Assembly (NCBI RefSeq): GCF_001698225.1
Contig: NZ_CP016594.1
Span: 558,001-622,000 of the forward strand
Reading direction: 5' to 3'
From: Gordonia terrae
Lineage (GTDB): Bacteria; Actinomycetota; Actinomycetes; Mycobacteriales; Mycobacteriaceae
Length of the DNA: 64,000 bases
Of the stretch, positions 1 to 64,000 are shown one piece after another. Each line of letters begins with the position of its first letter. Position 1 is the first letter of the stretch. The notes beneath the pieces are model-generated. The model saw nothing but the letters and a program-made list of their open reading frames with translations. It was not told the origin of the DNA and did not search any database. Position numbers and translations under genes: made by a program.

Positions 1-2
1 GG

Positions 3-653
3 CGTCGCGCCTATGACCGGGGGCCGGCACGCAAACCCGGGCAGCTCACCTGGGGGTCGGGGACGACACCGACGTACTTCGGTCCGGGCGGCGACGGGTG
101 GGTCGCGATGGTCGACAACGCGGAGCCGCCGCGACTTCGGGTGCTGCGCAGCGACGACGGCACCGAAGTCTGTAGTTTGCAGGCGTTTTCGACTTCGGGT
201 CCGGGCACCGAGAACTCGCCGATGGCGTGGGGGAACTCATTGGTCATCCCCAGTACATACGGTTATCAGTACCCGCCGATGGCGGTGCGGGGTCGTGCGG
301 TGCCGGACGTTGCCCCGTTCGTCGGCGGAGCGACCCGCATCGACGTCGGTGAAAGCGGTTGCCGACGCGTCTGGGAGAACCGCGGCCGGATTGCCACGTT
401 GCCCAAACTGTCTCGTGCGGATGGTCTGATCCATGCGATCGGGTACGGACCTCTCGAGCCGGGTCGGCCCCAACAGCTGGGTGAAGTCGTCTACCTCGCA
501 ACCGACTTCGAGACGGGGCGGCGGGTGGCGACCGTGCCGGTCGGTACGGCGCCGTTCGACGAACCCCTCGAACTGACCGGAACGATCACCGCGGATGGAA
601 CACTGTGGCAGGCGACTCTCGGTCGCATGCTGAAGGTCGCGCCGGGGCGTTGA
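3..653 (+). CDS. C-terminal part of an unrecognised protein (5' end outside window)
   Basis: The frame is already open at base 3 and closes with TGA at 651-653, so 216 C-terminal residues are visible and the true start lies before the window. I do not recognise a family. The visible part has short hydrophobic strands separated by Gly, Asp and aromatic turns (for example TWGSGTTPTYFGPGGDG near its start and DGTLWQATLGRML at its end), which resembles repeat units of a beta-propeller; that is a guess from texture. There is no membrane segment. An internal ATG at base 108 is not needed because the frame continues upstream with protein-like sequence. It converges on the next gene with an 8-base gap. 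Confidence 0.6.
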   Translation, partial: RRAYDRGPARKPGQLTWGSGTTPTYFGPGGDGWVAMVDNAEPPRLRVLRSDDGTEVCSLQAFSTSGPGTENSPMAWGNSLVIPSTYGYQYPPMAVRGRAVPDVAPFVGGATRIDVGESGCRRVWENRGRIATLPKLSRADGLIHAIGYGPLEPGRPQQLGEVVYLATDFETGRRVATVPVGTAPFDEPLELTGTITADGTLWQATLGRMLKVAPGR

Positions 654-661
654 AGCGACTC

Positions 662-1651
662 TCAGCAATCCCCCTCGGCCACTTCGTCGACCAGCCCCCA
701 GGACAACGCGGTGGCGGGACCGACTCGCAGCCCGGACATCGCGAGATACGAGGTGCGCCATCTCCCGATCCGGCGCGGGATGCTGACCGTACCGCCGGCG
801 CCGGGAATGAGGCCGAGACCCAGCTCGGGCAGTCCGAACACGGCGTCGGGACGGGCGACGATGGTCCCGCAGTATGCTGCCATCTCGAGACCACTGCCGA
901 GGACTGCGCCGTGGACGTGCGCGCGGAGTCGGGTTCCGAGTCGTGTGCGAACCGCGTCGAGGAGCAGGGCGGGGCTGTACTTTGTGCGAGCGAGGTGCGC
1001 GGCGGCGGGATCATCGAGTAGTCCGAACTCGACGAGATCCCCTCCGCTACAGAAGGATCGACCACTGCCGGTGAACACGACCGAGGCGATGGACTCGTCG
1101 GTGAGGGCGACCTCCAGGCCGTCGATGAGTCCCGAGCGCAGGGCGTTGCTGAACGCGTTGTGTCGATCGGGTCGGTTGAACGTGATCGTCAGGGCGTCGT
1201 CGTGGCGGTGGAGTAGCACGGCGTCAACTTGCACGTGTGGTGCGCAGTGGCCCTTCTCCGCCAGCCAGCGGGCGAACTCAGGACCCGCCTGCAGCGTGGA
1301 GTAGGCGAGTGATTCGGTGGTCAGCCCCCGCCGAGTGCCGGTACCGGGGGTGTTCACGCGCAACACGTCGTCGCAGACCCTCGCTGCCACCGGGTTTGCC
1401 GAGATCGTGGCGCGAACACTCTCGAGGCTGTCGGTGATCGAGTCGACGACCACCAGACGCGGATCGTCGCCCGACTGCTCGGTGAGCGTGAACGAGGCGT
1501 GATCGGCCCAGGCATCGGCGACGGAGCCGGGGGGCACCGATCCACTGGGACTCACGGCGACGACGATGCCGCCGAACGAGTCGTGCTCGTCCGGCGGCGC
1601 GTCGAGACCGTCCAGGTCGACGACCGTCAGAGACGTGTCGAGGTCGTCCAT
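662..1651 (-). CDS. Enoyl-CoA hydratase/isomerase (crotonase) with long N-terminal extension
   Basis: A 329-residue crotonase-family protein, expected to hydrate or isomerise an enoyl-CoA. The C-terminal ~190 residues carry the family signature: TFNRPDRHNAFS, an oxyanion-hole region SGRSFCSGGDLVEF, HGAVLGSGLEMAAYC, and FGLPELGLGLIPGAGGT. The first ~140 residues are an extra region not needed for a crotonase fold; it may be a degenerate second crotonase half. I chose ATG 1651 because GAGAGGAAG lies about 10 bases upstream and because a longer frame would run into the upstream flavoprotein gene. It follows that gene by 19 bases, so the two are probably co-transcribed from the operator-bearing promoter near 3560. 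Confidence 0.85.
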   Translation of the reverse strand: MDDLDTSLTVVDLDGLDAPPDEHDSFGGIVVAVSPSGSVPPGSVADAWADHASFTLTEQSGDDPRLVVVDSITDSLESVRATISANPVAARVCDDVLRVNTPGTGTRRGLTTESLAYSTLQAGPEFARWLAEKGHCAPHVQVDAVLLHRHDDALTITFNRPDRHNAFSNALRSGLIDGLEVALTDESIASVVFTGSGRSFCSGGDLVEFGLLDDPAAAHLARTKYSPALLLDAVRTRLGTRLRAHVHGAVLGSGLEMAAYCGTIVARPDAVFGLPELGLGLIPGAGGTVSIPRRIGRWRTSYLAMSGLRVGPATALSWGLVDEVAEGDC

Positions 1652-1670
1652 CGTCGTCGCGGTCTTCCTC

Positions 1671-3503
1671 TCACACCGGCCGCGAGGCGGCGTCTTCGCC
1701 GGCGAGGTAGCCGAACACGACACCGAGCACGATGGTGCCACCGGCGCCGCCGTAGAATCCGAGAGTGGTTGCGCCGCCGACATTCCCGGCAGCGTAGAGC
1801 CCTTGGATCGGGTCGCCCTCGAGATTGAGGACGCGCCCCTTCTCATCGGTGCGTGGGCCACCCAGTGTGCCGATCGCACTCGCCTCGACCTTGACCGCGT
1901 AGTACGGAGGCCGATCGATCGGGCCCAGCGCTCCCGAGGCCGGATTCTTCAGGGCGGGTCGCATGATCATCGCGAGTGGACGCACCAGGCATCGGCGCAT
2001 GAGGTCCCCTCGCCGGGAGCGGGAGAAATGGGCCATCACGAAACCGGCGATCGGGCCGATCAGCTTCGCGAGGGTGGCGCGACTGCGCTCGGCCAGACGT
2101 GGCGACCATGCGTTCCACGACAGTCTTCCCAAGAAGGGGTTGTGGTCTCCGAAGAACCGCTCAAAGGTCGTCGTGCCGCGACCGAACCACGGATCGCGTC
2201 CCTTCGCTGCCTCCGGGTTGAAGTCGCGGACGGTCTCGGCAAGGCCGGCCGGGTCGATTCCGCACTTGCGTGCAAGTGCCTCGAGGGTGGGCGCGGACTC
2301 CACGTTGGGCGGGTACTCCCCACCCGGCTGGGTGCCGAGGAAGGCGTAGCGCTCGTGGTAGTACTCGTCGAAGATCATCCAGGCGGTCTCGTTGACCATT
2401 TCGCCGCTCTCGGGATCGGCAGCGCGCATGACTGCGCCGAGGTCGTTGTACGACGCCGCCTCGTTGCCGAACCGTTGGCCGTGTCGATTGACCATGATCG
2501 TGTGCGGGAGTGCGCGTTCGCCCTGGACCAGGCGACTGATGGGCCTACCGTCCAGTTCCTCCCCGGGTACCTGGATGCCGGGCATCCACCAGGCCTGGTC
2601 CATGCCGACGAGATCGGCACCGACATCGGTCACCATCTGCACGGCGTCCCCGACATGGCCCTTGACGCTGACCTGGACGGGGAATTCACCTCCCAGGTAT
2701 TTGGACGTCAGATCGGTCGAGCCCTCGAAACCTCCCGAGGCGAGGATGACGCCGCGCCGCGCCGATATCGTCGTGTCGCCGCCGGCGGTCTGGATCTCGA
2801 CGCCGGTGACGACTCCGGCTTCGGTCACCAGGCGGGTCACGCGGCTGCGGGTGCGGACCTGCACTCCGAGGTCGAGACATCCCTCCAGTAGCGCCCCGAT
2901 CAGTGCATATCCGCCGAGCCACACACTCTGGATGCCGTTCATCAGCCAGAGCGGCAGCGGATTGCGCGCCATGCCGGACTTCTTCGGCGGACGCACCACC
3001 GACGTGTCGTCACCGAGCCCTACGGGCGACCACGGCGCGGGGAACAGGGCACGGAAATTCGACGCCCCACGGATGTCCGAGGTGTAGTCCGGCCAGGCGA
3101 CCGGTATCCACCGCAGACCTGTTCGCTCTTCGACGAAGTGCGCAACGGCCGGCGCGGTATCGAGGAAGGTGTCGATGACCTTGGTGTCGAGAGTGGCGTC
3201 ACGGCCCTCTCCGAGAAGATAGACGCGGCCCTCCTCGCGAGAATCCGAGGTACCGAGCGCGCCATAGGAGTACTGGTGGTTCGGGACCCAGATGGCGCCA
3301 CCGGAGATCGCGGAAGTGCCGCCGACGAGGTCCTCGGATTCCAGAACCAGGACGGCGGCCCCCTTTGCTGCTGCGCTCAACGCTGCGGCCATGCCTGAGG
3401 CACCGGAACCGACGACGATGACGTCGATCTCGGTGGGAACGTCGAGTTCGGCGGCTGAGCCGACTCTTCCTCGAGGTGCAGAGGTACGATTGTTCAGCTT
3501 CAT
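1671..3503 (-). CDS. FAD-dependent 3-ketosteroid-delta1-dehydrogenase-like flavoprotein
   Basis: A ~610-residue flavoprotein of the KstD/fumarate-reductase superfamily, which inserts a double bond next to a ketone in steroid-like rings. It has an N-terminal FAD-binding Rossmann motif (VVGSGASGMAAALSAAAKG), the KstD-typical GGTSAISGGAIWVPN, a PPYYAV motif with the likely catalytic Tyr, and a C-terminal GLYAAGNVGG FAD motif. A basic and hydrophobic stretch of about 70 residues just before PPYYAV (around residues 461-530) looks like an insertion relative to KstD. The real substrate may be a non-steroid ring. ATG 3503 follows GAGGGG at four bases; GTG 3515 in the same frame is an alternative start. 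A TTCATCATGATCAA operator lies 52 bases upstream. Confidence 0.85.
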   Translation of the reverse strand: MKLNNRTSAPRGRVGSAAELDVPTEIDVIVVGSGASGMAAALSAAAKGAAVLVLESEDLVGGTSAISGGAIWVPNHQYSYGALGTSDSREEGRVYLLGEGRDATLDTKVIDTFLDTAPAVAHFVEERTGLRWIPVAWPDYTSDIRGASNFRALFPAPWSPVGLGDDTSVVRPPKKSGMARNPLPLWLMNGIQSVWLGGYALIGALLEGCLDLGVQVRTRSRVTRLVTEAGVVTGVEIQTAGGDTTISARRGVILASGGFEGSTDLTSKYLGGEFPVQVSVKGHVGDAVQMVTDVGADLVGMDQAWWMPGIQVPGEELDGRPISRLVQGERALPHTIMVNRHGQRFGNEAASYNDLGAVMRAADPESGEMVNETAWMIFDEYYHERYAFLGTQPGGEYPPNVESAPTLEALARKCGIDPAGLAETVRDFNPEAAKGRDPWFGRGTTTFERFFGDHNPFLGRLSWNAWSPRLAERSRATLAKLIGPIAGFVMAHFSRSRRGDLMRRCLVRPLAMIMRPALKNPASGALGPIDRPPYYAVKVEASAIGTLGGPRTDEKGRVLNLEGDPIQGLYAAGNVGGATTLGFYGGAGGTIVLGVVFGYLAGEDAASRPV

Positions 3504-3554
3504 GAGGCCCCTCACTGACTCTCTCTACTATGCGCTGGCTCACACCATACGCTA

Positions 3555-3568
3555 TTCATCATGATCAA
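3555..3568. promoter_or_regulatory. Palindromic operator, copy 1 of the block-wide motif
   Basis: TTCATCATGATCAA, a near-perfect palindrome centred on CATG. It lies 52 bases upstream of the ATG of the KstD-like gene and just past the end of the next minus-strand gene, so it can only serve the leftward KstD/crotonase unit. The sequence is seen directly; the role as a repressor site is inferred from recurrence. Confidence 0.65.
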
Positions 3569-3592
3569 ATTTCTGGCGGGGTTTCGGCTCGG

Positions 3593-4369
3593 TCAGCGGG
3601 CGAGGTACCCGGCGTCGACCGCCAGGGAATGCCCGGTCACGTATGACGATCGGTCCGAACACAGCCACAAGCAGGCCTCGGCGATCTCGTCCGGAGTGCC
3701 CAGGCGCCCGAACAGGCTGAGGCCGAATTCGTCGGGAGGCGTGACTCCCGACGCCGCTCGCGCGGCGCGAATCATCGGCGTGTCGATGCCGCCGGGTAGA
3801 ACCGCGTTGACGCGGATCTGATCCCGGCCGTGCTCGAGCGCGGCGGTCTTGGTCAAGCCCACGACGCCGTGCTTGGTCGCGACGTAGGCCGGATTGTGTG
3901 CGCGCGCTTTCACCGAGCTGACCGAGCCGAGGTTCACGATCGATCCGGATTTCTGCGAGACCATCTGTCGTAGCTCATGTTTGAGGCACAGAGCGACTGC
4001 CCGGAGGTTCACCGCGACGATACGGTCGAACGTCGCGATGTCGAGATCGACGATCGGCGCCGAGTCGGGGGGCATGGCGGCGTTGTTCACGGCGCAGTCG
4101 AGCCGGCCCCACTGGTCAGTCGCAACGGCAACCATGTTCGCGACGTCGTCCTCATTCGACACGTCGACGCGTGTGAAAGACGCAATCCCGCCCCCGGCCG
4201 AGATCTCGTCGACTGTCGCCTGCCCTCGGTCTACGTCGAGGTCGGCTATGAGGACCCGCGCCCCGGAAGAGGCGAGAAGCCGGGCAGTCGCGGCGCCCAT
4301 TCCAGAACCTCCGCCGGTGACGATCGCGACGCGACCGTCCATCTCGGATCGGTGTCCGGTGTGTGTCAT
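3593..4369 (-). CDS. Short-chain dehydrogenase/reductase (SDR)
   Basis: A 258-residue classical SDR that should oxidise a hydroxyl or reduce a ketone with NAD(P)(H). Visible motifs are the cofactor-binding TGGGSGMGAATARLL, the NNAA motif (CAVNNAAMP), the catalytic Ser and YxxxK (NLGSVSSVKA followed by YVATK), and the PGG-IDTPM loop after the active site. An Asp at the end of beta-2 (LIADLDVDR) favours NAD(H). ATG 4369 is preceded by AGGAG at a good distance; the in-frame extension further upstream would cross the operator and is unlikely. The gene is alone on its leader and divergent from the ABC importer, sharing the operator at 4509-4522. Confidence 0.88.
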   Translation of the reverse strand: MTHTGHRSEMDGRVAIVTGGGSGMGAATARLLASSGARVLIADLDVDRGQATVDEISAGGGIASFTRVDVSNEDDVANMVAVATDQWGRLDCAVNNAAMPPDSAPIVDLDIATFDRIVAVNLRAVALCLKHELRQMVSQKSGSIVNLGSVSSVKARAHNPAYVATKHGVVGLTKTAALEHGRDQIRVNAVLPGGIDTPMIRAARAASGVTPPDEFGLSLFGRLGTPDEIAEACLWLCSDRSSYVTGHSLAVDAGYLAR

Positions 4370-4508
4370 GTGGTGCTCCTGTCTGCGAAGGAAACTTCGC
4401 ACTATGGGTCCGAGAGGTTGTCCCGAGAAGCCTGTGACCTCGACTGTCTCGCAGAGGGTGTGATCTCCATCTCGAGCGATCCGAACTGTGACGCGGCTTG
4501 ACAACCTA

Positions 4509-4522
4509 TTCCTCATGATAAA
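4509..4522. promoter_or_regulatory. Palindromic operator, copy 2 (divergent promoter)
   Basis: TTCCTCATGATAAA lies between the divergent SDR gene (ATG 4369) and the ABC importer operon (ATG 4582), 60 bases upstream of the importer. One base of the left half differs from the best copies. Confidence 0.6.
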
Positions 4523-4581
4523 CACTTTGATGTGACAGTCGCCATAGTGATGCGACGTACAGCCACCTTGGAAGGACGCTC

Positions 4582-5595
4582 ATGAGCTGGAAAAAACTGA
4601 CGGCGCTCGTCGGCACCGCAGCGGTAGCCGTTGGCATCGCCGCATGCGGAAGCGGCGGCAGTTCGGGAGACGCAGGGGCCATGCAGGTCATGATGTTCCC
4701 GAGCGTCGCCTACCGCCTTCCGGTGATTGTGGCCCAGGAGAAGGGCTTCTTCGCTGACGAGGGCGTGAGCATCAATGTGATCGCGCAGCCCAACAATCTG
4801 CAGGGCATCCAGGCGCTCGAGGCGACCAAATCCCAAGCCGGCATGATGGGCACTTCGACTTTCGCGCAGGGCATCCAGGCCGGCAGCCAGGTGCAGGCGT
4901 TCTGCGGTGGAATCGATGTCACGCAGTCCTCGATCGTCGCATCGGCAGACTCCCCGTTGCCGTCGGTGTCCGAAGGGGCATCTCCGGATCAGGTCTTCGA
5001 CGCGATCAAGGGCCGCAAGGTCGGCGCACAGACTCCGGTCGGCAGTGGTTTCCAGGTCATGCTCGAGGACGCGCTGACCGAAGGCGGCGCGACGGACCTG
5101 ACCTGGGTCAATGTCGGCGGCAGTAACTCGGTCACGCAGGCATCGCTGCAGAACGGCAGCGTCGATGTCGCGCAGTCGAGTCCGTCGGGAACGCAGCAGT
5201 TGGTCGGAACCGGCGTGGCCAAAGAGCTGATCTACCTGCCCGATCACAGCGAACTCTATGGCCAGATGTACGGCAGCCCGTGGGTCGGCCCGACCGCCTG
5301 GCTCCAGGACAACGCGGAGACCGCCAAGGGGTTCTGTGACGCGACGGCCACCGCCCTCGACTACATCAAGGATCCGGCCAACCGAGACGAGGTCCGGCAG
5401 ATATCGATGAAGGACAGCGGGATCACCGACGAGAAGGTCGCTGATGCAGTCCTGGCAACTTACGATCGGGGCTACTCGGCCGACCTGTCGACAGATGTCA
5501 TCCAGCGGACGTTCGACAAATACGTCGAACTCGGCATCGTGAAGCCCGAGCCCCGGCTCGACGCCTCGACTCTCGTGAACACGGTCGGACGTTGA
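4582..5595 (+). CDS. ABC importer substrate-binding lipoprotein (NMT1/SsuA-like)
   Basis: A 337-residue periplasmic-type binding protein of the nitrate/sulfonate/taurine (NMT1/THI5-like) class. The N-terminus is a lipoprotein signal peptide with lipobox IAAC at Cys22, followed by a Gly/Ser linker. The mature part has the class pattern VAQEKGFFADEGVSIN near residue 50 and a later stretch on replacing ligand-binding loops. It should deliver the pathway substrate, or a cofactor precursor, to the permease encoded two genes on. AAGGA lies 8 bases before the ATG. It is the first gene of a three-gene operon behind operator copy 2, and the ATPase start follows its stop by one base. Confidence 0.9.
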   Translation: MSWKKLTALVGTAAVAVGIAACGSGGSSGDAGAMQVMMFPSVAYRLPVIVAQEKGFFADEGVSINVIAQPNNLQGIQALEATKSQAGMMGTSTFAQGIQAGSQVQAFCGGIDVTQSSIVASADSPLPSVSEGASPDQVFDAIKGRKVGAQTPVGSGFQVMLEDALTEGGATDLTWVNVGGSNSVTQASLQNGSVDVAQSSPSGTQQLVGTGVAKELIYLPDHSELYGQMYGSPWVGPTAWLQDNAETAKGFCDATATALDYIKDPANRDEVRQISMKDSGITDEKVADAVLATYDRGYSADLSTDVIQRTFDKYVELGIVKPEPRLDASTLVNTVGR

Positions 5596-5596
5596 C

Positions 5597-6511
5597 ATGA
5601 CCACTGTCACGCCGAACACACGAAAGAGCGGCAAGCACATGAGCGAAGCGGTACGTGCCGCTGATCCCGTCGCCGAGCCCCGGGTCAGCTTCACCAACAT
5701 TCGGCAGGTGTTCGAACTGCCGAAGCAATCGAAGAAAGACACCTCCGCAGCGTCGACCGTTGTTGCGCTCGACAACGTGACGTTGGAGATCCCTGACGGC
5801 CAGTTCGTGGCGTTGGTGGGGGCCAGTGGCTGTGGAAAGACGACGCTGATGAACATGGTCGCGGGTTTGGTGAAACCCACGCATGGGACCGTCAAGGTGA
5901 ACGGGGAAGCTCCCCGTCTCCCCAACCTGGACATCGGGTACATGTTCGCTCGAGATGCCCTGCTGCCGTGGCGAAGTGCTCGTCGCAGTGTGGAACTGCC
6001 ACTCGAGGTTCGCGGTTGGGATCGGCAACGTCGCCGGGAACGCGCCGACGAGATGCTCGACCTCGTCGGCCTGCGTGACAAGCACACGCAGTACCGAAAC
6101 CAGCTCTCACAGGGGATGCGCCAGCGCGTCGCGCTCGCCAGGACGCTGGCCTCCGATCCGTCGATCCTGTTGATGGACGAGCCCTTTGCCGCACTCGACG
6201 CGCGGACCAAGCTCACGCTCGAAGGAGAGTTTCTTCGAATCTGGGAGAACGGTGGGGATGAACGCAAGACGGTCATCTTCGTCACCCATGATCTGGACGA
6301 AGCTGTCCTGCTGGCCGACCGGGTGGTGATCATGCTGCCCCGTCCGGGACGTATCGCCGAGGACATCATCGTCGATCTACCTCGCCCCCGTGCGGACCAT
6401 CTCGGTGAGGTCCGTTACACGGAGGAGTTCCGTGAGATCACTCAGAATCTCTTCGACAGCCTCGAAGGCGCGATCGCCTCGACTGCACCTGACGCGGTGA
6501 ATGAGCGATGA
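5597..6511 (+). CDS. ABC importer ATPase (SsuB/TauB-like)
   Basis: A 304-residue nucleotide-binding subunit powering the importer. Walker A is GASGCGKTT, the signature is LSQGMRQRVALARTLA, Walker B with the catalytic Glu is ILLMDEPFAALD, and the H-loop is VTHDLDEA. The Q-loop is unusual: where this class normally has FQxxxLLPW, the protein reads MFARDALLPW, so the conserved Gln is Ala. The first ~50 residues are a poorly conserved extension, and a start at the internal ATG (5640) is possible. The gene is tightly coupled to its neighbours, with one base after the binding-protein stop and an ATGA overlap with the permease. Confidence 0.9.
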   Translation: MTTVTPNTRKSGKHMSEAVRAADPVAEPRVSFTNIRQVFELPKQSKKDTSAASTVVALDNVTLEIPDGQFVALVGASGCGKTTLMNMVAGLVKPTHGTVKVNGEAPRLPNLDIGYMFARDALLPWRSARRSVELPLEVRGWDRQRRRERADEMLDLVGLRDKHTQYRNQLSQGMRQRVALARTLASDPSILLMDEPFAALDARTKLTLEGEFLRIWENGGDERKTVIFVTHDLDEAVLLADRVVIMLPRPGRIAEDIIVDLPRPRADHLGEVRYTEEFREITQNLFDSLEGAIASTAPDAVNER

Positions 6512-7347
6512 CGATATCTGATGAGAGGGTGACTCTTTCATCCTCGACGCCGACGACGGAGCCAGATGATGCGGCGAAGGCGCCGTCGAAGATGAAGCAC
6601 CGCTTGGCGGTCACGGCGATCCAGGTCGCCGTGGTCGCGACCTTCCTCGCGCTGTGGGAGTGGGCGTCTCGGACCGAGGTGATCGACCCGCTGCTGTTCG
6701 GACGACCCAGCCAGGTGTGGACCGCGTTCTTCGACTATGTCCCGTCGCCCGAGGGCTTGGCGTCGCTGAGCGCGACCTTCCAGGCGGTTGCCCTGGCCTT
6801 CGTGATCGGGTCCGTTCTCGGTACCGTGTGTGGCTTCATTCTCGGGCTCAGCAGCTGGGCCAACGACATCTTCGGTCCGTTCTTGGTGCCGCTCAACAGC
6901 ATTCCGCGCATCGCGCTGGCACCGATGTTCATCGCCTGGTTCGGACTGACGATGAACGCGAAGGTGTTCCTCGCCGTGACGATCGTGTTCTTCATCCTCG
7001 CTGAGAACGCCAGGTCGGCGGTCCAGTCGGTCGACACCGATCTCATGACGATGGCGCGGGTGGTCGGTCTCAAGGGCCCGGCGCTGGTCTGGAAGGTCGT
7101 CCTGCCGTCCGCGGTGCCGACCATGTTCGCAGGTCTCCGCCTGACCTTCACGTATTCGCTGCTCGGTGTCATCGCCTCGGAGATGATCGCCGCGACGAAC
7201 GGTATCGGTCAGGACATAGTCCTGTTCTCCTCGGGTTACCAGATCAACACTGTGTTCGCGATCATCATCGAGCTGGTGATCATCGCGGTGTTCGTCAACG
7301 CGGTCTTCCAGTACACCGAGCGTCGGCTCCTGCGCTGGCAGGACTGA
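6508..7347 (+). CDS. ABC importer permease (SsuC/TauC-like)
   Basis: A 279-residue inner-membrane permease of the binding-protein-dependent BPD_transp_1 type. It has about six hydrophobic segments (first at roughly residues 36-55) and the EAA-type loop, seen here as TMARVVGLKGPALVWKVVLP near residue 175, which contacts the ATPase. It starts with an ATGA overlap on the ATPase stop, so translation is coupled. A strong hairpin follows 13 bases after the stop, ending the operon. Confidence 0.9.
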   Translation: MTISDERVTLSSSTPTTEPDDAAKAPSKMKHRLAVTAIQVAVVATFLALWEWASRTEVIDPLLFGRPSQVWTAFFDYVPSPEGLASLSATFQAVALAFVIGSVLGTVCGFILGLSSWANDIFGPFLVPLNSIPRIALAPMFIAWFGLTMNAKVFLAVTIVFFILAENARSAVQSVDTDLMTMARVVGLKGPALVWKVVLPSAVPTMFAGLRLTFTYSLLGVIASEMIAATNGIGQDIVLFSSGYQINTVFAIIIELVIIAVFVNAVFQYTERRLLRWQD

Positions 7348-7359
7348 GATCGTCACAGA

Positions 7360-7395
7360 CCCCGGCCCCGGCGACATCGTCGCCGGGGCCGGTTT
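7360..7395 (+). terminator. Rho-independent-type hairpin after the ABC importer operon
   Basis: CCGGCCCCGGCGA (7362-7374) pairs with TCGCCGGGGCCGG (7380-7392) around a five-base loop and is followed by TTT. It sits between convergent genes and may serve both strands. Confidence 0.7.
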
Positions 7396-7431
7396 CAACT
7401 GCGCTGTCGGTGCTCGGTGGGCCGTTCGGCA

Positions 7432-8271
7432 TCAACCTTTCATGCCGCGCGCATCCATTCCACTCAGCGAATCACCTGCGACCTCGGCGTTGTGCGCGTG
7501 GCCCATGTGATGGAGCCCGAACACCGAATCGAGTCCAGACCGGAAGCCTTGCAGATCTTCGGCCTGATTGACCGCCTTCTTGGCCAAAGCCAGGCCGAAA
7601 GCCGGCATCGTCGCGATCCTCGCGGCGATGGCGTCGACGCGGTCGTCGAGTTCGTCACGCGCCACGACCTGGTTCACCAAACCCGCGGCCAGTGCGCGAG
7701 TGGCATCGAAACGGTCACCGGTGAACAGGAACTCCTTGGCCGTACGAGGGCTCATCACCCAGGGGTGCGCGAAGTACTCGACGCCCGGGATGCCCATCTT
7801 GACGACCGGGTCGGAGAAGAACGCATCGTCCGAGGCGACGATGAAGTCGCACGCCCAGGCAAGCATCAGACCGCCGGCTATGCATGCGCCGTGGACCTTC
7901 GCGATCATCGGCTTGGGGATCTCGCGCCACCTGCGGCACATGCCCAGGTAGACCTCGGACTCGCGGGCGAAGCGGGAGTCCACGCCCTCGCGGCCGACAT
8001 GATCCCAGTAGATGAGCGCGCGCCGGTCGAAGCTCTGGTCGACATCGCGCCCCGGTGTGCCGATGTCGTGTCCGGCACAGAAGTGCTTGCCGGCGCCGGA
8101 CAGGACGATGGCCTTCACGTCGTCGTCCTCGACCGCGCGGACGAGAGCGTCATCGATGGCGTAGGTCATCGCGGAGTTCTGTGCGTTGGAGTACTCGGGC
8201 CGGTTGAGCGTCACGTATGCGATCGCTTCGCGGGTCTCGTAGGTGATGAGGCCGGGATTCGTTTCTGTCAT
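7432..8271 (-). CDS. Enoyl-CoA hydratase
   Basis: A 279-residue crotonase of normal length. Motifs are VTLNRPEYSNAQN, the oxyanion-hole segment SGAGKHFCAGHDIGTPG, HGACIAGGLMLAWACDFIVASDDAFFSDP in outline, and GIPGVEYFAHP. A helical, charged C-terminus with NQAEDLQGFRSGLDSVFGLH is typical of the EchA subgroup active on CoA esters of bulky acids. ATG 8271 has no clear Shine-Dalgarno sequence and lies only 28 bases from operator copy 3, so its mRNA probably has a very short leader. It is divergent from the FMN oxidase gene and shares that operator. Confidence 0.88.
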   Translation of the reverse strand: MTETNPGLITYETREAIAYVTLNRPEYSNAQNSAMTYAIDDALVRAVEDDDVKAIVLSGAGKHFCAGHDIGTPGRDVDQSFDRRALIYWDHVGREGVDSRFARESEVYLGMCRRWREIPKPMIAKVHGACIAGGLMLAWACDFIVASDDAFFSDPVVKMGIPGVEYFAHPWVMSPRTAKEFLFTGDRFDATRALAAGLVNQVVARDELDDRVDAIAARIATMPAFGLALAKKAVNQAEDLQGFRSGLDSVFGLHHMGHAHNAEVAGDSLSGMDARGMKG

Positions 8272-8298
8272 GGCCGGAGGGTAGCAGCACTTCCCAAA

Positions 8299-8312
8299 TT
8301 CATCACGATGAA
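8299..8312. promoter_or_regulatory. Palindromic operator, copy 3 (divergent promoter)
   Basis: TTCATCACGATGAA is a palindrome except at the centre. It lies 28 bases from the crotonase start (minus) and 40 bases from the FMN-oxidase start (plus), so it must overlap or abut both promoters. Confidence 0.65.
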
Positions 8313-8351
8313 TTGATGCTTCTCGCGAACTCACCAGATAGGCTGTGAGAC

Positions 8352-9551
8352 ATGAAGATAGGACCGTTTGATGTCGTACCCACGCGCCGCGACGCGCGGT
8401 TGGACATCGCCGATTATCGGGCCGCTGCGCGTCGTCGTCTACCCCGACCGGTGTGGGCTTACGTGGAGAACGGCGCGGACGACGGTCGAACCACTGCCGC
8501 GAACGCGTGGGCGTGGAGTCGATGGAATGTGCGACAACGCGTGCTGGCCGGAGTGCCGTCAGTCGACACCGCCACCACGGTGGTCGGTGATGACCTGGGG
8601 CTTCCGATTCTGCTTGCGCCCGTGGGTCTTGCGGGGGCTGTGGGAGGCGCCGGTGATCTCGCAGCCGTCGAAGCGGCCGAACGTGTTTCGACGCGCGCGA
8701 TCCTGAGCACCGGGTCAACCCACTCGCTCGAGGAAGTCGGCCGGTCGGCTACCTCGGCCGGTTGGTTCCAGCTCTATCCCTGGGGCGACCGGAATCTGAC
8801 CGGGTCACTCATCGATCGGGCTCGCGCCGCCGGGTTCGGCACCCTCGTCGTCACCGTGGATGTTCCTGTCGTCGGTAATCGATTGGGGGAGAGGCGCTTC
8901 GGTATGAATTCGGAACCATGGCTGTCGCCGGCCGTCGCTCTGCACTATGCCGCTCGTCCCCGCTGGCTCCTCGCAGCAGCCCGGCACCGGCGGTTCAGCC
9001 TGGCGAACCTGTCTGCTGCCGGCGACGACGGTGGGATCGCCGAGTCGGTTCGTCGCCACGCGATCGCGATGCGCCCCGACCTGTCCTGGGACGACCTGGC
9101 GTGGATGCGTGCCCGCTGGGACGGGCCCGTCGTGGTCAAGGGCGTCCTGGACGGGGAAGATGCCGCTCGCGCAGTCGACAGTGGTGCCGAGGGGGTGATC
9201 GTCTCCAACCACGGTGGTCGACAACTTGCCGGAACCCTGCCCACGGCTCGGGCGCTGGTCGACATCGTCGACCGGGTGGGGTGTGACGTAGACGTTCTCG
9301 TTGACGGTGGAATCCGTTCGGGCTCAGACGTTGTCGTCGCATTGGCGCTGGGGGCGCGGGCCGTCCTGATCGGTCGTCCCTGGCTGTACGGGTTGGCTGT
9401 GGGAGGCGTCGACGGTGTGTCCGGCGTACTCGACATACTCGATTCCGAGACGCGGCGCACCGCCCACCTGATGGGTGTGAGCTCACTTCGCGACTTGTCT
9501 CGCAGTCACCTTGCCTGTGTCGAAGGTGAGGTGGGAGATCTCTGGTGGTGA
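8352..9551 (+). CDS. FMN-dependent alpha-hydroxy-acid oxidase/dehydrogenase
   Basis: A 399-residue member of the LldD/glycolate-oxidase/lactate-monooxygenase family, which oxidises an L-2-hydroxy acid to a 2-oxo acid. Visible family features are WNVRQRVLAGV near residue 60, LPILLAPVGLAG, the Tyr and Gln in WFQLYPW, VTVDVPVVGNR, the FMN-contacting VVVKGVL (catalytic-region Lys), the active-site SNHGGRQL, and DGGIRSGSDVVVALALGARAVLIGRP in outline. The usual Asp after SNHGGRQL is Ala here (SNHGGRQLAG). In this block it could feed the TPP-dependent lyase at 26990. It is divergent from the crotonase gene and under operator copy 3. Confidence 0.9.
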   Translation: MKIGPFDVVPTRRDARLDIADYRAAARRRLPRPVWAYVENGADDGRTTAANAWAWSRWNVRQRVLAGVPSVDTATTVVGDDLGLPILLAPVGLAGAVGGAGDLAAVEAAERVSTRAILSTGSTHSLEEVGRSATSAGWFQLYPWGDRNLTGSLIDRARAAGFGTLVVTVDVPVVGNRLGERRFGMNSEPWLSPAVALHYAARPRWLLAAARHRRFSLANLSAAGDDGGIAESVRRHAIAMRPDLSWDDLAWMRARWDGPVVVKGVLDGEDAARAVDSGAEGVIVSNHGGRQLAGTLPTARALVDIVDRVGCDVDVLVDGGIRSGSDVVVALALGARAVLIGRPWLYGLAVGGVDGVSGVLDILDSETRRTAHLMGVSSLRDLSRSHLACVEGEVGDLWW

Positions 9552-9584
9552 TGACGCCACCGGTCGGTTACTTGCGGCCGGTCA

Positions 9585-9609
9585 CCATCCACCCATCATG
9601 GGTGGATGG
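9585..9609. terminator. Perfect hairpin between convergent genes
   Basis: CCATCCACCCA (9585-9595) and TGGGTGGATGG (9599-9609) form an exact 11-base stem with a three-base loop. It lies between the convergent FMN-oxidase and CGSC-partner genes. There is no T-tract, so the terminator role is inferred. Confidence 0.45.
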
Positions 9610-9639
9610 CAGGGGATCGGCACGAGGCGGCGTGACCGC

Positions 9640-10752
9640 TCACCGGGCGATGCTCACGGGCAGGGCGATGTCACACTCGTCGGTGGTGACGATCTCCTTG
9701 GAAACAGGCACATTCCCGTGCGCCCCGTACCCCCACGACATCATGACGCACGAGTAGGCGCCCGGGCCCCCGGCCACGAGCACCAGGACCGCTTCGGGTG
9801 ACTCCAGCGCCCTACGGTTGCCATGCGCGTCGACCGGAGCCTCGTCGGCGAGTGGGATGTCGCCGTTCAGCCGTGCCAGCTCGTATGGGTTGGTCGCCCT
9901 GTCATACAGCTCGCGCTGGATGTCTGCGCGGGTGTAACCCGCCGCATGAAGAGCCCTGGCGTGCTCGAGATTCAGGCAGACGACGACGGTGCCGCGTCCG
10001 GCGACCGCGTTGTTGTTGCCGGGCGACGTGATCGTCCGGGCTATCAGCTCGAGAAGACGATTGTGCTGGTCCGGGTCATCGTCATCGAGAACGCATGTGA
10101 GGGTGTGTGGTCCGAGGACGTTCACCGCGGTCAGCACGCTCTGTTCCGCGTCGAAGCCGAAGGTCTCGTGCAGCCGTGGGTACGGGCTCTCCTCGTGCTC
10201 CGCCAGACAGTACGACAGCTTGCCCGGGTGTCCGAGCAGGGTCATGTCGGTGAACCCCGGCCATCCTCCTCCGAGATTGATGAGGCACAGCCGAATTGCT
10301 CTGCCGATCGTGAGGTTCGCGGCGTGTCCGTAACCCAGGGCGCCGTGCGAACCGGAGATCGCGAGCGCCGGGGCGATCGGGCCGCTGACGATGAGCAGTG
10401 GGGTCAGCGCGTGCGTCGTCGACTGGACCGCGGACATGTCGAGTCGTTCGTCGCAGACAGCTTTCACGCCGGCCACGACCACCGGCAGATAGTCCGGGAC
10501 GCACCCCGCCATCACGGCGTTGATCGCCACCTTCTCGATGGTCGCCTCTCCCATCTGCGGGGCGACCCGTCCCAGGATGAGGTCACGGTCGAGGCCGGCG
10601 ATCGCTGCCGCGAACAACATCTCCTCGACACGTTCCCGCGTGGGGAGGATGACCGGGAGCCCGTCCGTACGGCGATTGTCGCGCAACCAGTTCTGCAGTT
10701 CGTCGTCCGAGCGGCCCTCTATCTCGCGTGAGACCAGCTTTGACTGTGCCAT
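9640..10752 (-). CDS. Conserved protein encoded with the CGSC protein (UGSC-partner type)
   Basis: A 370-residue soluble protein without a signal peptide. I recognise it only as the usual neighbour type of UGSC-family proteins. It has a helical N-terminus (DELQNWLRDNRRTDGLPVILPTRERVEEML), a conserved-looking centre with ISGSHGALGYGHAANLTIGRAIRLCLINLGG in outline, and a C-terminal Gly-rich GGPGAYSCVMMSWGYG. A CLINLGGGWPG stretch may form a binding loop. Its ATG follows the CGSC gene stop by one base, so the two are co-translated and probably form a complex. The reaction is unknown; a thiol-based reduction or lyase step is only a guess from the partner's CGSC motif. Confidence 0.6.
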   Translation of the reverse strand: MAQSKLVSREIEGRSDDELQNWLRDNRRTDGLPVILPTRERVEEMLFAAAIAGLDRDLILGRVAPQMGEATIEKVAINAVMAGCVPDYLPVVVAGVKAVCDERLDMSAVQSTTHALTPLLIVSGPIAPALAISGSHGALGYGHAANLTIGRAIRLCLINLGGGWPGFTDMTLLGHPGKLSYCLAEHEESPYPRLHETFGFDAEQSVLTAVNVLGPHTLTCVLDDDDPDQHNRLLELIARTITSPGNNNAVAGRGTVVVCLNLEHARALHAAGYTRADIQRELYDRATNPYELARLNGDIPLADEAPVDAHGNRRALESPEAVLVLVAGGPGAYSCVMMSWGYGAHGNVPVSKEIVTTDECDIALPVSIAR

Positions 10753-10753
10753 G

Positions 10754-11302
10754 TCAGTGCCCCACTCCGACGGGAAGCGGCTGTCCGGCGAGCACGCCGA
10801 TCACCTCGTGGACCGCTCCGGCCGCGATGCGTTCGATGTTCTCGACGCCGGTGCCGGAGACAGGGTGTGGGAGCGGCACCCGTGGCACGTCAGGCATTCT
10901 GGCCGAATCGGCGATGAACTGTGCGAGCTCGAGGAACTTGTAGGACACGAGGGCCACGGACGGTATGCCCAGTTTCGCGATCGCCGCAGCATCCCGCACG
11001 GTGCTGGAGGTACAGGAACCGCACTGCCCCAACGCCGTCACGACGATGTCGGAGTTCCGCACGTCCTCCAGCATCTCCTCGCTCACGGTGATCGTCGGGT
11101 CGTCTCGCTCGAAGAGTCGGATCACCGGGCGGTCGAGCTTCTCTTCGAGTAGCCGCCCGACCGCGGACAGCAGCGTTCCGGCGTCCGGGAAGCCGTTCGA
11201 GACCAGACCAACCCGCAGGCCGGCCTGTGTCACATCCGCTTTGAGTGTGTAGTCGACGACGTCGACGGGGTCGGACGCCGCAGGATCGTAGATGACTGGC
11301 AT
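10754..11302 (-). CDS. UGSC-family protein, cysteine (CGSC) form
   Basis: A 182-residue protein with the motif GQCGSCTSSTVRDA: Cys94-Gly-Ser-Cys97. In UGSC-family proteins the first position is selenocysteine or Cys; here it is a Cys codon, so no recoding is needed. The spaced Cys pair suggests a redox or thiol-catalytic site. The fold around it alternates hydrophobic strands and helices (LRVGLVSNGFPDAG, DIVVTALGQCGSC, LGIPSVALVSYKF), resembling the glycine-reductase GrdE/A-like alpha/beta type, but that is inference. ATG 11302 follows GAGAGGG by about nine bases. Operator copy 4 lies 143 bases upstream. It is the first gene of a two-gene unit with the 370-residue partner. Confidence 0.65.
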   Translation of the reverse strand: MPVIYDPAASDPVDVVDYTLKADVTQAGLRVGLVSNGFPDAGTLLSAVGRLLEEKLDRPVIRLFERDDPTITVSEEMLEDVRNSDIVVTALGQCGSCTSSTVRDAAAIAKLGIPSVALVSYKFLELAQFIADSARMPDVPRVPLPHPVSGTGVENIERIAAGAVHEVIGVLAGQPLPVGVGH

Positions 11303-11444
11303 TTTCGGAACCCTCTCGATGAAGCGCGGATGGTCGGTCTACCGCCGACTCGCGGGACGCCGGTGAGGAGCCCCTCAGCCGACGAGCGTCCTCGCGGGGG
11401 CGACTACTGCGCACCCAGGCACTGTGGCGACGCTCACACCAATG

Positions 11445-11458
11445 TTTATCATGAGAAA
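11445..11458. promoter_or_regulatory. Palindromic operator, copy 4
   Basis: TTTATCATGAGAAA upstream of the CGSC-protein unit (minus strand) and just past the stop of the quinone-oxidoreductase gene, so it serves only the leftward CGSC pair. Confidence 0.6.
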
Positions 11459-11505
11459 TGGTGCTGTCAAGGTGCGTGCGTGCTCGAACTGAGCCGCTGC
11501 GCTGC

Positions 11506-12483
11506 TCAGGGCACCAGCACGATCTTGCCGGTGTGACTACTCGCTTCTAGCCGTTCGTGGGCACGCGCGACATCGGCCAGCGGCATCACGCAGTCGATGA
11601 CAGGCTTGATGGCGCCTGATGCGTAGAGCGGCCACACCTGCTCGACCAGTTGGGAGCAGATCGCCGCCTTCTCGGCGAGTGGTCGGGGCCGGAGCGAGGT
11701 GGCGATGACTCGTGCGCGCTTGACCAGCAGTCGGCCGATGTTCAGGTCACCCCTTGTGCCACCTTGCATTCCGATGATCGCGAGTCGTCCGCCGGTTGCC
11801 AGTGTCTTCAGATTTCGATCCAGGTACGACGCACCCATGTTGTCCAGGATCACGTCGACGCCCCTGCCTCCGGTGGCTTCTTTCACCACTCCGACGAAGT
11901 CCTCGTCGCGGTAGTCGATCCCCACGTCCGCGCCGAGGTCCAGGCATGTGGCGACCTTGCCGGGACTGCCTGCCGTGGCGAACACGCGATGGCCGCGCGC
12001 GGCGGCCAGGCTGATGGCGAATGAGCCGATCCCGCCGGCGCCGCCGTGGACGAGGATGGTCTCACCGGGTTTCATTGCGGACTCCATGAAGACGTTCGAC
12101 CACACGGTGGCCGCGGCCTCGGGCAGAGCCGCAGCCGAGATCAGGTCCACGCCTGCGGGTACCGGCATCACTTGGCCCGCGGGTACGACCGCCCGGTCCG
12201 CGTACCCGCCGCCGGCGACGAGAGCACACACCTCGTCGCCCGGTTTCCACCGCGTGACGTCGTCGCCCACCGCGAGGACGGTGCCGCTGCACTCGAGGCC
12301 CATCACGTCGGTGACTCCTGGTGGCGGCGGATAGTTCCCGACCCGCTGATGGGTGTCGCCCTTGTTGACGGCCGTGGCCGCCACGCCCAGGAGTACTTCA
12401 CCGGAGGCGGGGGTCGGGTCGGGCAGCTCGCTGATCTGGAGGACCTCGGGCCCCCCGAACTCTCGGACGGTCACGGCTCGCAT
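11506..12483 (-). CDS. NADPH:quinone oxidoreductase-like (medium-chain reductase, zinc-free)
   Basis: A 325-residue MDR-superfamily protein resembling TP53I3/QorA quinone or enoyl reductases. It has the GroES-like N-terminal half (AVNKGDTHQRVGNYPPPPG, MGLECSGTVLAVGDDV), the NADPH-binding segment ILVHGGAGGIGSFAISLAAARG in outline around residue 145, and a substrate-domain end PLADVARAHERLEASSHTGKIVL. The zinc-binding Cys and His set of alcohol dehydrogenases is absent. AGGAG sits six bases before ATG 12483. It is divergent from the aldehyde dehydrogenase, with operator copy 5 between them. It may reduce an enone or quinone-like intermediate. Confidence 0.85.
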   Translation of the reverse strand: MRAVTVREFGGPEVLQISELPDPTPASGEVLLGVAATAVNKGDTHQRVGNYPPPPGVTDVMGLECSGTVLAVGDDVTRWKPGDEVCALVAGGGYADRAVVPAGQVMPVPAGVDLISAAALPEAAATVWSNVFMESAMKPGETILVHGGAGGIGSFAISLAAARGHRVFATAGSPGKVATCLDLGADVGIDYRDEDFVGVVKEATGGRGVDVILDNMGASYLDRNLKTLATGGRLAIIGMQGGTRGDLNIGRLLVKRARVIATSLRPRPLAEKAAICSQLVEQVWPLYASGAIKPVIDCVMPLADVARAHERLEASSHTGKIVLVP

Positions 12484-12531
12484 CGTCGGCTCCTCGTATG
12501 GAATTCGATCGGCGCATCACGCACCGGTGTA

Positions 12532-12545
12532 AACATCATGAGAAA
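12532..12545. promoter_or_regulatory. Palindromic operator, copy 5 (divergent promoter)
   Basis: AACATCATGAGAAA, identical to copy 7. It lies 49 bases from the quinone-oxidoreductase start (minus) and 72 bases from the aldehyde-dehydrogenase start (plus). TAAGAT and TAATGT directly to its right could be -10 elements. Confidence 0.6.
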
Positions 12546-12616
12546 TAAGATAATGTGTTCCACGTCGCAAGTCCACGGTCGGCGTGAGCGCCGGCTCTTC
12601 AGGAGGTTCTTCTGAC

Positions 12617-14122
12617 ATGACCGCAACCGGCCATCACCGATCCAGCGTCGACGGCACCGAAGTCGACGCCCGTGCCGCGGCATTCCTCTCGGCGGGGACG
12701 ATCCCGCACGTGATCGAGGGAGAACGCCGCATGTCACGGGTCGGCGGGGAGCGGCCGATCATGAATCCTTCGACCGGGAACCAGATCGGTGTGGTCGCCG
12801 ACGGCGACGCCGACGATCTCGACGACGCGGTCCGCAGTGCCCGCGCCGCATTCGAGGACGGGCGCTGGCGCCTGCTGGCCCCGCGTGAGAAGGAGGAGCG
12901 ACTCCATCGGCTCGCCGACCTGATCGCCGAACAGCGCGAGGTGACCGGCGACCTCGACGGGCTCGACGCCGGGATCGTGCGCAAGTACGCGTCGTTCGTC
13001 TCCCAGGCGTCGATCAACGCCCTGCGCTACTACGCGGGCTGGCCCACCAAGATCTCCGGTCACATGCCGCCGGTCGGGCCCGACTACACCGTCACCGAGC
13101 GGATCGAACCGATCGGCGTCATGGGGGTCATCAAGCCGTGGAACGGACCGGCGGCCTTCTTCAACCAGGTCGCCCCGGCGCTCGCGGCCGGCAACTCTGT
13201 CGTGCTCAAGCCGGCCGAACACACTCCTCTCACCGCCACGTACATGGCCCTGCTCGCCCTCGAGGCCGGCATTCCGCCCGGTGTGCTGAACGTGGTCCAC
13301 GGAGCCGGCGCGGTAGGCAGCGCGCTGGTCGCGCACCCCGGGGTCAATCGACTGTCCTTCACCGGTTCGGTCAACACCGGGCGAGCACTCGCCGCCGCGG
13401 CTGCGCAGACATTCAAGAAGGTGAACATCGAACTCGGCGGCAAGTCGCCGGTGGTCGTCTTCCCGGATGCGGATCTCGATCTGGCGGCATCGACGGCCGC
13501 GGGGTCGGTGTGGAACAACTCCGGTCAGGTCTGTACCGCCGGTTCGCGCACTCTGGTGCACCGCGACATCTACGACGACTTCCTCGAGCGCGCCGTGAAG
13601 GTGTCCGAAAACCTCACCGTCGGTCACGCTTTCGACGAAGCGGTCGATCTCGGACCCTTGATCACGCCGCAGCAGCGCGACAAGGTCCGCTCCTATGTGG
13701 ACATCGGACGGGCCGAAGGAGCCACGGTCAGACTCGCGGGTGGGGCGCCCGACTCGGGCGGCAACTTCCAGGCGCCGGTGATCTTTGCCGACGTCGACAT
13801 GTCGATGCGGGTGGCTCGGGAGGAGATCTTCGGCCCGGTGATGTCGGTCATCCCGTTCGACACCGAGGACCAGGCGTATCGAATCGCCAACGACACCGAG
13901 TTCGGTCTGGCGGCAGGGGTGTTCACGCGCGACATCGCACGCGTCGAACGAGCTGCCGACGTCCTGGACGCCGGCACGGTGTGGATCAACTGCTACCAGG
14001 TACTCGATGCGGCGGTGTCCTTCGGCGGCGCGAAGTACTCGGGATACGGCCGCAGCCTGGGGTCGCCTGCGCTGGAGGAGTACACGCGTCGCAAGTCGGT
14101 GTGGTCTCGCCGCTACCGATGA
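12617..14122 (+). CDS. NAD(P)-dependent aldehyde dehydrogenase
   Basis: A 501-residue ALDH-superfamily enzyme converting an aldehyde to the acid. Key motifs are the cofactor/oxyanion region IKPWNGPAAFFNQVAPALAAGN in outline, FTGSVNTGR, the general-base Glu in ELGGKSPVVVFPDADLD, and the nucleophilic Cys in NNSGQVCTAGSRTLVH. The C-terminal EIFGPVMSVIPF contains the second conserved Glu. ATG 12617 follows a perfect AGGAGG at ten bases; an upstream in-frame start at 12584 lacks this. In context it could oxidise the aldehyde released by the TPP-dependent lyase. Promoter with operator copy 5. Confidence 0.92.
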   Translation: MTATGHHRSSVDGTEVDARAAAFLSAGTIPHVIEGERRMSRVGGERPIMNPSTGNQIGVVADGDADDLDDAVRSARAAFEDGRWRLLAPREKEERLHRLADLIAEQREVTGDLDGLDAGIVRKYASFVSQASINALRYYAGWPTKISGHMPPVGPDYTVTERIEPIGVMGVIKPWNGPAAFFNQVAPALAAGNSVVLKPAEHTPLTATYMALLALEAGIPPGVLNVVHGAGAVGSALVAHPGVNRLSFTGSVNTGRALAAAAAQTFKKVNIELGGKSPVVVFPDADLDLAASTAAGSVWNNSGQVCTAGSRTLVHRDIYDDFLERAVKVSENLTVGHAFDEAVDLGPLITPQQRDKVRSYVDIGRAEGATVRLAGGAPDSGGNFQAPVIFADVDMSMRVAREEIFGPVMSVIPFDTEDQAYRIANDTEFGLAAGVFTRDIARVERAADVLDAGTVWINCYQVLDAAVSFGGAKYSGYGRSLGSPALEEYTRRKSVWSRRYR

Positions 14123-14138
14123 GATTCGCCTTGCGATA

Positions 14139-14152
14139 ATCATCATGATAAA
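14139..14152. promoter_or_regulatory. Palindromic operator, copy 6
   Basis: ATCATCATGATAAA, 51 bases upstream of the first gene of the long P450/acyl-CoA-dehydrogenase operon. It runs directly into TTAATGTGG, a possible -10 region with the same spacing as at copies 8 and 9. Confidence 0.65.
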
Positions 14153-14202
14153 TTAATGTGGCTTGTGACACAGTCGTCTGAAGTACAGGTGAGGGAAAGC
14201 GG

Positions 14203-14697
14203 ATGTCTACGACACAGGAAATGGTCGAACGGATGGCGCGCGTGGTCGATGACATGGAGATCCGACGGACGATCACCGACTACGCGACCCTTGTGGACGC
14301 GCGGCAGTGGAAGCGACTTGCGGCCATCCTCGACGAGGACGTCGTCGTGGAGTACCACAATGGCCGCACGACCGTGACGGGTGCGACCGCAGTGGCCGAA
14401 TACGTCGAGGCCAACACCTCGCACGTGTCATGGCAGCACCACATGGTGTCGCCGTATGGCGTCGACGTCGACGGTGACACCGCGTCCGCCCTTGCCTACC
14501 TGGTCTCACACCAGCAGATCCGCAACGACGACGCCGAGTTCCTCATGATGGCGGCCGATTACACGCTCGAGCTCGCCCGTCGCGATCGCGGATGGGTCAT
14601 CACCCACATGGTCCACACGATCAAGGTGGCGAGCTTCCTGCCGATCTCGTCCACACCGATCGCCGGTGCCGAGGTCCCCGCCGCCGTCCGCCACTGA
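14203..14697 (+). CDS. SnoaL/NTF2-like small enzyme
   Basis: A 164-residue protein of the NTF2/SnoaL-like fold, a cone-shaped barrel used by isomerases, cyclases and ring-hydroxylating small subunits. The opening helix with ITDYATLVDARQWKRLAAIL, the Asp-rich LDEDVVVEYHNG, HHMVSPYGVDVDGDTASALAYL in outline and the last strand RRDRGWVITHMVHTIKV are typical of SnoaL_4 proteins. A His pair (WQHHMV) could be catalytic. A GAGGGAAAG ribosome site precedes the ATG. It is the first gene of a 12-gene operon (to 26033), so it probably acts early, perhaps as an isomerase or hydratase of the steroid delta-isomerase type; the substrate is unknown. Confidence 0.75.
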   Translation: MSTTQEMVERMARVVDDMEIRRTITDYATLVDARQWKRLAAILDEDVVVEYHNGRTTVTGATAVAEYVEANTSHVSWQHHMVSPYGVDVDGDTASALAYLVSHQQIRNDDAEFLMMAADYTLELARRDRGWVITHMVHTIKVASFLPISSTPIAGAEVPAAVRH

Positions 14698-14742
14698 GAA
14701 CGTCTCGCCAACCAGCCAGCCAAGATTCGAGGACACATCACC

Positions 14743-16005
14743 ATGGCAGCCCATTCGACCCCCGAACTCACCGAAGCCGACCTGGCGGAAGCTGCGGAGC
14801 GGCTCAAGCGTGCCGAGGCCGCCGGTTGCCCGGTCGTCAACTTCGACTACACGACCCCGCAGCCGGCCTTGAGCTACTTCTCGAAGTTCGACGAGCTGCG
14901 AAACCAGGGGCCGACCGCGTACTCGTCCTACGGCCCCGGGTTCTGGATGCTGTTGACCTCCGATCTGGTCCGTGAGGCATACCAGACCCCGGAGGTGTTC
15001 AGCAGCCACGCGACCATCCCGTCGATCCCCAATCCGGACTGGCACTGGATCCCGACGATGGTCGACCCGCCGCAGCACAGCGAGTACCGTCGGATGCTCA
15101 ACATCGCGTTCTCGCCCCGTTTCGTGAAGCAGAACGAGGACCGGATCCGACAGGATTGCATCGAGACCATCGAGAAGTTCGCCGCCGACGGAAAATGCGA
15201 CTTCATCGAGCAGTTCGCGAAAGTGTTTCCGACACAGGTTTTCCTGCGTATCGTCGGCCTGCCGATGGAGCACACCGAGATGTTCATGGCGTGGGTCGAG
15301 GCGACCTTCGAGGGCCTCGGCCACTTCGGGGACAAGGCGGTCAGCCAGCGCGACGCGCAGATCGCGATCCGCGGTTACTTCTCGGAGATCCTGAAAGACC
15401 GGCGGGAGAACCCGCCGGCCAATGCCGAGGATGACTTCTTCTCCATCCTGGCCAACACCGTGATCGGCGGCGAACCGATCACCGACGAGAACTTCGCCAA
15501 CATGTCCGAGGTCATCCTGCTGGCCGGGCTGGACACGGTGAAAAGTCAGCTCAGCTACATGTTCTACTGGCTGGCCAACAACCCGAGCGATCGTGAATGG
15601 ATCGTCCGCGAGCCGGAGATCATCCCGAATGCCGTGGAGGAGTTCCTGCGGGCCCACAACATCGTCATGACCGCTCGAAAGGTGACCGAGGACACCGATT
15701 TCCACGGTTGCCCGATGAAGAAGGGCGACATGGTGATGGTCGCCAACCCCTCGGCGTCGCGGGACGAGGCGGAGTTCGACAACCCGACCGAGATCCAGCT
15801 CGACCGTCAGATCACCACTCATTACTCCTTCGCGGGCGGTCCGCACCGCTGCGTCGGCGCGCACCTCGCCCGCAAGGAGTTGGCGATCGCGCTCGAAGAG
15901 TGGCACAAGCGCATCCCGAACTACTCCGTCACCAACACCGAGGGCCTTGTCGAGGCGGGCCCGCAGGTCGGACTGGAACGACTGGAGCTGGGGTGGACGG
16001 TATGA
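14743..16005 (+). CDS. Cytochrome P450 (P450cam-like), paralogue A
   Basis: A 420-residue soluble bacterial P450. The heme-ligand loop is FAGGPHRCVGAHLAR with Cys370; the I-helix reads AGLDTV with the conserved Thr265, as in P450cam; the K-helix ExxR is EFLR at 300-303. AGGA precedes ATG 14743. The following ferredoxin gene overlaps its stop, so the electron donor is co-translated. It differs from the second P450 (31178-32440) at 64 of 420 aligned positions by my count, about 85% identity, mostly in the first 50 residues and around 195-220. It should hydroxylate an unactivated carbon of the pathway substrate. Confidence 0.95.
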   Translation: MAAHSTPELTEADLAEAAERLKRAEAAGCPVVNFDYTTPQPALSYFSKFDELRNQGPTAYSSYGPGFWMLLTSDLVREAYQTPEVFSSHATIPSIPNPDWHWIPTMVDPPQHSEYRRMLNIAFSPRFVKQNEDRIRQDCIETIEKFAADGKCDFIEQFAKVFPTQVFLRIVGLPMEHTEMFMAWVEATFEGLGHFGDKAVSQRDAQIAIRGYFSEILKDRRENPPANAEDDFFSILANTVIGGEPITDENFANMSEVILLAGLDTVKSQLSYMFYWLANNPSDREWIVREPEIIPNAVEEFLRAHNIVMTARKVTEDTDFHGCPMKKGDMVMVANPSASRDEAEFDNPTEIQLDRQITTHYSFAGGPHRCVGAHLARKELAIALEEWHKRIPNYSVTNTEGLVEAGPQVGLERLELGWTV

Positions 16006-16229
16006 CCATGCACGACACCGCAATCCGTCGAATCACCATCGACACCGGCCGGTGCAGCGGTCACGGACGCTGCTACACGCTGGCCCCCGACGTGTTCGAT
16101 CCCGACGACGAGGGCTTTCCGGTCCTGCTCGCCGAGACCGTCACCGGCGATTCGCCGCACCTGCGTGACGTGCAGGCAGCCGTGGACGGCTGCCCGGAGC
16201 GCGCCATCTCGATGGAGGCCGAGGCATGA
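16002..16229 (+). CDS. Single-cluster ferredoxin for the P450
   Basis: A 75-residue ferredoxin with the actinobacterial P450-partner pattern C-x2-H-x2-C...CP: Cys18, His21, Cys24 and Cys64-Pro65. His in place of one Cys predicts a 3Fe-4S cluster or an unusual 4Fe-4S ligand. It passes electrons from the reductase encoded at 24858 to the P450. The ATG overlaps the P450 stop (ATGA), and its own stop overlaps the next ATG, so translation is coupled on both sides. Confidence 0.92.
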   Translation: MTMHDTAIRRITIDTGRCSGHGRCYTLAPDVFDPDDEGFPVLLAETVTGDSPHLRDVQAAVDGCPERAISMEAEA

Positions 16230-17467
16230 CGGCAGCCGCCACCCGGCGCCCCGATCTCGACGAGCACACCGTCTCGGCCCGCGTGTGGCTGGCCGAGAAT
16301 GCGCCTGCGACATCCGTGGCCGCCCGTGATGCTCACGACGTCTCGGTGTTCCACAACCTGTCCCACGACGTCGAGCAAGGACTGATCGACGAGCTGCGCG
16401 CGTGGCAACGCACGAAGTTCGACGGTGGCTATGCGGCGATCTCCTGGCCGTCAGACATGTACGGCGCGGGCCTGCCGGCCGAGTTCGAGGACGCGTTCAA
16501 ACAGGCGGAGGCCGAGCTGGTCCCGCTGCCTCGGCACGAATTGCTCTCGGTGACCGTCAATCTGATCGCACCGACGATCCGTATCTTCGCCTCCGAGACC
16601 GTCCGGTCGATGTTGCTGCCGGGGCTGCTGGACGGGTCGTTACTGGCTTGTCAGCTGTTCTCCGAACCGGCCGCCGGCTCCGACCTCGCCAACGTCTCCA
16701 CTCGCGCACGTCGGGACGGTGACGACTGGGTCCTGTCCGGACAGAAGGTGTGGACCTCGGGCGCCCAGTTCGCCGATTGGGGTCAGGCCATCGTCCGCAC
16801 GGAACCGGGTTCGTCGGGGAGCGGCGGACTGACGACCTTCGTCATCCCGATGGATGCCGAGGGTGTCGAGGTACGGCCGATCCGGCAGATGTCGGGCGGC
16901 ACCAGCTTCAACGAGGTGTTCCTCAACGACGTTCGGATACCGGACAGCCATCGGCTGGGTGACATCGGCGACGGGTGGGCGGTCACTCGCGCCACACTCG
17001 GTTTCGAGCGGGCGAACGCATCGAACAAGAAGGGGGTGGGCGGCTCGTTCGACCAGCTCCTGGAGCTCGCGCAGCGCACCGGTTCCCTGCAACACCGCGA
17101 CATCCGCACGGGGCTGGCCGAGGTGCGCCTCCGCGAGGTCGGCGCCGAGGTGGCGCTGCGCCGGGACAAGCGTGCCCGTGACGCCGGCGAGGCGCCTGGT
17201 GCGGCCGGGTCGATGCGCAAACTCCAGTGGGTGACGCGGCTCGGCATGGTCTCCGACCTGGCGCGAACAATGCTGGGAGACAAGCTGATCGCTGACGACG
17301 GCGACCCCGGCACGTTCTCCTGGAACGCACACCTGCTCGGTGCGCCCGGCTACCGGATCGCCGGCGGCACCGACCAGATCCAGCGCTCCATCATCGCCGA
17401 ACGTCATCTCGGGCTGCCGCGGGAACCGCGCGCGCCCAAGCCCTCTCGAACGGAACCCACCAAATGA
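16226..17467 (+). CDS. Acyl-CoA dehydrogenase (FadE-like)
   Basis: A 413-residue acyl-CoA dehydrogenase introducing an alpha-beta double bond into an acyl-CoA with FAD. Motifs are QLFSEPAAGSDLANVSTRA, GQKVWTSGAQFADW, and a C-terminal AGGTDQIQRSIIAERHLGLPRE. The usual GGTDEIQRN of this class reads GGTDQIQRS here, so a conserved acidic residue near the active site is Gln. It may therefore be one subunit of a hetero-oligomer, as found in steroid side-chain FadE pairs, or use another base. It sits between ferredoxin and SDR with ATGA overlaps at both ends. Confidence 0.9.
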   Translation: MTAAATRRPDLDEHTVSARVWLAENAPATSVAARDAHDVSVFHNLSHDVEQGLIDELRAWQRTKFDGGYAAISWPSDMYGAGLPAEFEDAFKQAEAELVPLPRHELLSVTVNLIAPTIRIFASETVRSMLLPGLLDGSLLACQLFSEPAAGSDLANVSTRARRDGDDWVLSGQKVWTSGAQFADWGQAIVRTEPGSSGSGGLTTFVIPMDAEGVEVRPIRQMSGGTSFNEVFLNDVRIPDSHRLGDIGDGWAVTRATLGFERANASNKKGVGGSFDQLLELAQRTGSLQHRDIRTGLAEVRLREVGAEVALRRDKRARDAGEAPGAAGSMRKLQWVTRLGMVSDLARTMLGDKLIADDGDPGTFSWNAHLLGAPGYRIAGGTDQIQRSIIAERHLGLPREPRAPKPSRTEPTK

Positions 17468-18219
17468 GTGTCTCCATCGACCTGTCCGGTCGTGCCGTCC
17501 TGGTGACCGGCGGCAGCCGCGGACTCGGACTCGAGATGGCACATGCCTACGCCGAGGCCGGTGCCAACGTGATCATCGCGAGCCGCAAGCAGGCGGGTGT
17601 CGACGAGGCGGCCGCTGCCGTGACCGAGGCGAGTGGAGTCCGTGCCGCCGGGATCGCCGGTCATGTCGGTGACTGGGACGGTTGTGTCGCGCTCGTCGAT
17701 GCCGCCGTCGCAGAATTCGGCCGACTCGACGTCCTCGTCAACAACGCCGGGATCGCGCCGACCTACGACTCGCTCGAGACCGCCTCGCAGAAGCTCTTCG
17801 ACAAGACCCTCGAGGTCAATCTGAAGGGGCCCTTCCGGATGGCGACGCTGGCCGCACCGAAGATGGCCGACGGCGGTTCCATCATCAACGTCAGCTCGAT
17901 CGCGTCGGTTCGTCCGAAGACCACGGACCTGATCTATGCCGCGGCCAAGGCCGGCCTCAACACGCTGACAAAGGGATTGGCGCAGGAGTACGGTCCCCGC
18001 CTGCGCTGCAACACGATCATGGCCGGCCCGTTCCTGACCGACCTGGCCGACGCCTGGTACACCGACGAATGGCGAGCCCGGGCGAAGGGCTTCCCGATGG
18101 GACGAGCCGGCCAGCCCAACGAGATAGTCGGTGCCGCACTGTATTTCGGGTCCGATCTGTCCAGTTTCACCACCGGGACGGTCCTGCCCGTCGACGGTGG
18201 CCGGACCGCGACCTCCTGA
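17464..18219 (+). CDS. Short-chain dehydrogenase/reductase (SDR)
   Basis: A 251-residue classical SDR. It shows TGGSRGLGLEMAHAYAEAG, NNAG (VLVNNAGIAP), the catalytic Ser in NVSSIASV, YAAAK, and the C-terminal LPVDGGRTA. Arg-rich ASRK after beta-2 suggests NADP(H). Its probable job is oxidation of a 3-hydroxyacyl-CoA or a P450-made alcohol. The ATG overlaps the acyl-CoA dehydrogenase stop. Confidence 0.9.
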   Translation: MSVSIDLSGRAVLVTGGSRGLGLEMAHAYAEAGANVIIASRKQAGVDEAAAAVTEASGVRAAGIAGHVGDWDGCVALVDAAVAEFGRLDVLVNNAGIAPTYDSLETASQKLFDKTLEVNLKGPFRMATLAAPKMADGGSIINVSSIASVRPKTTDLIYAAAKAGLNTLTKGLAQEYGPRLRCNTIMAGPFLTDLADAWYTDEWRARAKGFPMGRAGQPNEIVGAALYFGSDLSSFTTGTVLPVDGGRTATS

Positions 18220-18230
18220 ACACCGACGGG

Positions 18231-19553
18231 ATGAGTGAGCACACCATGAGCACTGCCTCTGACGATGCTGTGGCGACCGACCGACGGCCGGTCCCCCGGA
18301 CGGGTCCGCTGGCCGGTGTCCGCGTGGCCGATTTCTGTTGGATGGGTGTCGGTTCGGTGGCGACCCGGATGCTGGCGGACTTCGGCGCCGAGGTCGTCAA
18401 GATCGAGAACCGCCGGCGCATCGACCGGCCCCGGCTCCTTCCGATCTACAAGGGCGAAGTCCGCAACTACGGCGAGGAACGTTCCGACGCCGACCCGAAT
18501 CGTGGCGGGTTGCACAACAACTACAGCCGCAACAAGCTCGGCATCACAGTCGACATGAAGACCGCCCGGGGCCGCGAACTCGTCGACGAGCTCATCTCGC
18601 AGAGCATGGTCGTCACCGAGAATTTCGCGCCGGGTGTGATGGAGCGGTGGGGCCTCACCTACGAGCGACTGCGCGAGCTGTCCCCCGAGGTGGTCTACGG
18701 CCGGATGAGTGGGTTCGGCCATTCCGGACCGCACGCGCACTACAAGTCCTACGGACCCATTGTGCAGGCGGTCAGCGGTCTGTCGTTCATCAGCGGACTG
18801 CCCGGCGTCGAACCGTCGGGATGGGGCCTATCCTACATGGACAACCAAGCCGCGTATTACAACTCGGCCGCGCTCATGATGGCGATCCTCCGTCGACGCG
18901 CGACCGGGCTGGGTGCCGAGGTCGATGTATCGGCCGTCGAGGTCGGGATCTCGATGATCGGTGCCGACATGCTCGACGTGACGGCCAACGGAGCGGCCAC
19001 TCGTCGCCCGACGTTTCCGCGCGGCAACCGCCTCGACGATCCGACGGCCGCCCCGCACGGGGTGTACCCGAGCGTCGACGAGGACCGGTGGGTCGCGATC
19101 GCCGTCTTCGACGACGCCGACTGGCAGCGCTTCGTCGCGGCCATCGGCCGGCCTGCGTGGACCGCCGACCCGCGGTTCGCGACGCAGCCTGACCGGCACG
19201 CCAACCAGGACGCCCTCGACGTCCAGGTCGCCACCTGGACGCGCGAGCGCAGCGATCGGGAGGCGATGGAGGTGCTCCAGGGTGCGGGCGTCGCGGCCGG
19301 TGCAGTGCAGAACGCCCAGGACGTGAGCGAATGGGATCCCCAGATCGCCGCTCGCGGAACGTTCTTCGAACTGGACCATCCGGTGATCGGCGAGGCGCGG
19401 TTCGAGGGGACCCCGGTTTCCTTCTCCCGCACCGAGCCGCACACCTGGCGATCCGCGCCGCTACTCGGCGAGGACAACCACTACGTGTTCGGGAACATCT
19501 TGGGCCTGTCCGGCGACGAGATCACCGAACTCGAGAACGACGGAGTGATCTGA
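18231..19553 (+). CDS. CaiB/BaiF family CoA-transferase, catalytic-type subunit
   Basis: A 440-residue family III CoA-transferase (formyl-CoA transferase, CaiB, racemase superfamily). It has the N-terminal GPLAGVRVADFCWMGVG and FGAEVVKIEN, the central NKLGITVDMKTARGRELVDEL in outline, and the segment SYMDNQAAYY where Asp204 is the probable acyl-anhydride nucleophile. The product should load CoA onto a free carboxylate, or act as a racemase. ATG 18231 has only a weak GACGGG before it; ATG 18246 is an alternative. It is followed immediately by a second family member lacking the Asp, which suggests a heteromer. Confidence 0.88.
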   Translation: MSEHTMSTASDDAVATDRRPVPRTGPLAGVRVADFCWMGVGSVATRMLADFGAEVVKIENRRRIDRPRLLPIYKGEVRNYGEERSDADPNRGGLHNNYSRNKLGITVDMKTARGRELVDELISQSMVVTENFAPGVMERWGLTYERLRELSPEVVYGRMSGFGHSGPHAHYKSYGPIVQAVSGLSFISGLPGVEPSGWGLSYMDNQAAYYNSAALMMAILRRRATGLGAEVDVSAVEVGISMIGADMLDVTANGAATRRPTFPRGNRLDDPTAAPHGVYPSVDEDRWVAIAVFDDADWQRFVAAIGRPAWTADPRFATQPDRHANQDALDVQVATWTRERSDREAMEVLQGAGVAAGAVQNAQDVSEWDPQIAARGTFFELDHPVIGEARFEGTPVSFSRTEPHTWRSAPLLGEDNHYVFGNILGLSGDEITELENDGVI

Positions 19554-19554
19554 C

Positions 19555-20799
19555 ATGTGGCAAGGACCGGTGGACACACTCACCTACAGCGGCCTCCGTG
19601 TGGTGGAGCTGGCAGACGACCCGCGAGGAGAGATCCTCGGGAAGCTGCTCGCGGACCAGGGCGCCGACGTGATCAAGGTCGAGCCCGTCGGAGGCTCGCG
19701 GGGAAGGCGTGTGGGCCCTTGGGTTCGCGGGCACGAGGGCGATCCCGACTTCAGCCTCAATTTCTGGACGTACAACACGAGCAAGCGGAGTGTCGTCGTC
19801 GACGCGACCACCGCCGAGGGACGGACCGAGCGCGACGACCTCATCGCCACCGCCGACGTGCTCATCACCTCGGACACCCCCGACGGCCTCACCGCGGCGG
19901 GCATCGATCTGCAGGAACTGACCGATCGTCATCAGCATCTGATCGCGGTCTCGGTCTCGCCCTACGGCCTCACCGGGCCGTGGGCCAACCGGCGCTCGAG
20001 CGACCTCGTCGCGCTCGCGTCCGGCGGGATTCTGATGAGCTGCGGATACGACGATCACTCCATTCCGCCGATCCGCCCGGGCGGCAACCAGTCGATGCAG
20101 ATCGCGGCGAGTTTCGGCCACACCGGGCTGCTGCTGGCGCTGCTGGAACGACAGATGTCGGGACTCGGCCAGATCGTCGATGTGTCGATGCACGAGGCGA
20201 TCGCCGTCAGCGGTGAGCTGGCCAACCCGTACTGGTTCTATCCACGGGTCCTACTGCAGCGCCAGACCTGTCGTCATGCTCAACCGAGCCCGACATCGCC
20301 GGCACTGTTCGAGTGCGCCGACGGCGTCCAGGTGTACTTCGCGCTGATCCTCAGCGACACCAAGACCTGGGGCATCCTGGTCGATTGGCTCGACTCGCTC
20401 GGCATGGCGCTCGACCTCGCCGACGAGGAGTATCTCCAGCTGTCACATCGTCAGGAGAACTTCCCCTACATCCAGACATTGCTGGAGTCGTTCTTCCTCA
20501 TGCAGGATTCCGGGGCGGTCTACACCGAGGCGCAGCGACGCGGCTTGCCACTGGGCCCCATCTCCGCCCCCGAAGACCTGGTCGAGGATCCGCACCTGGC
20601 AGCACGCGGGTACTTCGTCGACGTCCCGATGGACGGTGAGTCGGTGAAGTTCCCGGGCTCGCCGTTCTCGTTCTCCTACGGGACCGGCGCACCCACGAGC
20701 CCACCGAAGCTTGGTGCAGACACGGAAGCAGTTCTCGCTCAGACGAAATCGTCGGCCGCCGAGGCGACCGCAGGCGTGGGGATCGGAGTGATGTCGTGA
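19555..20799 (+). CDS. CaiB/BaiF family CoA-transferase, subunit lacking the catalytic Asp
   Basis: A 414-residue family III CoA-transferase homologue: LTYSGLRVVELADDPRGE, LLADQGADVIKVEP, the Asn-rich NFWTYNTSKRSVVVD, and GLGQIVDVSMHEA. At the position aligned with Asp204 of the preceding gene it has Met181 (GGNQSMQIAASF), so it is probably not catalytic alone. The start is one base after the neighbour's stop. I infer a heteromeric enzyme formed by the two products. The distance between the two sequences argues against a recent duplication. Confidence 0.88.
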   Translation: MWQGPVDTLTYSGLRVVELADDPRGEILGKLLADQGADVIKVEPVGGSRGRRVGPWVRGHEGDPDFSLNFWTYNTSKRSVVVDATTAEGRTERDDLIATADVLITSDTPDGLTAAGIDLQELTDRHQHLIAVSVSPYGLTGPWANRRSSDLVALASGGILMSCGYDDHSIPPIRPGGNQSMQIAASFGHTGLLLALLERQMSGLGQIVDVSMHEAIAVSGELANPYWFYPRVLLQRQTCRHAQPSPTSPALFECADGVQVYFALILSDTKTWGILVDWLDSLGMALDLADEEYLQLSHRQENFPYIQTLLESFFLMQDSGAVYTEAQRRGLPLGPISAPEDLVEDPHLAARGYFVDVPMDGESVKFPGSPFSFSYGTGAPTSPPKLGADTEAVLAQTKSSAAEATAGVGIGVMS

Positions 20800-21974
20800 G
20801 CACCTGGAAGCCCGACACCTGTGCCGTCGTCGGGATCGGCACCACCGAATACTCGAAGAAGTCCGGTGTCAGCGTCACCTCACTCGCGGCCGACGCGGCT
20901 CTTGCGGCGATCGCCGATGCGGGACTGAAGCCCGGTGACATCGACGGTCTGATCCGCAGCGATTACGACGAGACGTCCCAGGTGGCGCTCGCCGATGCCA
21001 TCGGTGCCGACGACATCGCCTACTGGGGACAGAACGGGCCCGGCGGCTCCGGTCCGTGCGCGATGGTCGGCCAGGCCGTCGCCGCGATCATGTCCGGCCA
21101 GGCCACCACAGTTCTGGTGTACCGCGCGCTCAACGGCCGATCCGGTCGCCGACTCGGCAAAGGAGTCAGCGTCGACGGCGGTGTCGGCGGCGCATCGAGC
21201 TACCTGGAGTTGTTCGCACCTTATGGCATGACCTCCCCAGGCCAGTTCTTCGGGATGCTCGCCCGCAGGCACATGTCCGAGCACGGTCTCACCCACGAGG
21301 CGCTTGCCGAGATCGCGATGGTGTGTCGCCGCCGCGCCAACGCGAACCCGGCCGCCCAGATGTACGACCGGAAGCTCTCGCTCGAGGACTACTACGATTC
21401 CCGAATGATCTCGGACCCGCTTCGGCTCTTCGACTTCTGCCTCGAATCTGACGGCGGCGCAGCACTTGTCGTCACCACGGCCGAACGGGCGAAGGATCTG
21501 CGGCAGCCGCCGGCCCTCATCAATTCCGTTGCGCAGGCGACAGGACTGCGCGTGGGACCGGGACAGATGTATCCGGTGCTGTTGGGAGAGAGCCTCGAGC
21601 ACCTGACGTCCAAGCGTGTCGCCGAACGGCTGTACGAACGGTCAGGGCTGCGCCCGTCCGACGTCGACGTCGCGCAACTGTACGACTGCTTCACGGTCAC
21701 GGTCTACCTGCAGCTCGCCGACTTCGGTTTCTGCAGCCGCGACGACGTGTCGGGATTCGTCGAGAGCGGTGCCCTGGATCTCGACGGTGCCATCCCGATC
21801 AACACCGCAGGAGGGCAGTTGTCCGAGTCGTACATCCACGGCATGAACCACATTGTGGAGGGGGTCCGACAGATCCGTGGGACGTCCACCTCGCAGGTGC
21901 CGGGCGCGCAGGTCTCACTCGTCACCTCCGCGCCGCCGCCCGGCGCGAGCGCACTGCTGTTGGTGGCCGCATGA
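20796..21974 (+). CDS. Thiolase-like acyl-CoA retro-aldolase (Ltp2 type)
   Basis: A 392-residue thiolase-superfamily protein of the non-thiolase 'lipid-transfer' group, start GTG overlapping the previous stop. The catalytic Cys pattern of degradative thiolases is not obvious. Instead it has the Tyr residues expected for Ltp2-type aldolases: Tyr296 in AQLYDCFTVTVY and Tyr346 in GGQLSESYIHGMNH. With the DUF35 protein encoded next it should cleave a 17-hydroxy-steroid-like or other tertiary beta-hydroxyacyl-CoA into a ketone plus a short acyl-CoA. This removes a branch that normal beta-oxidation cannot. Confidence 0.85.
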   Translation: MSTWKPDTCAVVGIGTTEYSKKSGVSVTSLAADAALAAIADAGLKPGDIDGLIRSDYDETSQVALADAIGADDIAYWGQNGPGGSGPCAMVGQAVAAIMSGQATTVLVYRALNGRSGRRLGKGVSVDGGVGGASSYLELFAPYGMTSPGQFFGMLARRHMSEHGLTHEALAEIAMVCRRRANANPAAQMYDRKLSLEDYYDSRMISDPLRLFDFCLESDGGAALVVTTAERAKDLRQPPALINSVAQATGLRVGPGQMYPVLLGESLEHLTSKRVAERLYERSGLRPSDVDVAQLYDCFTVTVYLQLADFGFCSRDDVSGFVESGALDLDGAIPINTAGGQLSESYIHGMNHIVEGVRQIRGTSTSQVPGAQVSLVTSAPPPGASALLLVAA

Positions 21975-22438
21975 GCGCCCCGGGCAGCGACGCGAACACC
22001 GAACTCGGGGGCGGTGTCGGACTCCGGCCGGTGGTCGACGACCCGGAGACCGGCGGGTTCTTCGCCGCTGCGGCCGATCGTCGTCTGGTGGTCCAGACGT
22101 GTCGCACATGCAACCACCAGCAGCACCCACCGAGGCCGCGATGCCGTTCCTGTCACGGCGACGATCTGGACTGGGCCGACGTCCCACAGGCGGGGACCGT
22201 CCACACCTGGACCGTCGTCGAACACCAGATCAACCCGCATTACCCGGTGCCGTACACGTCGGTCCTCGTGGACGTCGAACCCCGGCCCGGCGAGCCGGTG
22301 ATCCGGTTCCTCGGTCACATCGCCGGACGCCCGGCGATCCACGTCGGCGACCCGGTGCGCACGGTGTTCGTCGACCTCGACGAGTCGATCACCATCCCGA
22401 ATTGGGAGCTCGTCCCCGCCACCGACCCACTCACCTGA
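21971..22438 (+). CDS. DUF35 OB-fold/zinc-ribbon partner of the aldolase
   Basis: A 155-residue protein with a zinc ribbon (CRTCNHQQHPPRPRCRSC, two CxxC pairs near residues 42-60) followed by an OB-fold with TVHTWTVVEH and PYTSVLVDVEP. DUF35 proteins pair with thiolase-like enzymes and supply part of the acyl-CoA channel, as in ChsH2-DUF35/Ltp2. The ATG overlaps the aldolase stop (ATGA), which supports a two-protein complex. Here DUF35 stands alone and is not fused to a MaoC domain. Confidence 0.88.
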   Translation: MSAPGSDANTELGGGVGLRPVVDDPETGGFFAAAADRRLVVQTCRTCNHQQHPPRPRCRSCHGDDLDWADVPQAGTVHTWTVVEHQINPHYPVPYTSVLVDVEPRPGEPVIRFLGHIAGRPAIHVGDPVRTVFVDLDESITIPNWELVPATDPLT

Positions 22439-22463
22439 ACCTCCCCGACTGAAGGAGCCCCCC

Positions 22464-23774
22464 ATGGCATGGGACTTCGAGACCGACCCCGAGTACCAGG
22501 AACAACTGGACTGGGTGGAGCAATTCGTTCGCGACGAGGTCGAGCCGGCCGATCGCATGTACGACCATCCGCTCGACATGGCCGACCCGGTGCGCAACGC
22601 CATCATCAGGCCACTCCAGGAGAAGGTTCGCGAAAAAGGTTTGTGGGCCTGCCATCTCGGTCCGGAACTCGGCGGTCAGGGCTATGGTCAACTCAAGCTG
22701 GCCCTGCTCAACGAGCTGATCGGCACCACGCTCAGTGGACCGGTGATCTTCGGGACCCAGGCCCCCGACTCCGGCAACGCCGAGATCTTGGCGCATTACG
22801 GTTCCGACGAACTGAAGAAGACCTACCTCGAACCGTTGCTCGCCGGCGAGATCGCGTCCTGCTTCTCGATGACCGAGCCCACCGGCGGCTCCGACCCGAC
22901 CTCGTTCCGATGCCGCGCCGTCCGCGATGGGGACGACTACGTGATCTCGGGTGAGAAGTGGTTCTCGTCGAATGCGCGTTTCGCGTCGTTCCTGATCGTC
23001 ATGGCGGTCACCGATCCCGACGCCGAGCGCCATCGCCGCGCGTCGATGTTCGTCGTACCCTCCGACACCCCGGGTATCGAGATCGTCCGCAACGTCGGCG
23101 TCACCGGCCACGCCGGGCATGAGGGCACCCACGCCTACGTCCGCTACAACGATGTCCGCGTGCCCGCGGCGAACCTCCTCGGTGGTGACGGCGACGGGTT
23201 CAAGGTCGCCCAGGTCCGGCTGGGTGGCGGTCGCATCCATCACGCGATGCGCACCGTCGCGCTGGTGCGTCGCTCGCTGGATGCGATGCTCGAACGCGCT
23301 GTCTCGCGCGAGACCCGCGGCCGCACACTCGGCGAGCTGCAGCTGGTCCAAGAGATGATCGCCGACTCGTGGATTCAGCTCGAACAGTTCCGGCTGCTCG
23401 TGTTGCGCACCGCGTGGAAGATCGATCAGGTCAACGACTACAAGCAGGTCATCAAGGACATCGCCGGCGTCAAGGTCGCCATGCCGAAGGTGCTGCAGGA
23501 CGTCGCGGGCCGGGCCGTCCAGCTACACGGTTCGCTCGGCATCTCCACCGAACTACCCTTCGGCAAGTATGTCCTCGAGGGCTTCCACATGGCCATCGCC
23601 GACGGTGCGACCGAGATCCACAAGCAGTCGGTCGCCAAGCAACTCCTCAAGGGCGTGGAGCCCGCCCCGGATCTGTTCCCGTCGATCCACGTCCCCCGTC
23701 TCCGAGATGCCGCCGACACGAAGTTCGCCGACGTCTTGGCCGCTGCCGCGGCCGACGCCGCCGAGGTGAACTGA
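22464..23774 (+). CDS. Acyl-CoA dehydrogenase (ACAD10/11-like)
   Basis: A 436-residue acyl-CoA dehydrogenase with FSMTEPTGGSDPTSFRC, GEKWFSSNARFASF and the C-terminal HGSLGISTELPFG and IADGATEIHKQSVAKQLLK. This ending matches the ACAD10/11 type that acts on long, branched or hydroxylated acyl-CoAs. GAAGGAG precedes the ATG. It is next to another, shorter acyl-CoA dehydrogenase, an arrangement typical of hetero-oligomeric steroid-type FadE pairs, though each could act alone. Confidence 0.9.
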   Translation: MAWDFETDPEYQEQLDWVEQFVRDEVEPADRMYDHPLDMADPVRNAIIRPLQEKVREKGLWACHLGPELGGQGYGQLKLALLNELIGTTLSGPVIFGTQAPDSGNAEILAHYGSDELKKTYLEPLLAGEIASCFSMTEPTGGSDPTSFRCRAVRDGDDYVISGEKWFSSNARFASFLIVMAVTDPDAERHRRASMFVVPSDTPGIEIVRNVGVTGHAGHEGTHAYVRYNDVRVPAANLLGGDGDGFKVAQVRLGGGRIHHAMRTVALVRRSLDAMLERAVSRETRGRTLGELQLVQEMIADSWIQLEQFRLLVLRTAWKIDQVNDYKQVIKDIAGVKVAMPKVLQDVAGRAVQLHGSLGISTELPFGKYVLEGFHMAIADGATEIHKQSVAKQLLKGVEPAPDLFPSIHVPRLRDAADTKFADVLAAAAADAAEVN

Positions 23775-23775
23775 C

Positions 23776-24861
23776 ATGATCCTCGACGATGTGGACGCCG
23801 TCGCCGATCGCGCCGACTTCGCGGAGGTCCTCGCCGGCGTCGCCAACCGTGCGACACCGCGCAACACCGTCGTCACCCGAGCGGATGCGGCCGCGTCGGG
23901 GGAGATCGACTCCGCACTCTGGGAACGCCTGATCGGTGAGATCGGGGTGCTCGGGCTGGCGGTCCCGGACGAACTCGGTGGGGCAGGGGCAACCTGGGCG
24001 GAGATCGCCGTGCTGATGGAGCAGATCGGACGCAGCACCGCAGCGGTTCCGGTACTTGGTGCGGTCCTCGCCGTCGAGGCGATCACGGCATCCGGGGACT
24101 CCGCTGCCCTCGCCGAACTGTTGCCCGCGATGGTCGCGGGCTCGACGATCGGAACCGTGTGGTCGGGAACGGGACTGACCGCCGACGCCACCGGAGCGGT
24201 GTCCGGCGAGGCGCGCCTCGTCCTCGACGGCGGCCATGCCGACGTGGTCCTCGCGCAGGCCGAAACAGGCACCGGTGCAGCGTGGTTCGCAATCGAGACC
24301 GCAAGTGCCGCCGTCCGTCGTCACGAGACGCTCGACCTCGTCCGCGATCTCGCCACCATCACGTTCAGCGACGCTCCCGCGCGGGCGATCGCGGTCGCCG
24401 ACCCCGGCGGTTTGGCTGCTCGGCTGCGGGATCTGGCGCTGGTTGCGGTGGCCGCCGAACAGCTCGGGGTCGCCGAGCAGGCGCTGGCGGATGCCGTCGA
24501 ATACGCCGGCGTACGTGAGCAGTTCCGCCGGGTCATCGGCTCGTTCCAGGCGCTCAAACATCTCATCGCCGATGTCGCCACCGAGACCGACCTCGCTCGT
24601 TCGATGGTGGAACACGCTGTGTGGGCTGCGGTCTCGAGTCCGGATGATCTGCCGGAGGCGGCGGCCATGGCGATGCTGGCGGCGTCACGTGCCGCAATTC
24701 TCGCCAGCGGTGAGAACGTCCAGATCCACGGTGGCATCGGATTCAGCTGGGAGCACCCCGCCCATCTGCTGTTCCGCAAGGCGCGAAGCAACGACTCCCT
24801 GCTCGGCCCGACCGAACGCCTGACGGACCGCATTCTGTCGACTCACGGTGTGCACCGATGA
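23776..24861 (+). CDS. Acyl-CoA dehydrogenase-like subunit (FadE29-like)
   Basis: A 361-residue acyl-CoA dehydrogenase homologue. It keeps LGLAVPDELGGAGATWAEIAV in outline, YAGVREQFRRVIGSFQALKH, and HGGIGFSWEHPAHLLFRKA, but the middle FAD/substrate domain (from ~120 to 200) is poorly conserved. The C-terminus PTERLTDRIL lacks the usual ADEI/TDEI active-site motif. This is the profile of the non-catalytic or complementing subunit of alpha2beta2 FadE enzymes. It starts one base after the preceding FadE stop and overlaps the reductase start. Confidence 0.88.
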   Translation: MILDDVDAVADRADFAEVLAGVANRATPRNTVVTRADAAASGEIDSALWERLIGEIGVLGLAVPDELGGAGATWAEIAVLMEQIGRSTAAVPVLGAVLAVEAITASGDSAALAELLPAMVAGSTIGTVWSGTGLTADATGAVSGEARLVLDGGHADVVLAQAETGTGAAWFAIETASAAVRRHETLDLVRDLATITFSDAPARAIAVADPGGLAARLRDLALVAVAAEQLGVAEQALADAVEYAGVREQFRRVIGSFQALKHLIADVATETDLARSMVEHAVWAAVSSPDDLPEAAAMAMLAASRAAILASGENVQIHGGIGFSWEHPAHLLFRKARSNDSLLGPTERLTDRILSTHGVHR

Positions 24862-26033
24862 CTCCCGACGGTGGTCATCGAGTTGTGGTGCTCGGTGGCG
24901 GAATCGGCGGTGGACGCACCTGTGCCGCACTCCGATCGGAGGGTTTCGACGGTCACATCACCCTCATCGGTGGGGAGGAGCACGACCCCTATGACCGTCC
25001 GCCGCTGAGCAAGGCGTGTCTCACCGAGTCCGCCGACCCCGGCCTCGGACTCGACTTCGAGGAACTCGAGGTCTCGGTCCGGCGCGGCGTGTGGGCGACC
25101 GGACTTGATCGGGGCGCCAAGATCGTCGCGACCACCGGTGGTGACATCGGTTACGACACACTGGTTCTCGCAACCGGTTCGGCACCAGTTCGACTCCCTG
25201 GGCCGGGTGAACAATTGACTTTGCGCACACGAGAAGACGCCGAGAAGCTTGCGGCGGTGCTACGGCCCGGGGCGCGGATGGTCATCGTGGGAGCCGGTTG
25301 GATTGGCGCCGAGGTTGCCACTGCAGCGAAGGGTTTCGGCTGCTCGGTGGTGTGCGTCGAGGCAGGTGACGGCCCGCACGCGGGTCCGTTCGGTGCAGCG
25401 GTGTCCCAACGAATGGCCGAGATGTGGGAGGGCGTCGACCTCCGCGTGCGAACAGGTGTGGCCGAAGTCGAGGACGCCGGCGTCCGGCTCATCGACGGCA
25501 CTCTGCTCACCGCGGACGCAGTCGTGGTCGGGGTTGGTTCGCGAGCTGATGTCGGCTGGCTGGCCGCGGCGGGTCTCGACGTCGATCGGCACGGGATATG
25601 CGTCGATTCGGGGCGTCGGACAAACGATCCTTCGATCTATGCGATCGGTGACGTCGCGAGCCGGTGGAGCGACCGTCTGTCGGCGCGGGTCCACACCGGC
25701 CACTGGGATGAGGCGGCAGTAGGCGGCGCGGTCGCGGCGCGCTCGATCATGCATTGCGACAGGGGGACCGATGACATCCCCTACTTCTGGTCAGACCAGT
25801 TCGGGCGCAAAGTGCAGTATGTCGGGCAACATCGCCGAGGGCATCGGTTGATCGTCCGCGATCACCCGACGACGGATCGCTGGGGTGCGGTCTGGCTCGA
25901 CGAGTGCGATCGCGTTGCCGCCCACCTGTCGGTTGGTTTTCCGCGGGCAATGATCCACGCGCGATCCGCCATCGCGGACGGCCGCCGGGTGGATCGGAGG
26001 ACTCTGGCTGATCTGACTGCACCGCTGGGATGA
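24858..26033 (+). CDS. FAD/NAD(P)H ferredoxin reductase for the P450 chain
   Basis: A 391-residue reductase of the putidaredoxin-reductase/rubredoxin-reductase type. It has FAD motif VVLGGGIGGGRTCAALR, PYDRPPLSK, VLATGSAPVRLPG, NAD motif VIVGAGWIGAEVATAAKG, and the second FAD motif IYAIGDVASRW. It should reduce the ferredoxin encoded at 16002 and so drive the P450s. The ATG overlaps the preceding stop (ATGA). It is the last gene of the operon that begins at 14203. Confidence 0.92.
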   Translation: MTPDGGHRVVVLGGGIGGGRTCAALRSEGFDGHITLIGGEEHDPYDRPPLSKACLTESADPGLGLDFEELEVSVRRGVWATGLDRGAKIVATTGGDIGYDTLVLATGSAPVRLPGPGEQLTLRTREDAEKLAAVLRPGARMVIVGAGWIGAEVATAAKGFGCSVVCVEAGDGPHAGPFGAAVSQRMAEMWEGVDLRVRTGVAEVEDAGVRLIDGTLLTADAVVVGVGSRADVGWLAAAGLDVDRHGICVDSGRRTNDPSIYAIGDVASRWSDRLSARVHTGHWDEAAVGGAVAARSIMHCDRGTDDIPYFWSDQFGRKVQYVGQHRRGHRLIVRDHPTTDRWGAVWLDECDRVAAHLSVGFPRAMIHARSAIADGRRVDRRTLADLTAPLG

Positions 26034-26084
26034 GCGCATCGGCCGGGTTCGGACTCGATGCGCGGACCCGCCTCGATGTGATAG

Positions 26085-26098
26085 ATCATCGGTATGAA
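26085..26098. promoter_or_regulatory. Degenerate copy of the block operator before the GntR gene
   Basis: ATCATCGGTATGAA matches the consensus at both outer arms (ATCATC and ATGAA) but not in the central CATG. It lies 51 bases before the preferred GntR start. It may be an autoregulatory site or chance. Confidence 0.3.
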
Positions 26099-26149
26099 TT
26101 GCTGACCCGTGGAAACTCCGCAGGTACTGCTATCAGGGATGGGGACAAC

Positions 26150-26950
26150 ATGACCGAATCGAATGCCAGGACGCGTGACATCGCTGACCAGCCCGCGATC
26201 GCGATTGCGGGAGGCGGTTCGGTACTCCGTCCGTTGAAGGCTGCGGAGGTCGTCGCGCGCGCGGTTGTGCGAACCATTCGCTCCGAGGGTCTTCAGACCG
26301 GGGACAGTCTGCCGTCCGAGGCCGAGATGCTCCCTCAGTACGGGGTGAGTCGCGAATCCTTACGAGAGGGATTGCGGCTTCTGGAGGTCCAGGGCATGAT
26401 CTCCATCCGCCGCGGGCCCGGAGGAGGCCCGATCGTCGGCACGGTCGATTCGGCCAACCTGGGTCGGATGGAGGCGCTGTACCTCCATCTCGCCGGGGCG
26501 ACATACGACGAGTTGTTCGAGACGTGGGTGTTCGCCGAGACCACCCTGGCCGGGATGGCAGCTGCAAACCCTGACAGCGAGGCGCGCCATGCCGCCATGG
26601 CACCGTACATCGACGGGCTCGTGGACGAGGTCGTGCACGGCGACCTCGACGTCTACATGTCCGGACACGAGGGCTTTCACGGATCGGTGGCGGCCCTTGC
26701 GGGCAATCGCGTCTTTCAGGTGACCTTCCGCGCCTACGGACAGATCGTTGCCCACCACCTGGCCATGGTCGGCGACGTCAAGTTGATCCATCAGGAGCTC
26801 GTCGACGACCATCTCGAACTCGCCCAAGTGATCTCCGAAGGAGATCCCGAACGGGCATCCACATTGATGAACCAGCACCTGACTCGTGTTCTCGCGTTGA
26901 ACCGAGCGCAGCTGGGCACTCTCCTCGACGGCGACGTGGAGTGGGTCTGA
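26150..26950 (+). CDS. GntR-family (FadR/FCD subfamily) transcriptional regulator
   Basis: A 266-residue regulator. The N-terminal winged helix-turn-helix spans about residues 30-100 (DSLPSEAEMLPQYGVSRESLREGL in outline, then GMISIRRGPGGGPIVG). The C-terminal helical FCD-like effector domain has the metal or ligand His and Asp candidates YMSGHEGFHGSVAALAGN and VDDHLELAQVISEGD. I prefer ATG 26150 (GGGGA upstream) over 26030 because a longer form would add an unconserved tail and place a possible operator inside the gene. It is the only transcription factor in the catabolic block and so the best candidate to read the repeated palindrome. Its effector is probably a CoA ester or acid intermediate. 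Confidence 0.88.
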   Translation: MTESNARTRDIADQPAIAIAGGGSVLRPLKAAEVVARAVVRTIRSEGLQTGDSLPSEAEMLPQYGVSRESLREGLRLLEVQGMISIRRGPGGGPIVGTVDSANLGRMEALYLHLAGATYDELFETWVFAETTLAGMAAANPDSEARHAAMAPYIDGLVDEVVHGDLDVYMSGHEGFHGSVAALAGNRVFQVTFRAYGQIVAHHLAMVGDVKLIHQELVDDHLELAQVISEGDPERASTLMNQHLTRVLALNRAQLGTLLDGDVEWV

Positions 26951-26989
26951 ATCCCTCCCGAGTCGTCGACTCACAGAAGGAAATTCACG

Positions 26990-28609
26990 ATGTTCTTCCA
27001 CGAGTCCATCGCCAGGTCGCTGCGCGCCGAAGGCGTCACCAGCATCTTCGGCGTGATGGGTGACGCGAATCTGTACATGATGGACAGCTTCGCGGATCTC
27101 GATGACACCCAGTTCATCTCGACTTCCAACGAGGCCGGGGCGATCACCGCGGCCAACGGATACGCTCGCGTCACCGGAGGTCTCGGCGTGGCCAGCGTGA
27201 CCCATGGCCCCGCGCTCACCAACACCTTGACCGGCTTGGTCGAGAGTGTGAAGGATCGGACCCCGGTACTCCTCGTCGCCGGTGACACCGCGGTTGTCGA
27301 TCGCGACAACTTCCAGAACATCGCCCAGCGTGAGCTGGTCGTCGCCACGGGTGCCGGTTTCGAACAGGTGCGGTCTGTCGAGACGATTGCGGAGGACGTC
27401 GCCGTTGCGGTTCGCCGCGCGATGACCGAACGTCGGCCGATCGTGCTCAATGTGCCGATCGAGTTCCAGTGGCAGCAGGCCGGACACTCTGCCGGAGAGC
27501 GCAGGTGGGCGCCGGTTCAGGCAGTGCGGCCGGCAGCGCAGGCGCTCGAGGATGCGGTGGCAGTCGTTGCTGCTGCCCGACGGCCGTTGGTGATCTCCGG
27601 GCAGGGCGTGATGTCTGCCGAGGCGCGCGCCGCCGTCGCGCGTTTCGCCCACCGTATCGGCGCGCCTCTCGGTACCACACTGCGCGGCCGCGATTCATAT
27701 CGCGACGACCCGCACAACATCGGCATCGTCGGCACCATCTCGCACGAGGTCGCCCTCGATGTGATCGGCGATGCGGACACCGTGATCGCCTTCGGTGCCG
27801 GGTTGAACAAGTGGACGACTCTGGAAGGCAGCGTGCTCGCCGGCCGCCGCGTAGTTCAGATCGATTGTGACCGAGACGCCCTGCACCGCAATGGTTCCGC
27901 TGATGTCGTGGTTCTCGGCGATGCCGCGGCGACCGCGGATGAGCTCGTGGAGATGCTCGACTCGATCGAGGTTCCGGCAACCGGTTTCGCCTCGCCGGAA
28001 CTCGCGGCGCGACTGACCGAGCGCCGCGATGACGGGTTCGTGGACCGCAGTCGCGTCGGAACGGTGGATCTCCGCTCGGCGATGATCGCCATCGAGAATG
28101 CTTTCCCGCGCGATCGCGCTCTGGTCTATGACGGTGGCCGGTTCATCTTCAACGCGTTCGCGCTGTTTCACGTCGAGCAACCCCGGGACTACGTGCACAC
28201 GGTGAACTTCGGATCCATCGGACTGGGGATGGGAAATGCGATCGGTGCAGCGGTCGGTTCCCGTCGGCCGACCCTGTTGGTCACCGGTGACGGTGGCTTC
28301 ATGCTCGGCGGTCTCGCCGAGTTCAACACCGCGGTGCGTCACGGACTCGATCTCGTGGTCGCGGTCTTCAACGACGGGGCCTACGGCGCCGAACACATCC
28401 AGTTCCGCCGAAAGGAGCTGGATCCGTCTCGGTCGACGTTCGATTGGCCGGACTTCGCGCCAGTGGCCGAATCGCTCGGTGGGCGGGGCTACACGGTGAG
28501 GTCGTTGGACGATCTCCATCGGGCCCTTGCCGAGCTGCCGAATCGCGATCGTCCGATTCTGCTGGACATCAAGCTGGACCCGGACGAAGTCGACTCAGCG
28601 GGACACTGA
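26990..28609 (+). CDS. TPP-dependent decarboxylase/lyase (acetolactate synthase-like family)
   Basis: A 539-residue three-domain ThDP enzyme. The Pyr domain contains the activating Glu in TSNEAGAITAANGYARV in outline (around residue 48); the middle domain spans ~190-330; the PP domain binds ThDP-Mg through GDGGFMLGGLAEFNT and ends NDGAYGAEH. Relatives include benzoylformate decarboxylase, 2-hydroxyacyl-CoA lyase and acetolactate synthase; the sequence does not decide which. In this block, cleaving a 2-oxo acid or 2-hydroxyacyl-CoA to an aldehyde would link the FMN oxidase and the aldehyde dehydrogenase. AGAAGGAA precedes the ATG. It lies 39 bases after the GntR gene and is probably co-transcribed with it. 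Confidence 0.88.
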   Translation: MFFHESIARSLRAEGVTSIFGVMGDANLYMMDSFADLDDTQFISTSNEAGAITAANGYARVTGGLGVASVTHGPALTNTLTGLVESVKDRTPVLLVAGDTAVVDRDNFQNIAQRELVVATGAGFEQVRSVETIAEDVAVAVRRAMTERRPIVLNVPIEFQWQQAGHSAGERRWAPVQAVRPAAQALEDAVAVVAAARRPLVISGQGVMSAEARAAVARFAHRIGAPLGTTLRGRDSYRDDPHNIGIVGTISHEVALDVIGDADTVIAFGAGLNKWTTLEGSVLAGRRVVQIDCDRDALHRNGSADVVVLGDAAATADELVEMLDSIEVPATGFASPELAARLTERRDDGFVDRSRVGTVDLRSAMIAIENAFPRDRALVYDGGRFIFNAFALFHVEQPRDYVHTVNFGSIGLGMGNAIGAAVGSRRPTLLVTGDGGFMLGGLAEFNTAVRHGLDLVVAVFNDGAYGAEHIQFRRKELDPSRSTFDWPDFAPVAESLGGRGYTVRSLDDLHRALAELPNRDRPILLDIKLDPDEVDSAGH

Positions 28610-29482
28610 CCCGCCCGTCATCCCGATCCCGAGTCGCCGAGCGTGCTCGGCGAGGATCTCGGACCGGTGCGGGTCGGTGCTGGGCCAGACGACGTCGGCC
28701 CAGATCACGATGTCGTCGAATCCGGCGTCGATCCATCGACGGAGCTCGTCGGTGTCGGCGCCGGGCATTCGGAACCAGGTCCGAAACGGGGTGGAGCGGT
28801 CGTGCCGTGCGGTCTCGGAGTCGAGCCGGTCGCGCAACCCGACCGCTTCCGCGAGTGTCGGGGTGCCGCTGCTCAACCAGCCGTCGCCGAGCGATGCGGC
28901 GCGTCGGAGCGCGCGGTCGGAGTTGCCTCCGAGTATCAGGGGCACCGAGGTGGAGGAATCGGTGATCTGGACGGGCTCGAACCGGTACTCGCCGGTCGTT
29001 CGCGAGATCCAGCCGCCGCCAAGGGCTTCACGGATGATCCCGGTCCCGTCTCGTAGACATCGGAACCTGGCCTCGAATGGTGCGTTCAGAGCGGCGAACT
29101 CCTCGACGAGCCAGCCCGCGCCGAGACCCAGGATCAATCGGTTTCCGGTGACCTCCGCGACGGTGCACGCCGAGCGCGCGATCTGCAGAGGATGCCGCAG
29201 CGGCGCCACGTAGACCCCGGTGGCCAACGTGATGCGGTGCGTCACCGCACCCGCCGCCGCCAGCGCCGACAGGGGATCCACGAGGCGCACGGAGGCGTGC
29301 GCATGCCCGGTGGTGTGATGGCGGACGGCTGCGGCTGCCTGCGGATGAGATGACTTGTACCTCTGCGGGGCGAGAACGTGCTCACCGATCCACACGGAGT
29401 CGAATCCAGCGGCTTCGGCATCACGGGACAGAGCGATGATGTCTGGCGCAGCGAGGCCGTATGCGGAGAGTCCGATACGCAC
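28595..29482 (-). CDS. LLM-class (luciferase-like) F420- or flavin-dependent oxidoreductase
   Basis: A 295-residue TIM-barrel oxidoreductase. It has the family start RIGLSAYGLAAPDIIAL, AEAAGFDSVWIGEHV, RITLATGVYVAPLRHPLQIA in outline, LGLGAGWLVEEFAALN and PLILGGNSDRALRRAASLGDGW in outline. GTG 29482 follows GAAGGAAC at a good distance; upstream codons in frame would cross the operator. It could use F420, common in Mycobacteriales, or FMN. Its 3' end overlaps the convergent TPP-enzyme gene by 15 bases. It is divergent from the next SDR with operator copy 7 between. Confidence 0.87.
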   Translation of the reverse strand: MRIGLSAYGLAAPDIIALSRDAEAAGFDSVWIGEHVLAPQRYKSSHPQAAAAVRHHTTGHAHASVRLVDPLSALAAAGAVTHRITLATGVYVAPLRHPLQIARSACTVAEVTGNRLILGLGAGWLVEEFAALNAPFEARFRCLRDGTGIIREALGGGWISRTTGEYRFEPVQITDSSTSVPLILGGNSDRALRRAASLGDGWLSSGTPTLAEAVGLRDRLDSETARHDRSTPFRTWFRMPGADTDELRRWIDAGFDDIVIWADVVWPSTDPHRSEILAEHARRLGIGMTGGSVSR

Positions 29483-29555
29483 ATTCGTTCCTTCGTATTC
29501 CCGGTGGAGACGCACCGCGCGGATCGGGAGTTGTTGCCGCGCAGGCCTTGGCAAT

Positions 29556-29569
29556 AACATCATGAGAAA
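29556..29569. promoter_or_regulatory. Palindromic operator, copy 7 (divergent promoter)
   Basis: AACATCATGAGAAA, identical to copy 5, between the LLM gene (74 bases to its GTG, minus) and the SDR (103 bases to its ATG, plus). It is followed by TTATTCT, a possible -10. Confidence 0.6.
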
Positions 29570-29671
29570 TTATTCTCGAATGTGCCACCCCGATGGCATG
29601 GCGAACACCACCGTTCTCGGAACGAGCTGACCTCGCATACCCGCGGACACGTCGAAAGGTACTGCCGAACA

Positions 29672-30436
29672 ATGAAACTCAAGGGACTGTCGGTGGCGAT
29701 CACCGGTGGTGCATCCGGTCTCGGTCTCGCAACGGCCCAACGTGTCGTCGACGCCGGTGGGCTGGTCACCCTGATCGATCTGCCGACCTCGGACGGGCAG
29801 GCCGTGGCCGACGGCCTGGGCGCCGCTGCCTCGTTCGCCGCCGCCGACATCACCGATGCCGAACAGTTCGCCGCGGCACTCGATGTCGCCGACAACCGCG
29901 GAGGTCTGCGCGGGCTCGTGCACTGTGCCGGAGCCGGCCGCCGTATGCGCATCCTGGACAAGGAAGGCAAGGCCGGTTCAGTCGAGGACTTCGAGTCCGT
30001 CATCAGGCTCAACCTCGTGGGGTCGTTCCATGCGCTCTCGCTCGGCGCCGAGCGCATCGCTCGGCTCGATCCGATCGACGGTGAGCGTGGGGCGATCATC
30101 ATGACCGCGTCGGTCGCGGCGTTCGAGGGTCAGATCGGCCAGATCAACTATTCGGCGTCCAAGGCCGGGATCGTCGGGATGACGTTGGTCGCAGCCCGCG
30201 ATCTGGCGAGCAAACTGATTCGGGTGAACACCGTCGCGCCGGGCATCATGGACACCCCGTTGCTGGCCCGGTTGCCCGAGAATGTGCGGACGTCGTTGGC
30301 CTCGAGCATTCCGAATCCGGCGCGGCTGGGCCGGCCGGAGGAGTTCGGTCAGCTCGCGGCCTCGATCCTGGAGAACGCGTATCTCAACGGCGAGACCATC
30401 CGCCTCGACGGGGCGATCCGGATGGCTCCGCGATGA
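29672..30436 (+). CDS. SDR of the 17-beta-HSD10/3-hydroxyacyl-CoA dehydrogenase type
   Basis: A 254-residue SDR with TGGASGLGLATAQRVVDAG, the NAD-favouring Asp in TLIDLP, VHCAGAGRR in place of NNAG, the Ser in TASVAAFEGQIGQINYSASKAG in outline (YSASK), and TVAPGIMDTPLL. This pattern matches HSD10-like 3-hydroxyacyl-CoA dehydrogenases, which also oxidise steroid alcohols. GAAAGG lies about 12 bases before ATG 29672; the longer upstream frame is not protein-like. Confidence 0.9.
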   Translation: MKLKGLSVAITGGASGLGLATAQRVVDAGGLVTLIDLPTSDGQAVADGLGAAASFAAADITDAEQFAAALDVADNRGGLRGLVHCAGAGRRMRILDKEGKAGSVEDFESVIRLNLVGSFHALSLGAERIARLDPIDGERGAIIMTASVAAFEGQIGQINYSASKAGIVGMTLVAARDLASKLIRVNTVAPGIMDTPLLARLPENVRTSLASSIPNPARLGRPEEFGQLAASILENAYLNGETIRLDGAIRMAPR

Positions 30437-30482
30437 TCGCGGTCGGTCGCGGCCGGACGCCAGGATTTGTGATCCCCGCACC

Positions 30483-31037
30483 GTGAGGCGCCGTCGAAGG
30501 CTTCCCACCGTCGATGACGTGATGCGACTGGATGAGGTGGACGTGGGTCCGATCCCGGCCGACCACATCGACGGGAACGGGCATCTCAGCGTGCGGTTCA
30601 TCGTGGAGATCGCAGCCCACGGGGCGCACGAGGTGCTGGTGGCCTGTGGGCTGACAGACGCGCGCCGCGCGAGTACCCATCAGGGTGTGTTCACCGCTGA
30701 GCACCACCTCGTCTATCTGAGTGAGATGAGGGTCGATTCCGATCTCGGCGTCTACGTGCGAATACTGGATCGGTCGAGTCGCGCGGTGATCCTGTTGGCG
30801 TTCGTCGTCGATCGGACACGGCGACGCGTCACCACGGTCCTTCGAACCGTAGTCGTCAGCGTCGACCTCACCACGCGGAGGGCGAGACCGTTTGCGCCAG
30901 AGGTGGCTCGTGAGATCGACAGGGTCATGCGCCGCCATGAATCGCTGTCCTGGTCGCCACCGTTTCCGCGATGGGGCAGGTTGTCTGGCTCTCGTCGGCG
31001 CAGGTGGCGACGCCGCATCGCCGGCGGCTTGCTGTAA
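30483..31037 (+). CDS. Hotdog-fold acyl-CoA thioesterase-like protein
   Basis: A ~170-185 residue protein of the 4-hydroxybenzoyl-CoA thioesterase type. IPADHIDGNGHLSVRFIVEIAA in outline carries the family's D-x-NGH motif near the start of the long helix, and SRAVILLAFVVDRTRRR, TVLRTVVVSVDL are the later strands. The extreme C-terminus is very Arg-rich (SGSRRRRWRRRIAGG), possibly disordered. It should hydrolyse a pathway acyl-CoA. The start is uncertain: GTG 30483, GTG 30519 or ATG 30522; none has a strong ribosome site. It follows the SDR by 46 bases and is probably in its operon. Confidence 0.7.
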   Translation: MRRRRRLPTVDDVMRLDEVDVGPIPADHIDGNGHLSVRFIVEIAAHGAHEVLVACGLTDARRASTHQGVFTAEHHLVYLSEMRVDSDLGVYVRILDRSSRAVILLAFVVDRTRRRVTTVLRTVVVSVDLTTRRARPFAPEVAREIDRVMRRHESLSWSPPFPRWGRLSGSRRRRWRRRIAGGLL

Positions 31038-31050
31038 CCCTCATGAGGAA
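31037..31050. promoter_or_regulatory. Palindromic operator, copy 8
   Basis: ACCCTCATGAGGAA overlaps the stop codon of the thioesterase-like gene by its first base and precedes the second P450 gene (128 bases to its TTG). It runs into TTAGTGTGG with the same spacing as copies 6 and 9. Confidence 0.6.
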
Positions 31051-31177
31051 TTAGTGTGGGCTGCGACACATCCGCTGCCTCCGTTTTGCGTGTGTCACTC
31101 ACCAAGTGGTCGAACGGAGGCCCGCGATCCCGCAGCCCTGTCGGGCGCTTCCGATCGACCAGTCGAGGAGACGTCTC

Positions 31178-32440
31178 TTGAGTGCACATACGACGACCCA
31201 GCTCACCGATGCGGAGTTGGCTGACGCTGCCGAGCGACTCGAGCGTGCGAAGACTGCCGGCTGTCCGGTCGTCGACTTCGATTACACGACACGCCGGCCC
31301 GCGATGACCTACTTCGAGGAGTTCGACAAGCTCCGCCACCAGACGCCCACGGCGTATTCGTCGTATGGGCCCGGCTTCTGGATGCTGCTCACTTCTGACC
31401 TGGTCCGCGAGGCGTATCAGACCCCGGAGATATTCAGCAGTAGCGCGACGATTCCGTCGGTTCCGAACCCGGATTGGCACTGGATTCCGACGATGGTCGA
31501 CCCGCCGTTGCACGGCGAGTACCGCCGGATGCTCAACATCGCGTTCTCGCCGCGCTTCGTGAAGCAGAATGAGGACCGGATTCGGCAGGACTGCATCGAG
31601 ACCATCGAGGAGTTCGCCTCCGCCGGACACTGCGATTTCCTGGAGCAGTTCGCGAAAGTGTTTCCGACACAGGTGTTCCTGCGCATCGTTGGCTTGCCGA
31701 TGGAGCATGCCGACATGTTCATGGCCTGGGTCGAGGCGACGTTCGACGGTTTGGGTCACCTGGGGGATGATGCGCTGGACCAGCGGGAGGCGCAGGTCGC
31801 GATCAAAGAGTACTTCTCGCGGGTCTTGACCGACCGGCGCGAGAACCCGCCGGCCGATGCAGACGACGACTTCTTCTCCATCCTGGCGTCCACCGTGATC
31901 GGCGGGGAACCGATCACCGACGAGGCGTTCACCAACATGGCTGAGGTCATTCTGCTGGCCGGTCTGGACACGGTGAAGAGCCAGCTCAGTTACATGTTCT
32001 ATCACCTGGCCAACACTCCGAGTGATCGAGAATGGCTTGTCCGCGAGCCCGAGATCATTCCGAATGCCGTCGAAGAGTTCCTGCGTGCCCACAACATCGT
32101 CATGACCGCGCGGCAGATCGCCGAAGACACCGAGTTCCATGGTTGTCCGATGAAGAAGGGCGACATGGTGATGGTCGCCAATCCGTCGGCATCGCGCGAC
32201 GAGGCGGAGTTCGACAACCCGACCGAGATCCAGTTCGATCGCCAGATCACCGCCCACTATTCCTTCGCGGGTGGGCCGCATCGCTGCGTCGGAGCACACC
32301 TCGTACGCACCGAGTTGGCGATCGCGCTGGAGGAGTGGCACAAGCGGATCCCGAACTACTCCGTCACCAATACGGAGGGTCTCGTCGAAGCCGGACCGAC
32401 CGTCGGACTCGAACGTCTGGAGTTGGGGTGGTCGGTGTGA
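31178..32440 (+). CDS. Cytochrome P450 (P450cam-like), paralogue B, TTG start
   Basis: A 420-residue P450 collinear and about 85% identical with the one at 14743. It keeps the heme loop FAGGPHRCVGAHLVR (Cys370), AGLDTV in the I-helix and EFLR in the K-helix. I set the start at TTG 31178 because GAGGAGA lies just upstream and because the product then has exactly the length and N-terminal alignment of its paralogue; the longer ATG-started frame adds an unrelated 24 residues. No ferredoxin follows it, so it probably borrows the ferredoxin at 16002 or the ferredoxin-reductase at 35627. It is transcribed alone from the copy-8 promoter. Confidence 0.93.
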   Translation: MSAHTTTQLTDAELADAAERLERAKTAGCPVVDFDYTTRRPAMTYFEEFDKLRHQTPTAYSSYGPGFWMLLTSDLVREAYQTPEIFSSSATIPSVPNPDWHWIPTMVDPPLHGEYRRMLNIAFSPRFVKQNEDRIRQDCIETIEEFASAGHCDFLEQFAKVFPTQVFLRIVGLPMEHADMFMAWVEATFDGLGHLGDDALDQREAQVAIKEYFSRVLTDRRENPPADADDDFFSILASTVIGGEPITDEAFTNMAEVILLAGLDTVKSQLSYMFYHLANTPSDREWLVREPEIIPNAVEEFLRAHNIVMTARQIAEDTEFHGCPMKKGDMVMVANPSASRDEAEFDNPTEIQFDRQITAHYSFAGGPHRCVGAHLVRTELAIALEEWHKRIPNYSVTNTEGLVEAGPTVGLERLELGWSV

Positions 32441-32563
32441 ATCCGCCGACAAGGTGAAGCGGATCGCCGAGACGAATGCACGGGAACTCCTGTCGGCCAG
32501 TCGGATTGGGAGTAATCGAGTCCCTCCGCCATCGAAGCCATCCGGCGGGCCGCAGTTGACTAA

Positions 32564-32577
32564 ATCATCATGAGGAA
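32564..32577. promoter_or_regulatory. Palindromic operator, copy 9
   Basis: ATCATCATGAGGAA, 85 bases before the APH-like kinase gene that opens a five-gene operon. It is followed by TTAAGGTGTG with the same spacing to GTG as at copies 6 and 8. Confidence 0.65.
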
Positions 32578-32661
32578 TTAAGGTGTGACTGTGTTCACTC
32601 ATACAGGCCGCGCCCGCCGTGCGCCATGGGACCGGTGCTCGAAGGCCGGGAGCGTTGACGC

Positions 32662-33771
32662 ATGACCGCCGGTGCACGTGACGATCTCACTCCGGATGTC
32701 GCGCCGGTGCGCGACGGCGAGAATCTCGACTGGGATGCGCTCGAGACGTATCTCCGGCTGCACCTCTCTGAGGTCGGCGGACCGTTTTCGGTGCTCCAGT
32801 TCCCGCGCGGATCGGCGAACCTCACCTATCGGGTGACCTTCGGCGATCGGCATCTCGTGGTGAGGCGACCGCCGCTCGGGCAGGTTGCGGCGGCCGCGCA
32901 CGACATGGCGCGCGAACATCGGGTGCTGTCCCGCTTGTACGCCGCCTATCCTCGGGCGCCTCGTGCGTACCTCCACTGTGCGGACACCGCGGTCATCGGC
33001 GCGGAGTTCTTCGTCTCGGAGTACCGGCGCGGTCACGTGGTCTGGGACCACGTCCCAGCGGCGATCTCGACCGACGCCGATGCATCCGTACGGGTGGGTC
33101 TCGCGGTCATCGACGCACTTGCGGACCTGCACGACGTCGATCCCGCCGCGTGTGATCTGCAGGATCTCGGCCGCCCCGAGGGATTTCTCCGGCGGCAGGT
33201 CGAGGGGTGGACGCGCCGGTGGGCCGCAGTCGCGGAGCAGTCGTTGCTCGATGATGCAGTGCAGACCCGGGTGATGGTCGACGAGGTCGCCGCGCGCCTT
33301 GCGCGCGACCTCCCTCGGACCCAACGAGCAGGCATCGTCCACAACGATTTTAAGATCGACAACTGTCAGTTCATCGCCGGTGATCCCGACCGAGTCGCCG
33401 CGGTGTTCGACTGGGACATGGCAACTCTCGGGGATTCGCTCGCCGACTTCGGCACGCTGCTGAACTACTGGCCCGACCACACCCTGTCAGCCGATGATCC
33501 CGGTGCGTTTGTCGCTGCGTCGGCCACTCGTGAGCTCGATCTCCCCGATCGTGATGCGGTCGTCGAGCGATATGCGTCCACGAGTTCGCTCGACCTCGCC
33601 GAGATCGCCTGGTACGAGGCCTTCGGATGCTGGCGCACCGTCGTCATCTTGCAGCAGCTGTATGCGCGAGCGGTCCGCGGCGAGAGCGCCGACCCACGCA
33701 TGCTGCAGCGGGGCGAGATGGTCGCGCCACTGACTCGCCGAGCGCTTGCGTTGCTCGGCGGCATCGTCTGA
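32662..33771 (+). CDS. APH-fold phosphotransferase (ACAD10/11 N-domain-like)
   Basis: A 369-residue kinase-like protein of the aminoglycoside-phosphotransferase fold. The Gly-rich region is FPRGSANLTYRVTFG, the ATP-site Lys/Arg region LVVRRPP, the catalytic loop IVHNDFKIDNC (variant of HGDxxxxN), and the metal Asp is in VFDWDMATLGD. Such domains accompany ACAD10/11, where a hydroxyacyl-CoA is phosphorylated and then dehydrated. Here it may phosphorylate a hydroxylated acid before elimination; antibiotic resistance is unlikely. It is first in an operon with a small protein, acyl-CoA synthetase, ferredoxin reductase and MaoC hydratase. Confidence 0.85.
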   Translation: MTAGARDDLTPDVAPVRDGENLDWDALETYLRLHLSEVGGPFSVLQFPRGSANLTYRVTFGDRHLVVRRPPLGQVAAAAHDMAREHRVLSRLYAAYPRAPRAYLHCADTAVIGAEFFVSEYRRGHVVWDHVPAAISTDADASVRVGLAVIDALADLHDVDPAACDLQDLGRPEGFLRRQVEGWTRRWAAVAEQSLLDDAVQTRVMVDEVAARLARDLPRTQRAGIVHNDFKIDNCQFIAGDPDRVAAVFDWDMATLGDSLADFGTLLNYWPDHTLSADDPGAFVAASATRELDLPDRDAVVERYASTSSLDLAEIAWYEAFGCWRTVVILQQLYARAVRGESADPRMLQRGEMVAPLTRRALALLGGIV

Positions 33772-33811
33772 CCCACTTCCTTCTCCAAGCCGATCAGAAA
33801 ACGAGGAACTC

Positions 33812-34102
33812 ATGAAGACCGGAAGCAGGCTTCTCAGCTCGGTATGTGACACCGAGGTCATGGTGGTCAAGGGCGCCGACATCGAAATCGACTGTGGTGG
33901 TGCGCCGATGGTCGACGTCCGGACCGCTGACGTCGGCGATGTGGCAACCGGATTCGACGGCGGCACGGCGCTCGGAAAGCGGTACGTGCATGAGGCCTCG
34001 GGTCTGCAGGTGCTGTGCGTCAAGCCGGGTGTCGGAAGCCTGTCCGTCGACGGCGAGATCCTCCCGGAGCTCGCCGCGAAAAAGCTCCCCTCGTCGGACT
34101 GA
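33812..34102 (+). CDS. Small conserved protein of unknown function (96 residues)
   Basis: A 96-residue soluble protein I cannot place in a family by eye. ATG 33812 follows GAGGAACTC. It has two Cys, CDTEVMVV near residue 12 and CGGAP near 30, a stretch on short beta-strands (ADIEIDCGG, QVLCVKPGVGSLSVDG), and a Lys-rich end. Lying between the kinase and the acyl-CoA synthetase within one operon suggests an accessory role, for example a substrate carrier or subunit. Tight spacing (8 bases to the next ATG) makes it a real gene. Confidence 0.7.
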   Translation: MKTGSRLLSSVCDTEVMVVKGADIEIDCGGAPMVDVRTADVGDVATGFDGGTALGKRYVHEASGLQVLCVKPGVGSLSVDGEILPELAAKKLPSSD

Positions 34103-34110
34103 GGCGCCGG

Positions 34111-35580
34111 ATGAATGTGACGATGCTCCTCGAGATGGTCGCTCAGGCGGCCGGGGACAGAACCGCGGTCGTCGCCGACGGCACCCGCCTGACCTACGAC
34201 GCGCTGGCCCACCAGGCCGGCGCGTGGTCGGCCGCCATCCGTGAACAGGACGTGCACGCTGTCGCCTACGTCGGCGAGAACTCCGCCGACACCGTGGCGC
34301 TCTTCTTCGGTACCGCGATGGCCGGGGTCTCCTATGTTCCGGTGAACTATCGGTGGACCGACGAGCAGCTGCGCGAGGCGCTCACGCGTATCGCACCGGT
34401 CTCGGTGGTGACCGACGAACGGTCCGCCTCACGTGTTCTCGGACTCGACGGTGTACATCCGTTGGGACGCCCTGATTCTGGTCGTGTCGCCGATGCCGCC
34501 GACACGGACGCCGACTTCCCCGCCGTCCTGCTGTTCACGAGCGGCACCAGCGGCACGCCGAAGGCCGCGATCCTGCGTAATCGGCACCTGGTGCCCTATG
34601 TGCTGTCCACCGTCGAATTCCTCAACGCGAGTGAGGAGGAAGCGATCCTCGTATCGGTTCCGCCATACCACATCGCCGCGGTGAGTTCCATGATCACGTC
34701 TCTGTACTCGGGTCGGAAGATGGTGCTGCTCACCGCATTCGAGGCCCGGGGGTGGGTCGATCTGGCGCGGCGCGAGCACGTCACCCAGGCCATGGTCGTG
34801 CCCACGATGCTCGACCGGATTCTCGACGTGATCGAATCCGACGGCAAGTCCCTACCCGCCCTGCGGCACCTGTCGTATGGCGGTGGGCGGATGCCGGTCG
34901 ACGTCATCGAACGGACCCTGCGACTGCTGCCCGGCGTCGACCTGGTCAACGCGTACGGTCTGACCGAGACCAGCTCCACGATCAGCCTTCTGGGTCCGGA
35001 GGACCACCGAACCGCCTCCGCCAGTGCTGATCCCGCAATTCGCGCCCGCCTGGGGTCCGTGGGTCGAGCGCTGCCCTCGGTGCAGATCGAGATCCGCGAC
35101 GACGACGGGGAGGTGCTTCCTCCCGGTGAGTCGGGGGAGATCTGGGTTCGCGGCGAGCAGGTGTCCGGCGAGTATCTGAGCCACTCGGCGATCGACGCGT
35201 CCGGGTGGTATCCGACGCGCGACCGCGGGCACCTCGATTCCGATGGGTTCCTGTTCCTGCACGGTCGAGCCGACGACGTCATCGTGCGCGGCGGCGAGAA
35301 CATCTCGCCGAGCGAGATCGAGGACCGCTTGCGGCAGCACCCGAGCGTCGACGATGTGGCCGTGGTCGGGATCCCCGACGAGCAATGGGGCGAACGGATC
35401 GAGGCCTTCGTGGTGAGTTCGCGGGGAATCGATGTCGATGAACTGAAACAGTGGGTGCGCGACGGGTTGAGGTCCACCCGCGTGCCGCAGTTCATCCATC
35501 ACGAGGCCGAGTTGCCGTACAACGAGACCGGCAAGTTGCTGCGGCGCGTGCTCAAGAACGAGCGGGTTGCAGCTCTGTAG
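34111..35580 (+). CDS. Acyl-CoA synthetase (AMP-binding family)
   Basis: A 489-residue adenylate-forming ligase that activates a free acid to its CoA ester via an acyl-AMP. It has the P-loop LFTSGTSGTPKAAIL (near residue 140), the A5 motif NAYGLTETSS, the hinge YPTRDRGHLDSDGFLFLHGR in outline, VRGGENISPSEIED, and the C-terminal catalytic Lys in PYNETGKLLRRVL. The usual TGD of motif A7 reads TRD. It starts eight bases after the small-protein stop with a weak ribosome site. It is probably the entry step that makes the CoA ester for the dehydrogenases. Confidence 0.92.
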   Translation: MNVTMLLEMVAQAAGDRTAVVADGTRLTYDALAHQAGAWSAAIREQDVHAVAYVGENSADTVALFFGTAMAGVSYVPVNYRWTDEQLREALTRIAPVSVVTDERSASRVLGLDGVHPLGRPDSGRVADAADTDADFPAVLLFTSGTSGTPKAAILRNRHLVPYVLSTVEFLNASEEEAILVSVPPYHIAAVSSMITSLYSGRKMVLLTAFEARGWVDLARREHVTQAMVVPTMLDRILDVIESDGKSLPALRHLSYGGGRMPVDVIERTLRLLPGVDLVNAYGLTETSSTISLLGPEDHRTASASADPAIRARLGSVGRALPSVQIEIRDDDGEVLPPGESGEIWVRGEQVSGEYLSHSAIDASGWYPTRDRGHLDSDGFLFLHGRADDVIVRGGENISPSEIEDRLRQHPSVDDVAVVGIPDEQWGERIEAFVVSSRGIDVDELKQWVRDGLRSTRVPQFIHHEAELPYNETGKLLRRVLKNERVAAL

Positions 35581-35626
35581 TCGACCGTGACCGCTCAGCC
35601 GGTCCGAGGAGAAATCAGGTGAGGTC

Positions 35627-37240
35627 ATGACGTTCGTGATCACGCAGAACTGCTGCAATGACGCGTCCTGTGTTCCGGTGTGTCCGGTCAACTGCATCCA
35701 TCCGACTCCCGACGAGCCGGAGTATGCGACCACGGAGATGCTCTACATAGACCCGGACGCCTGCATCGAGTGCGGCGCATGCCTCGATGCCTGTCCGGTG
35801 AGCGCGATCGAACCCGACTACGATCTCGATGAGTCGTCGTTGCCGTTCATCGAACTCAACGCGGTCTACTACCGCGATCCCGCGCATCAGGAGTACGCCC
35901 AAGTTCCGTTCACACAACCGCCTGCGCGCTTCTGGGCGGGTGCAGAGAAGCTGCGCGTGGCGATCGTGGGGGCCGGGCCGGCAAGCAGTTACGCAGTCGA
36001 ACACCTACTCGCTCAACGGGGTCTCGACGTACAGATCGATGTCTTCGAGAAGCTCATGACCCCGTGGGGGCTGCTGCGACATGGGGTCGCACCGGATCAC
36101 GAGGCGACCAAGCAGGCGGCCGAGGCTTTCACCCGGTCGATGCGGCATCGCGCGGTCAGGGTGTTCTTCGACGTGGAGGTGGGTACCGACGTCACCTTCA
36201 CCGAGTTGTCCGATCGGTATCACGCTGTGCTGTACGGCGTCGGTGCGGCGTCGGACCGACGGATGAGTATCCCCGGTGAGGACCTGGCCAACAGCATGTC
36301 CGCCACCGAACTGGTCGCCTGGTACAACGGGCACCCCGACGGGCTCGATCACGAACCCGATCTCTCATCGGAACGAGCAATCGTGATCGGGAACGGCAAC
36401 GTGGCACTCGATGTCGCGCGAATCCTCGCGACCGATGTCGACGAGCTGCGGAAGACCGACATCGCCGAACATTCGTTGACAGCACTCGCCACGTCCCGTA
36501 TCCGGGAGGTCCGGGTCCTCGGGCGGCGGGGTGCCGACGTGGCAGCCTTCACGACCCCGGAGCTGATCGGACTGCGAGAAGCGCTGGGCCCAAGGCTTGT
36601 TCGCAGCGAGGACCTCGGCGAACCCAGTCCGGACTCATCGGTGATGGCGATGTTCAAGAGGGAGTTGATCGAGAAGCTGCCGACGAGACGCCCGGACACC
36701 GACGAACCCGTCGTCGTGCTGGACTTCCGTCGGACCCCGGTGTCGGTGGTGGGCGACTCGACGGTGGCTGCGCTGCGCTGTGTTCCGACCGGCGGCGGTG
36801 AGGCGCTCGACCTGGCATGTGGTCTCGTCGTGCGGGCGGTCGGATACCGATCCGAACCGATCGCCGGCCTGCCGTTCGATCTCGAACGCGCCGTGGTGCC
36901 CAATGACGAAGGGCGCGTTACGGACATCGATGGCAGTGTGATCGCGGGCGCCTACGTGACAGGGTGGGTCAAGCGCGGCCCGACGGGCGCGCTCGGGACG
37001 AACCGACGCTGCGCACGCGCAACCGTCTCCTCCCTACTGGACGACTTCGGCGCCGGTCGGTTGGCCGGCCCGCAGGTGACCGACGACATCGCGGAGCGGT
37101 TCCCGAGTTCGGCGAACTTCGATGACTGGCGACGTCTGGACTCGCACGAGAAATCGACTGGCCGAGCATCGGGACGGACGCGGTTGAAGACGGTGACCCG
37201 CTCCGAACAGCACTCCATAGTCTCCGCACGTGACTCCTGA
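35627..37240 (+). CDS. Ferredoxin/ferredoxin-NADP reductase fusion (FprB-like)
   Basis: A 537-residue fusion. Residues 1-60 are a 7Fe/8Fe-type ferredoxin with Cys9, 15, 19, 23 and the second cluster set CIECGACLDACPV. The rest is an adrenodoxin-reductase-type flavoprotein with FAD motif VAIVGAGPASSYAVEHLL, GVAPDHEATK and NADP motif VIGNGNVALDVARIL. Electrons thus pass from NADPH through FAD to a built-in Fe-S domain, giving a second reductase for the two P450s besides 24858. AGGTGAGG precedes the ATG. Confidence 0.92.
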   Translation: MTFVITQNCCNDASCVPVCPVNCIHPTPDEPEYATTEMLYIDPDACIECGACLDACPVSAIEPDYDLDESSLPFIELNAVYYRDPAHQEYAQVPFTQPPARFWAGAEKLRVAIVGAGPASSYAVEHLLAQRGLDVQIDVFEKLMTPWGLLRHGVAPDHEATKQAAEAFTRSMRHRAVRVFFDVEVGTDVTFTELSDRYHAVLYGVGAASDRRMSIPGEDLANSMSATELVAWYNGHPDGLDHEPDLSSERAIVIGNGNVALDVARILATDVDELRKTDIAEHSLTALATSRIREVRVLGRRGADVAAFTTPELIGLREALGPRLVRSEDLGEPSPDSSVMAMFKRELIEKLPTRRPDTDEPVVVLDFRRTPVSVVGDSTVAALRCVPTGGGEALDLACGLVVRAVGYRSEPIAGLPFDLERAVVPNDEGRVTDIDGSVIAGAYVTGWVKRGPTGALGTNRRCARATVSSLLDDFGAGRLAGPQVTDDIAERFPSSANFDDWRRLDSHEKSTGRASGRTRLKTVTRSEQHSIVSARDS

Positions 37241-37280
37241 CCCGAGAGTGCCCCTCACTCATGGACCAGACCGGAGACCG

Positions 37281-37754
37281 ATGAATCACCCCGCCAGCGC
37301 TCCTCGCGTGTTCCCCTCCGTCGAGGCCTTCGCCGACGCGGTCGGCGAAGAGCTCGGGATCAGCCCGTGGCTGATCGTCGATCAGGGGATGGTGGACGCG
37401 TTCGCGGACGTCACCCGTGACCACCAGTGGATTCATGTCGACCCCGTCCGGGCGGGGGAGGGGCCGTACGGCGCGACCATCGCGCACGGATACCTGACCC
37501 TGTCCTTGCTGCCGTCGATGGGTTGGCAGATATACACCGTCGAAGGCGTGCAGATGGGTGTCAACTACGGGCTCGACTCCGTTCGCTTTCCTGCGCCGGT
37601 GCCGGTGGGCTCGCGCATACGCGCCGTGGCCACGCTGACCGACGTGCAGGACGCGACCACGGGTACGAGGTTCACCGTGCGTTTCGTCGTCGAGATCGAG
37701 GGGGCCGACAAGCCGGCGTGCGTGGCCGACACCGTTCGCGTGCTCGTCGGCTGA
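37281..37754 (+). CDS. MaoC-like (R)-specific enoyl-CoA hydratase
   Basis: A 157-residue single hotdog hydratase. The hydratase-2 motif is FADVTRDHQWIHVDP (Asp and His catalytic), followed by IAHGYLTLSLLP and MGVNYGLDSVRFPAPVPVGSRI in outline. It adds water to an enoyl-CoA made by one of the acyl-CoA dehydrogenases. Its product would suit the aldolase if the carbon is tertiary. GGAG precedes ATG 37281; it is the last gene of the operon begun at 32662. Confidence 0.9.
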   Translation: MNHPASAPRVFPSVEAFADAVGEELGISPWLIVDQGMVDAFADVTRDHQWIHVDPVRAGEGPYGATIAHGYLTLSLLPSMGWQIYTVEGVQMGVNYGLDSVRFPAPVPVGSRIRAVATLTDVQDATTGTRFTVRFVVEIEGADKPACVADTVRVLVG

Positions 37755-37772
37755 GGGTCGCCGGCCCTCCGG

Positions 37773-39155
37773 TCAGTCGAAGACCTTGCCCGGGTTGAGG
37801 ATTCCGTTCGGGTCGAAAGCCGCCTTCACGCCTCGGTGCAGATCGAGCATCTCCGCTGTGAGTTCTCGTCGCAGGAACGACTTCTTGAGCAGGCCCACGC
37901 CGTGCTCGCCGGTGATCGTGCCGCCCAGCGAGAGTCCGAGATCCATGATCTCTCCGAACGCCTGGAACGCCCGGTCCACACTGTCGTCGTCATAGAAGAT
38001 GGCCGGATGGAGGTTGCCGTCTCCGGCGTGACCGGGGCAGATGGCCCGGACGTCGTGGCGTCGGCCGATCTCGGCGACACCGTCGACGAGTGAGGCGAGA
38101 GCACTGACCGGAACGCACACGTCGTCGGCCAGCGGGCTGCCCTGGGCTGCGATCGCGGGGCCCAGGAGGCGCCGCGTCTCCATCAGCATGTCCGCTTCCT
38201 GGGAATCCGACGCGGTGTAGACCTCGTCGGCGCCGGACGAGAGGAAGCATTCCTCGAAGACTCCCAGGTCTTCTGCTGCGCGAACTCCCCGATCGGAGCG
38301 GATGAGGAGTACGGCGCCGGAGTCCGGAAGACCAACATCGCGAAAGTCCGAGATGATCGCGATGCTCGGGCCGTCGAGCAACTCGAGCATCGAAGGCCGG
38401 CGACCGGTCGCCTGCACGGCGGCAACGGCTTCGGCCGCCGCACGAACCGTGGGGAACATCCCGACTGCGGTCAGCGACTCCTCACGCTCGGGCAGGAGCG
38501 CAACGGTGATCTCGGTGATCGCGGCCAGCGTTCCTTCCGAACCGGTCAGCAGGTGGGTGAGATCGTAACCGGCAACGCCTTTCGCGGTTCGGCGTCCGGT
38601 GCGCATGACCCGACCACCGGGGAGGACGAACTCGAGGGCACGGATGTAGTCGGCGGTGACTCCATACTTCACGCAACACATTCCGCCCGCGTTGGTGGCG
38701 ACGTTTCCCCCGATGGTGGACATCTCCCACGACCCTGGGTCAGGAGGATAGAACAGGCCGAGCTCGGCGACGGCCGCCGCGAGTGTCGAGTTGACCGTCC
38801 CGGGTTGGACGACCGCGATCTGTTCGACCGGGTCTATCTCCAGGATGCGGTCCATCTTCTCGAAGGAGAGCAGGATGCACCCGTCGACAGCGTTCGCCGC
38901 GCCGGCGGCGCCGGTCAACGCGCCTTGACACACGACGGGAACGCGCTCGGCGTTCGCGACCGAGAGAACGTGGGAGACTTCGTCGGTGGTGGTCGCCGAG
39001 ACGAGTGCGATCGGTTCACCGGCGGCGCAGAACGGGGCGATGTCGCGCAGTCGGTCGATCCAGGACTCGGGAGTGGTCCGGAGCGCCGACGGGGCCAGCC
39101 CACCGGCAAGGCGATCGAGAACCCGGGTCGTCGTCGCCGTCATCGTTTCAGACAC
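37773..39155 (-). CDS. FAD-linked oxidase (GlcD/D-lactate dehydrogenase-like)
   Basis: A 460-residue VAO/PCMH-type flavoenzyme that oxidises a D-2-hydroxy acid to a 2-oxo acid. The FAD domain has ALTGAAGAANAVDGCILL, YPPDPGSWEMSTIGGNVATNAGG in outline, and the C-terminal part has PGHAGDGNLHPAIFYDDD and GEHGVGLLKK, with the metal or substrate His residues. GTG 39155 is preceded by AGGAAG; ATG 39143 is a second choice. With the FMN oxidase at 8352 it would cover both stereoisomers of a 2-hydroxy acid. The nearest operator (copy 10) is 567 bases upstream across a poorly understood leader. Confidence 0.9.
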   Translation of the reverse strand: MSETMTATTTRVLDRLAGGLAPSALRTTPESWIDRLRDIAPFCAAGEPIALVSATTTDEVSHVLSVANAERVPVVCQGALTGAAGAANAVDGCILLSFEKMDRILEIDPVEQIAVVQPGTVNSTLAAAVAELGLFYPPDPGSWEMSTIGGNVATNAGGMCCVKYGVTADYIRALEFVLPGGRVMRTGRRTAKGVAGYDLTHLLTGSEGTLAAITEITVALLPEREESLTAVGMFPTVRAAAEAVAAVQATGRRPSMLELLDGPSIAIISDFRDVGLPDSGAVLLIRSDRGVRAAEDLGVFEECFLSSGADEVYTASDSQEADMLMETRRLLGPAIAAQGSPLADDVCVPVSALASLVDGVAEIGRRHDVRAICPGHAGDGNLHPAIFYDDDSVDRAFQAFGEIMDLGLSLGGTITGEHGVGLLKKSFLRRELTAEMLDLHRGVKAAFDPNGILNPGKVFD

Positions 39156-39183
39156 GAGCTTCCTGTCCCTCTATCGTTGGTCG

Positions 39184-39516
39184 TCACACGAACGTCGGCA
39201 CACGGGCTTCGGCGCTCGCGTGAAGCCGGGGCAGGGGCGCGCGGATGCCGGCAGTCAGGTGTAGGCCGTCGAACCGCCCGAAGCGTTCTGCGTGGAGTTG
39301 TAACCTGTCGACCCGCACCTGCCATTCGAAGCTGGCGAAACGATCGCGTAGCCAGAGAATGTTGATGAAGGCCAGCGTGTCGTCGAGGTGGCCAATCGTG
39401 TGCCGACGAACTTCTTGTTGCAGCCGAGCATGATCGAGCCCCGTGACCACCCAGAGCTCGGTGGTCGTCGACCGATCCCTCAGGAGGACGCCGGAATTCG
39501 CAATGGTGAGGAGCAC
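39184..39516 (-). CDS. Doubtful small CDS upstream of the FAD oxidase
   Basis: A possible 110-residue product from GTG 39516, only two bases after the stop of the 23-codon ORF upstream and 28 bases before the FAD-oxidase start. About four fifths of its third codon positions are G or C, as in real genes here, and it has a plausible hydrophobic core (TLAFINILWLRDRFASFEW), but I recognise no family. It could also be the rest of a gene broken by a frameshift with the 23-codon ORF, or non-coding leader. Confidence 0.25.
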   Translation of the reverse strand: MLLTIANSGVLLRDRSTTTELWVVTGLDHARLQQEVRRHTIGHLDDTLAFINILWLRDRFASFEWQVRVDRLQLHAERFGRFDGLHLTAGIRAPLPRLHASAEARVPTFV

Positions 39517-39518
39517 GA

Positions 39519-39590
39519 TTATCGCTGCGTTGAGCCGGGGACGAGCTTGTAACCGACTGCGGGTCGTCGAGCACTTCTCTTGTCTGCCAT
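39519..39590 (-). CDS. Doubtful 23-codon ORF (possible leader peptide)
   Basis: ATG 39590 opens a 23-residue frame beginning MADKRSARRPAVGYKL and ending at TAA. A weak GGCGGAAA lies upstream. It is 132 bases downstream of operator copy 10 in the minus direction. It could be a leader peptide coupled to the next ORF, the front of a frameshifted gene, or chance. Confidence 0.2.
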   Translation of the reverse strand: MADKRSARRPAVGYKLVPGSTQR

Positions 39591-39721
39591 CTGGTTTCCG
39601 CCCGTGATCTGTGAGTGCGAGAGCGAGCACAGGTCGACGCGTGGGCGCGGCCCGGGGGCCACGGACCCGGGTGCGAAGCCGGCCGCGAGAGCGTTCGGGT
39701 GTGCTCCACGCCACTCTAACA

Positions 39722-39735
39722 TTCATCCTGATGAA
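39722..39735. promoter_or_regulatory. Palindromic operator, copy 10
   Basis: TTCATCCTGATGAA, a palindrome except at the centre. Read leftward it is followed by TGTTAGAGTGG, resembling the TTAGTGTGG after copy 8, so it points at the leader and FAD-oxidase unit on the minus strand. It also lies just past the end of the SipW operon, which it cannot serve. Confidence 0.6.
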
Positions 39736-39781
39736 TTCGCCAGCCACCGCCTGCCGCCGGTCGTCGAACCCCGGACCGCTC

Positions 39782-41089
39782 TCAGCGATACCCGTCGGCC
39801 GTTGTCGGCTCCGAGGTTCGCGATACATCGGGAACTGCCTGTCCGACTTCGGATTCGCGTGTCGCCGGGGAAGTGGTCGGCGTCGTGGGCGTCGAGGTCG
39901 GTGGGCCATCGGTCGGTGAGGCCGGGTCCGTGGACGGCTCGGTCGACGATGATCCCGGGGTCTGCGACGCCGAACTCGGCGAGCCGGATTCGCTCGGGGT
40001 CGTGCTCGACACGGACGGGGCGGTGCGGGCCTGACGTCCGGGTGCTGCCCCGGGACTCGTCACCGTCCCCGGCGTCGCGCACGACGAACTCAAGACAGCC
40101 TTCGTGATCCGATGGGTCAGTGTGGGACTCGGCGAGATCCAGAAGTTCCCCACGCGGGAGACGAGATGAACCGTCGTCGAGCTGGGGAGCAGATCCAGGA
40201 GACCCGCACTCACCGTGTAGCTGACGGTCCCCGACGCCTGGGCCGGTAGGTCCTGGGTACTGAGCAGGAGACCGGTCGTCGTGGCCCGGAACTCGAGCCG
40301 GTAACCGAACGCGGGCCCGACCACCGGCCAGCTCAAGAGGGCGCTCGTCAGCAGTGTTCCCTGGGTCGCACAGGTGAAGCTCGCCGGCCGGGGCGCGGTG
40401 CCCAGCGTCATCGTCACCTGGCCGACGGTCCGGTCCGTCACCCCCGCTCGGGCGGCACCGGGCGGCAACGCGACGATCAACGTCGCCGACAGCGCACCGA
40501 CGAGGAACATCGACATCCCGGCATGCGTGGCGCGTCCGGGGAGGCCGGGGGGCGGAGTGGTCGCCCGGTGCCGACCGCTGTTGCGTCTGCGCCGGTGGGG
40601 TCCGAACACCGCGACGAGCAGCCAGACCGCCAGGACGATGCCCGCCGCGCGGGCAGCGGGCGTCGACGACCACGCGACGGCATAACCGAGATAGGGGACA
40701 TCGGCCAGCACGCGCTCGACGTCGGTGACGACATACGGGATGAGATCGGGTTCGGTGTTCGCGTCACCCTTCAGTACGAGCGACACCGAATTGCCCGCGC
40801 CGGCATCCGCATTCACCACCCGGTGGGTGATCCGATTGCCGTTGTCGGCGATCACGCTCACGACGTCACCCGGCTCGACCGCGCCGGCCGGGACCTCGCG
40901 AGCGAGGGCGAGGGAACCGACGGGGATCGCCGGCTCCATCGATCCGGACCGGAAGACGAGTGGTGTGATGCCGAACAGCACGGCCGACAGGGCCAGGCAC
41001 ATACAGACCACGCCTGCGACGGCACCGACGCTCAGCGCGACGTCGGTTCCTCGCCCGGGCCGGCGACCGGGGGTGACGGGCTCAGACAT
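39782..41089 (-). CDS. SipW-type signal peptidase I fused to an exported domain and Ser/Thr/Pro-rich tail
   Basis: A 435-residue membrane protein. Residues ~18-42 are a membrane segment, then an ER/SipW-type peptidase domain with the nucleophile Ser50 in FRSGSMEPAIPVGSL and His89 in NGNRITHRVV (His replaces the Lys of classical LepB), followed by a second membrane segment. After a basic linker (GPHRRRRNSGRHR) a third hydrophobic segment (MSMFLVGALSATLIVALPPG) precedes an Fn3/Ig-like beta-rich region. The end is a ~100-residue Ser/Thr/Pro tail. The fusion is unusual; the tail may be cell-wall spanning. Starts inside the end of the preceding gene (8-base overlap). Confidence 0.82.
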   Translation of the reverse strand: MSEPVTPGRRPGRGTDVALSVGAVAGVVCMCLALSAVLFGITPLVFRSGSMEPAIPVGSLALAREVPAGAVEPGDVVSVIADNGNRITHRVVNADAGAGNSVSLVLKGDANTEPDLIPYVVTDVERVLADVPYLGYAVAWSSTPAARAAGIVLAVWLLVAVFGPHRRRRNSGRHRATTPPPGLPGRATHAGMSMFLVGALSATLIVALPPGAARAGVTDRTVGQVTMTLGTAPRPASFTCATQGTLLTSALLSWPVVGPAFGYRLEFRATTTGLLLSTQDLPAQASGTVSYTVSAGLLDLLPSSTTVHLVSRVGNFWISPSPTLTHRITKAVLSSSCATPGTVTSPGAAPGRQARTAPSVSSTTPSESGSPSSASQTPGSSSTEPSTDPASPTDGPPTSTPTTPTTSPATRESEVGQAVPDVSRTSEPTTADGYR

Positions 41090-41678
41090 TCGCCACCCCT
41101 GTGCCGTCGAAGGTGAACACGACGCCGCCGGTTGCGGCCTGGGTGGCATTCGATGCCGTTGCGGGCAGCGTGAACTGAAGGCACAGGATCTCGGCTCCGG
41201 TGCCGGCCGCGAGTGGGCCGCGCGTACCGAGGATGGCGGCGTCGGCGCCGGTGAGCGGCATGGTGGGAACCGTGGGGGTGCCGGTGCACGTCGATCCCGA
41301 GATGGTGCCGCCGACCACGACGGCGAGTTGTACCGCGGTACCGGCCGTGCCCGTCCCTCGGACCTTGGTCGTGTAGGTCGCGGCGACATTGCCCCGACTC
41401 TGGACGGTGACACGCACCGCGGCGGATTGTCCGGGCAGCAGCGCCGACCCGAGTGGCACCGACAGCGGCGCGGCCTGGGTCGCGTTCACGTTGTCGAGCC
41501 ACAGATCGACGGTGCCGGTGGTGAAGGTCCCGGAGGTGGTCGTCGTGGTTGCCGACCAGGCGGCCAGTGTCCCGACTGTGCCGAGTCCGAGAACGATCCC
41601 GACCGACAGCACCGCACGGACGCGGGTCGACCGCAGGAATCGCCCGAACCCACGTGCGGCCGCGCGCATCGTGCTCAT
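41082..41678 (-). CDS. SipW-dependent secreted protein (TasA-like signal peptide)
   Basis: A 198-residue exported protein. A basic N-terminus and hydrophobic stretch (VRAVLSVGIVLGLGTVGTLAAWSATTTTTSG in outline, ~20-45) has the alternate-type signal-peptide pattern G-T-x-A-x-W-S/T found on SipW substrates. The mature part is Thr/Ala/Gly-rich beta-strand sequence with a pair of Cys and TGTVDLWLDN typical of CalY/TasA-like fibre proteins. The ATG overlaps the peptidase stop (ATGA). It should be cleaved by one of the two neighbouring peptidases and form surface fibres or sheath; that is inferred from the family. Confidence 0.78.
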   Translation of the reverse strand: MSTMRAAARGFGRFLRSTRVRAVLSVGIVLGLGTVGTLAAWSATTTTTSGTFTTGTVDLWLDNVNATQAAPLSVPLGSALLPGQSAAVRVTVQSRGNVAATYTTKVRGTGTAGTAVQLAVVVGGTISGSTCTGTPTVPTMPLTGADAAILGTRGPLAAGTGAEILCLQFTLPATASNATQAATGGVVFTFDGTGVANV

Positions 41679-42268
41679 CGCGGCGCGGATCCGGTCGACA
41701 CCCGCCGCCTGTCGACGACCGCACCGACGAGCTGAACGGCGGCATAGAGCCCGAGGGCGCCCGCCATGACGGTCACCACCAGAACGCGAGTGTCTCCGGT
41801 GAGCCAGTTGTTGACGTAACCGAGGTACGGGATCGAGTACCACACCGCTCCGCGGATCTGGGCCGGCTCCACGGACCCGGGGTCGGGCTGTGGGTTGTTG
41901 TCGCCCTGCGTCGTATACGTACGTCCGCCGGTACTGTCCATGCCCGTGGCGATGATCCGATGCGTGACGACTGCGGGTTCGCCCGACCGGATCTGGTAGG
42001 TGATCACCTCGCCGACCGGCAGGCGGTTCGTGTCCGAGTCCCGGACCACGACCAGCGTGCCCGGCGGGTAGGTGGGTCGCATCGACTCCGTCAGCACCGT
42101 GTACGGCTGGGCGTTGCCGACGAGTGGGATCACGACGAGCGCCAGGACCAGTGCCGAGACCGCGAACACGAGTAGCCAGGTGACGATCGTGCTGACCCAC
42201 CACCATGGTCCGGTGCGCGACGGATCCGACTCCGTGGTCGACCGAGTGTCGTTGTGCCGGTGGCTCAT
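41675..42268 (-). CDS. SipW-type signal peptidase I
   Basis: A 197-residue peptidase. A long membrane anchor at ~25-50, nucleophile Ser62 in VLTESMRPTYPPGTLVVVRD in outline, His103 in AVVTHRI, then TTQGDNNPQPDP and a second membrane anchor at the C-terminus (~172-190). The Ser/His pair marks the SipW/ER type rather than LepB. Overlaps with both neighbours (ATGA each) show it is translated as part of the five-gene export operon. Confidence 0.88.
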   Translation of the reverse strand: MSHRHNDTRSTTESDPSRTGPWWWVSTIVTWLLVFAVSALVLALVVIPLVGNAQPYTVLTESMRPTYPPGTLVVVRDSDTNRLPVGEVITYQIRSGEPAVVTHRIIATGMDSTGGRTYTTQGDNNPQPDPGSVEPAQIRGAVWYSIPYLGYVNNWLTGDTRVLVVTVMAGALGLYAAVQLVGAVVDRRRVSTGSAPR

Positions 42269-42834
42269 ACCTGCTCCGCCCGGAAGCCGAAGACGTGGGT
42301 GTAGGTGGCCGGTTCGGCCCCGGCGACGGAGATCAGCGTGCTCCGGATGCACCAGGTGTCCTGCGCCCCGGCGGCCAGGGTGCGGAACGCCGATGCGACG
42401 GTCGAGACGGAGCCGACGCCCGACAGTGTCGGGAAGGCGCTCGTCGGCCCGAGAGCCGATGTCGCCGTACAGGTTCCACCGATTGCCCCGGCGAGGGCCA
42501 CCGCGACCGTCGACGCCGTCGACACCTGTGGGCCGGCGGAGGTCAATCGGTACCGCAGTGGCGTCGTCCCCGTGTTGACGATCGCCAGCGGCGCCTGCCG
42601 GAACTGGTTCGGGACGAGAGCCGCTCCGGTCAGCTCGGGAAAGGTGTAGACGTTGTCGGCTCCCGAGCCGGTGGCGAGGGCCAGTCGGCCGGTGGCCACC
42701 TGGCCGGGAGCCGACGACGCGGTCTCGGTCCAGTACGCCCCGGTCGAGCGCACCGACACCGCGATCAGGACGACCACCACCGCGAGCGCTGCCGCGCCCG
42801 CGACGGGCCCGAACACGTGGCGCGACATGCGCAT
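42265..42834 (-). CDS. SipW-dependent secreted protein (alternate signal peptide)
   Basis: A 189-residue exported protein. The signal segment (AGAAALAVVVVLIAVSVRSTGAYWTE in outline, ~10-37) ends in the G-AYWT pattern of SipW substrates. The mature part is Ala/Thr/Ser-rich beta sequence with NTGTTPLRYRLTSAGP and three Cys. There is no membrane anchor at the C-terminus. The ribosome site is weak; it lies 19 bases after the first gene of the operon. Confidence 0.78.
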   Translation of the reverse strand: MRMSRHVFGPVAGAAALAVVVVLIAVSVRSTGAYWTETASSAPGQVATGRLALATGSGADNVYTFPELTGAALVPNQFRQAPLAIVNTGTTPLRYRLTSAGPQVSTASTVAVALAGAIGGTCTATSALGPTSAFPTLSGVGSVSTVASAFRTLAAGAQDTWCIRSTLISVAGAEPATYTHVFGFRAEQV

Positions 42835-42853
42835 CCGTCGTCGTCGAGGTCGC

Positions 42854-43396
42854 TCAGGCGCGTTCCTGCTGCAGGGTCACCTGCAGCTGCGAGAGGTTGA
42901 CCGTCGAGTTGATCCCCACCTGATCGGGGGTGTCGCGATCGAAGTCCACCGTGACGGTGACGTCCACGGTCTTTCCGTTGTCGGCCGTCGTGATCACGCT
43001 GCTCGGAATGGGCGCGCCGCCGAAGGTCGCGGTGTTCGTGACCGTCACCCAATCCGTCAGCGCTGCCGGAATGACGTTGGTGCCCTGATTCGTCGTGGTG
43101 ATGCGCGCGGTCAGGTTGTCGCCGATCGCGGCGACCCGGTAGCTCGCGGTGAACTGCAGGACGTCACCGGGCACCATCCGGAAGGTCGCCGGATCGATGT
43201 CGACCGGGGCCGCGGCATTCGAGACATCCTGCCACTGACCCGCATTCACTGCTGTCAGGTCGAGCGTTCCGGTCTGGACGTCGCCGGAGTCGGTGGTCTC
43301 GCTGTCGCTCCACAGGGCGTAGGTGCCCAGGCCGCCCAGCAACAGCAGCACGGCCGCCACCGCTGCGAACAGACCCTTGCTGACCTTCTTGTTCAC
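42854..43396 (-). CDS. TasA/CalY-like protein with alternate-type signal peptide
   Basis: A 180-residue exported protein, first in the operon. GTG 43396 follows GAGAGGCG. The signal peptide (KKVSKGLFAAVAAVLLLLG then GTYALWSDSE) is the best SipW-type pattern in the window. The mature part begins with GTLDLTAVNAGQWQDVSN and has TasA-like DIDPATFRMVPGDVL and strand-rich DVTVTVDFDRD. The family forms extracellular fibres in Firmicutes; the actinobacterial role is less known. Coexpression with two peptidases and two more substrates supports a dedicated export system. Confidence 0.82.
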   Translation of the reverse strand: MNKKVSKGLFAAVAAVLLLLGGLGTYALWSDSETTDSGDVQTGTLDLTAVNAGQWQDVSNAAAPVDIDPATFRMVPGDVLQFTASYRVAAIGDNLTARITTTNQGTNVIPAALTDWVTVTNTATFGGAPIPSSVITTADNGKTVDVTVTVDFDRDTPDQVGINSTVNLSQLQVTLQQERA

Positions 43397-43787
43397 TTTT
43401 TCGCCTCTCGTCGTGGTGTGCCGATTCGCCCGAGAATTCGATCGAAATGGGGTCAGAATCGACGCGAGAAATGTACCGATCCGACTTCGAGGCTATTCGT
43501 ATGAATGGGTGAGGGAAAAGTGGCGGTCATTCTTTTTGGGGAACGCGAGCGAAATTGCGCATTGTTCAATCACGAGACCGTAACGAATTCTTTCGCTGCA
43601 CTGAAATGGTCGGGCCCCGTGGGGAGGATGTTCGGCCCACCGCGTCGGGACTCCGTCGTCGGCTGCTCCCCCGGACGCCGGAGTGGGGAACTCCTGGTGC
43701 CCGGACCCCCCGACGCGATGCCAGTCACCTGACTCAAGTTACTGTGGGGTAGGTTACACAGCCATGAACGGGAGGTCGGGGAAGAAC
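43397..43787. other. 391-base divergent regulatory gap between the SipW operon and the lipase
   Basis: This stretch is clearly more A/T-rich than its surroundings from about 43430 to 43600 (for example GTCATTCTTTTTGGGG). It must hold the leftward promoter of the export operon and the rightward lipase promoter; near the lipase, GTTACTGTGGGGTAGGTTACAC (43738-43759 in part) has a repeated GTTAC. No small gene is convincing, and the block operator is absent. Confidence 0.5.
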
Positions 43788-45053
43788 ATGACTCATCGCA
43801 GGACATCGAGACGTGTCGTCGGTGTCGTCGGCGCGCTGGTGGCGGCCTGTGCCGCATCCTTGCTTCCGGCTGCGGCCGGTACCGCTGCCGCGGCGGATTT
43901 CTACAGCCCACCGGCCCGGTATGCATCCGAGCCGGGTTCAGTGATCCGCAGCCAGTCGAGTCCGCTGCTGCTCCAGATCCCCGGGATGGCCGGTCAGTGG
44001 CCGGGGACGGCGCGCACCGTGATGTACACCTCGCGTCGTTCCGACGGGACACCCGTCCCGGTCACCGGCACCGTCGTCGAGCCCACCGCGCCGTGGCGCG
44101 GCAAGGGTCCGCGACCGACTCTGGTCGTCGGGTCCGGAACGATCGGTCAGGGCGACCAGTGCGCCCCGTCGAAGCTGATGGGTCTGCCGATGGCGGTCGA
44201 CCTCACGAAGCCGAGCATCTCGGTCAACTACACGGCACCTGAGATGTACTACATGCTCGTCCACGGCGTGCGGGTCTTCGTCACCGATTACGTCGGGATG
44301 GGCACGCCCGGTGTGCACACCTACGTCAACCGCGCCGAGTCCGGACAGGCCATGCTCGACGGTGCGCGGGCCGCGCTCGACCTCTCGGGCGCGCCCGCCG
44401 ATGCGCCGGTCGGCTTCGCTGGGTACTCGCAGGGCGGGGGAGCCGCGGCGTCGGCCGCCGAACTCGCCGAGACCTACGCGCCCGAGCTGAACGTCCGCGC
44501 CACCTACGCCGGCGCACCCCCGGCCGACCTGGAGAAGGTCATCCCGGCGATCGACGGCACCACCATCGCGGGTGCGATCGGTTTCGCGATCAACGGACTG
44601 ACCGAGCGGTATCCGAACGTCGCCGACGTGGTGCGCCGAGAGACCAATCCGACCGGCAAGGCCGCGCTGAAGCAGATCTCGACGAGTTGTATCGGCGACA
44701 TCATCCCGGCCTTCGGTTTCCGCCGCGTCGAGACGTGGACGCGAACCGGTGAGACGCTGTCAGCCCTCATCGCGCGATCGCCGGGGCTGCAGGACGTGGT
44801 CCGGCAGCAGCGGATCGGACGCCTGAAGCCGAACGCGCCCGTCTTCGTCGAAGGCGGACTGCACGACGACGTGATCCCGTACGGCCAGGTCGCGCAGCTC
44901 GCCGCGGACTGGCGGGCGCAGGGCGCCGACGTCACCTTCGTCACCGATCCCACCCCGCCCATCCTGACCAAGTCGATCGTCAACCACGTCGTGCCCATGC
45001 TCGGGACATTCGTGCCCGGGATGGAATTCGTACTGACCGAGTTCCGGAAATAG
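43788..45053 (+). CDS. Secreted triacylglycerol lipase-like alpha/beta hydrolase (LIP family)
   Basis: A 421-residue secretory lipase. A signal peptide (RRVVGVVGALVAACAASLLPA, cleaved after AAA near residue 37) leads into the LIP-family domain: FYSPPA, SRRSDGTPVPVTGTVV, the nucleophile elbow GYSQGGGA, and EGGLHDDVIPYGQ with Asp and a later His (IVNHVVPM) completing the triad. ATG 43788 is preferred (GGGGAAG upstream); ATG 43764 in frame would lengthen the signal. It acts outside the cell on acylglycerols or similar esters. Confidence 0.9.
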   Translation: MTHRRTSRRVVGVVGALVAACAASLLPAAAGTAAAADFYSPPARYASEPGSVIRSQSSPLLLQIPGMAGQWPGTARTVMYTSRRSDGTPVPVTGTVVEPTAPWRGKGPRPTLVVGSGTIGQGDQCAPSKLMGLPMAVDLTKPSISVNYTAPEMYYMLVHGVRVFVTDYVGMGTPGVHTYVNRAESGQAMLDGARAALDLSGAPADAPVGFAGYSQGGGAAASAAELAETYAPELNVRATYAGAPPADLEKVIPAIDGTTIAGAIGFAINGLTERYPNVADVVRRETNPTGKAALKQISTSCIGDIIPAFGFRRVETWTRTGETLSALIARSPGLQDVVRQQRIGRLKPNAPVFVEGGLHDDVIPYGQVAQLAADWRAQGADVTFVTDPTPPILTKSIVNHVVPMLGTFVPGMEFVLTEFRK

Positions 45054-45117
45054 GCCGCACGTTGTCGGGCGTTTCTCGGCGCTGGAGGGCCGCCGGGGCG
45101 AGTGGCAGGATCGGGGC

Positions 45118-45807
45118 ATGACGGATCCGAAGGACCCGACCGGCGGGACGTCCGGCGACCCGGCCGGGCGTGACCCCGACCGTGTCCCGAGCCAGGCCGA
45201 GCTGGATGCCGAGGACCTGGCCGCCCTCGAACGATCCTCCCGAGACCGGGACCAGGCGGCGCTCTATCCGGCCCGGCCCGGCGATCCCGGACGGCCACCG
45301 GATGCGCTCGCCGTGCACGCACGGATCGTGTGGTGGGGCGCCGCGGTGATCGGGTTGGTGCTGACGATCTACGGCTTCTTCAACCTGGGGACCATCACCG
45401 ACGACCTGCGTGGCCGGTTGCTCGAAGGAGTGGTGGCCGACCCGGCGAACTCCGCCCCGGAGAGCGAGGTCGATACGCTCGCCGGGTTCTTCCCGCCGTT
45501 CATGCTGGTGATGATCATCGTCGTGCTCGCCATCGAGTACGCGTGCCTGGTCACCGCTGCCACACAGCACAGCCGCCACCTCCGGAACTTCTTCCTGGCT
45601 GCCGTCGTCGTGCACCTGTTGTGCATCCCCGTCGGCGTCGACCTCCTCTTCCGGTACCCGGACGTGTCGTCGACCATGGTCGTCCTGAGCTATGCGCAAT
45701 TCGTTCTGCTCGTGGTCGCCGCCCTCTGCACCCTGCGTCGCCCGGTCAACCAATGGCTACCGGAGTCGACCCGGATGAAGCCGACGCGGATGATGCGCGG
45801 ACGCTGA
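45118..45807 (+). CDS. Unrecognised four-helix membrane protein
   Basis: A 229-residue protein. A 60-residue acidic, proline-rich N-terminal tail (GTSGDPAGRDPDRVPSQAEL) is probably cytoplasmic. Four membrane helices follow at about 80-100, 120-145, 158-178 and 185-205. The C-terminus is basic (STRMKPTRMMRGR). I do not recognise a function. It stands alone, 64 bases after the lipase. Confidence 0.75.
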   Translation: MTDPKDPTGGTSGDPAGRDPDRVPSQAELDAEDLAALERSSRDRDQAALYPARPGDPGRPPDALAVHARIVWWGAAVIGLVLTIYGFFNLGTITDDLRGRLLEGVVADPANSAPESEVDTLAGFFPPFMLVMIIVVLAIEYACLVTAATQHSRHLRNFFLAAVVVHLLCIPVGVDLLFRYPDVSSTMVVLSYAQFVLLVVAALCTLRRPVNQWLPESTRMKPTRMMRGR

Positions 45808-45935
45808 GTCGGTTGCGGAGCCCGGTGTCGCGACCATCACGTCGCCGACGGCGGTGTCGCCGGAATGTTCGGTGAACGGAACGGGTTGGAACGACCGTTG
45901 GCCGAACCCGCACTGAGTATCCAGGAGGATCTCGA

Positions 45936-46367
45936 ATGGCAATCGAACCGGTGTACACCATCTCGTCGAAGGCGTCCGGCGGTGGACGCGACGGCGAAGT
46001 CGTCTCGGCAAGCGGCCAGATCGACCTGGACCTGCGCCCGCCGAAGGAACTCGGTGGCAACGGCGAGGGAACCAATCCGGAGGAGTTGTTCTCCGCGGGC
46101 TACGCGGCCTGCTTCCTGAGCGCGCTTCGTGCCACGGCCAAGCAGGCGGACACCCCGGTCCCCGACGGGGCAACCGTGGACGTGACCGTCGGAATCGGGA
46201 AAGACCCCGCGGACAACGGATTCGGGCTCACCGTCGCCATCGAGGTGTCGCTGCCCGGCCTCGACGAGGCCAAGGCCAAGGAGCTCGCCGACCTCGCGTA
46301 CACGTTCTGCCCGTACTCGAAGGCGACCAAGGGCAACATCGACTCCGCGGTCACCGTCCGCGTCTGA
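45936..46367 (+). CDS. ohr: OsmC/Ohr-family organic hydroperoxide resistance protein
   Basis: A 143-residue peroxidase of the Ohr type with its two redox Cys in GYAACFLSALR and TFCPYSKATKGN, and the start YTISSKASGGGRDGEV. It reduces organic hydroperoxides, probably with lipoyl partners. AGGAGG lies at a good distance before the ATG. It is followed 65 bases later by a Dps gene, giving a small oxidative-stress pair. Confidence 0.93.
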   Translation: MAIEPVYTISSKASGGGRDGEVVSASGQIDLDLRPPKELGGNGEGTNPEELFSAGYAACFLSALRATAKQADTPVPDGATVDVTVGIGKDPADNGFGLTVAIEVSLPGLDEAKAKELADLAYTFCPYSKATKGNIDSAVTVRV

Positions 46368-46432
46368 CCGCGTCGCACAGCGCAGTCGGAGCACGACTGC
46401 GACCAGCTATGACAAGAAGGGAGTTCTTGATC

Positions 46433-46909
46433 ATGACCACTACTCCGATCACCAGCACACTCACCGACGAGCAGCAGTCCGTCGCCGGAAAGGCGTTGCA
46501 GGACACTCTCGTCGATCTCATCGACTTGTCGCTTATCGCGAAGCAGGCGCACTGGAACGTGGTCGGCAAGCAGTTCCGATCGGTGCATCTCGACCTCGAT
46601 GAGCTGGTCACGGTGTCCCGGGAGTTCACCGATGCGGCGGCCGAACGGGCCACCGCGATCGGCGTGAGCCCCGACGGCCGTGCCGAGACCGTCGCGAAGA
46701 CCGCCCACACCAAGGGATTCGGTGAGGGATGGACCAAGGACAGTGACGTCGTCGAGGCGATCGTCGACAATCTCAAGGCAGTCGTCGCGGGTCTCCGCGA
46801 GCGAATCGGGGTCACCGAGGAGGCCGATCCGGTCACCCAGGATCTGCTGATCTCGTTCGCCTCGAAGCTCGAGCAGCTGCACTGGATGTGGCAGGCGCAG
46901 ATCGCCTAG
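46433..46909 (+). CDS. dps: Dps-family ferritin-like DNA-protection protein
   Basis: A 158-residue Dps protein, a ferritin-like four-helix bundle that oxidises and stores iron and protects DNA. Ferroxidase residues are visible in KQAHWNVVGKQFRSVHLDLDEL (in outline; His, Asp and Glu), the Dps signature. ATG 46433 has GGGAG upstream; ATG 46409 would add eight residues. A strong terminator follows 23 bases after the stop. Confidence 0.92.
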   Translation: MTTTPITSTLTDEQQSVAGKALQDTLVDLIDLSLIAKQAHWNVVGKQFRSVHLDLDELVTVSREFTDAAAERATAIGVSPDGRAETVAKTAHTKGFGEGWTKDSDVVEAIVDNLKAVVAGLRERIGVTEEADPVTQDLLISFASKLEQLHWMWQAQIA

Positions 46910-46932
46910 CGAGCCGCCTGACCCTCTCACAG

Positions 46933-46976
46933 CAACGAACCCCCGCCGGGCGGTCCAGCCCGGTGGGGGTTCGTTG
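46933..46976. terminator. Strong bidirectional terminator hairpin
   Basis: A 19-base stem (46933-46951 with 46958-46976, one G-T mismatch) and a six-base loop. It lies between the convergent dps and membrane-protein genes; the outer ends are CAACGAAC and GTTCGTTG. Confidence 0.8.
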
Positions 46977-46996
46977 TGTCTCGGGTCGCCGGTCGG

Positions 46997-47578
46997 TCAG
47001 TCGACGGGCCGTGTGGAGACCGGGGTTTCGGTGGACGGGGCCTCGGTGGACGTGGCTTCGGCCGTCGGGGCTTCGGCGGACGCGGCTTCGGTGGACGGGG
47101 CCGAGTCCGGATCCGAGTCCTCGCCGGCGTAGGAGTCGCTGAAGGACACCCGTGGCGTGGTCGCCGAGTGATACAGCGCGATGCCGACGTACACCAGCGT
47201 CGAGACCCCGAAGACGCCTGCGGCCACGATCGTCGCGACGTGTACGACGGTCGCGAACACGCCGTCGAGTGATCCCACCGCGAGCGCTCCCGCTCCGGCG
47301 AGCACCGCACCGAGAAGCGCCCACGCGGCGCTCCGAATCCACGGCGCGACCACCGAGGCGTAGAAGAGCCGGTGATAGATGGTCAGCGAGAACTCGTCGA
47401 CCGCGGCCAGCCGCACCTCGTCGTCGCCGGCGAGGTCGCGCAGTTCCCGGGCGAGCTGGGTCTGGCGCTGCAGGGTCGTCGATTCCCGTTCGCGGTATCG
47501 CACGAATCCGACGACGCCGAACGCCGTAGCCACGAGTCCCAACCCGACCATCACACCCCAGTAGTCCACGACATGCAC
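46997..47578 (-). CDS. Unrecognised membrane protein with a Thr/Glu/Ala/Pro repeat tail
   Basis: A ~190-residue protein with one N-terminal membrane helix (VGLGLVATAFGVVGFV), a charged cytoplasmic-looking segment (RERESTTLQRQTQLAREL), two further helices around 100-150, and a low-complexity C-terminus built of degenerate T/S-E-A-P-S units. Its start is uncertain (GTG 47578, 47572 or 47554, or ATG 47551); none has a good ribosome site. Function unknown. Confidence 0.6.
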   Translation of the reverse strand: MHVVDYWGVMVGLGLVATAFGVVGFVRYRERESTTLQRQTQLARELRDLAGDDEVRLAAVDEFSLTIYHRLFYASVVAPWIRSAAWALLGAVLAGAGALAVGSLDGVFATVVHVATIVAAGVFGVSTLVYVGIALYHSATTPRVSFSDSYAGEDSDPDSAPSTEAASAEAPTAEATSTEAPSTETPVSTRPVD

Positions 47579-47781
47579 GCTACAACTAGAACCTGTTGCA
47601 GTCGTGAAGCGGGTCACAGGGCCGCGTCGTCGTGGCCGGTCACGGCCTCGCCCCCGCGGTGGCCGTCGAACCCGCACTGCCGGCGCTGCTACGTTGGGCG
47701 ACCGTCTGCGCCGGAACGGACGGACCGGGGCGAGCCCGGCGGCCGCGCGGAGGATTCGGCAACGAACGGGAGGGTGCGCGG

Positions 47782-49254
47782 GTGACCGGTCGGGTGATCT
47801 GGACGTCGATCGTGTGCGTGGTCGTCGGCCTCGTCGTGAGCGCTTCGGCAACCGGTGTCGGGGCGTCTGGCGTCGGGGCGTCCGGGATCGGTGCGTATAC
47901 GAACCCGCCGCCGGGCGTCGGCGTGCTCTCCGGCGATGTACCGGAGTCCGTTCAGCTCAGTCGCGAGCTGTACGCCCGATCCGACGAGGCGATCCTGGTG
48001 GGTCCCGACGCACTCGAGGACGCCGCCGGCCGGGCCGCTGCAGCACGTGTCGCACAGGACAAGCACGTGCCGGTCCTGGCCGTGACCCCGCAGACGGCGC
48101 CCAGCGTCACCGACGAACTCCGACGACTCGGGGTCGAGACCGAGGTCCGGCTCGGCCGGGTCGATGGCATCCCGTCGCCGCGTATCTCCGCGGCTCTCGA
48201 CGACCTGCGGGGCAACGCCTCGAGGTCGGGGACCGCACCGGTGGTGATGCTGACCCGCGACGCCCCGGCCGACGCGATCATGACGGCACGGTCGGCGGCA
48301 CGTGTCGTCGAGGTGCCGGTACCCGACCCGCGTGCGACCGCCGAGTCGGTGGCCACGATCGAGGCGGCCGCGTCCGAACCGGCCGCCGTGCGGGCGGTGG
48401 GACCCGGCTTCGGCACCACCGAGGAGTTCGCCCGGCGCGTCGAACTGGCCCGCGACACACCGGAACTGCCCGGCGGTGGGCAGGTCGTCTTCCCGGGCAG
48501 GCGGATGGTGGCGTTGTACGGCTCGCCGGACGCGCCGGCGCTCGGTCCCCTCGGCCGGCAGGGCATCGCGGCGTCGATAGACCGGGTGCGTCGCCTCGCC
48601 GCCGAGTATCAGCGGGTGAGTGCCGAACCGGTGGTCCCGGCGTTCGAGATCATCGCGTCGGTCGCCTCGGCCGAACCGGGCCCGGGGTCGACCTACACGA
48701 ACATGATCGATCCGGAGACCCTGCGGCCCTGGGTCGAGGCCGCCGGCCGCGCCGGGGTCTACGTGACCCTCGACCTCCAACCGGGCCGCATGGACTTCCT
48801 GACGCAGGCGCGTCGCTATGCCGACCTGCTGGCCCAACCGCATGTCGGCCTGGCGCTGGACCCCGAGTGGCGGCTCGAACCCGATCAGGTCCATCTCACC
48901 CAGATCGGCTCGGTCGGGGCCGGGGAGGTCAACCGGACCTCGGAGTGGCTCGCCGGACTCGTCCGAAGCCGCCACCTCCCGCAGAAATTGTTCGTGCTGC
49001 ACCAGTTCGACGCCGGGATGCTCGACGATCGGCCCGCGATCGTGACCGACCGCGACGAGTTGCAGGTGGTTCTGCACGCCGACGGGCACGGCACCCCGGA
49101 CGTCAAGATGGAAACCTGGCGCAGATTGGTCACCGATCTCCCGGCGGGGATGTGGATGGGCTGGAAGAATTTCTACACGGAGGACAAGCCGACGTTCTCG
49201 CCCGCGACCACGCTGGCGGTGCGCCCGTCCCCCTGGTTCGTGTCGTATCAGTGA
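47782..49254 (+). CDS. Exported protein of unknown function
   Basis: A 490-residue protein with a signal peptide (RVIWTSIVCVVVGLVVSASA). The mature part has a segment resembling cell-wall-binding repeat 2 domains (ILVGPDALEDAAGRAAAARVA, VPVLAVTPQTAPSV) and a later TIM-barrel-like region with FEIIASVASAEPGP, YVTLDLQPGRMDFLTQA, HVGLALDPEWRL and VLHQFDAGMLDDRP. These strands and acidic residues resemble a glycoside-hydrolase-type barrel, but I cannot assign a family. GTG 47782 is preceded by GGGAGGG. Alone, divergent from the membrane protein. Confidence 0.78.
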   Translation: MTGRVIWTSIVCVVVGLVVSASATGVGASGVGASGIGAYTNPPPGVGVLSGDVPESVQLSRELYARSDEAILVGPDALEDAAGRAAAARVAQDKHVPVLAVTPQTAPSVTDELRRLGVETEVRLGRVDGIPSPRISAALDDLRGNASRSGTAPVVMLTRDAPADAIMTARSAARVVEVPVPDPRATAESVATIEAAASEPAAVRAVGPGFGTTEEFARRVELARDTPELPGGGQVVFPGRRMVALYGSPDAPALGPLGRQGIAASIDRVRRLAAEYQRVSAEPVVPAFEIIASVASAEPGPGSTYTNMIDPETLRPWVEAAGRAGVYVTLDLQPGRMDFLTQARRYADLLAQPHVGLALDPEWRLEPDQVHLTQIGSVGAGEVNRTSEWLAGLVRSRHLPQKLFVLHQFDAGMLDDRPAIVTDRDELQVVLHADGHGTPDVKMETWRRLVTDLPAGMWMGWKNFYTEDKPTFSPATTLAVRPSPWFVSYQ

Positions 49255-49383
49255 CTCCGACGTCACCATGCGGTCCGGGCCGGACGGACGTCGTTCGCGG
49301 CGGTTCACCGCGGGTTCCGAACGGGACCCGGAGAACTGCAACTCCGCCCGGTGGCGGGGCCGCACCGACGTGAAGGAGCGCCC

Positions 49384-50760
49384 GTGGCGACATCCCTCTC
49401 CACCCTGCCCACCGCTGCCGAACTCGCCGCGTGCCCCACGCCGACCGAGCGCGCCGACCCGCTGAAAATCCTGGCGGCGCAGGCACAGACCCGGGTCGCC
49501 GACCTGATCCCGGTGCGGCACGCCCGGATGTCGGCCACCCCGTTCACCTTCTACCGCGGTGCGGCCGCGGTGATGTCCGACGATCTGTCGCGAACCCCGG
49601 ACACCGGGATCATCACGCAACTCTGTGGCGACGCACACCTCAGCAATCTCGGTCTCTTCTTCAGCCCCGAACGTCGAATGGTGTTCGACCTCAACGACTT
49701 CGACGAGACGCACGTCGGCCCGTTCGAGTGGGACGTCAAACGCCTCGCGGCGAGCTTCGCGATCGCCGGACGCAACAACGGATTCGACGACGCGATCAAC
49801 CGCAAGGTCGCCAAGACCGTCGCCAAGTCGTACCGGCGGGCCATCGCGCGCAGCGCCACGCAGACGACGCTCGAGAACTGGTACGCCGGCATCGACGCCG
49901 ACGACTTCCTGACGGATTTCGGTCCGAAGCTCGACACGTCGATGAGTGAGCGTACGCAGAAGGCCCTCGAGAAGGCGCGTCACCGCGACAGTGCCCAGGC
50001 CCTTGCGAAGCTCTGCGTGATCGACGCCGACGGTACGGCGCACATCCGCAGTGACCCTCCGCTTCTGGTGCCCCTGCACGAACGGTTCCCGGCGGAGACC
50101 GCCGACGTCGTCGCGGAGCGGGTCCGCGAGCGGATCAGTGCCTACCGCGACACCGTGCCCCTGCACGTGGCGGCGCTCCTCGACCAGTTCGAGATCGTCG
50201 ACATCGCGTTCAAGGTGGTGGGAGTCGGCAGCGTCGGTACGCGGGCATGGATCATCCTGCTCACCGGCAAGGAGATGGGTGACCCGCTCTTCCTCCAGGT
50301 CAAGGAAGCGCAACGCTCGGTTCTCGCCGACCATGTGCCTGCGTCCGGCTTCGACAACCAGGGCCAGCGGGTGGTCGAGGGTCAGCGACTGCTCCAGGCG
50401 ACCAGCGATCTGTTCCTCGGCTGGTCGACGGGGACCGACGAGAACGGCGAGCGACGCGACTTCTACGTGCGCCAACTGCGGGATGGCAAGGGTTCGGTGG
50501 TCGTCGAGGCCCTGAGCCCGGAGGGCATGAAGTTGTATGCGCAGTTGTGCGGTCTGGTCCTGGGTCAGGCGCATGCGCGCACCGCGAGCCGCTTCCGGAT
50601 CGCCGAGTACCTGGAGACCACCAAGGGCTTCGGCGAGGCCATCGCCGAGTTCTCGATCGGCTACGCGGATCTCAACGACTCCGACCATTCGAGGATGATG
50701 GAGGCCATCGGCCGCGGCGAACTCGAGGTGTACGACCTGGTGGCCGAGGGAAAGAGCTGA
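49384..50760 (+). CDS. DUF2252-family protein
   Basis: A 458-residue DUF2252 protein. The family's kinase-like motifs are all present: RMSATPFTFYRGAAAVM, LCGDAHLSNLGLF, VFDLNDFDETHVGPFEWDVKRLAAS in outline, DIAFKVVGVGSVGTRAW and VLGQAHARTASRF. The fold resembles protein/aminoglycoside kinases, but the substrate is unknown. GTG 49384 follows AAGGAG. It precedes a dipeptidase gene by 54 bases and may share a transcript. Confidence 0.9.
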   Translation: MATSLSTLPTAAELAACPTPTERADPLKILAAQAQTRVADLIPVRHARMSATPFTFYRGAAAVMSDDLSRTPDTGIITQLCGDAHLSNLGLFFSPERRMVFDLNDFDETHVGPFEWDVKRLAASFAIAGRNNGFDDAINRKVAKTVAKSYRRAIARSATQTTLENWYAGIDADDFLTDFGPKLDTSMSERTQKALEKARHRDSAQALAKLCVIDADGTAHIRSDPPLLVPLHERFPAETADVVAERVRERISAYRDTVPLHVAALLDQFEIVDIAFKVVGVGSVGTRAWIILLTGKEMGDPLFLQVKEAQRSVLADHVPASGFDNQGQRVVEGQRLLQATSDLFLGWSTGTDENGERRDFYVRQLRDGKGSVVVEALSPEGMKLYAQLCGLVLGQAHARTASRFRIAEYLETTKGFGEAIAEFSIGYADLNDSDHSRMMEAIGRGELEVYDLVAEGKS

Positions 50761-50814
50761 GTCCCGTCCGTTCGGCCGGGACCGCCCGATTCGAGGACAG
50801 ACGGGAGATCGCCG

Positions 50815-52185
50815 GTGGAATCGACTGCGCGAGAAAACGACAGGGACGTCGAACTGCGTGACCAGGTGGCCGCGCTGATGCCGCAGGCGAGGTCAGATCT
50901 CGCGGAGATGGTCGGTTTCCGGTCGGTGCACGATCCGCATCAGTTCCCCGTCGAGGAGTGCGACGGGATGGTCGACTGGCTGCTGTCGGCGTTCCGGGAT
51001 GTCGGCGTGGAGGACATCGCCGCACATGTCACGAGCGACGGGAGCAAGGCGGTCACCGGATCGATTCCCGGCCCGGAGGGCGCACCGACCGTCCTGCTCT
51101 ACTTTCACCACGACGTCCAACCGCCCCTCGGTGACGATGAGTGGGATTCTCCGGTGTGGGAATTGACCGAGCGCGACGGTCGCTGGTTCGGGCGCGGAGC
51201 GGCGGACTGCAAAGGCAACATCGCGGTACACCTCACCGCGCTGCGGGCACTTGCCGGCTGTGCCGGGGTGACGGTGAAGATCATCGGTGAGGGCTCGGAG
51301 GAGCAGGGGACCGGCGGCCTCGAGGACTTCGCGGTCCGGAATCCGGAACTGCTTGCGGCCGATGCCATCCTGATCGCGGACTCCGGCAACTTCGCCGTCG
51401 GGAAACCGAGCCTGACGACCACCCTGCGGGGTATCGCGAACATCGTGGTGTCGGTGGAGACGCTCGGGTCGGCCATGCACTCCGGGATGTTCGGCGGCGC
51501 CGCGCCGGATGCCCTCGCCGCCCTCATCTCGATGCTCGCCACCCTGCGTGACGAGCGCGGCAACACCACCGTCAGTGGACTCGACGCCGACGCCCGCTGG
51601 TCTGGGGTGTCCTACCCGTCCGAGCGATTCCGTGGCGATGCAACGGTTCTCGACGGGGTCGAACTGGTCGGATCGGGATCGGTGTCGGACATGGTGTGGG
51701 CGCGTCCGGCCGCCACGGTGCTCGGTATCGACTGCCCACCGGTGGTCGGATCGTCGGCGGCCGTGCAGCCGCGGGCGCGGGCGCGGATCAATCTCCGGGT
51801 GCCGCCGGGGATGGACCCCATGCATGCGCAGGACGCACTGATCGAGCATCTCCGCCGGGTCACGCCCTGGAACGCACGGGTGTCCTTCGAACGCGAGGCG
51901 GTCGGGGCGCCGTTCGTCGGGTCCACCAGCGGCCCGGCGTACGACACACTCACCGACGCGATGTCGACCGCCTACGGCAGTGAGGTGCTGATCCAGGGAC
52001 AGGGCGGGTCGATCCCGTTGTGCAACGTTCTCCAGTCGCTGTACCCCGACGCCGAGATCATGCTCTTCGGTGTCGAGGAGCCGCGCTGCCTGATCCACGC
52101 ACCCAACGAGAGCGTCGACCCTTCGGAGATCGAACGGATCGCGCTGGCCGAGGCCATCTTCCTGCGCGACTTCACCTACCGCTGA
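50815..52185 (+). CDS. M20-family metallopeptidase (dipeptidase)
   Basis: A 456-residue M20 zinc peptidase. Metal ligands and catalytic residues are visible: FHHDVQP (His, Asp), GRGAADCKGN (bridging Asp), GEGSEEQGT (Glu-Glu), ADSG (Asp) and IHAPNES (His). The lid domain is ~200-330. GTG 50815 follows GGGAGA. The closest type is the dipeptidase/succinyl-diaminopimelate branch; substrate not certain. Its 3' end overlaps the convergent next gene by 14 bases. Confidence 0.92.
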   Translation: MESTARENDRDVELRDQVAALMPQARSDLAEMVGFRSVHDPHQFPVEECDGMVDWLLSAFRDVGVEDIAAHVTSDGSKAVTGSIPGPEGAPTVLLYFHHDVQPPLGDDEWDSPVWELTERDGRWFGRGAADCKGNIAVHLTALRALAGCAGVTVKIIGEGSEEQGTGGLEDFAVRNPELLAADAILIADSGNFAVGKPSLTTTLRGIANIVVSVETLGSAMHSGMFGGAAPDALAALISMLATLRDERGNTTVSGLDADARWSGVSYPSERFRGDATVLDGVELVGSGSVSDMVWARPAATVLGIDCPPVVGSSAAVQPRARARINLRVPPGMDPMHAQDALIEHLRRVTPWNARVSFEREAVGAPFVGSTSGPAYDTLTDAMSTAYGSEVLIQGQGGSIPLCNVLQSLYPDAEIMLFGVEEPRCLIHAPNESVDPSEIERIALAEAIFLRDFTYR

Positions 52186-53248
52186 AGAGCTGCAGCAACG
52201 CGTTTTTCAGCTCCGGTCGACTCGCGGCGACCAGGATGAACGCGGCTTCGCGGAACAGTCGCTCGGAATGACTCCCGCGCACGAGTGCGCGTCCGCCGTC
52301 CGCGGACACCAGCGCGGCCGCGGCGTCGAGTGCCAGGCGGGCGGCGTCGGCCCGGGCTGCCAGCAACGCGGCGGCATCCGCCATCCCGTCGTCGAGTGCG
52401 GTTCGCGCGACGTCGGCGCGCTCACGCAGCGCACGGGCTTCTCGGTCGTGCCCGCTGATGTCGAGCAACGCGGTGCATCGGCGCAGGAGCCCGAACGGGA
52501 GGGTGCCGTTGAGCCGGACGCCGACGTTCTGGTTCGCGAAGAACTCCGCGAGGCCCACTCGGGTCACCACACGATCGACGGGGACGATGAGGCCGTCGAC
52601 GCGCAGCGACACCGTCTTCGTCCCGGCGGCAGCGGACAGGTCGACGGGTGTGGCCTGCACCGCGCGGGCCGACGCGCCGTCGAGGAGATCGGACATGCGC
52701 ACGATCGCGGACACGACATCGTCGGTGCCGGCGTCGCGTGCCGAGATCTGCAGGAGGTCGAGGTCGCCCCAGCCGCTGACGAAGGGAGCGTGACCGGAGA
52801 GCAGCCAGCCGTCGGCGGTGGCCGTCGCGGACATCCGTGGCGGCGTGGGGACGACCCCGGCATAGGCGACCCCCGCACGCAGTCGTCCGGCCACGGTCGC
52901 TTCGAGGAATTCCGCTCGTAGGTCGGCGTTCGTGGTCCGGGACAGGGCCAACACGACGCCGTGATGCTGAATCCAGGTGAAGGCGGTGGCGAGACAACCG
53001 CTGGTCAGTACCTCCAGGATCTCGGTGATCTGACCGAACTCGAGTCCCGGCCCACCGGCCTCGACCGGCGCGGCCATCCCGTACAGGCCGGCGTCGGCCA
53101 GCGCCTGCCAGTGCGCTTCGGGCACTGTGCCGGTGCGGTCCACCTCTCCGGCCGCCGGGAACAAGACCTCATCGGCGATCCTGAGCGCGGCCGCCCGGAG
53201 CTCGACGCGTCGTGCGTCTGCGGCGTCGTCGGTGGTCACGGTTCTCAC
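52172..53248 (-). CDS. Acyl-CoA dehydrogenase-like protein
   Basis: A 358-residue acyl-CoA dehydrogenase homologue. It has LADAGLYGMAAPVEAGGPGLEFGQI in outline, TAFTWIQHHGVVLAL, GWLLSGHAPFVSGWGDLD and a C-terminus with ADGGRALVRGSHSERLFREAAF where the active-site TDEI-type motif would be. It is short and lacks that motif, so its activity may be different. It lies outside the catabolic block and has no block operator. GTG 53248 is the likely start. Confidence 0.85.
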   Translation of the reverse strand: MRTVTTDDAADARRVELRAAALRIADEVLFPAAGEVDRTGTVPEAHWQALADAGLYGMAAPVEAGGPGLEFGQITEILEVLTSGCLATAFTWIQHHGVVLALSRTTNADLRAEFLEATVAGRLRAGVAYAGVVPTPPRMSATATADGWLLSGHAPFVSGWGDLDLLQISARDAGTDDVVSAIVRMSDLLDGASARAVQATPVDLSAAAGTKTVSLRVDGLIVPVDRVVTRVGLAEFFANQNVGVRLNGTLPFGLLRRCTALLDISGHDREARALRERADVARTALDDGMADAAALLAARADAARLALDAAAALVSADGGRALVRGSHSERLFREAAFILVAASRPELKNALLQLFSGR

Positions 53249-53452
53249 CCTACGACGCGTGCTCCCGCCGGCCTCCAGAGTTGGACGTCTGACCCGGTCT
53301 GGCGCCGACCTGGCTCACGGAACCCGTCGTGGCGCAGCACGATCCCGGGACCAGAATCCTTGAAAGTGGGACCAAAGGCCCAAGACCGGCGACGTGAGCG
53401 TCGATAAGCTCGTGTATCGGGTGGGAGCAGTCTTCGTGTGGAAGGAACCCAG

Positions 53453-53896
53453 GTGACCGCAATCCTCAATGGTCGGGACGTGCAGTCGATACGCGTAGTG
53501 CCGGAATCGAATTCGGGTGCTCCGCGGTCGGATATGCGGACGAGTGAGCGGTACTTGCGCGCCGCGGTCACCGACCTCATCGAGCGCAACTTCCGTGATC
53601 CCGACTTCAGCGTCGAGATCGTCGCCCGGCACCTGCACGTGAGTCGCCGGCACCTCTACCGGGTCCTCGCCGGCGGCACCACCTCGCTCGCGGAGATGAT
53701 CGCCGACCGCCGCCTGGAATGGGCCCAGGGATTGCTCATGGGTCCGGGCAATCTGAAACTCGAGGCCATCGCGCACGCGTCCGGCTTCGCCTCGACGGCG
53801 ACGATGCGCAACCGCTTCCGGTCGAAGTTCGGGTGCACGCCCGACGAGTTCCGCCGCACCGCGCCGATACCCGGGCCGGACGCCGAGGCAAGCTGA
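53453..53896 (+). CDS. AraC-family DNA-binding protein without a sensor domain
   Basis: A 147-residue protein consisting mostly of the ~100-residue AraC HTH domain: DFSVEIVARHLHVSRRHLYRVLAGG, then ADRRLEWAQGLLMG, LEAIAHASGFASTATMRNRF and GCTPDEFRRT. The N-terminal ~45 residues are too short for the usual effector domain. GTG 53453 has GAAGGA upstream; GTG 53438 is an alternative. Target unknown; it stands alone between the dehydrogenase and the lipocalin. Confidence 0.85.
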   Translation: MTAILNGRDVQSIRVVPESNSGAPRSDMRTSERYLRAAVTDLIERNFRDPDFSVEIVARHLHVSRRHLYRVLAGGTTSLAEMIADRRLEWAQGLLMGPGNLKLEAIAHASGFASTATMRNRFRSKFGCTPDEFRRTAPIPGPDAEAS

Positions 53897-53901
53897 AAAA
53901 G

Positions 53902-53935
53902 CTCCGGCGCAAACACTTTCGTGCCTGCGCCGGAG
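53902..53935. terminator. Bidirectional terminator hairpin
   Basis: CTCCGGCGCA (53902-53911) pairs with TGCGCCGGAG (53926-53935). AAAAAG just to its left gives a U-tract for the minus-strand lipocalin gene. It lies between convergent genes. Confidence 0.65.
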
Positions 53936-53962
53936 TCTGTGGTCATCGTCTGACGGTGGCCG

Positions 53963-54577
53963 TCACACCGTGCACAAGGGCGAGTAGTCGCTGCGTCCGC
54001 CGGTGGTCGGAGACACCAGGAAGGTGCACGGGTTGTACCCGACCTTCTCGATCTCCTTGGTCAATCGACGCAGCTCCGAGTTGGGGACCACCTTGTCGCG
54101 GGAGAGCAGAAATCCCGATCCCCGGGTGGGATCACCGACGATCGCATACCGGTAGGGGCCGGTCGGGTTCGGGCCGTCCTCGAGATAGGCGACGATGTAG
54201 TTGGGCGCGCCGCCGGGGTTGATGCTGCCCGGGGTCTGCGGGAAGCGAACGCTCAGTTGCGCATTGGTCTGCGGGTCGACGACGGTCGCGCGCCCGACGA
54301 CGCCTCCGCGCATGCCGGTGGGGCCGGTGCACTGGTTGTCGACGCCGATCGTCGTGGCGTCGATGTAGGTGTAGGTCGCGCTGGTGTCCCGGGCGCAGGT
54401 GACGCCGAAGAACGACGGCACTGTCGCCAGCTGCCACCACTTACCGAGGTAACGGTCCACCTCGACCTTCGCCACGGGGGCCAGCGGCGCCGCTTGCGCC
54501 GGGCCGGCTCCGGCTGCGAAGCCGACGCTGAGGACTACGCCTGCGACAAGGGCTGCAAGGGACCGGGTGATGCGCAT
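53963..54577 (-). CDS. Secreted bacterial lipocalin-like protein
   Basis: A 204-residue exported protein. The signal peptide ends at QAA-AP near residue 30. The lipocalin start KVEVDRYLGKWWQLATVPSF corresponds to the GxW motif, and Cys pairs (TCARD, NQCTG, NPCTF, PLCTV) could form disulphides. The barrel continues with YRYAIVGDPTRGSGFLLSRD in outline, like Blc/VDE-type lipocalins. It should carry a lipid or hydrophobic ligand outside the membrane. AAAGGA precedes the ATG. Confidence 0.85.
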   Translation of the reverse strand: MRITRSLAALVAGVVLSVGFAAGAGPAQAAPLAPVAKVEVDRYLGKWWQLATVPSFFGVTCARDTSATYTYIDATTIGVDNQCTGPTGMRGGVVGRATVVDPQTNAQLSVRFPQTPGSINPGGAPNYIVAYLEDGPNPTGPYRYAIVGDPTRGSGFLLSRDKVVPNSELRRLTKEIEKVGYNPCTFLVSPTTGGRSDYSPLCTV

Positions 54578-54726
54578 GGTGTTCCTTTCGGGCGAAACGT
54601 CGTCGCGCGGCTCTCGAGGTGGAGCAGCGTCACCAGACGATTCGGACCGGATGCGCGTCGTGGATTGGTCGGTCCCCGCAGCCCTCGTCTCAGCGAAGTG
54701 TTCTCACTGCGTCAGTGGCCGGTCGG

Positions 54727-55152
54727 TCACAGGTTGTATTCGTTGGTGGGATTCCAGGTGGAGACGGCCCAGATCACGATCAGATCCAGGACGATGATCA
54801 GGATGGCCCACGCGGGGTAGTAGGGCAGCCACAGGAACTGCGCGATGATCGACAGCGACGCGATGATGATCGCGGAGATGCGCGCCCAGTCGGCGCCCAC
54901 GGCGAGGCCACCGGCGACCAGGACCCCGACGATGCCGAGGATCAGGTGGATCCAGCCCCAGGTGGTGAGGTCGAACTGCCAGATGTACTGGGGTCCGGCG
55001 ACGAACAGTTCATCGTTGGCGATGGCTGAGATGCCCTGGAAGATCGAGACCAAGCCGGCTACGAAGAGCAGCGCGGCGGCTACGATCGCGATCCCGAATG
55101 CGAAACCCTGCTTGGCAGACGAGTTGGCCTGCTGATCCGGGGAAGCGCTCAT
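54727..55152 (-). CDS. Small four-helix membrane protein (DUF7144-like)
   Basis: A 141-residue protein with four membrane helices at ~18-38, 65-85, 90-108 and 112-130. Conserved-looking features include FVAGLVSIFQGISAIA, TTWGWIHLILGIVG and WLPYYPAWAILIIVLDLIVIWA in outline. This pattern fits the DUF7144 family of actinobacteria; function unknown. AAAGGA lies upstream of the ATG. Confidence 0.85.
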   Translation of the reverse strand: MSASPDQQANSSAKQGFAFGIAIVAAALLFVAGLVSIFQGISAIANDELFVAGPQYIWQFDLTTWGWIHLILGIVGVLVAGGLAVGADWARISAIIIASLSIIAQFLWLPYYPAWAILIIVLDLIVIWAVSTWNPTNEYNL

Positions 55153-55352
55153 GGTTGGCGTGTCCTTTCAGTGGTTGTACGCCGACTCCCTGGTCCCGAC
55201 CGACGGCGCGGCGGCACTGGTACGGATGGACCACAACAAGAATGAGGTGCGGGAGGCACTTTCGCACAGCATTTGAGCCAGACCGGGCACATCTTTGACC
55301 AGGCGATTTAGTACTCGACCACAGTGGGGTATAAGCTATCGCAGGCTACACA

Positions 55353-55426
<74 letters not shown>

Positions 55427-55447
55427 CGCAAGGTTGAGATTGCAGAC

Positions 55448-55481
55448 GAGACCCTGACCGGAGACATCCGGTCGGGGTCTC
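55448..55481 (+). terminator. Terminator after tRNA-Pro
   Basis: GAGACCCTGACCGGA (55448-55462) and TCCGGTCGGGGTCTC (55467-55481) pair with one mismatch around a four-base loop, followed by CTCGTTTCT. Confidence 0.75.
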
Positions 55482-55503
55482 CTCGTTTCTGCAGGTCGCC
55501 GGG

Positions 55504-55698
55504 TCACTCCGGCTCGTCCTCCGAGGAGAGCCGACCACCGATGTGGGCCAGAATGATCGGGTCGTCGGTGAGGACGCGGTCGACTTCCTCGCCACCGTCG
55601 CAGCGGAGCAGACCCAGCGTCACCCCGGCCGGTCCGTGGTGGACCACCCGCCACGACGCCCCGGAGTCCTCCCAGCGCAGCAGGTCCTCGAGGGTCAT
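55504..55698 (-). CDS. Small protein of unknown function (64 residues)
   Basis: A 64-residue acidic protein whose ATG overlaps the preceding HAD stop (ATGA). It reads as short strands (SWRVVHHGPAGVTLGLLRCDG) and an acidic C-terminus (SSEDEPE). I do not recognise a family. Tight coupling to the HAD gene makes it probably real. Confidence 0.65.
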   Translation of the reverse strand: MTLEDLLRWEDSGASWRVVHHGPAGVTLGLLRCDGGEEVDRVLTDDPIILAHIGGRLSSEDEPE

Positions 55699-56420
55699 CC
55701 GGGCGCGACGCTCTCGGCGCGGCTCAGCTGACGCGCGAGGTCGAGCAGATCCGTGGCGTGGTAGTCGTTGTCCGGCGAACCGGAGTCGTCTTTCTCGTCC
55801 CCGCCCCACTCGTCGGGCCGCTCGATGAACGCCGTCCGCAGTCCGAAGGACCGGGCGGCGTCGAGATCGCTCTGGTGGGTTGCCACCATCATCACCTCGG
55901 CTGGTTCGACCTCGAGGAGATCGGCCAGCCCGCAATAGGTCTCGCGCGCCGGCTTGTAGTGCCGCCAGAGGTCGGAACCACCGACGACGTCCCAGGGGAA
56001 TCCGTTGTGCCGGGCCATGTCGGTGAGCAGGGCGACGGTCCCGTTGCTCAGCGCGCAGATGATGTGATCGCGTTTGAGGCGCCGGAGGCCGTCGGCGGCG
56101 TCCGGCCAGCCGGGGATCGTCCGCCAGGCACGGACAAGAGAGCGGGCCTGCGCGCCGTCGAGCGACACGTCGTGCAGCGCGGCGACCTCCTGCAGGGTCT
56201 CGGTCTGCAGATCGTCGAGGCGGCGCCACGGCAGCTCGCCGGATTCGACGCGAGCCAGGATCGGCGAATACCGGCGCCGCCAGTCCTTGGCGAACGACGC
56301 GGCGTCGACACCCGGGACGGTCTCGCGGACGGAGTCGGAGATGCCGGTGAACCAGTCGGTGACCGTCCCGAAGGTGTCGAAAGCGAGGACCTTCACACGG
56401 GGATGAAGGTCAGCGCTCAC
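55695..56420 (-). CDS. HAD-superfamily hydrolase (haloacid dehalogenase type II)
   Basis: A 241-residue HAD enzyme. Motif I is FDTFGTVTDW (nucleophile Asp), motif II CALSNGT, motif III Lys in WRHYKPARETY, and motif IV VATHQSDLDAARSFGLRTAF in outline. The cap after motif I is of the type II dehalogenase/phosphatase kind. GTG 56420 overlaps the metallophosphoesterase stop. The real substrate may be a phosphate ester and not a halo-acid. Confidence 0.88.
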   Translation of the reverse strand: MSADLHPRVKVLAFDTFGTVTDWFTGISDSVRETVPGVDAASFAKDWRRRYSPILARVESGELPWRRLDDLQTETLQEVAALHDVSLDGAQARSLVRAWRTIPGWPDAADGLRRLKRDHIICALSNGTVALLTDMARHNGFPWDVVGGSDLWRHYKPARETYCGLADLLEVEPAEVMMVATHQSDLDAARSFGLRTAFIERPDEWGGDEKDDSGSPDNDYHATDLLDLARQLSRAESVAPG

Positions 56421-57424
56421 ATGGTCTCCCGGGCCAGCTGCGGCAGCGACTGGTCGGCGTCGTAGTCGGCGTCGCCGTGGGACACGGGCGTGAGGGTGAG
56501 AAGGCTGGCCTCCGGACGGCAGCAGAAGCGTGCCGGAGCGTACGGCGAGGTACCCAGGCCGGCGCTCACGTGCAGTTTCATCGAGGAGCCCCAGCTCGAC
56601 GGGCCCTTCACCCGGGACCGATCGAGCTGGCAGTTCGTCACCAGCGCGCCGAAGTACGGCAGACAGAGCTGCCCACCGTGCGTGTGACCGGCCATGACCA
56701 GGTCATAACCGTCGGCGGCGAACCGGTCGAGGACCCGCGGCTCGGGCGAGTGGGTCAGACCGAGCCGCAGATGGGCCAGTGGGTTGGGGCGTCCGGCGAT
56801 CGTCTCGTAGCGGTCCCGCTCGATGTGTGGATCGTCGACGCCGGCCGCGACGACCCGTACGCCGCTGACCTCGAGTTCGCGGACGGTGTGCGTCGCGTCG
56901 AGCCATCCACGTTCGGTGAACGCGGCCCGCAGGTCCTGCCACGGCAGCGGCTCGCCCTGCGTGCGCTGGTGGTCTTTCTTGAAGTACTTGAGTGGGTTCT
57001 TGGGCTTGGGGCCGAAGTAGTCGTTGGACCCGAACACGAACAGGCCGGGCCGCGACAGCAGGCCGCCGAGCGCCTGGATCACCGACGGGACCGCCTGCGG
57101 GTGCGCGAGATTGTCTCCGGTGTTGACGACGAGGTCCGGTTCGAGCGCCTCGAGCTCGGCGATCCACGCCTGCTTCAGCCGCTGGCCGGGCATCATGTGC
57201 AGATCGCTGATGTGCAGGACCCGCAGCGGGGAGGCGCCGGGTTCGAGGACCGACAGCGTCGTGTGTCGCAGCGCGAATGCGTTGCGCTCGATCACCGTCG
57301 AGTAGAACAGCCCGGCCGCGGCGAGTCCCGCGGCGCCGGCCAGAGCGCGGACGGGTACCCCGGAACCGGACGGACCGAGGCGGGGGATGCCGAGGCGTGC
57401 GATGTCGAGTTCGGAGTGCTGCAT
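56417..57424 (-). CDS. Membrane-anchored metallophosphoesterase (Rv3683-like)
   Basis: A 335-residue calcineurin-like phosphoesterase. One N-terminal membrane helix (ALAGAAGLAAAGLFYSTVI) anchors the catalytic domain. Metal ligands are in VLHISDLHMMPGQ, LVVNTGDNLAHPQ, FVFGSNDYFGP, LGLTHSP and VMAGHTHGGQ, the full family set. It occupies the position of Rv3683 beside ponA2 in mycobacteria. ATG 57424 has GGGGGG directly upstream. Confidence 0.93.
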   Translation of the reverse strand: MQHSELDIARLGIPRLGPSGSGVPVRALAGAAGLAAAGLFYSTVIERNAFALRHTTLSVLEPGASPLRVLHISDLHMMPGQRLKQAWIAELEALEPDLVVNTGDNLAHPQAVPSVIQALGGLLSRPGLFVFGSNDYFGPKPKNPLKYFKKDHQRTQGEPLPWQDLRAAFTERGWLDATHTVRELEVSGVRVVAAGVDDPHIERDRYETIAGRPNPLAHLRLGLTHSPEPRVLDRFAADGYDLVMAGHTHGGQLCLPYFGALVTNCQLDRSRVKGPSSWGSSMKLHVSAGLGTSPYAPARFCCRPEASLLTLTPVSHGDADYDADQSLPQLARETM

Positions 57425-57507
57425 CCCCCCAGGATACGCATCCCGCGCGCCGGTTCCGCCCCCGTTTCCCTGGCGGCGCGGGCGGGTCGTCGACCGTCCG
57501 ATCGCGA

Positions 57508-59955
57508 TCAGCCCGGGAGCTGGATCACCACCGGACCGACGCCGGGCACGACGACCGTCGTCTCGGTGGGACCACCGTCGTCGCCACCGGCACGGCGGCC
57601 GTTGCTGACGTAGATAGTCACGGTGCTGCCGGGCATGGCCGAGTCGGACGGCGCGGTGAAGACCACGGTGCCCTGCGGACGTCCGCTGTCGACGTCGAGT
57701 TCGCTGACCTTGAATCCGGCGCCCTGCAAACGGGACGTGGCCTCGCTCGCGGGGAGGCCGCTGACCTGCGGGATGCGCCCTCGATCGCTCCCGTTCCAGT
57801 ACTCCCGATCGACCGGGGGCAGGTTGACGGGACCGAACTTCGTGGCCACCGGCCGGACGGCCTGGAACCACGTCCGGGCCGGTTCCATGCCGCCATAGAG
57901 ATCGCCGTCGTAGCAGGACCGCAGCGGGCTGCTGCACACGCCCTGCGGGTTGGGGCCGTCGCTGTAGACGTAGGCGGCACCGGCGATCTGGTTGGTGAAG
58001 CCCACGAAGGCCGACGAGCGGTGCGCCTCGGTGGTACCGGTCTTGCCCGACATCGGCAGGGTCCAGCCCGCCGAGCCGGCCGCACCGGCCGCGGTGCCGC
58101 CGCCCACGTCGTCCTTGCTCATCGCGTTGGCGAGGGTGTGTGCAAGTCCCTCGTCCACGACCTGCTCACACGGGGGCGGCGTGAACGGAACCGCGGTCAG
58201 GGCGCGCTGGCCGTCCGGTCCGATGACCGGGTTGCCGTACTGGTCCCGCTTGATCCGGCTGATCGCCTTGATCGGGTTCGGCGGGCACCACGTGCCGCCC
58301 GACGCGATGGTCGCAGCGACATTGGCGAGCTCGAGACCGTTGAGCGGCAGGGGGCCGAGGGTGAAGGAGCCGAAGTTCCCGTCCTTGACGTACTGGGCCA
58401 TGCTCTTCTCGCCGTAACCCGACGATCCGGGGATGGTGTACGAGCGCAGGCCCAGCCGAACGGCCATGTCGACCGCGGGCTTGACGCCGACCTGCTGGAG
58501 CAGCTTCACGAACGCGGTGTTCGGCGACTGCGCCAGGGCGTTGGTCACCGACATCGAGGCCGGATACCGGCCGTCGTTCTTGACGCAGTAGGCGTTGACG
58601 GGACATCCGTTGGCCCCACCGCTGTTGCCCATGCCCTCCACGGCGATGGAGCCGGGGACGGGGATGTTGGATCCCGCGCCGAGACCCTTCTCCATCGCGG
58701 CGGCGACGGTGAAGATCTTGAACACCGAGCCGGCGCCGTCGCCGACCATCGAGAACGGCTGGGGTTGCATCGTCTCGCCGGCGCCGAGGTCGAGGCCGTA
58801 ATCGCGGCTCGACGCCATCGACAGCACGTCGTGCGACTTCTTGCCGGGGCGCAGCGTGCTCATCACGTCGGCGACACCGTCGGCGGTCGGGCTGGCCTGT
58901 GCCTTGACCGCCCGCACGGTGGAACGCTGGACCTCGGGGTCGAGCGTGGTCTGGATGATGTAGCCGCCGCGCAGGACCGAGTTGCGGGACATGCCGTTCT
59001 CGGCCAGGAACTGCAGGGCGTAGTCGCAGAAGAAGCCGTTGTTGTCCGCCGCGATGCATCCCTGCGTCGGGGTCTGCGGACGCGGCAGCACGCCGAGCGG
59101 CTTCTCCTTGGCCGCGATCAGCTCGTCACGCCGTTCCGGGAAGTTCTCGATCATCGTGTCCAGCACGACGTTCCGGCGGGCGAGGGAGGCCTCGGGGTTG
59201 GAGTACGGGTTCAGCGCGGAGCTGGACTGGACCATGCCGGCGAGCAGCGCGGCCTGCTCGACCCTGAGGTCCTTGGCGGGGATGCCGAAGTAGGTCTGCG
59301 CGGCGGCCTCGATGCCGTAGGCGTTGTTGCCGAACGGCACCACGTTCAGGTACCGGGTGACGATCTGCTTCTTCGCCTCCTGCTTGGCAGCGGCGTCGTC
59401 GAGTCCCTTGTCGCGCTTGGCCTGATCGATGAGGGTCTGCTCGAGGGTCAGCGCCATCCGCACCTCGCGGAGCTTGCGCGCGGGCGTGGTCTCCACTGCG
59501 GCCTGGCGATCGGCCTCGGTCCGGGCGAGCACGAGGAGCTGGTAGTTCTTGATGTACTGCTGATCGAGGGTCGACGCACCCTGCTGGACCTCGCCCGACG
59601 ACGAGTTCTTCAGAGCGGCACGGATGGTGCCCTTCCAGTCGACGCCGTCGTGTTCGAGGAACCGTCGGTCCTCGACCGAGATGATCGCGCGGATCATGTC
59701 GGGCGAGATGTCGTTGTAGCCCACCTGATAGCGGTACTGGTCGAACAGCACCGCGATCGGCTTCCCGTCGACATCGGTCATCGTGGTGACCTCTGGCAAC
59801 GTGCCGTTGAGGAGTTCGGAGGAGACGTTCTCGACCGCGGCCGCCGCTCGGTTGGAGACGACCCCGATTCCGCTGGCCACGGGATAGAGCAGACCGGCGA
59901 CGAGAACTCCGGCCAGCAGGCTCGCCCACGCCAGCGACCACAGTTTCTTCGACAT
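57508..59955 (-). CDS. ponA2: Bifunctional class A penicillin-binding protein (PonA2-like) with PASTA domain
   Basis: An 815-residue peptidoglycan synthase. A membrane helix at ~7-30; a GT51 transglycosylase domain with catalytic Glu95 in SVEDRRFLEHDGVDWKGT and GASTLDQQYIKNYQ; then a transpeptidase with Ser410-x-x-Lys413 (GSVFKIF), SPN (QSPNTAF) and KTG (SGKTGTT). One PASTA domain ends the protein (IPQVSGLPASEATSRLQGAG in outline), followed by a Val/Gly-rich tail. Neighbours whiB and the metallophosphoesterase match mycobacterial ponA2. The start may be ATG 59955 or GTG 59958. Confidence 0.95.
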   Translation of the reverse strand: MSKKLWSLAWASLLAGVLVAGLLYPVASGIGVVSNRAAAAVENVSSELLNGTLPEVTTMTDVDGKPIAVLFDQYRYQVGYNDISPDMIRAIISVEDRRFLEHDGVDWKGTIRAALKNSSSGEVQQGASTLDQQYIKNYQLLVLARTEADRQAAVETTPARKLREVRMALTLEQTLIDQAKRDKGLDDAAAKQEAKKQIVTRYLNVVPFGNNAYGIEAAAQTYFGIPAKDLRVEQAALLAGMVQSSSALNPYSNPEASLARRNVVLDTMIENFPERRDELIAAKEKPLGVLPRPQTPTQGCIAADNNGFFCDYALQFLAENGMSRNSVLRGGYIIQTTLDPEVQRSTVRAVKAQASPTADGVADVMSTLRPGKKSHDVLSMASSRDYGLDLGAGETMQPQPFSMVGDGAGSVFKIFTVAAAMEKGLGAGSNIPVPGSIAVEGMGNSGGANGCPVNAYCVKNDGRYPASMSVTNALAQSPNTAFVKLLQQVGVKPAVDMAVRLGLRSYTIPGSSGYGEKSMAQYVKDGNFGSFTLGPLPLNGLELANVAATIASGGTWCPPNPIKAISRIKRDQYGNPVIGPDGQRALTAVPFTPPPCEQVVDEGLAHTLANAMSKDDVGGGTAAGAAGSAGWTLPMSGKTGTTEAHRSSAFVGFTNQIAGAAYVYSDGPNPQGVCSSPLRSCYDGDLYGGMEPARTWFQAVRPVATKFGPVNLPPVDREYWNGSDRGRIPQVSGLPASEATSRLQGAGFKVSELDVDSGRPQGTVVFTAPSDSAMPGSTVTIYVSNGRRAGGDDGGPTETTVVVPGVGPVVIQLPG

Positions 59956-60267
59956 CACCCCGACAGGATACGTGCGTTCCTCCCGAACACCTCCCTGCAC
60001 TCGCCCGCGGCGACGGCGACGACCGGCTCGACCGGCGTTCCCGGGGCGGCGGGGTCCGTCCGCGCGACAGGGTGATCGCCGACCGTCCGAACAGATGAGT
60101 TTGCACGGTTGTCCCACTTTGTTGCTTCCAGGGGTTGCGCCCCCCAGCACAGATCCCTAGATTGAGTGCAGAATGTGACTCACTTAACAGTTCGCTGCAA
60201 ATGTGGCTTGAGCAGCGAGGTTGAGACGTTCTCGCAGCTACGCAGATACGACAGGTAGGGGTGGCGG
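59956..60267. other. 312-base divergent promoter gap ponA2/whiB
   Basis: This gap holds the divergent promoters of the penicillin-binding protein and the WhiB gene. The part before whiB (about 60095-60240) is more A/T-rich than the coding sequence around it. I see no hairpin terminator, small gene or copy of the block operator. Confidence 0.4.
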
Positions 60268-60576
60268 ATGGCGACAGCGGCAGTTTCCAACGAAGAGGAT
60301 CGCTTGGCGTGGGTTGCTCAGGCGCGGTGTAGAGGGGGAGACCCCGACGATCTGTTCGTGCGAGGCGCGGCCCAGCGCAAAGCCGCCACGATCTGCCGCC
60401 ACTGCCCGGTGCAGCTCGAATGCGGCGCCGACGCGCTCGACAACCGTGTCGAGTTCGGCGTGTGGGGCGGATTGACCGAACGCCAGCGCCGTGCACTCCT
60501 CCGCCAGCACCCCGAGGTCACATCCTGGTCGGCGTTCTTCGCCGCGCAGCGTCGGCGCCACCGCGACGCGGTCTGA
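60268..60576 (+). CDS. whiB4: WhiB-family redox regulator (WhiB4-like)
   Basis: A 102-residue WhiB protein. The 4Fe-4S ligands are Cys21, Cys43, Cys46 and Cys52 (C...CxxC-x5-C), followed by the beta-turn GVWGG (64-68) and the basic DNA-contact region GLTERQRRALLRQHP. The divergent PonA2 gene and the ATPase pair behind it match the mycobacterial whiB4 locus, which is why I use that name. GGGG precedes the ATG. Confidence 0.92.
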   Translation: MATAAVSNEEDRLAWVAQARCRGGDPDDLFVRGAAQRKAATICRHCPVQLECGADALDNRVEFGVWGGLTERQRRALLRQHPEVTSWSAFFAAQRRRHRDAV

Positions 60577-60596
60577 ACTCAGGGGGGGAGCAGTGA

Positions 60597-61691
60597 TCAG
60601 CCGCGGCCGGTGATCTGCTCGGCCACCGCCCGCAGTGCGGTCACGTCCGCGACCTCGAACGGCAGCGCCGGCACCCCGACGATCGGTACCCGCGGATGCG
60701 ACGCCGTGAATCGTTGCAGCAGATGGAGTTCGCGTTTCCCCGTGGCCGCTCGATCGGCGTGAATCCGGAGGACTCCCCGGGTGAGGTCGTCGGTCACCGA
60801 GTCGAGGGCGACCAACGCGGCCTCCTCGTGGATCGACGTCAGGTTCGGATGGGTTCGGTTGAGGATCAACCCGGCGAGCGGCATCGACTCCTCGGACAGG
60901 CGGTCGACGAAGAACGCGGCCTCCCGCAGGGCGTCGGCCTCCGCGGCGGCGACGACCGCGAACTGGGTGCCCGGCTGCTTGAGCAGGGCGTAGGTCTTCG
61001 CGGCACGGTCCTGGAAGCCGCCGAACATCGAGTCCAGCGACTGCACGAACATCGCGACGTCGCGGAGCATGTCGCCGCCGATGATCGTCGCGACACCGCG
61101 CATGGCCAGGCTCATCGCGCCGGTGACCATGCGGCCGACCCCGCGGCCGCCGCCGACCAGCACCTTCATCAGGCGGCCGGAGAGAAACGAACCCAGCCGC
61201 TGCGGCGCGTCGAGGAAGTCGAGTGCGTTCCGCGACGGCGGGGTGTCGACGACGATCAGATCCCAGTGGTCCTGTTCCAGCAGCTTTCCGAGCTTCTCCA
61301 TCGCCATGTACTCCTGCGTGCCGGAGAACGACGAGGCCACGGTCTGATAGAAGGCGTTCTCCATGATCGCCTCGGCCCGCTCGGGGGAGGAGTACTCGAG
61401 CACCATCTCGTCGAAGGTGCGTCGCATGTCGAGCATCATCGCGTCGAGCGTGCCCTTGCCGTCGATCGCCACCGGTTGCGGATCGTTGGTGAGTTCGGAC
61501 ATCCCGAGGGACTGGGCCAGACGCTTGGCCGGGTCGATCGTCAGCACGGCCACGGTCCGGCCCTGCTCGGCGGCGTACATGGCCATCGCGGCCGCGGTGG
61601 TCGTCTTGCCGACTCCGCCCGCGCCGCAACAGATCACGACGCGCGTCGACGGATCGGTGAGCACCGAGCCCATCTTGAGGTCGAGTGGCAT
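60597..61691 (-). CDS. Get3/ArsA-like ATPase (Rv3680-like)
   Basis: A 364-residue ATPase of the anion-transporter/Get3 class. The deviant Walker A is [17 protein letters not shown], switch [12 protein letters not shown], switch [17 protein letters not shown], and the A-loop/adenine contact NRTHPN. It overlaps the stop of the partner ATPase by one base (TGATG). In mycobacteria this pair sits beside whiB4; arsenic export is not implied. Confidence 0.92.
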
Positions 61692-62788
61692 CACGCACCC
61701 GCTTTCTGGAGGAGGTTGGCCAGCTCGTAGATGGATCCCAGGTCGACGCCGTCGCCGAGGGACGGGAGTTCGAGCGTCGGCAATTCGACCTCGTCGAGCT
61801 GCGCCTTGGCGATCTGCTGCGCCTGCAGCCGGGTCGCGTGCTCGATGGTCTCGGTGAGCAGGCCGGCCAGATCCCCGTCGGCGAGCTTGAGTCCAGCCGC
61901 GGTCAGGCTGTCCTCCACTCGCCCCGCGTCGATCCGGCCCTCGGCGATCTCGTCGATCACGTCGGCGGGAAGATGGGGCGCGCTCACGCGGTTGATGACG
62001 AGGCTGCCCAGAGTGAGGTTCTTGCCCCGGAGTTCGTCGATGGCCTCGATGGTCTCCTGGATCGGCATCGCCTCGAGGAGCGTCACGAGGTGGATGATCG
62101 TCTCCTCGGAATGCAGGAGCCGGACCACGCCTTCGCTCTGGTTGCGGATCGGGCCGGTCTTGGCGAGATCGGCCATCGCTTGCGTGACGTCGAGGAAATT
62201 CCCGATGCGTCCGGTCGGCGGGGCATCCACGACCACCGCGTCGTACACACGGTTGCCCTGCTTGTCGGTGTGGATGATCCGCTCTTTGATCTTGCCGGTG
62301 AGCAACACGTCGCGAAGGCCGGGAGCGACGGTCGTGACGAAGTCGATGGCACCGATCCGCTTCATCGCGCGGCCGGCGAAGCCGAGGTTGTAGAACATGT
62401 CGAGGTACTCGAGCAGGGCATGCTCGATGTCGATGGCCAGCGCGGACACCTCGCCGCCGCCCTCGGCCGTCGCGATGCGGGTGTCGGTCGGCGGCAACGG
62501 CGGGATGTCGAAGACCTGCGCGATGCCCTGGCGTCCCTCGGTCTCGACGAGGAGGACCTTCTTGCCGTCGGCGGCCAGCGCCAGCGCCAGCGCGGCCGCG
62601 ACCGTGGTCTTGCCGGTGCCGCCTTTGCCGGACACGAAGTGCAGGCGGGCGCGGGCGGCGGCCGCAGGCCACTCGTTCCCACCCGCGACGGACGAAGCGT
62701 CTGTCGCACCGCTGCCGGAAGCGTCGTCTGTCACGCCGGAATCGAGCGACTCACCCGACCCGGATCGCGAGCCCTGTTCATTGGCCAC
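61691..62788 (-). CDS. Get3/ArsA-like ATPase (Rv3679-like)
   Basis: A 365-residue partner ATPase. A ~45-residue Ser/Gly/Asp-rich N-terminus precedes the deviant Walker [22 protein letters not shown] in outline, then [13 protein letters not shown] and [17 protein letters not shown] 62788 follows AAGGTG at seven bases. The two ATPases are probably a heterodimer, by analogy with their mycobacterial homologues. Confidence 0.92.
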
Positions 62789-62831
62789 GGCAACACCTTA
62801 TCCATTCACCGTCGCCAGATAGGGTGAGTCC

Positions 62832-62996
62832 ATGAGTGAAGTGACCGCGTGGGAATACGTGACCGTGCCGCTGCTGACGCACGCCACGAAGCAGATCCTC
62901 GATCAGTGGGGCGCCGATGGCTGGGAACTGGTTTCGGTTCTGCCCGGTCCGACCGGCGAGCAGCACGTGGCGTACCTGAAGCGACCGAAGGGCTGA
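62832..62996 (+). CDS. DUF4177-family small protein
   Basis: A 54-residue protein: TAWEYVTVPLLTHATKQ, then NQWG-type helix LDQWGADGWELVSVLPGP and a C-terminal strand VAYLKRPKG. The GWELVSV motif is the DUF4177 signature. It lies three bases before the RidA gene and divergent from the ATPases, as Rv3678A does in M. tuberculosis. Confidence 0.85.
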   Translation: MSEVTAWEYVTVPLLTHATKQILDQWGADGWELVSVLPGPTGEQHVAYLKRPKG

Positions 62997-62998
62997 CC

Positions 62999-63472
62999 AT
63001 GGTGACCACGTGGACCGATCGTCTCGTCGAGCTGGGCATCGAGCTCCCGTCCGTGGTGCCGCCGGTGGCGAGCTACACCCCGGCGGTGCGCACCGGCAAC
63101 CTCGTCTACACCTCGGGTCAGCTGCCCGTCGTCGACGGCGAGCTGTCGGCGCGGGGCAAGGTCCACGAGGGCGCCGAAGGCATCGTTCAACCGGAGGATG
63201 CGACTGCGGCAGCCCGGGTCTGCGCGCTCAACGCACTGGCGGCGATCGATGCCCTGGTCGGGATCGACTCGATCGTGCGGGTGATCAAGGTCGTCGGGTT
63301 CGTCGCGTCCGCCCCCGGTTTCACCGGTCAGCCCGGCGTGATCAACGGGGCCTCGGATGTCCTCGGCGAGATCTTCGGTGACGCCGGGGTGCACGCCCGC
63401 TCTGCCGTCGGTGTCGCGGAGCTGCCGCTCGGTGCGTGCGTCGAGGTGGAACTGATCGTCGAAGTGGCCTGA
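62999..63472 (+). CDS. RidA-family protein
   Basis: A 157-residue RidA/YjgF-like protein. The family markers are VYTSGQLPVVDGELSARG, ALNALAAIDALVGIDSIVRVIKVVGFVAS in outline, and the C-terminal LPLGACVEVELIVEV. The Arg for imine hydrolysis (RSAVGVAELP) is present. ATG 62999 is two bases after the DUF4177 stop. It probably hydrolyses reactive enamines/imines. Confidence 0.9.
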   Translation: MVTTWTDRLVELGIELPSVVPPVASYTPAVRTGNLVYTSGQLPVVDGELSARGKVHEGAEGIVQPEDATAAARVCALNALAAIDALVGIDSIVRVIKVVGFVASAPGFTGQPGVINGASDVLGEIFGDAGVHARSAVGVAELPLGACVEVELIVEVA

Positions 63473-63480
63473 CGTCCGCC

Positions 63481-64000
63481 TTGGACGTCGCACTCCTGAT
63501 CGCCGCGGCCGCCGCGGCGGGCTGGGTCGACGCCGTGGTCGGCGGCGGTGGACTCGTCCTGATCCCGGCGATGTTGATCGTTCAACCGGGGTTGCCCACC
63601 GCGACGGCCCTGGGGACCAACAAACTCGCCGCGGTGTTCGGCACCGCGTCGGCGGCATGGCGCTACACGCGTCATGTTCGGATCGATCTTCGTCGGCTGA
63701 TCCCGGTTTTCGTCGCGGCGCTGTTCTTCTCGGCGCTCGGTGCAACGGTGGCCGTGGCGCTGCCCACCGAGATCTTCACGCCGATCGTGCTGGTGATGCT
63801 GGTGTGCGTCGGACTGTTCGTCGCGCTCAACCCGGGCTTCGGCGGTGACGCGTCGGCGGGCGCGCGCTCGCGCGTGTCGACGATCGCCGGTCTCCTGGTG
63901 GCCGGCGTCGTCGTCGCCTTCTACGACGGGGTGATGGGACCGGGGACCGGGACGTTCCTGATCATCAGCCTGACCGCGCTGGTCGGCACCAGCTTTCTGG
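63481..64000 (+). CDS. TauE/SafE-family sulfite/anion exporter (3' end outside window)
   Basis: The first ~173 residues of a membrane permease. TTG 63481 is the only plausible start close to the RidA stop. Membrane helices and the TauE/SafE features GWVDAVVGGGGLVLIPAML (in outline), ATALGTNKLAAVFGTASAAWRY (in outline) and FYDGVMGPGTGTFL are visible. The frame runs off the end of the window. Confidence 0.88.
   Translation, partial: MDVALLIAAAAAAGWVDAVVGGGGLVLIPAMLIVQPGLPTATALGTNKLAAVFGTASAAWRYTRHVRIDLRRLIPVFVAALFFSALGATVAVALPTEIFTPIVLVMLVCVGLFVALNPGFGGDASAGARSRVSTIAGLLVAGVVVAFYDGVMGPGTGTFLIISLTALVGTSFL

Follow-up and report, generated by a model that had tools for sequence, protein, structure and literature searches.

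The window, the whole stretch of 64,000 nucleotides of the Gordonia terrae chromosome analysed here, contains a 49-kb catabolic block that, together with its sites, reaches beyond the window's left edge. The P450s of the block resemble P450cam/CYP101, its lipid-transfer-type thiolase, which has a ChsH2-like partner, resembles 6ok1, and its flavoprotein resembles 3-ketosteroid dehydrogenase; for the TPP enzyme, the search of solved structures gave no relative at E ≤ 1e-60. A small protein encoded beside the APH gene (33746-34102) was considered as LvaB-like, but Pfam gives no support. The gene run 14203-28609 encodes, in order, SnoaL, P450, (after a 220-bp gap) ACAD, SDR, CoA transferases, thiolase, ChsH2-like protein, ACAD, ACAD, reductase, gntR and TPP enzyme. 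By Pfam, GntR is the sole DNA-binding regulator among the block's main ORFs. In the literature searched, we recognised no description of this gene cluster.

26030..26950, plus strand: gntR, FadR/FCD-type regulator and proposed repressor (Pfam GntR and FCD, homologue lengths)

A sequence-only reading of the window had reported ten copies of a 14-base palindrome, and all ten are present, starting at 3555, 4509, 8299, 11445, 12532, 14139, 29556, 31037, 32564 and 39722. Extended to 20 bp and scored with a weight matrix (24.5-33.9), they give the following putative operators, which occupy most of the block's promoters.

3552..3571, minus strand: operator 1, before KstD-like flavoprotein/ECH genes (minus strand), score 28.2
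4506..4525, no strand assigned: operator 2, between SDR (minus) and NMT1/ABC transporter genes (plus), score 26.7
8296..8315, no strand assigned: operator 3, between ECH (minus) and FMN-dependent 2-hydroxyacid dehydrogenase (plus), score 29.8
11442..11461, minus strand: operator 4, before UGSC-family genes (minus strand), score 25.4
12529..12548, no strand assigned: operator 5, between Zn-alcohol dehydrogenase (minus) and aldehyde dehydrogenase (plus), score 27.4
14136..14155, plus strand: operator 6, before gene run 14203-28609, score 33.9
29553..29572, no strand assigned: operator 7, between F420/LLM oxidoreductase (minus) and SDR/thioesterase (plus), score 26.6, -35/-10 pattern
31034..31053, plus strand: operator 8, before the second P450, score 24.5, -35/-10 pattern
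32561..32580, plus strand: operator 9, before phosphotransferase (APH), small protein, CoA ligase, ferredoxin/reductase and MaoC genes, score 32.4, -35/-10 pattern
39719..39738, minus strand: operator 10, 567 bp before a GlcD-like gene (minus strand), with the least clear target of the ten, score 26.9

Four copies (4509, 8299, 12532 and 29556) lie between divergent genes, as described earlier. The sites at 4509, 8299 and 29556 lie within the upstream part that mechanical ORF calling adds to a minus-strand ORF and are read as intergenic because proteins homologous to the SDR, the ECH and the LLM protein are shorter than the extended ORFs; copy 10, in turn, falls inside a doubtful ORF (39184-39909). 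This copy is also the exception in start-codon distance that had been named, 567 bp from the GlcD-like gene start at 39155, and the region 39156-39721 has no plasmid match. The right-hand 24 kb, said to be free of sites, reaches a best weight-matrix score of 11.1. Searching the window with TTCATCATGATGAA at up to three mismatches returned eight matches, seven of the ten copies and one within a gene (14539); dinucleotide shuffles of the window gave 0.98 ± 1.05 matches, and eight were reached in none of 100.

A profile built from the ten sites (R1) was run over the whole 5.70-Mb chromosome, and all 13 rows at E ≤ 10 lie at 555.68-597.74 kb, among the best 150 of 762 candidates scored. One of these rows is an additional site beyond the window's left edge; on that side, block sites lie at chromosome positions 555494 and 555682, with a weaker one at 548916. 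Restriction to the block, which the earlier reading had left to a genome scan, is thus borne out among the best 150 of 762 candidates scored. A second scan added one match outside the block (4940335), which scores 16.9, lies within a coding ORF and was taken as chance.

The majority consensus of the operators is NWATTCMTCATGAKGAATWN. Across 63 distinct operators the core is TCATGA with ATTC/GAAT arms. Inverted TCATC/GATGA half-sites are present as TTC(A/C)TCATGA(T/G)GAA, with a two-base spacer (AT), not a single base, in nearly all of them. Five forms of the motif had no match in the literature searched. TKGT/ACMA boxes are absent from the 63 operators. These are the usual boxes of the FadR subfamily, with NanR and BioR named as exceptions in the available part of the source (PMC4494728), and their absence therefore concerns operator class, not protein membership.

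Several known systems resemble this one in part. LutR is a FadR-type regulator, BioR acts on biotin genes, and KstR and KstR2 are TetR-type regulators of actinobacterial steroid regulons. As is proposed for the block GntR, the last two govern local regulons of catabolic genes, among them thiolase, ChsH2 and ACAD, but they have other operators, as noted in the earlier reading. LutR of Bacillus subtilis is a GntR-family repressor of L-lactate utilisation with the operator TCATC-N1-GATGA (available text of PMC11734750); it shares with the block the TCATC/GATGA half-site and, as proposed for the block GntR, represses catabolic operons until released by a carboxylic acid. The spacer is N1 in LutR but N2 (AT) in the block operators, which also have conserved outer ATT/AAT arms. 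LutR binds downstream of its promoters, whereas the block operators, when their promoter is recognisable, occupy the -35/-10 spacer; the genes concerned also differ. FadR, LldR, PdhR, GlcC and HypR, as covered in the available part of PMC4494728, combine a GntR HTH and an FCD domain with a palindromic, A/T-rich operator, but differ from the block in the TKGT/ACMA boxes and in the LPSER Arg, which is Ala or Ser in the clade. BioR is another FadR-subfamily member with a non-standard palindrome (TTATMKATAA; same source), of a sequence other than that of the block.

The GntR protein scores 44.2 bits against PF00392 (GntR winged HTH, N-terminal; cut-off 27) and 48.7 bits against PF07729 (FCD, C-terminal; cut-off 24.3). 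Homologues of about 267 aa suggest that its translation in fact begins at an ATG near 26150. H217, H261 and H283, which we take to be the histidines forming the FCD pocket, are conserved without exception in the 16 sequences aligned. The Arg of LPSER is replaced in the clade by Ala (14/16) or Ser (2/16). Among eight control GntRs with no motif near, this position is Ala in three and Arg in none, and the recognition helix reads SRPTLRE (6/8) or SRAVLRE (2/8) instead of SRESLRE. Ala alone is therefore insufficient to explain the operator, and we rejected the substitution as sole cause of its unusual sequence. Solved relatives are 6on4 (NanR) and 2di3, the latter being LldR (PMC4494728, available part).

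The palindrome is most probably the operator of this block-encoded FadR/FCD-type GntR, which would repress the block until an inducer releases it. From the sequence we infer both that GntR controls transcription of the block and how it might bind, repress and respond. A GntR dimer would span about 18-20 bp and read two ATTC(A/C)TCA half-sites; with the operator in the -35/-10 spacer or over the core promoter, where recognisable, bound GntR would keep RNA polymerase from the promoter. Release would come from a metabolite of the pathway that the FCD domain binds, probably a CoA ester or carboxylate, and would induce the whole 49-kb block, gntR included. The weak operator-like sequence before gntR itself (26082, score 15.3) and those before two orthologues were unconvincing on inspection.

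The operator fills the spacer of a TTGNN-N16-18-TANNNT promoter in 12 of 62 sites, over eight contigs or plasmids (12/124 flank orientations vs 28/80000 random ones); most of the 62 sites show no such clear promoter. Operator 6 is placed similarly by eye, outside that count, with TTGCGA at 14131, TAATGT at 14154 and a 17-bp spacer. In 37 of 62 sites, TTGAC stands neither directly before nor directly after the operator, which weighs against the proposed mechanism.

32556..32584, plus strand: promoter fused with operator 9 (TTGACT, 17 bp, TAAGGT)

Directly downstream of eight of the 12 own operators lies a CRP/GlxR-like TGTG-N8-CACA sequence (at most one mismatch), and over all sites such palindromes occur 18-25 bp downstream of operators in 15 of 124 flanks, against 0.14 expected.

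14157..14172, no strand assigned: CRP/GlxR-like palindrome TGTGGCTTGTGACACA, adjoins operator 6
31055..31070, no strand assigned: CRP/GlxR-like palindrome TGTGGGCTGCGACACA, adjoins operator 8
11423..11438, no strand assigned: CRP/GlxR-like palindrome TGTGGCGACGCTCACA, adjoins operator 4
32584..32599, no strand assigned: CRP/GlxR-like site, one mismatch, adjoins operator 9
4531..4546, no strand assigned: CRP/GlxR-like site, one mismatch, adjoins operator 2
3529..3544, no strand assigned: CRP/GlxR-like site, one mismatch, adjoins operator 1
12554..12569, no strand assigned: CRP/GlxR-like site, one mismatch, adjoins operator 5
39700..39715, no strand assigned: CRP/GlxR-like site, one mismatch, adjoins operator 10

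A CRP/GlxR-type protein is encoded at 627.7 kb of the chromosome (L044, 1489-2163) and matches the CRP/FNR-family chains 3h3u/3d0s (456 bits) and 4cyd/4byy (374 bits), which are presumably M. tuberculosis CRP and C. glutamicum GlxR. The block resembles GlxR/CRP systems in having both such a protein in the genome and TGTG-N8-CACA beside many operators, but none of its eight candidate sites is a perfect TGTGA-N6-TCACA, the inner A/T being degenerate; the latter is the actinobacterial GlxR/CRP site (PMC7999487, available part). GntR might act as an activator or dual regulator, with a CRP/GlxR-like protein as the main off-switch, a reading that draws on the excess of second sites, the encoded protein and the nine of 62 sites with TTGAC directly after the operator, a position that would also suit an activator. 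We consider it unlikely: an operator within the -35/-10 spacer, as in 12 of 62 sites, favours repression, and at operator 6 the CRP-like centre and the start codon are 38 bp apart, too near for activation at -41.5; at operators 2 and 8 this distance is 43 bp.

That the palindrome is the operator of GntR is further supported by the way in which palindrome and gene travel together. Relatives of gntR are rare: close ones occur at five loci in the named genome collection, and relatives in one of 397 genomes of the order at E ≤ 1e-60 (the own genome) and in two of 396 of the phylum at E ≤ 1e-50. Five further genomes that carry gntR gave 35 profile rows at E ≤ 2, and every one lies on the gntR contig. 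In each of four Rhodococcus plasmids encoding a 52-53% identical GntR, three of them near-identical, the 41 kb examined contain 4-5 sites with scores above 20. Matching promoters in different genomes also repeatedly have a site. The related-genome scan proposed earlier accordingly found sites around gntR in every gntR-bearing case examined (five genomes, four plasmid loci of 41 kb). Seven control plasmid loci with related enzymes, whose GntR is 28-41% identical or absent, have no site of at least 20, two of them carrying one sub-threshold match each (15.5 and 16.1).

A regulator encoded elsewhere, or one inherited along with the cluster in the relatives, could instead bind the palindrome, the link to gntR being a by-product of a shared gene cluster. 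The mostly TKGT/ACMA sites of FadR-subfamily members, unlike the block palindrome, would fit this (PMC4494728, available part), as would genomes that carry sites with no detectable GntR. One is G683, a small A/T-rich MAG (87% complete) in which 12 kb (45.7% GC), chosen for two profile matches, hold four sites of at least 19 (32.1, 22.2, 19.7 and 19.3) against a mono-shuffle mean of 0.23. No GntR was found at E ≤ 1e-10 in G683 and four other multi-match genomes, in a search without its own positive control; G015, from the same order, likewise has one good match (C1:21650, score 29.5) and no GntR at that threshold. The G683 sites stand against a strict one-to-one link between palindrome and gntR. 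A regulator from outside the block is nevertheless improbable: GntR is the one HTH protein that Pfam detects in the block's main ORFs, the motif accompanies gntR down to 44-48% identity despite changing gene content and is absent where related enzymes are encoded but this gntR is missing, and sites adjoin gntR itself in three lineages (Streptomyces copy 2, a Frankiales MAG and R. opacus).

We can practically dismiss a chance origin of the palindromes, or their being structural repeats such as a terminator or REP-like element: the motif is short and A/T-rich, and at least one match at E ≤ 0.3 occurs in 51 of 396 genomes of the phylum, single matches being common in A/T-rich genomes, but none of 100 shuffles reached the window count, the own-chromosome rows are block-only (best 150 of 762 candidates scored), and a common promoter geometry recurs in the 12 of 62 sites on eight contigs or plasmids. 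The genomes matched are mostly small and, apart from the own genome, give 1 to 5 rows each; by eye, distinct sites lie near one another only in the own genome, G765 and G683.

One local regulator for the whole pathway, as originally proposed, agrees with a motif that is block-specific, tied to gntR and absent from the seven control loci; "single" may be wrong, given the CRP/GlxR-like site beside eight of 12 operators and the G683 sites with no detectable GntR. More tentatively, the system could be a mobile, doubly locked promoter cassette. Its parts would be a clade of FadR-type repressors, the operator class specific to that clade (TCATC-N2-GATGA flanked by ATT arms, in the -35/-10 spacer) and, some two helix turns further downstream, a CRP/GlxR-type site, all carried with the catabolic block between distant actinobacterial orders. 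If so, one transferred unit would bring both specific induction and catabolite control.

The predicted operator singles out GntR as the target for a deletion or as a potential biosensor. It would also enlarge the set of operator classes in a large regulator family for which the rules of specificity are still emerging. Across Streptomyces, Georgenia, Geodermatophilus, Rhodococcus and Gordonia terrae, it may serve as a sequence-only test of membership in a pathway that involves P450cam-like enzymes, CoA transferases and a thiolase of the lipid-transfer type, paired with a ChsH2-like protein. In Streptomyces and Georgenia, a counterpart of operator 9 lies at the matching promoter, before the APH/ligase genes.

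We conclude that the palindrome regulon is real and well supported, and that its regulator is very probably the FadR-type GntR protein encoded in the catabolic block. All ten palindromes of the sequence-only reading, each a putative GntR operator, are present exactly where and as it described them, and the palindrome is in excess within the window (8 matches at up to 3 mismatches versus 0.98 +/- 1.05 in shuffles). The window covers 558001-622000 of the 5.70-Mb genome, which is a single contig. The genome-wide scan proposed in that reading, run with R1 (a sequence-only profile trained on the ten window sites alone), returned 13 rows at E<=10 among the best 150 candidates, all confined to the block and lying between 555.68 and 597.74 kb. 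One of these is a site at 555682, left of the window, preceding an amidohydrolase gene. R2, a profile built from 51 sites including the ten window sites, 555494 and 555682, gave 22 rows representing 14 places. Twelve are training sites, 548916 is new and absent from the training set, and 4940335 lies within a coding ORF. From the R1 and R2 places, the regulon therefore extends over about 548.9-597.7 kb and comprises 12 strong operators plus a weaker one. Left of the window the block continues with three more operators, at 8916-8935 and 15494-15701 of the adjoining stretch L001 (genome 548.9 and 555.5-555.7 kb). The genes behind them encode a second NMT1 protein/flavoprotein pair, hydrolase/ECH/ligase proteins and the amidohydrolase.

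The regulon includes two P450cam/CYP101-like enzymes, acyl-CoA dehydrogenases, family III CoA transferases, a TPP enzyme, a lipid-transfer-type thiolase with a ChsH2-like partner, a KstD-like flavoprotein and an NMT1-type ABC importer, among others. Our guess is that the substrate is an alicyclic or terpenoid compound.

The GntR/FCD protein (26030-26950) is the one DNA-binding regulator that Pfam recognizes in the block's main ORFs; three ORFs have no Pfam match (9640-10752, L001 16959-17951 and 108-653). Its start at 26030 was probably mis-set by the longest-ORF rule, as homologues point to an ATG near 26150; a weak operator-like sequence (26082, score 15.3) lies within 26030-26150. H217, H261 and H283 are common to 16 aligned GntR members, and on the basis of other FCD proteins we take them to form the ligand/metal pocket.

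Close relatives of gntR are rare. Among 397 genomes from the order, the window's own was the single one with a hit at E<=1e-60; at E<=1e-50, 2 of 396 genomes from the phylum had one. In the named genome collection, a scan limited to close relatives found five loci: Streptomyces sp. NWU339, Georgenia ruanii, two in Geodermatophilus amargosae and a Frankiales MAG (44% identity). A large protein set contained many more relatives, among them one 92% relative in Rhodococcus rhodochrous. Two gntR copies share a contig in Streptomyces (G777:C44), Geodermatophilus (G779:C22) and genome G765 (C17).

The palindrome accompanies gntR in other genomes. With its training confined to the window, R1 was applied to five further genomes that carry gntR. 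Among the best 150 candidates of each it gave 35 rows at E<=2, every one on the gntR contig (9, 14, 3, 3 and 6 rows respectively; certain sites count twice, once per strand). For the Frankiales MAG (G780), the place of gntR was taken from the named-collection scan and from G143, with identical contig number and places. Matches at E<=0.3 occurred in three of 200 genomes from the order: the window's own, the Frankiales MAG and G015. Four plasmid records, all from Rhodococcus and three of them near-identical, encode a GntR at E<=1e-40, and the 41 kb around each gntR contain 4, 5, 4 and 4 sites scoring above 20. The negative control comprised 7 of the 16 other plasmid records with a relative of the acyl-CoA dehydrogenase encoded in the block (56-61% identical in these seven), examined over 41 kb around each. 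No site there scored 20 or more, and two loci had a single site each, scoring 15.5 and 16.1. GntRs occur in four of these control loci, at 28-41% identity. In the related catabolic plasmid clusters, the recognition helix reads SRPTLRE in L035, L036 and L039 and SRAVLRE in L037; the operators of these GntRs should be findable by a like approach.

Other results count against a strict link between palindrome and gntR. G683, a small A/T-rich MAG (87% complete), has four sites scoring at least 19 (4204, 5454, 7003 and 10037 of L043, on G683:C52) in a 12-kb stretch of 45.7% GC that was selected because of its matches, and no GntR was detected at E<=1e-10 in this incomplete MAG. G015, of the window's own order, has one strong palindrome (G015:C1:21650-21669, score 29.5), and no GntR was found there at E<=1e-10. 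Single matches in A/T-rich genomes mean little, since at least one at E<=0.3 occurred in 51 of the 396 phylum genomes, G683 among them.

Sites scoring at least 19.9 number 70 in ten contigs or plasmid loci (63 distinct), with the majority consensus NWATTCMTCATGAKGAATWN. In 17 of 140 flank orientations a TTGAC begins 4-10 bases ahead of the operator; the fraction at random positions is 0.0035. Excluding two near-duplicate plasmids left 62 sites, or 124 orientations, from eight contigs or loci. TTGNN-N16-18-TANNNT encloses the operator in 12 of these 124 orientations versus 28 of 80000 random ones, a test not fully independent of the motif because the operator's TA end forms part of the -10 element. 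TTGAC stands directly before the operator at 16 of the 62 sites, directly after it at 9 and in neither position at 37. Where a promoter is clear, this geometry favours a repressor that would occlude RNA polymerase; most sites give no such information. In Streptomyces copy 2 and the Frankiales MAG an operator separates gntR from a divergently transcribed gene, and one adjoins gntR in Rhodococcus opacus, suggesting autoregulation. The window's own gntR belongs to the gene run that follows operator 6; this run is broken once, by a 220-bp gap that holds no site.

The exact forms of the operator had no match in the literature searched. Among printed operators LutR's comes nearest, TCATC-N1-GATGA (PMC11734750); its half-site is identical, and its centre is one base shorter. 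An Arg at position 28 has been linked to the G of the TKGT box (PMC4494728); equating this residue with the Arg of the LPSER motif is our own match, not that paper's. The LPSER Arg is replaced by Ala in 14 and by Ser in 2 of the 16 GntR members, which fits the missing TKGT/ACMA boxes. But the control GntRs likewise lack this Arg, and no motif was found near them.

A second palindrome, TGTG-N8-CACA (up to one mismatch), follows the operator in 15 of 124 flanks at a centre-to-centre distance of 18-25 bp downstream, where the background of these contigs predicts 0.14. Centre distances of 26-97 comprise nine times as many positions and yield 12. These figures are somewhat flattering because the pattern was seen first and then tested on the same sequences. 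The sequence-only reading had a single local regulator controlling the whole pathway. GntR, as the sole Pfam-recognized candidate among the main ORFs, supports a local regulator, and 'single' may be wrong, given the CRP/GlxR-like sites beside 8 of the 12 own operators (0.0048 is the chance for a place drawn at random from the 82 kb examined). These eight are:

14157-14172, perfect TGTG-N8-CACA
31055-31070, perfect TGTG-N8-CACA
11423-11438, perfect TGTG-N8-CACA
five further sites, one mismatch each

All three perfect copies in the 82 kb adjoin operators; the whole genome has 64 occurrences versus 52 of the reversed pattern. Elsewhere, operators with the 18-25 bp arrangement number 4 of 9 in Streptomyces, 1 of 12 in Georgenia, and 1 of 4 and 1 of 5 at two Rhodococcus loci, where four other operators have a copy at 33 bp. 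None of the 9 operators of G765, the 7 of Geodermatophilus and the 4 of the Frankiales MAG has it; one operator of the MAG has a copy at 37 bp. The GlxR consensus is TGTGA-N6-TCACA in the part of the source available (PMC7999487), and a CRP/GlxR-type protein is encoded just right of the window (1489-2163 of the stretch L044). The obvious candidate explanation is catabolite control by CRP/GlxR. Within 38 bp, over all loci, the centre distance of the TGTG-N8-CACA palindromes is odd in 21 of 23 cases.

A stretch of 567 bp (39156-39721) separating operator 10 from the GlcD-like gene has no recognizable gene and no plasmid match, and is perhaps a degraded gene. The unrelated right-hand part of the window carries a tRNA-Pro (CGG) at 55353-55427.
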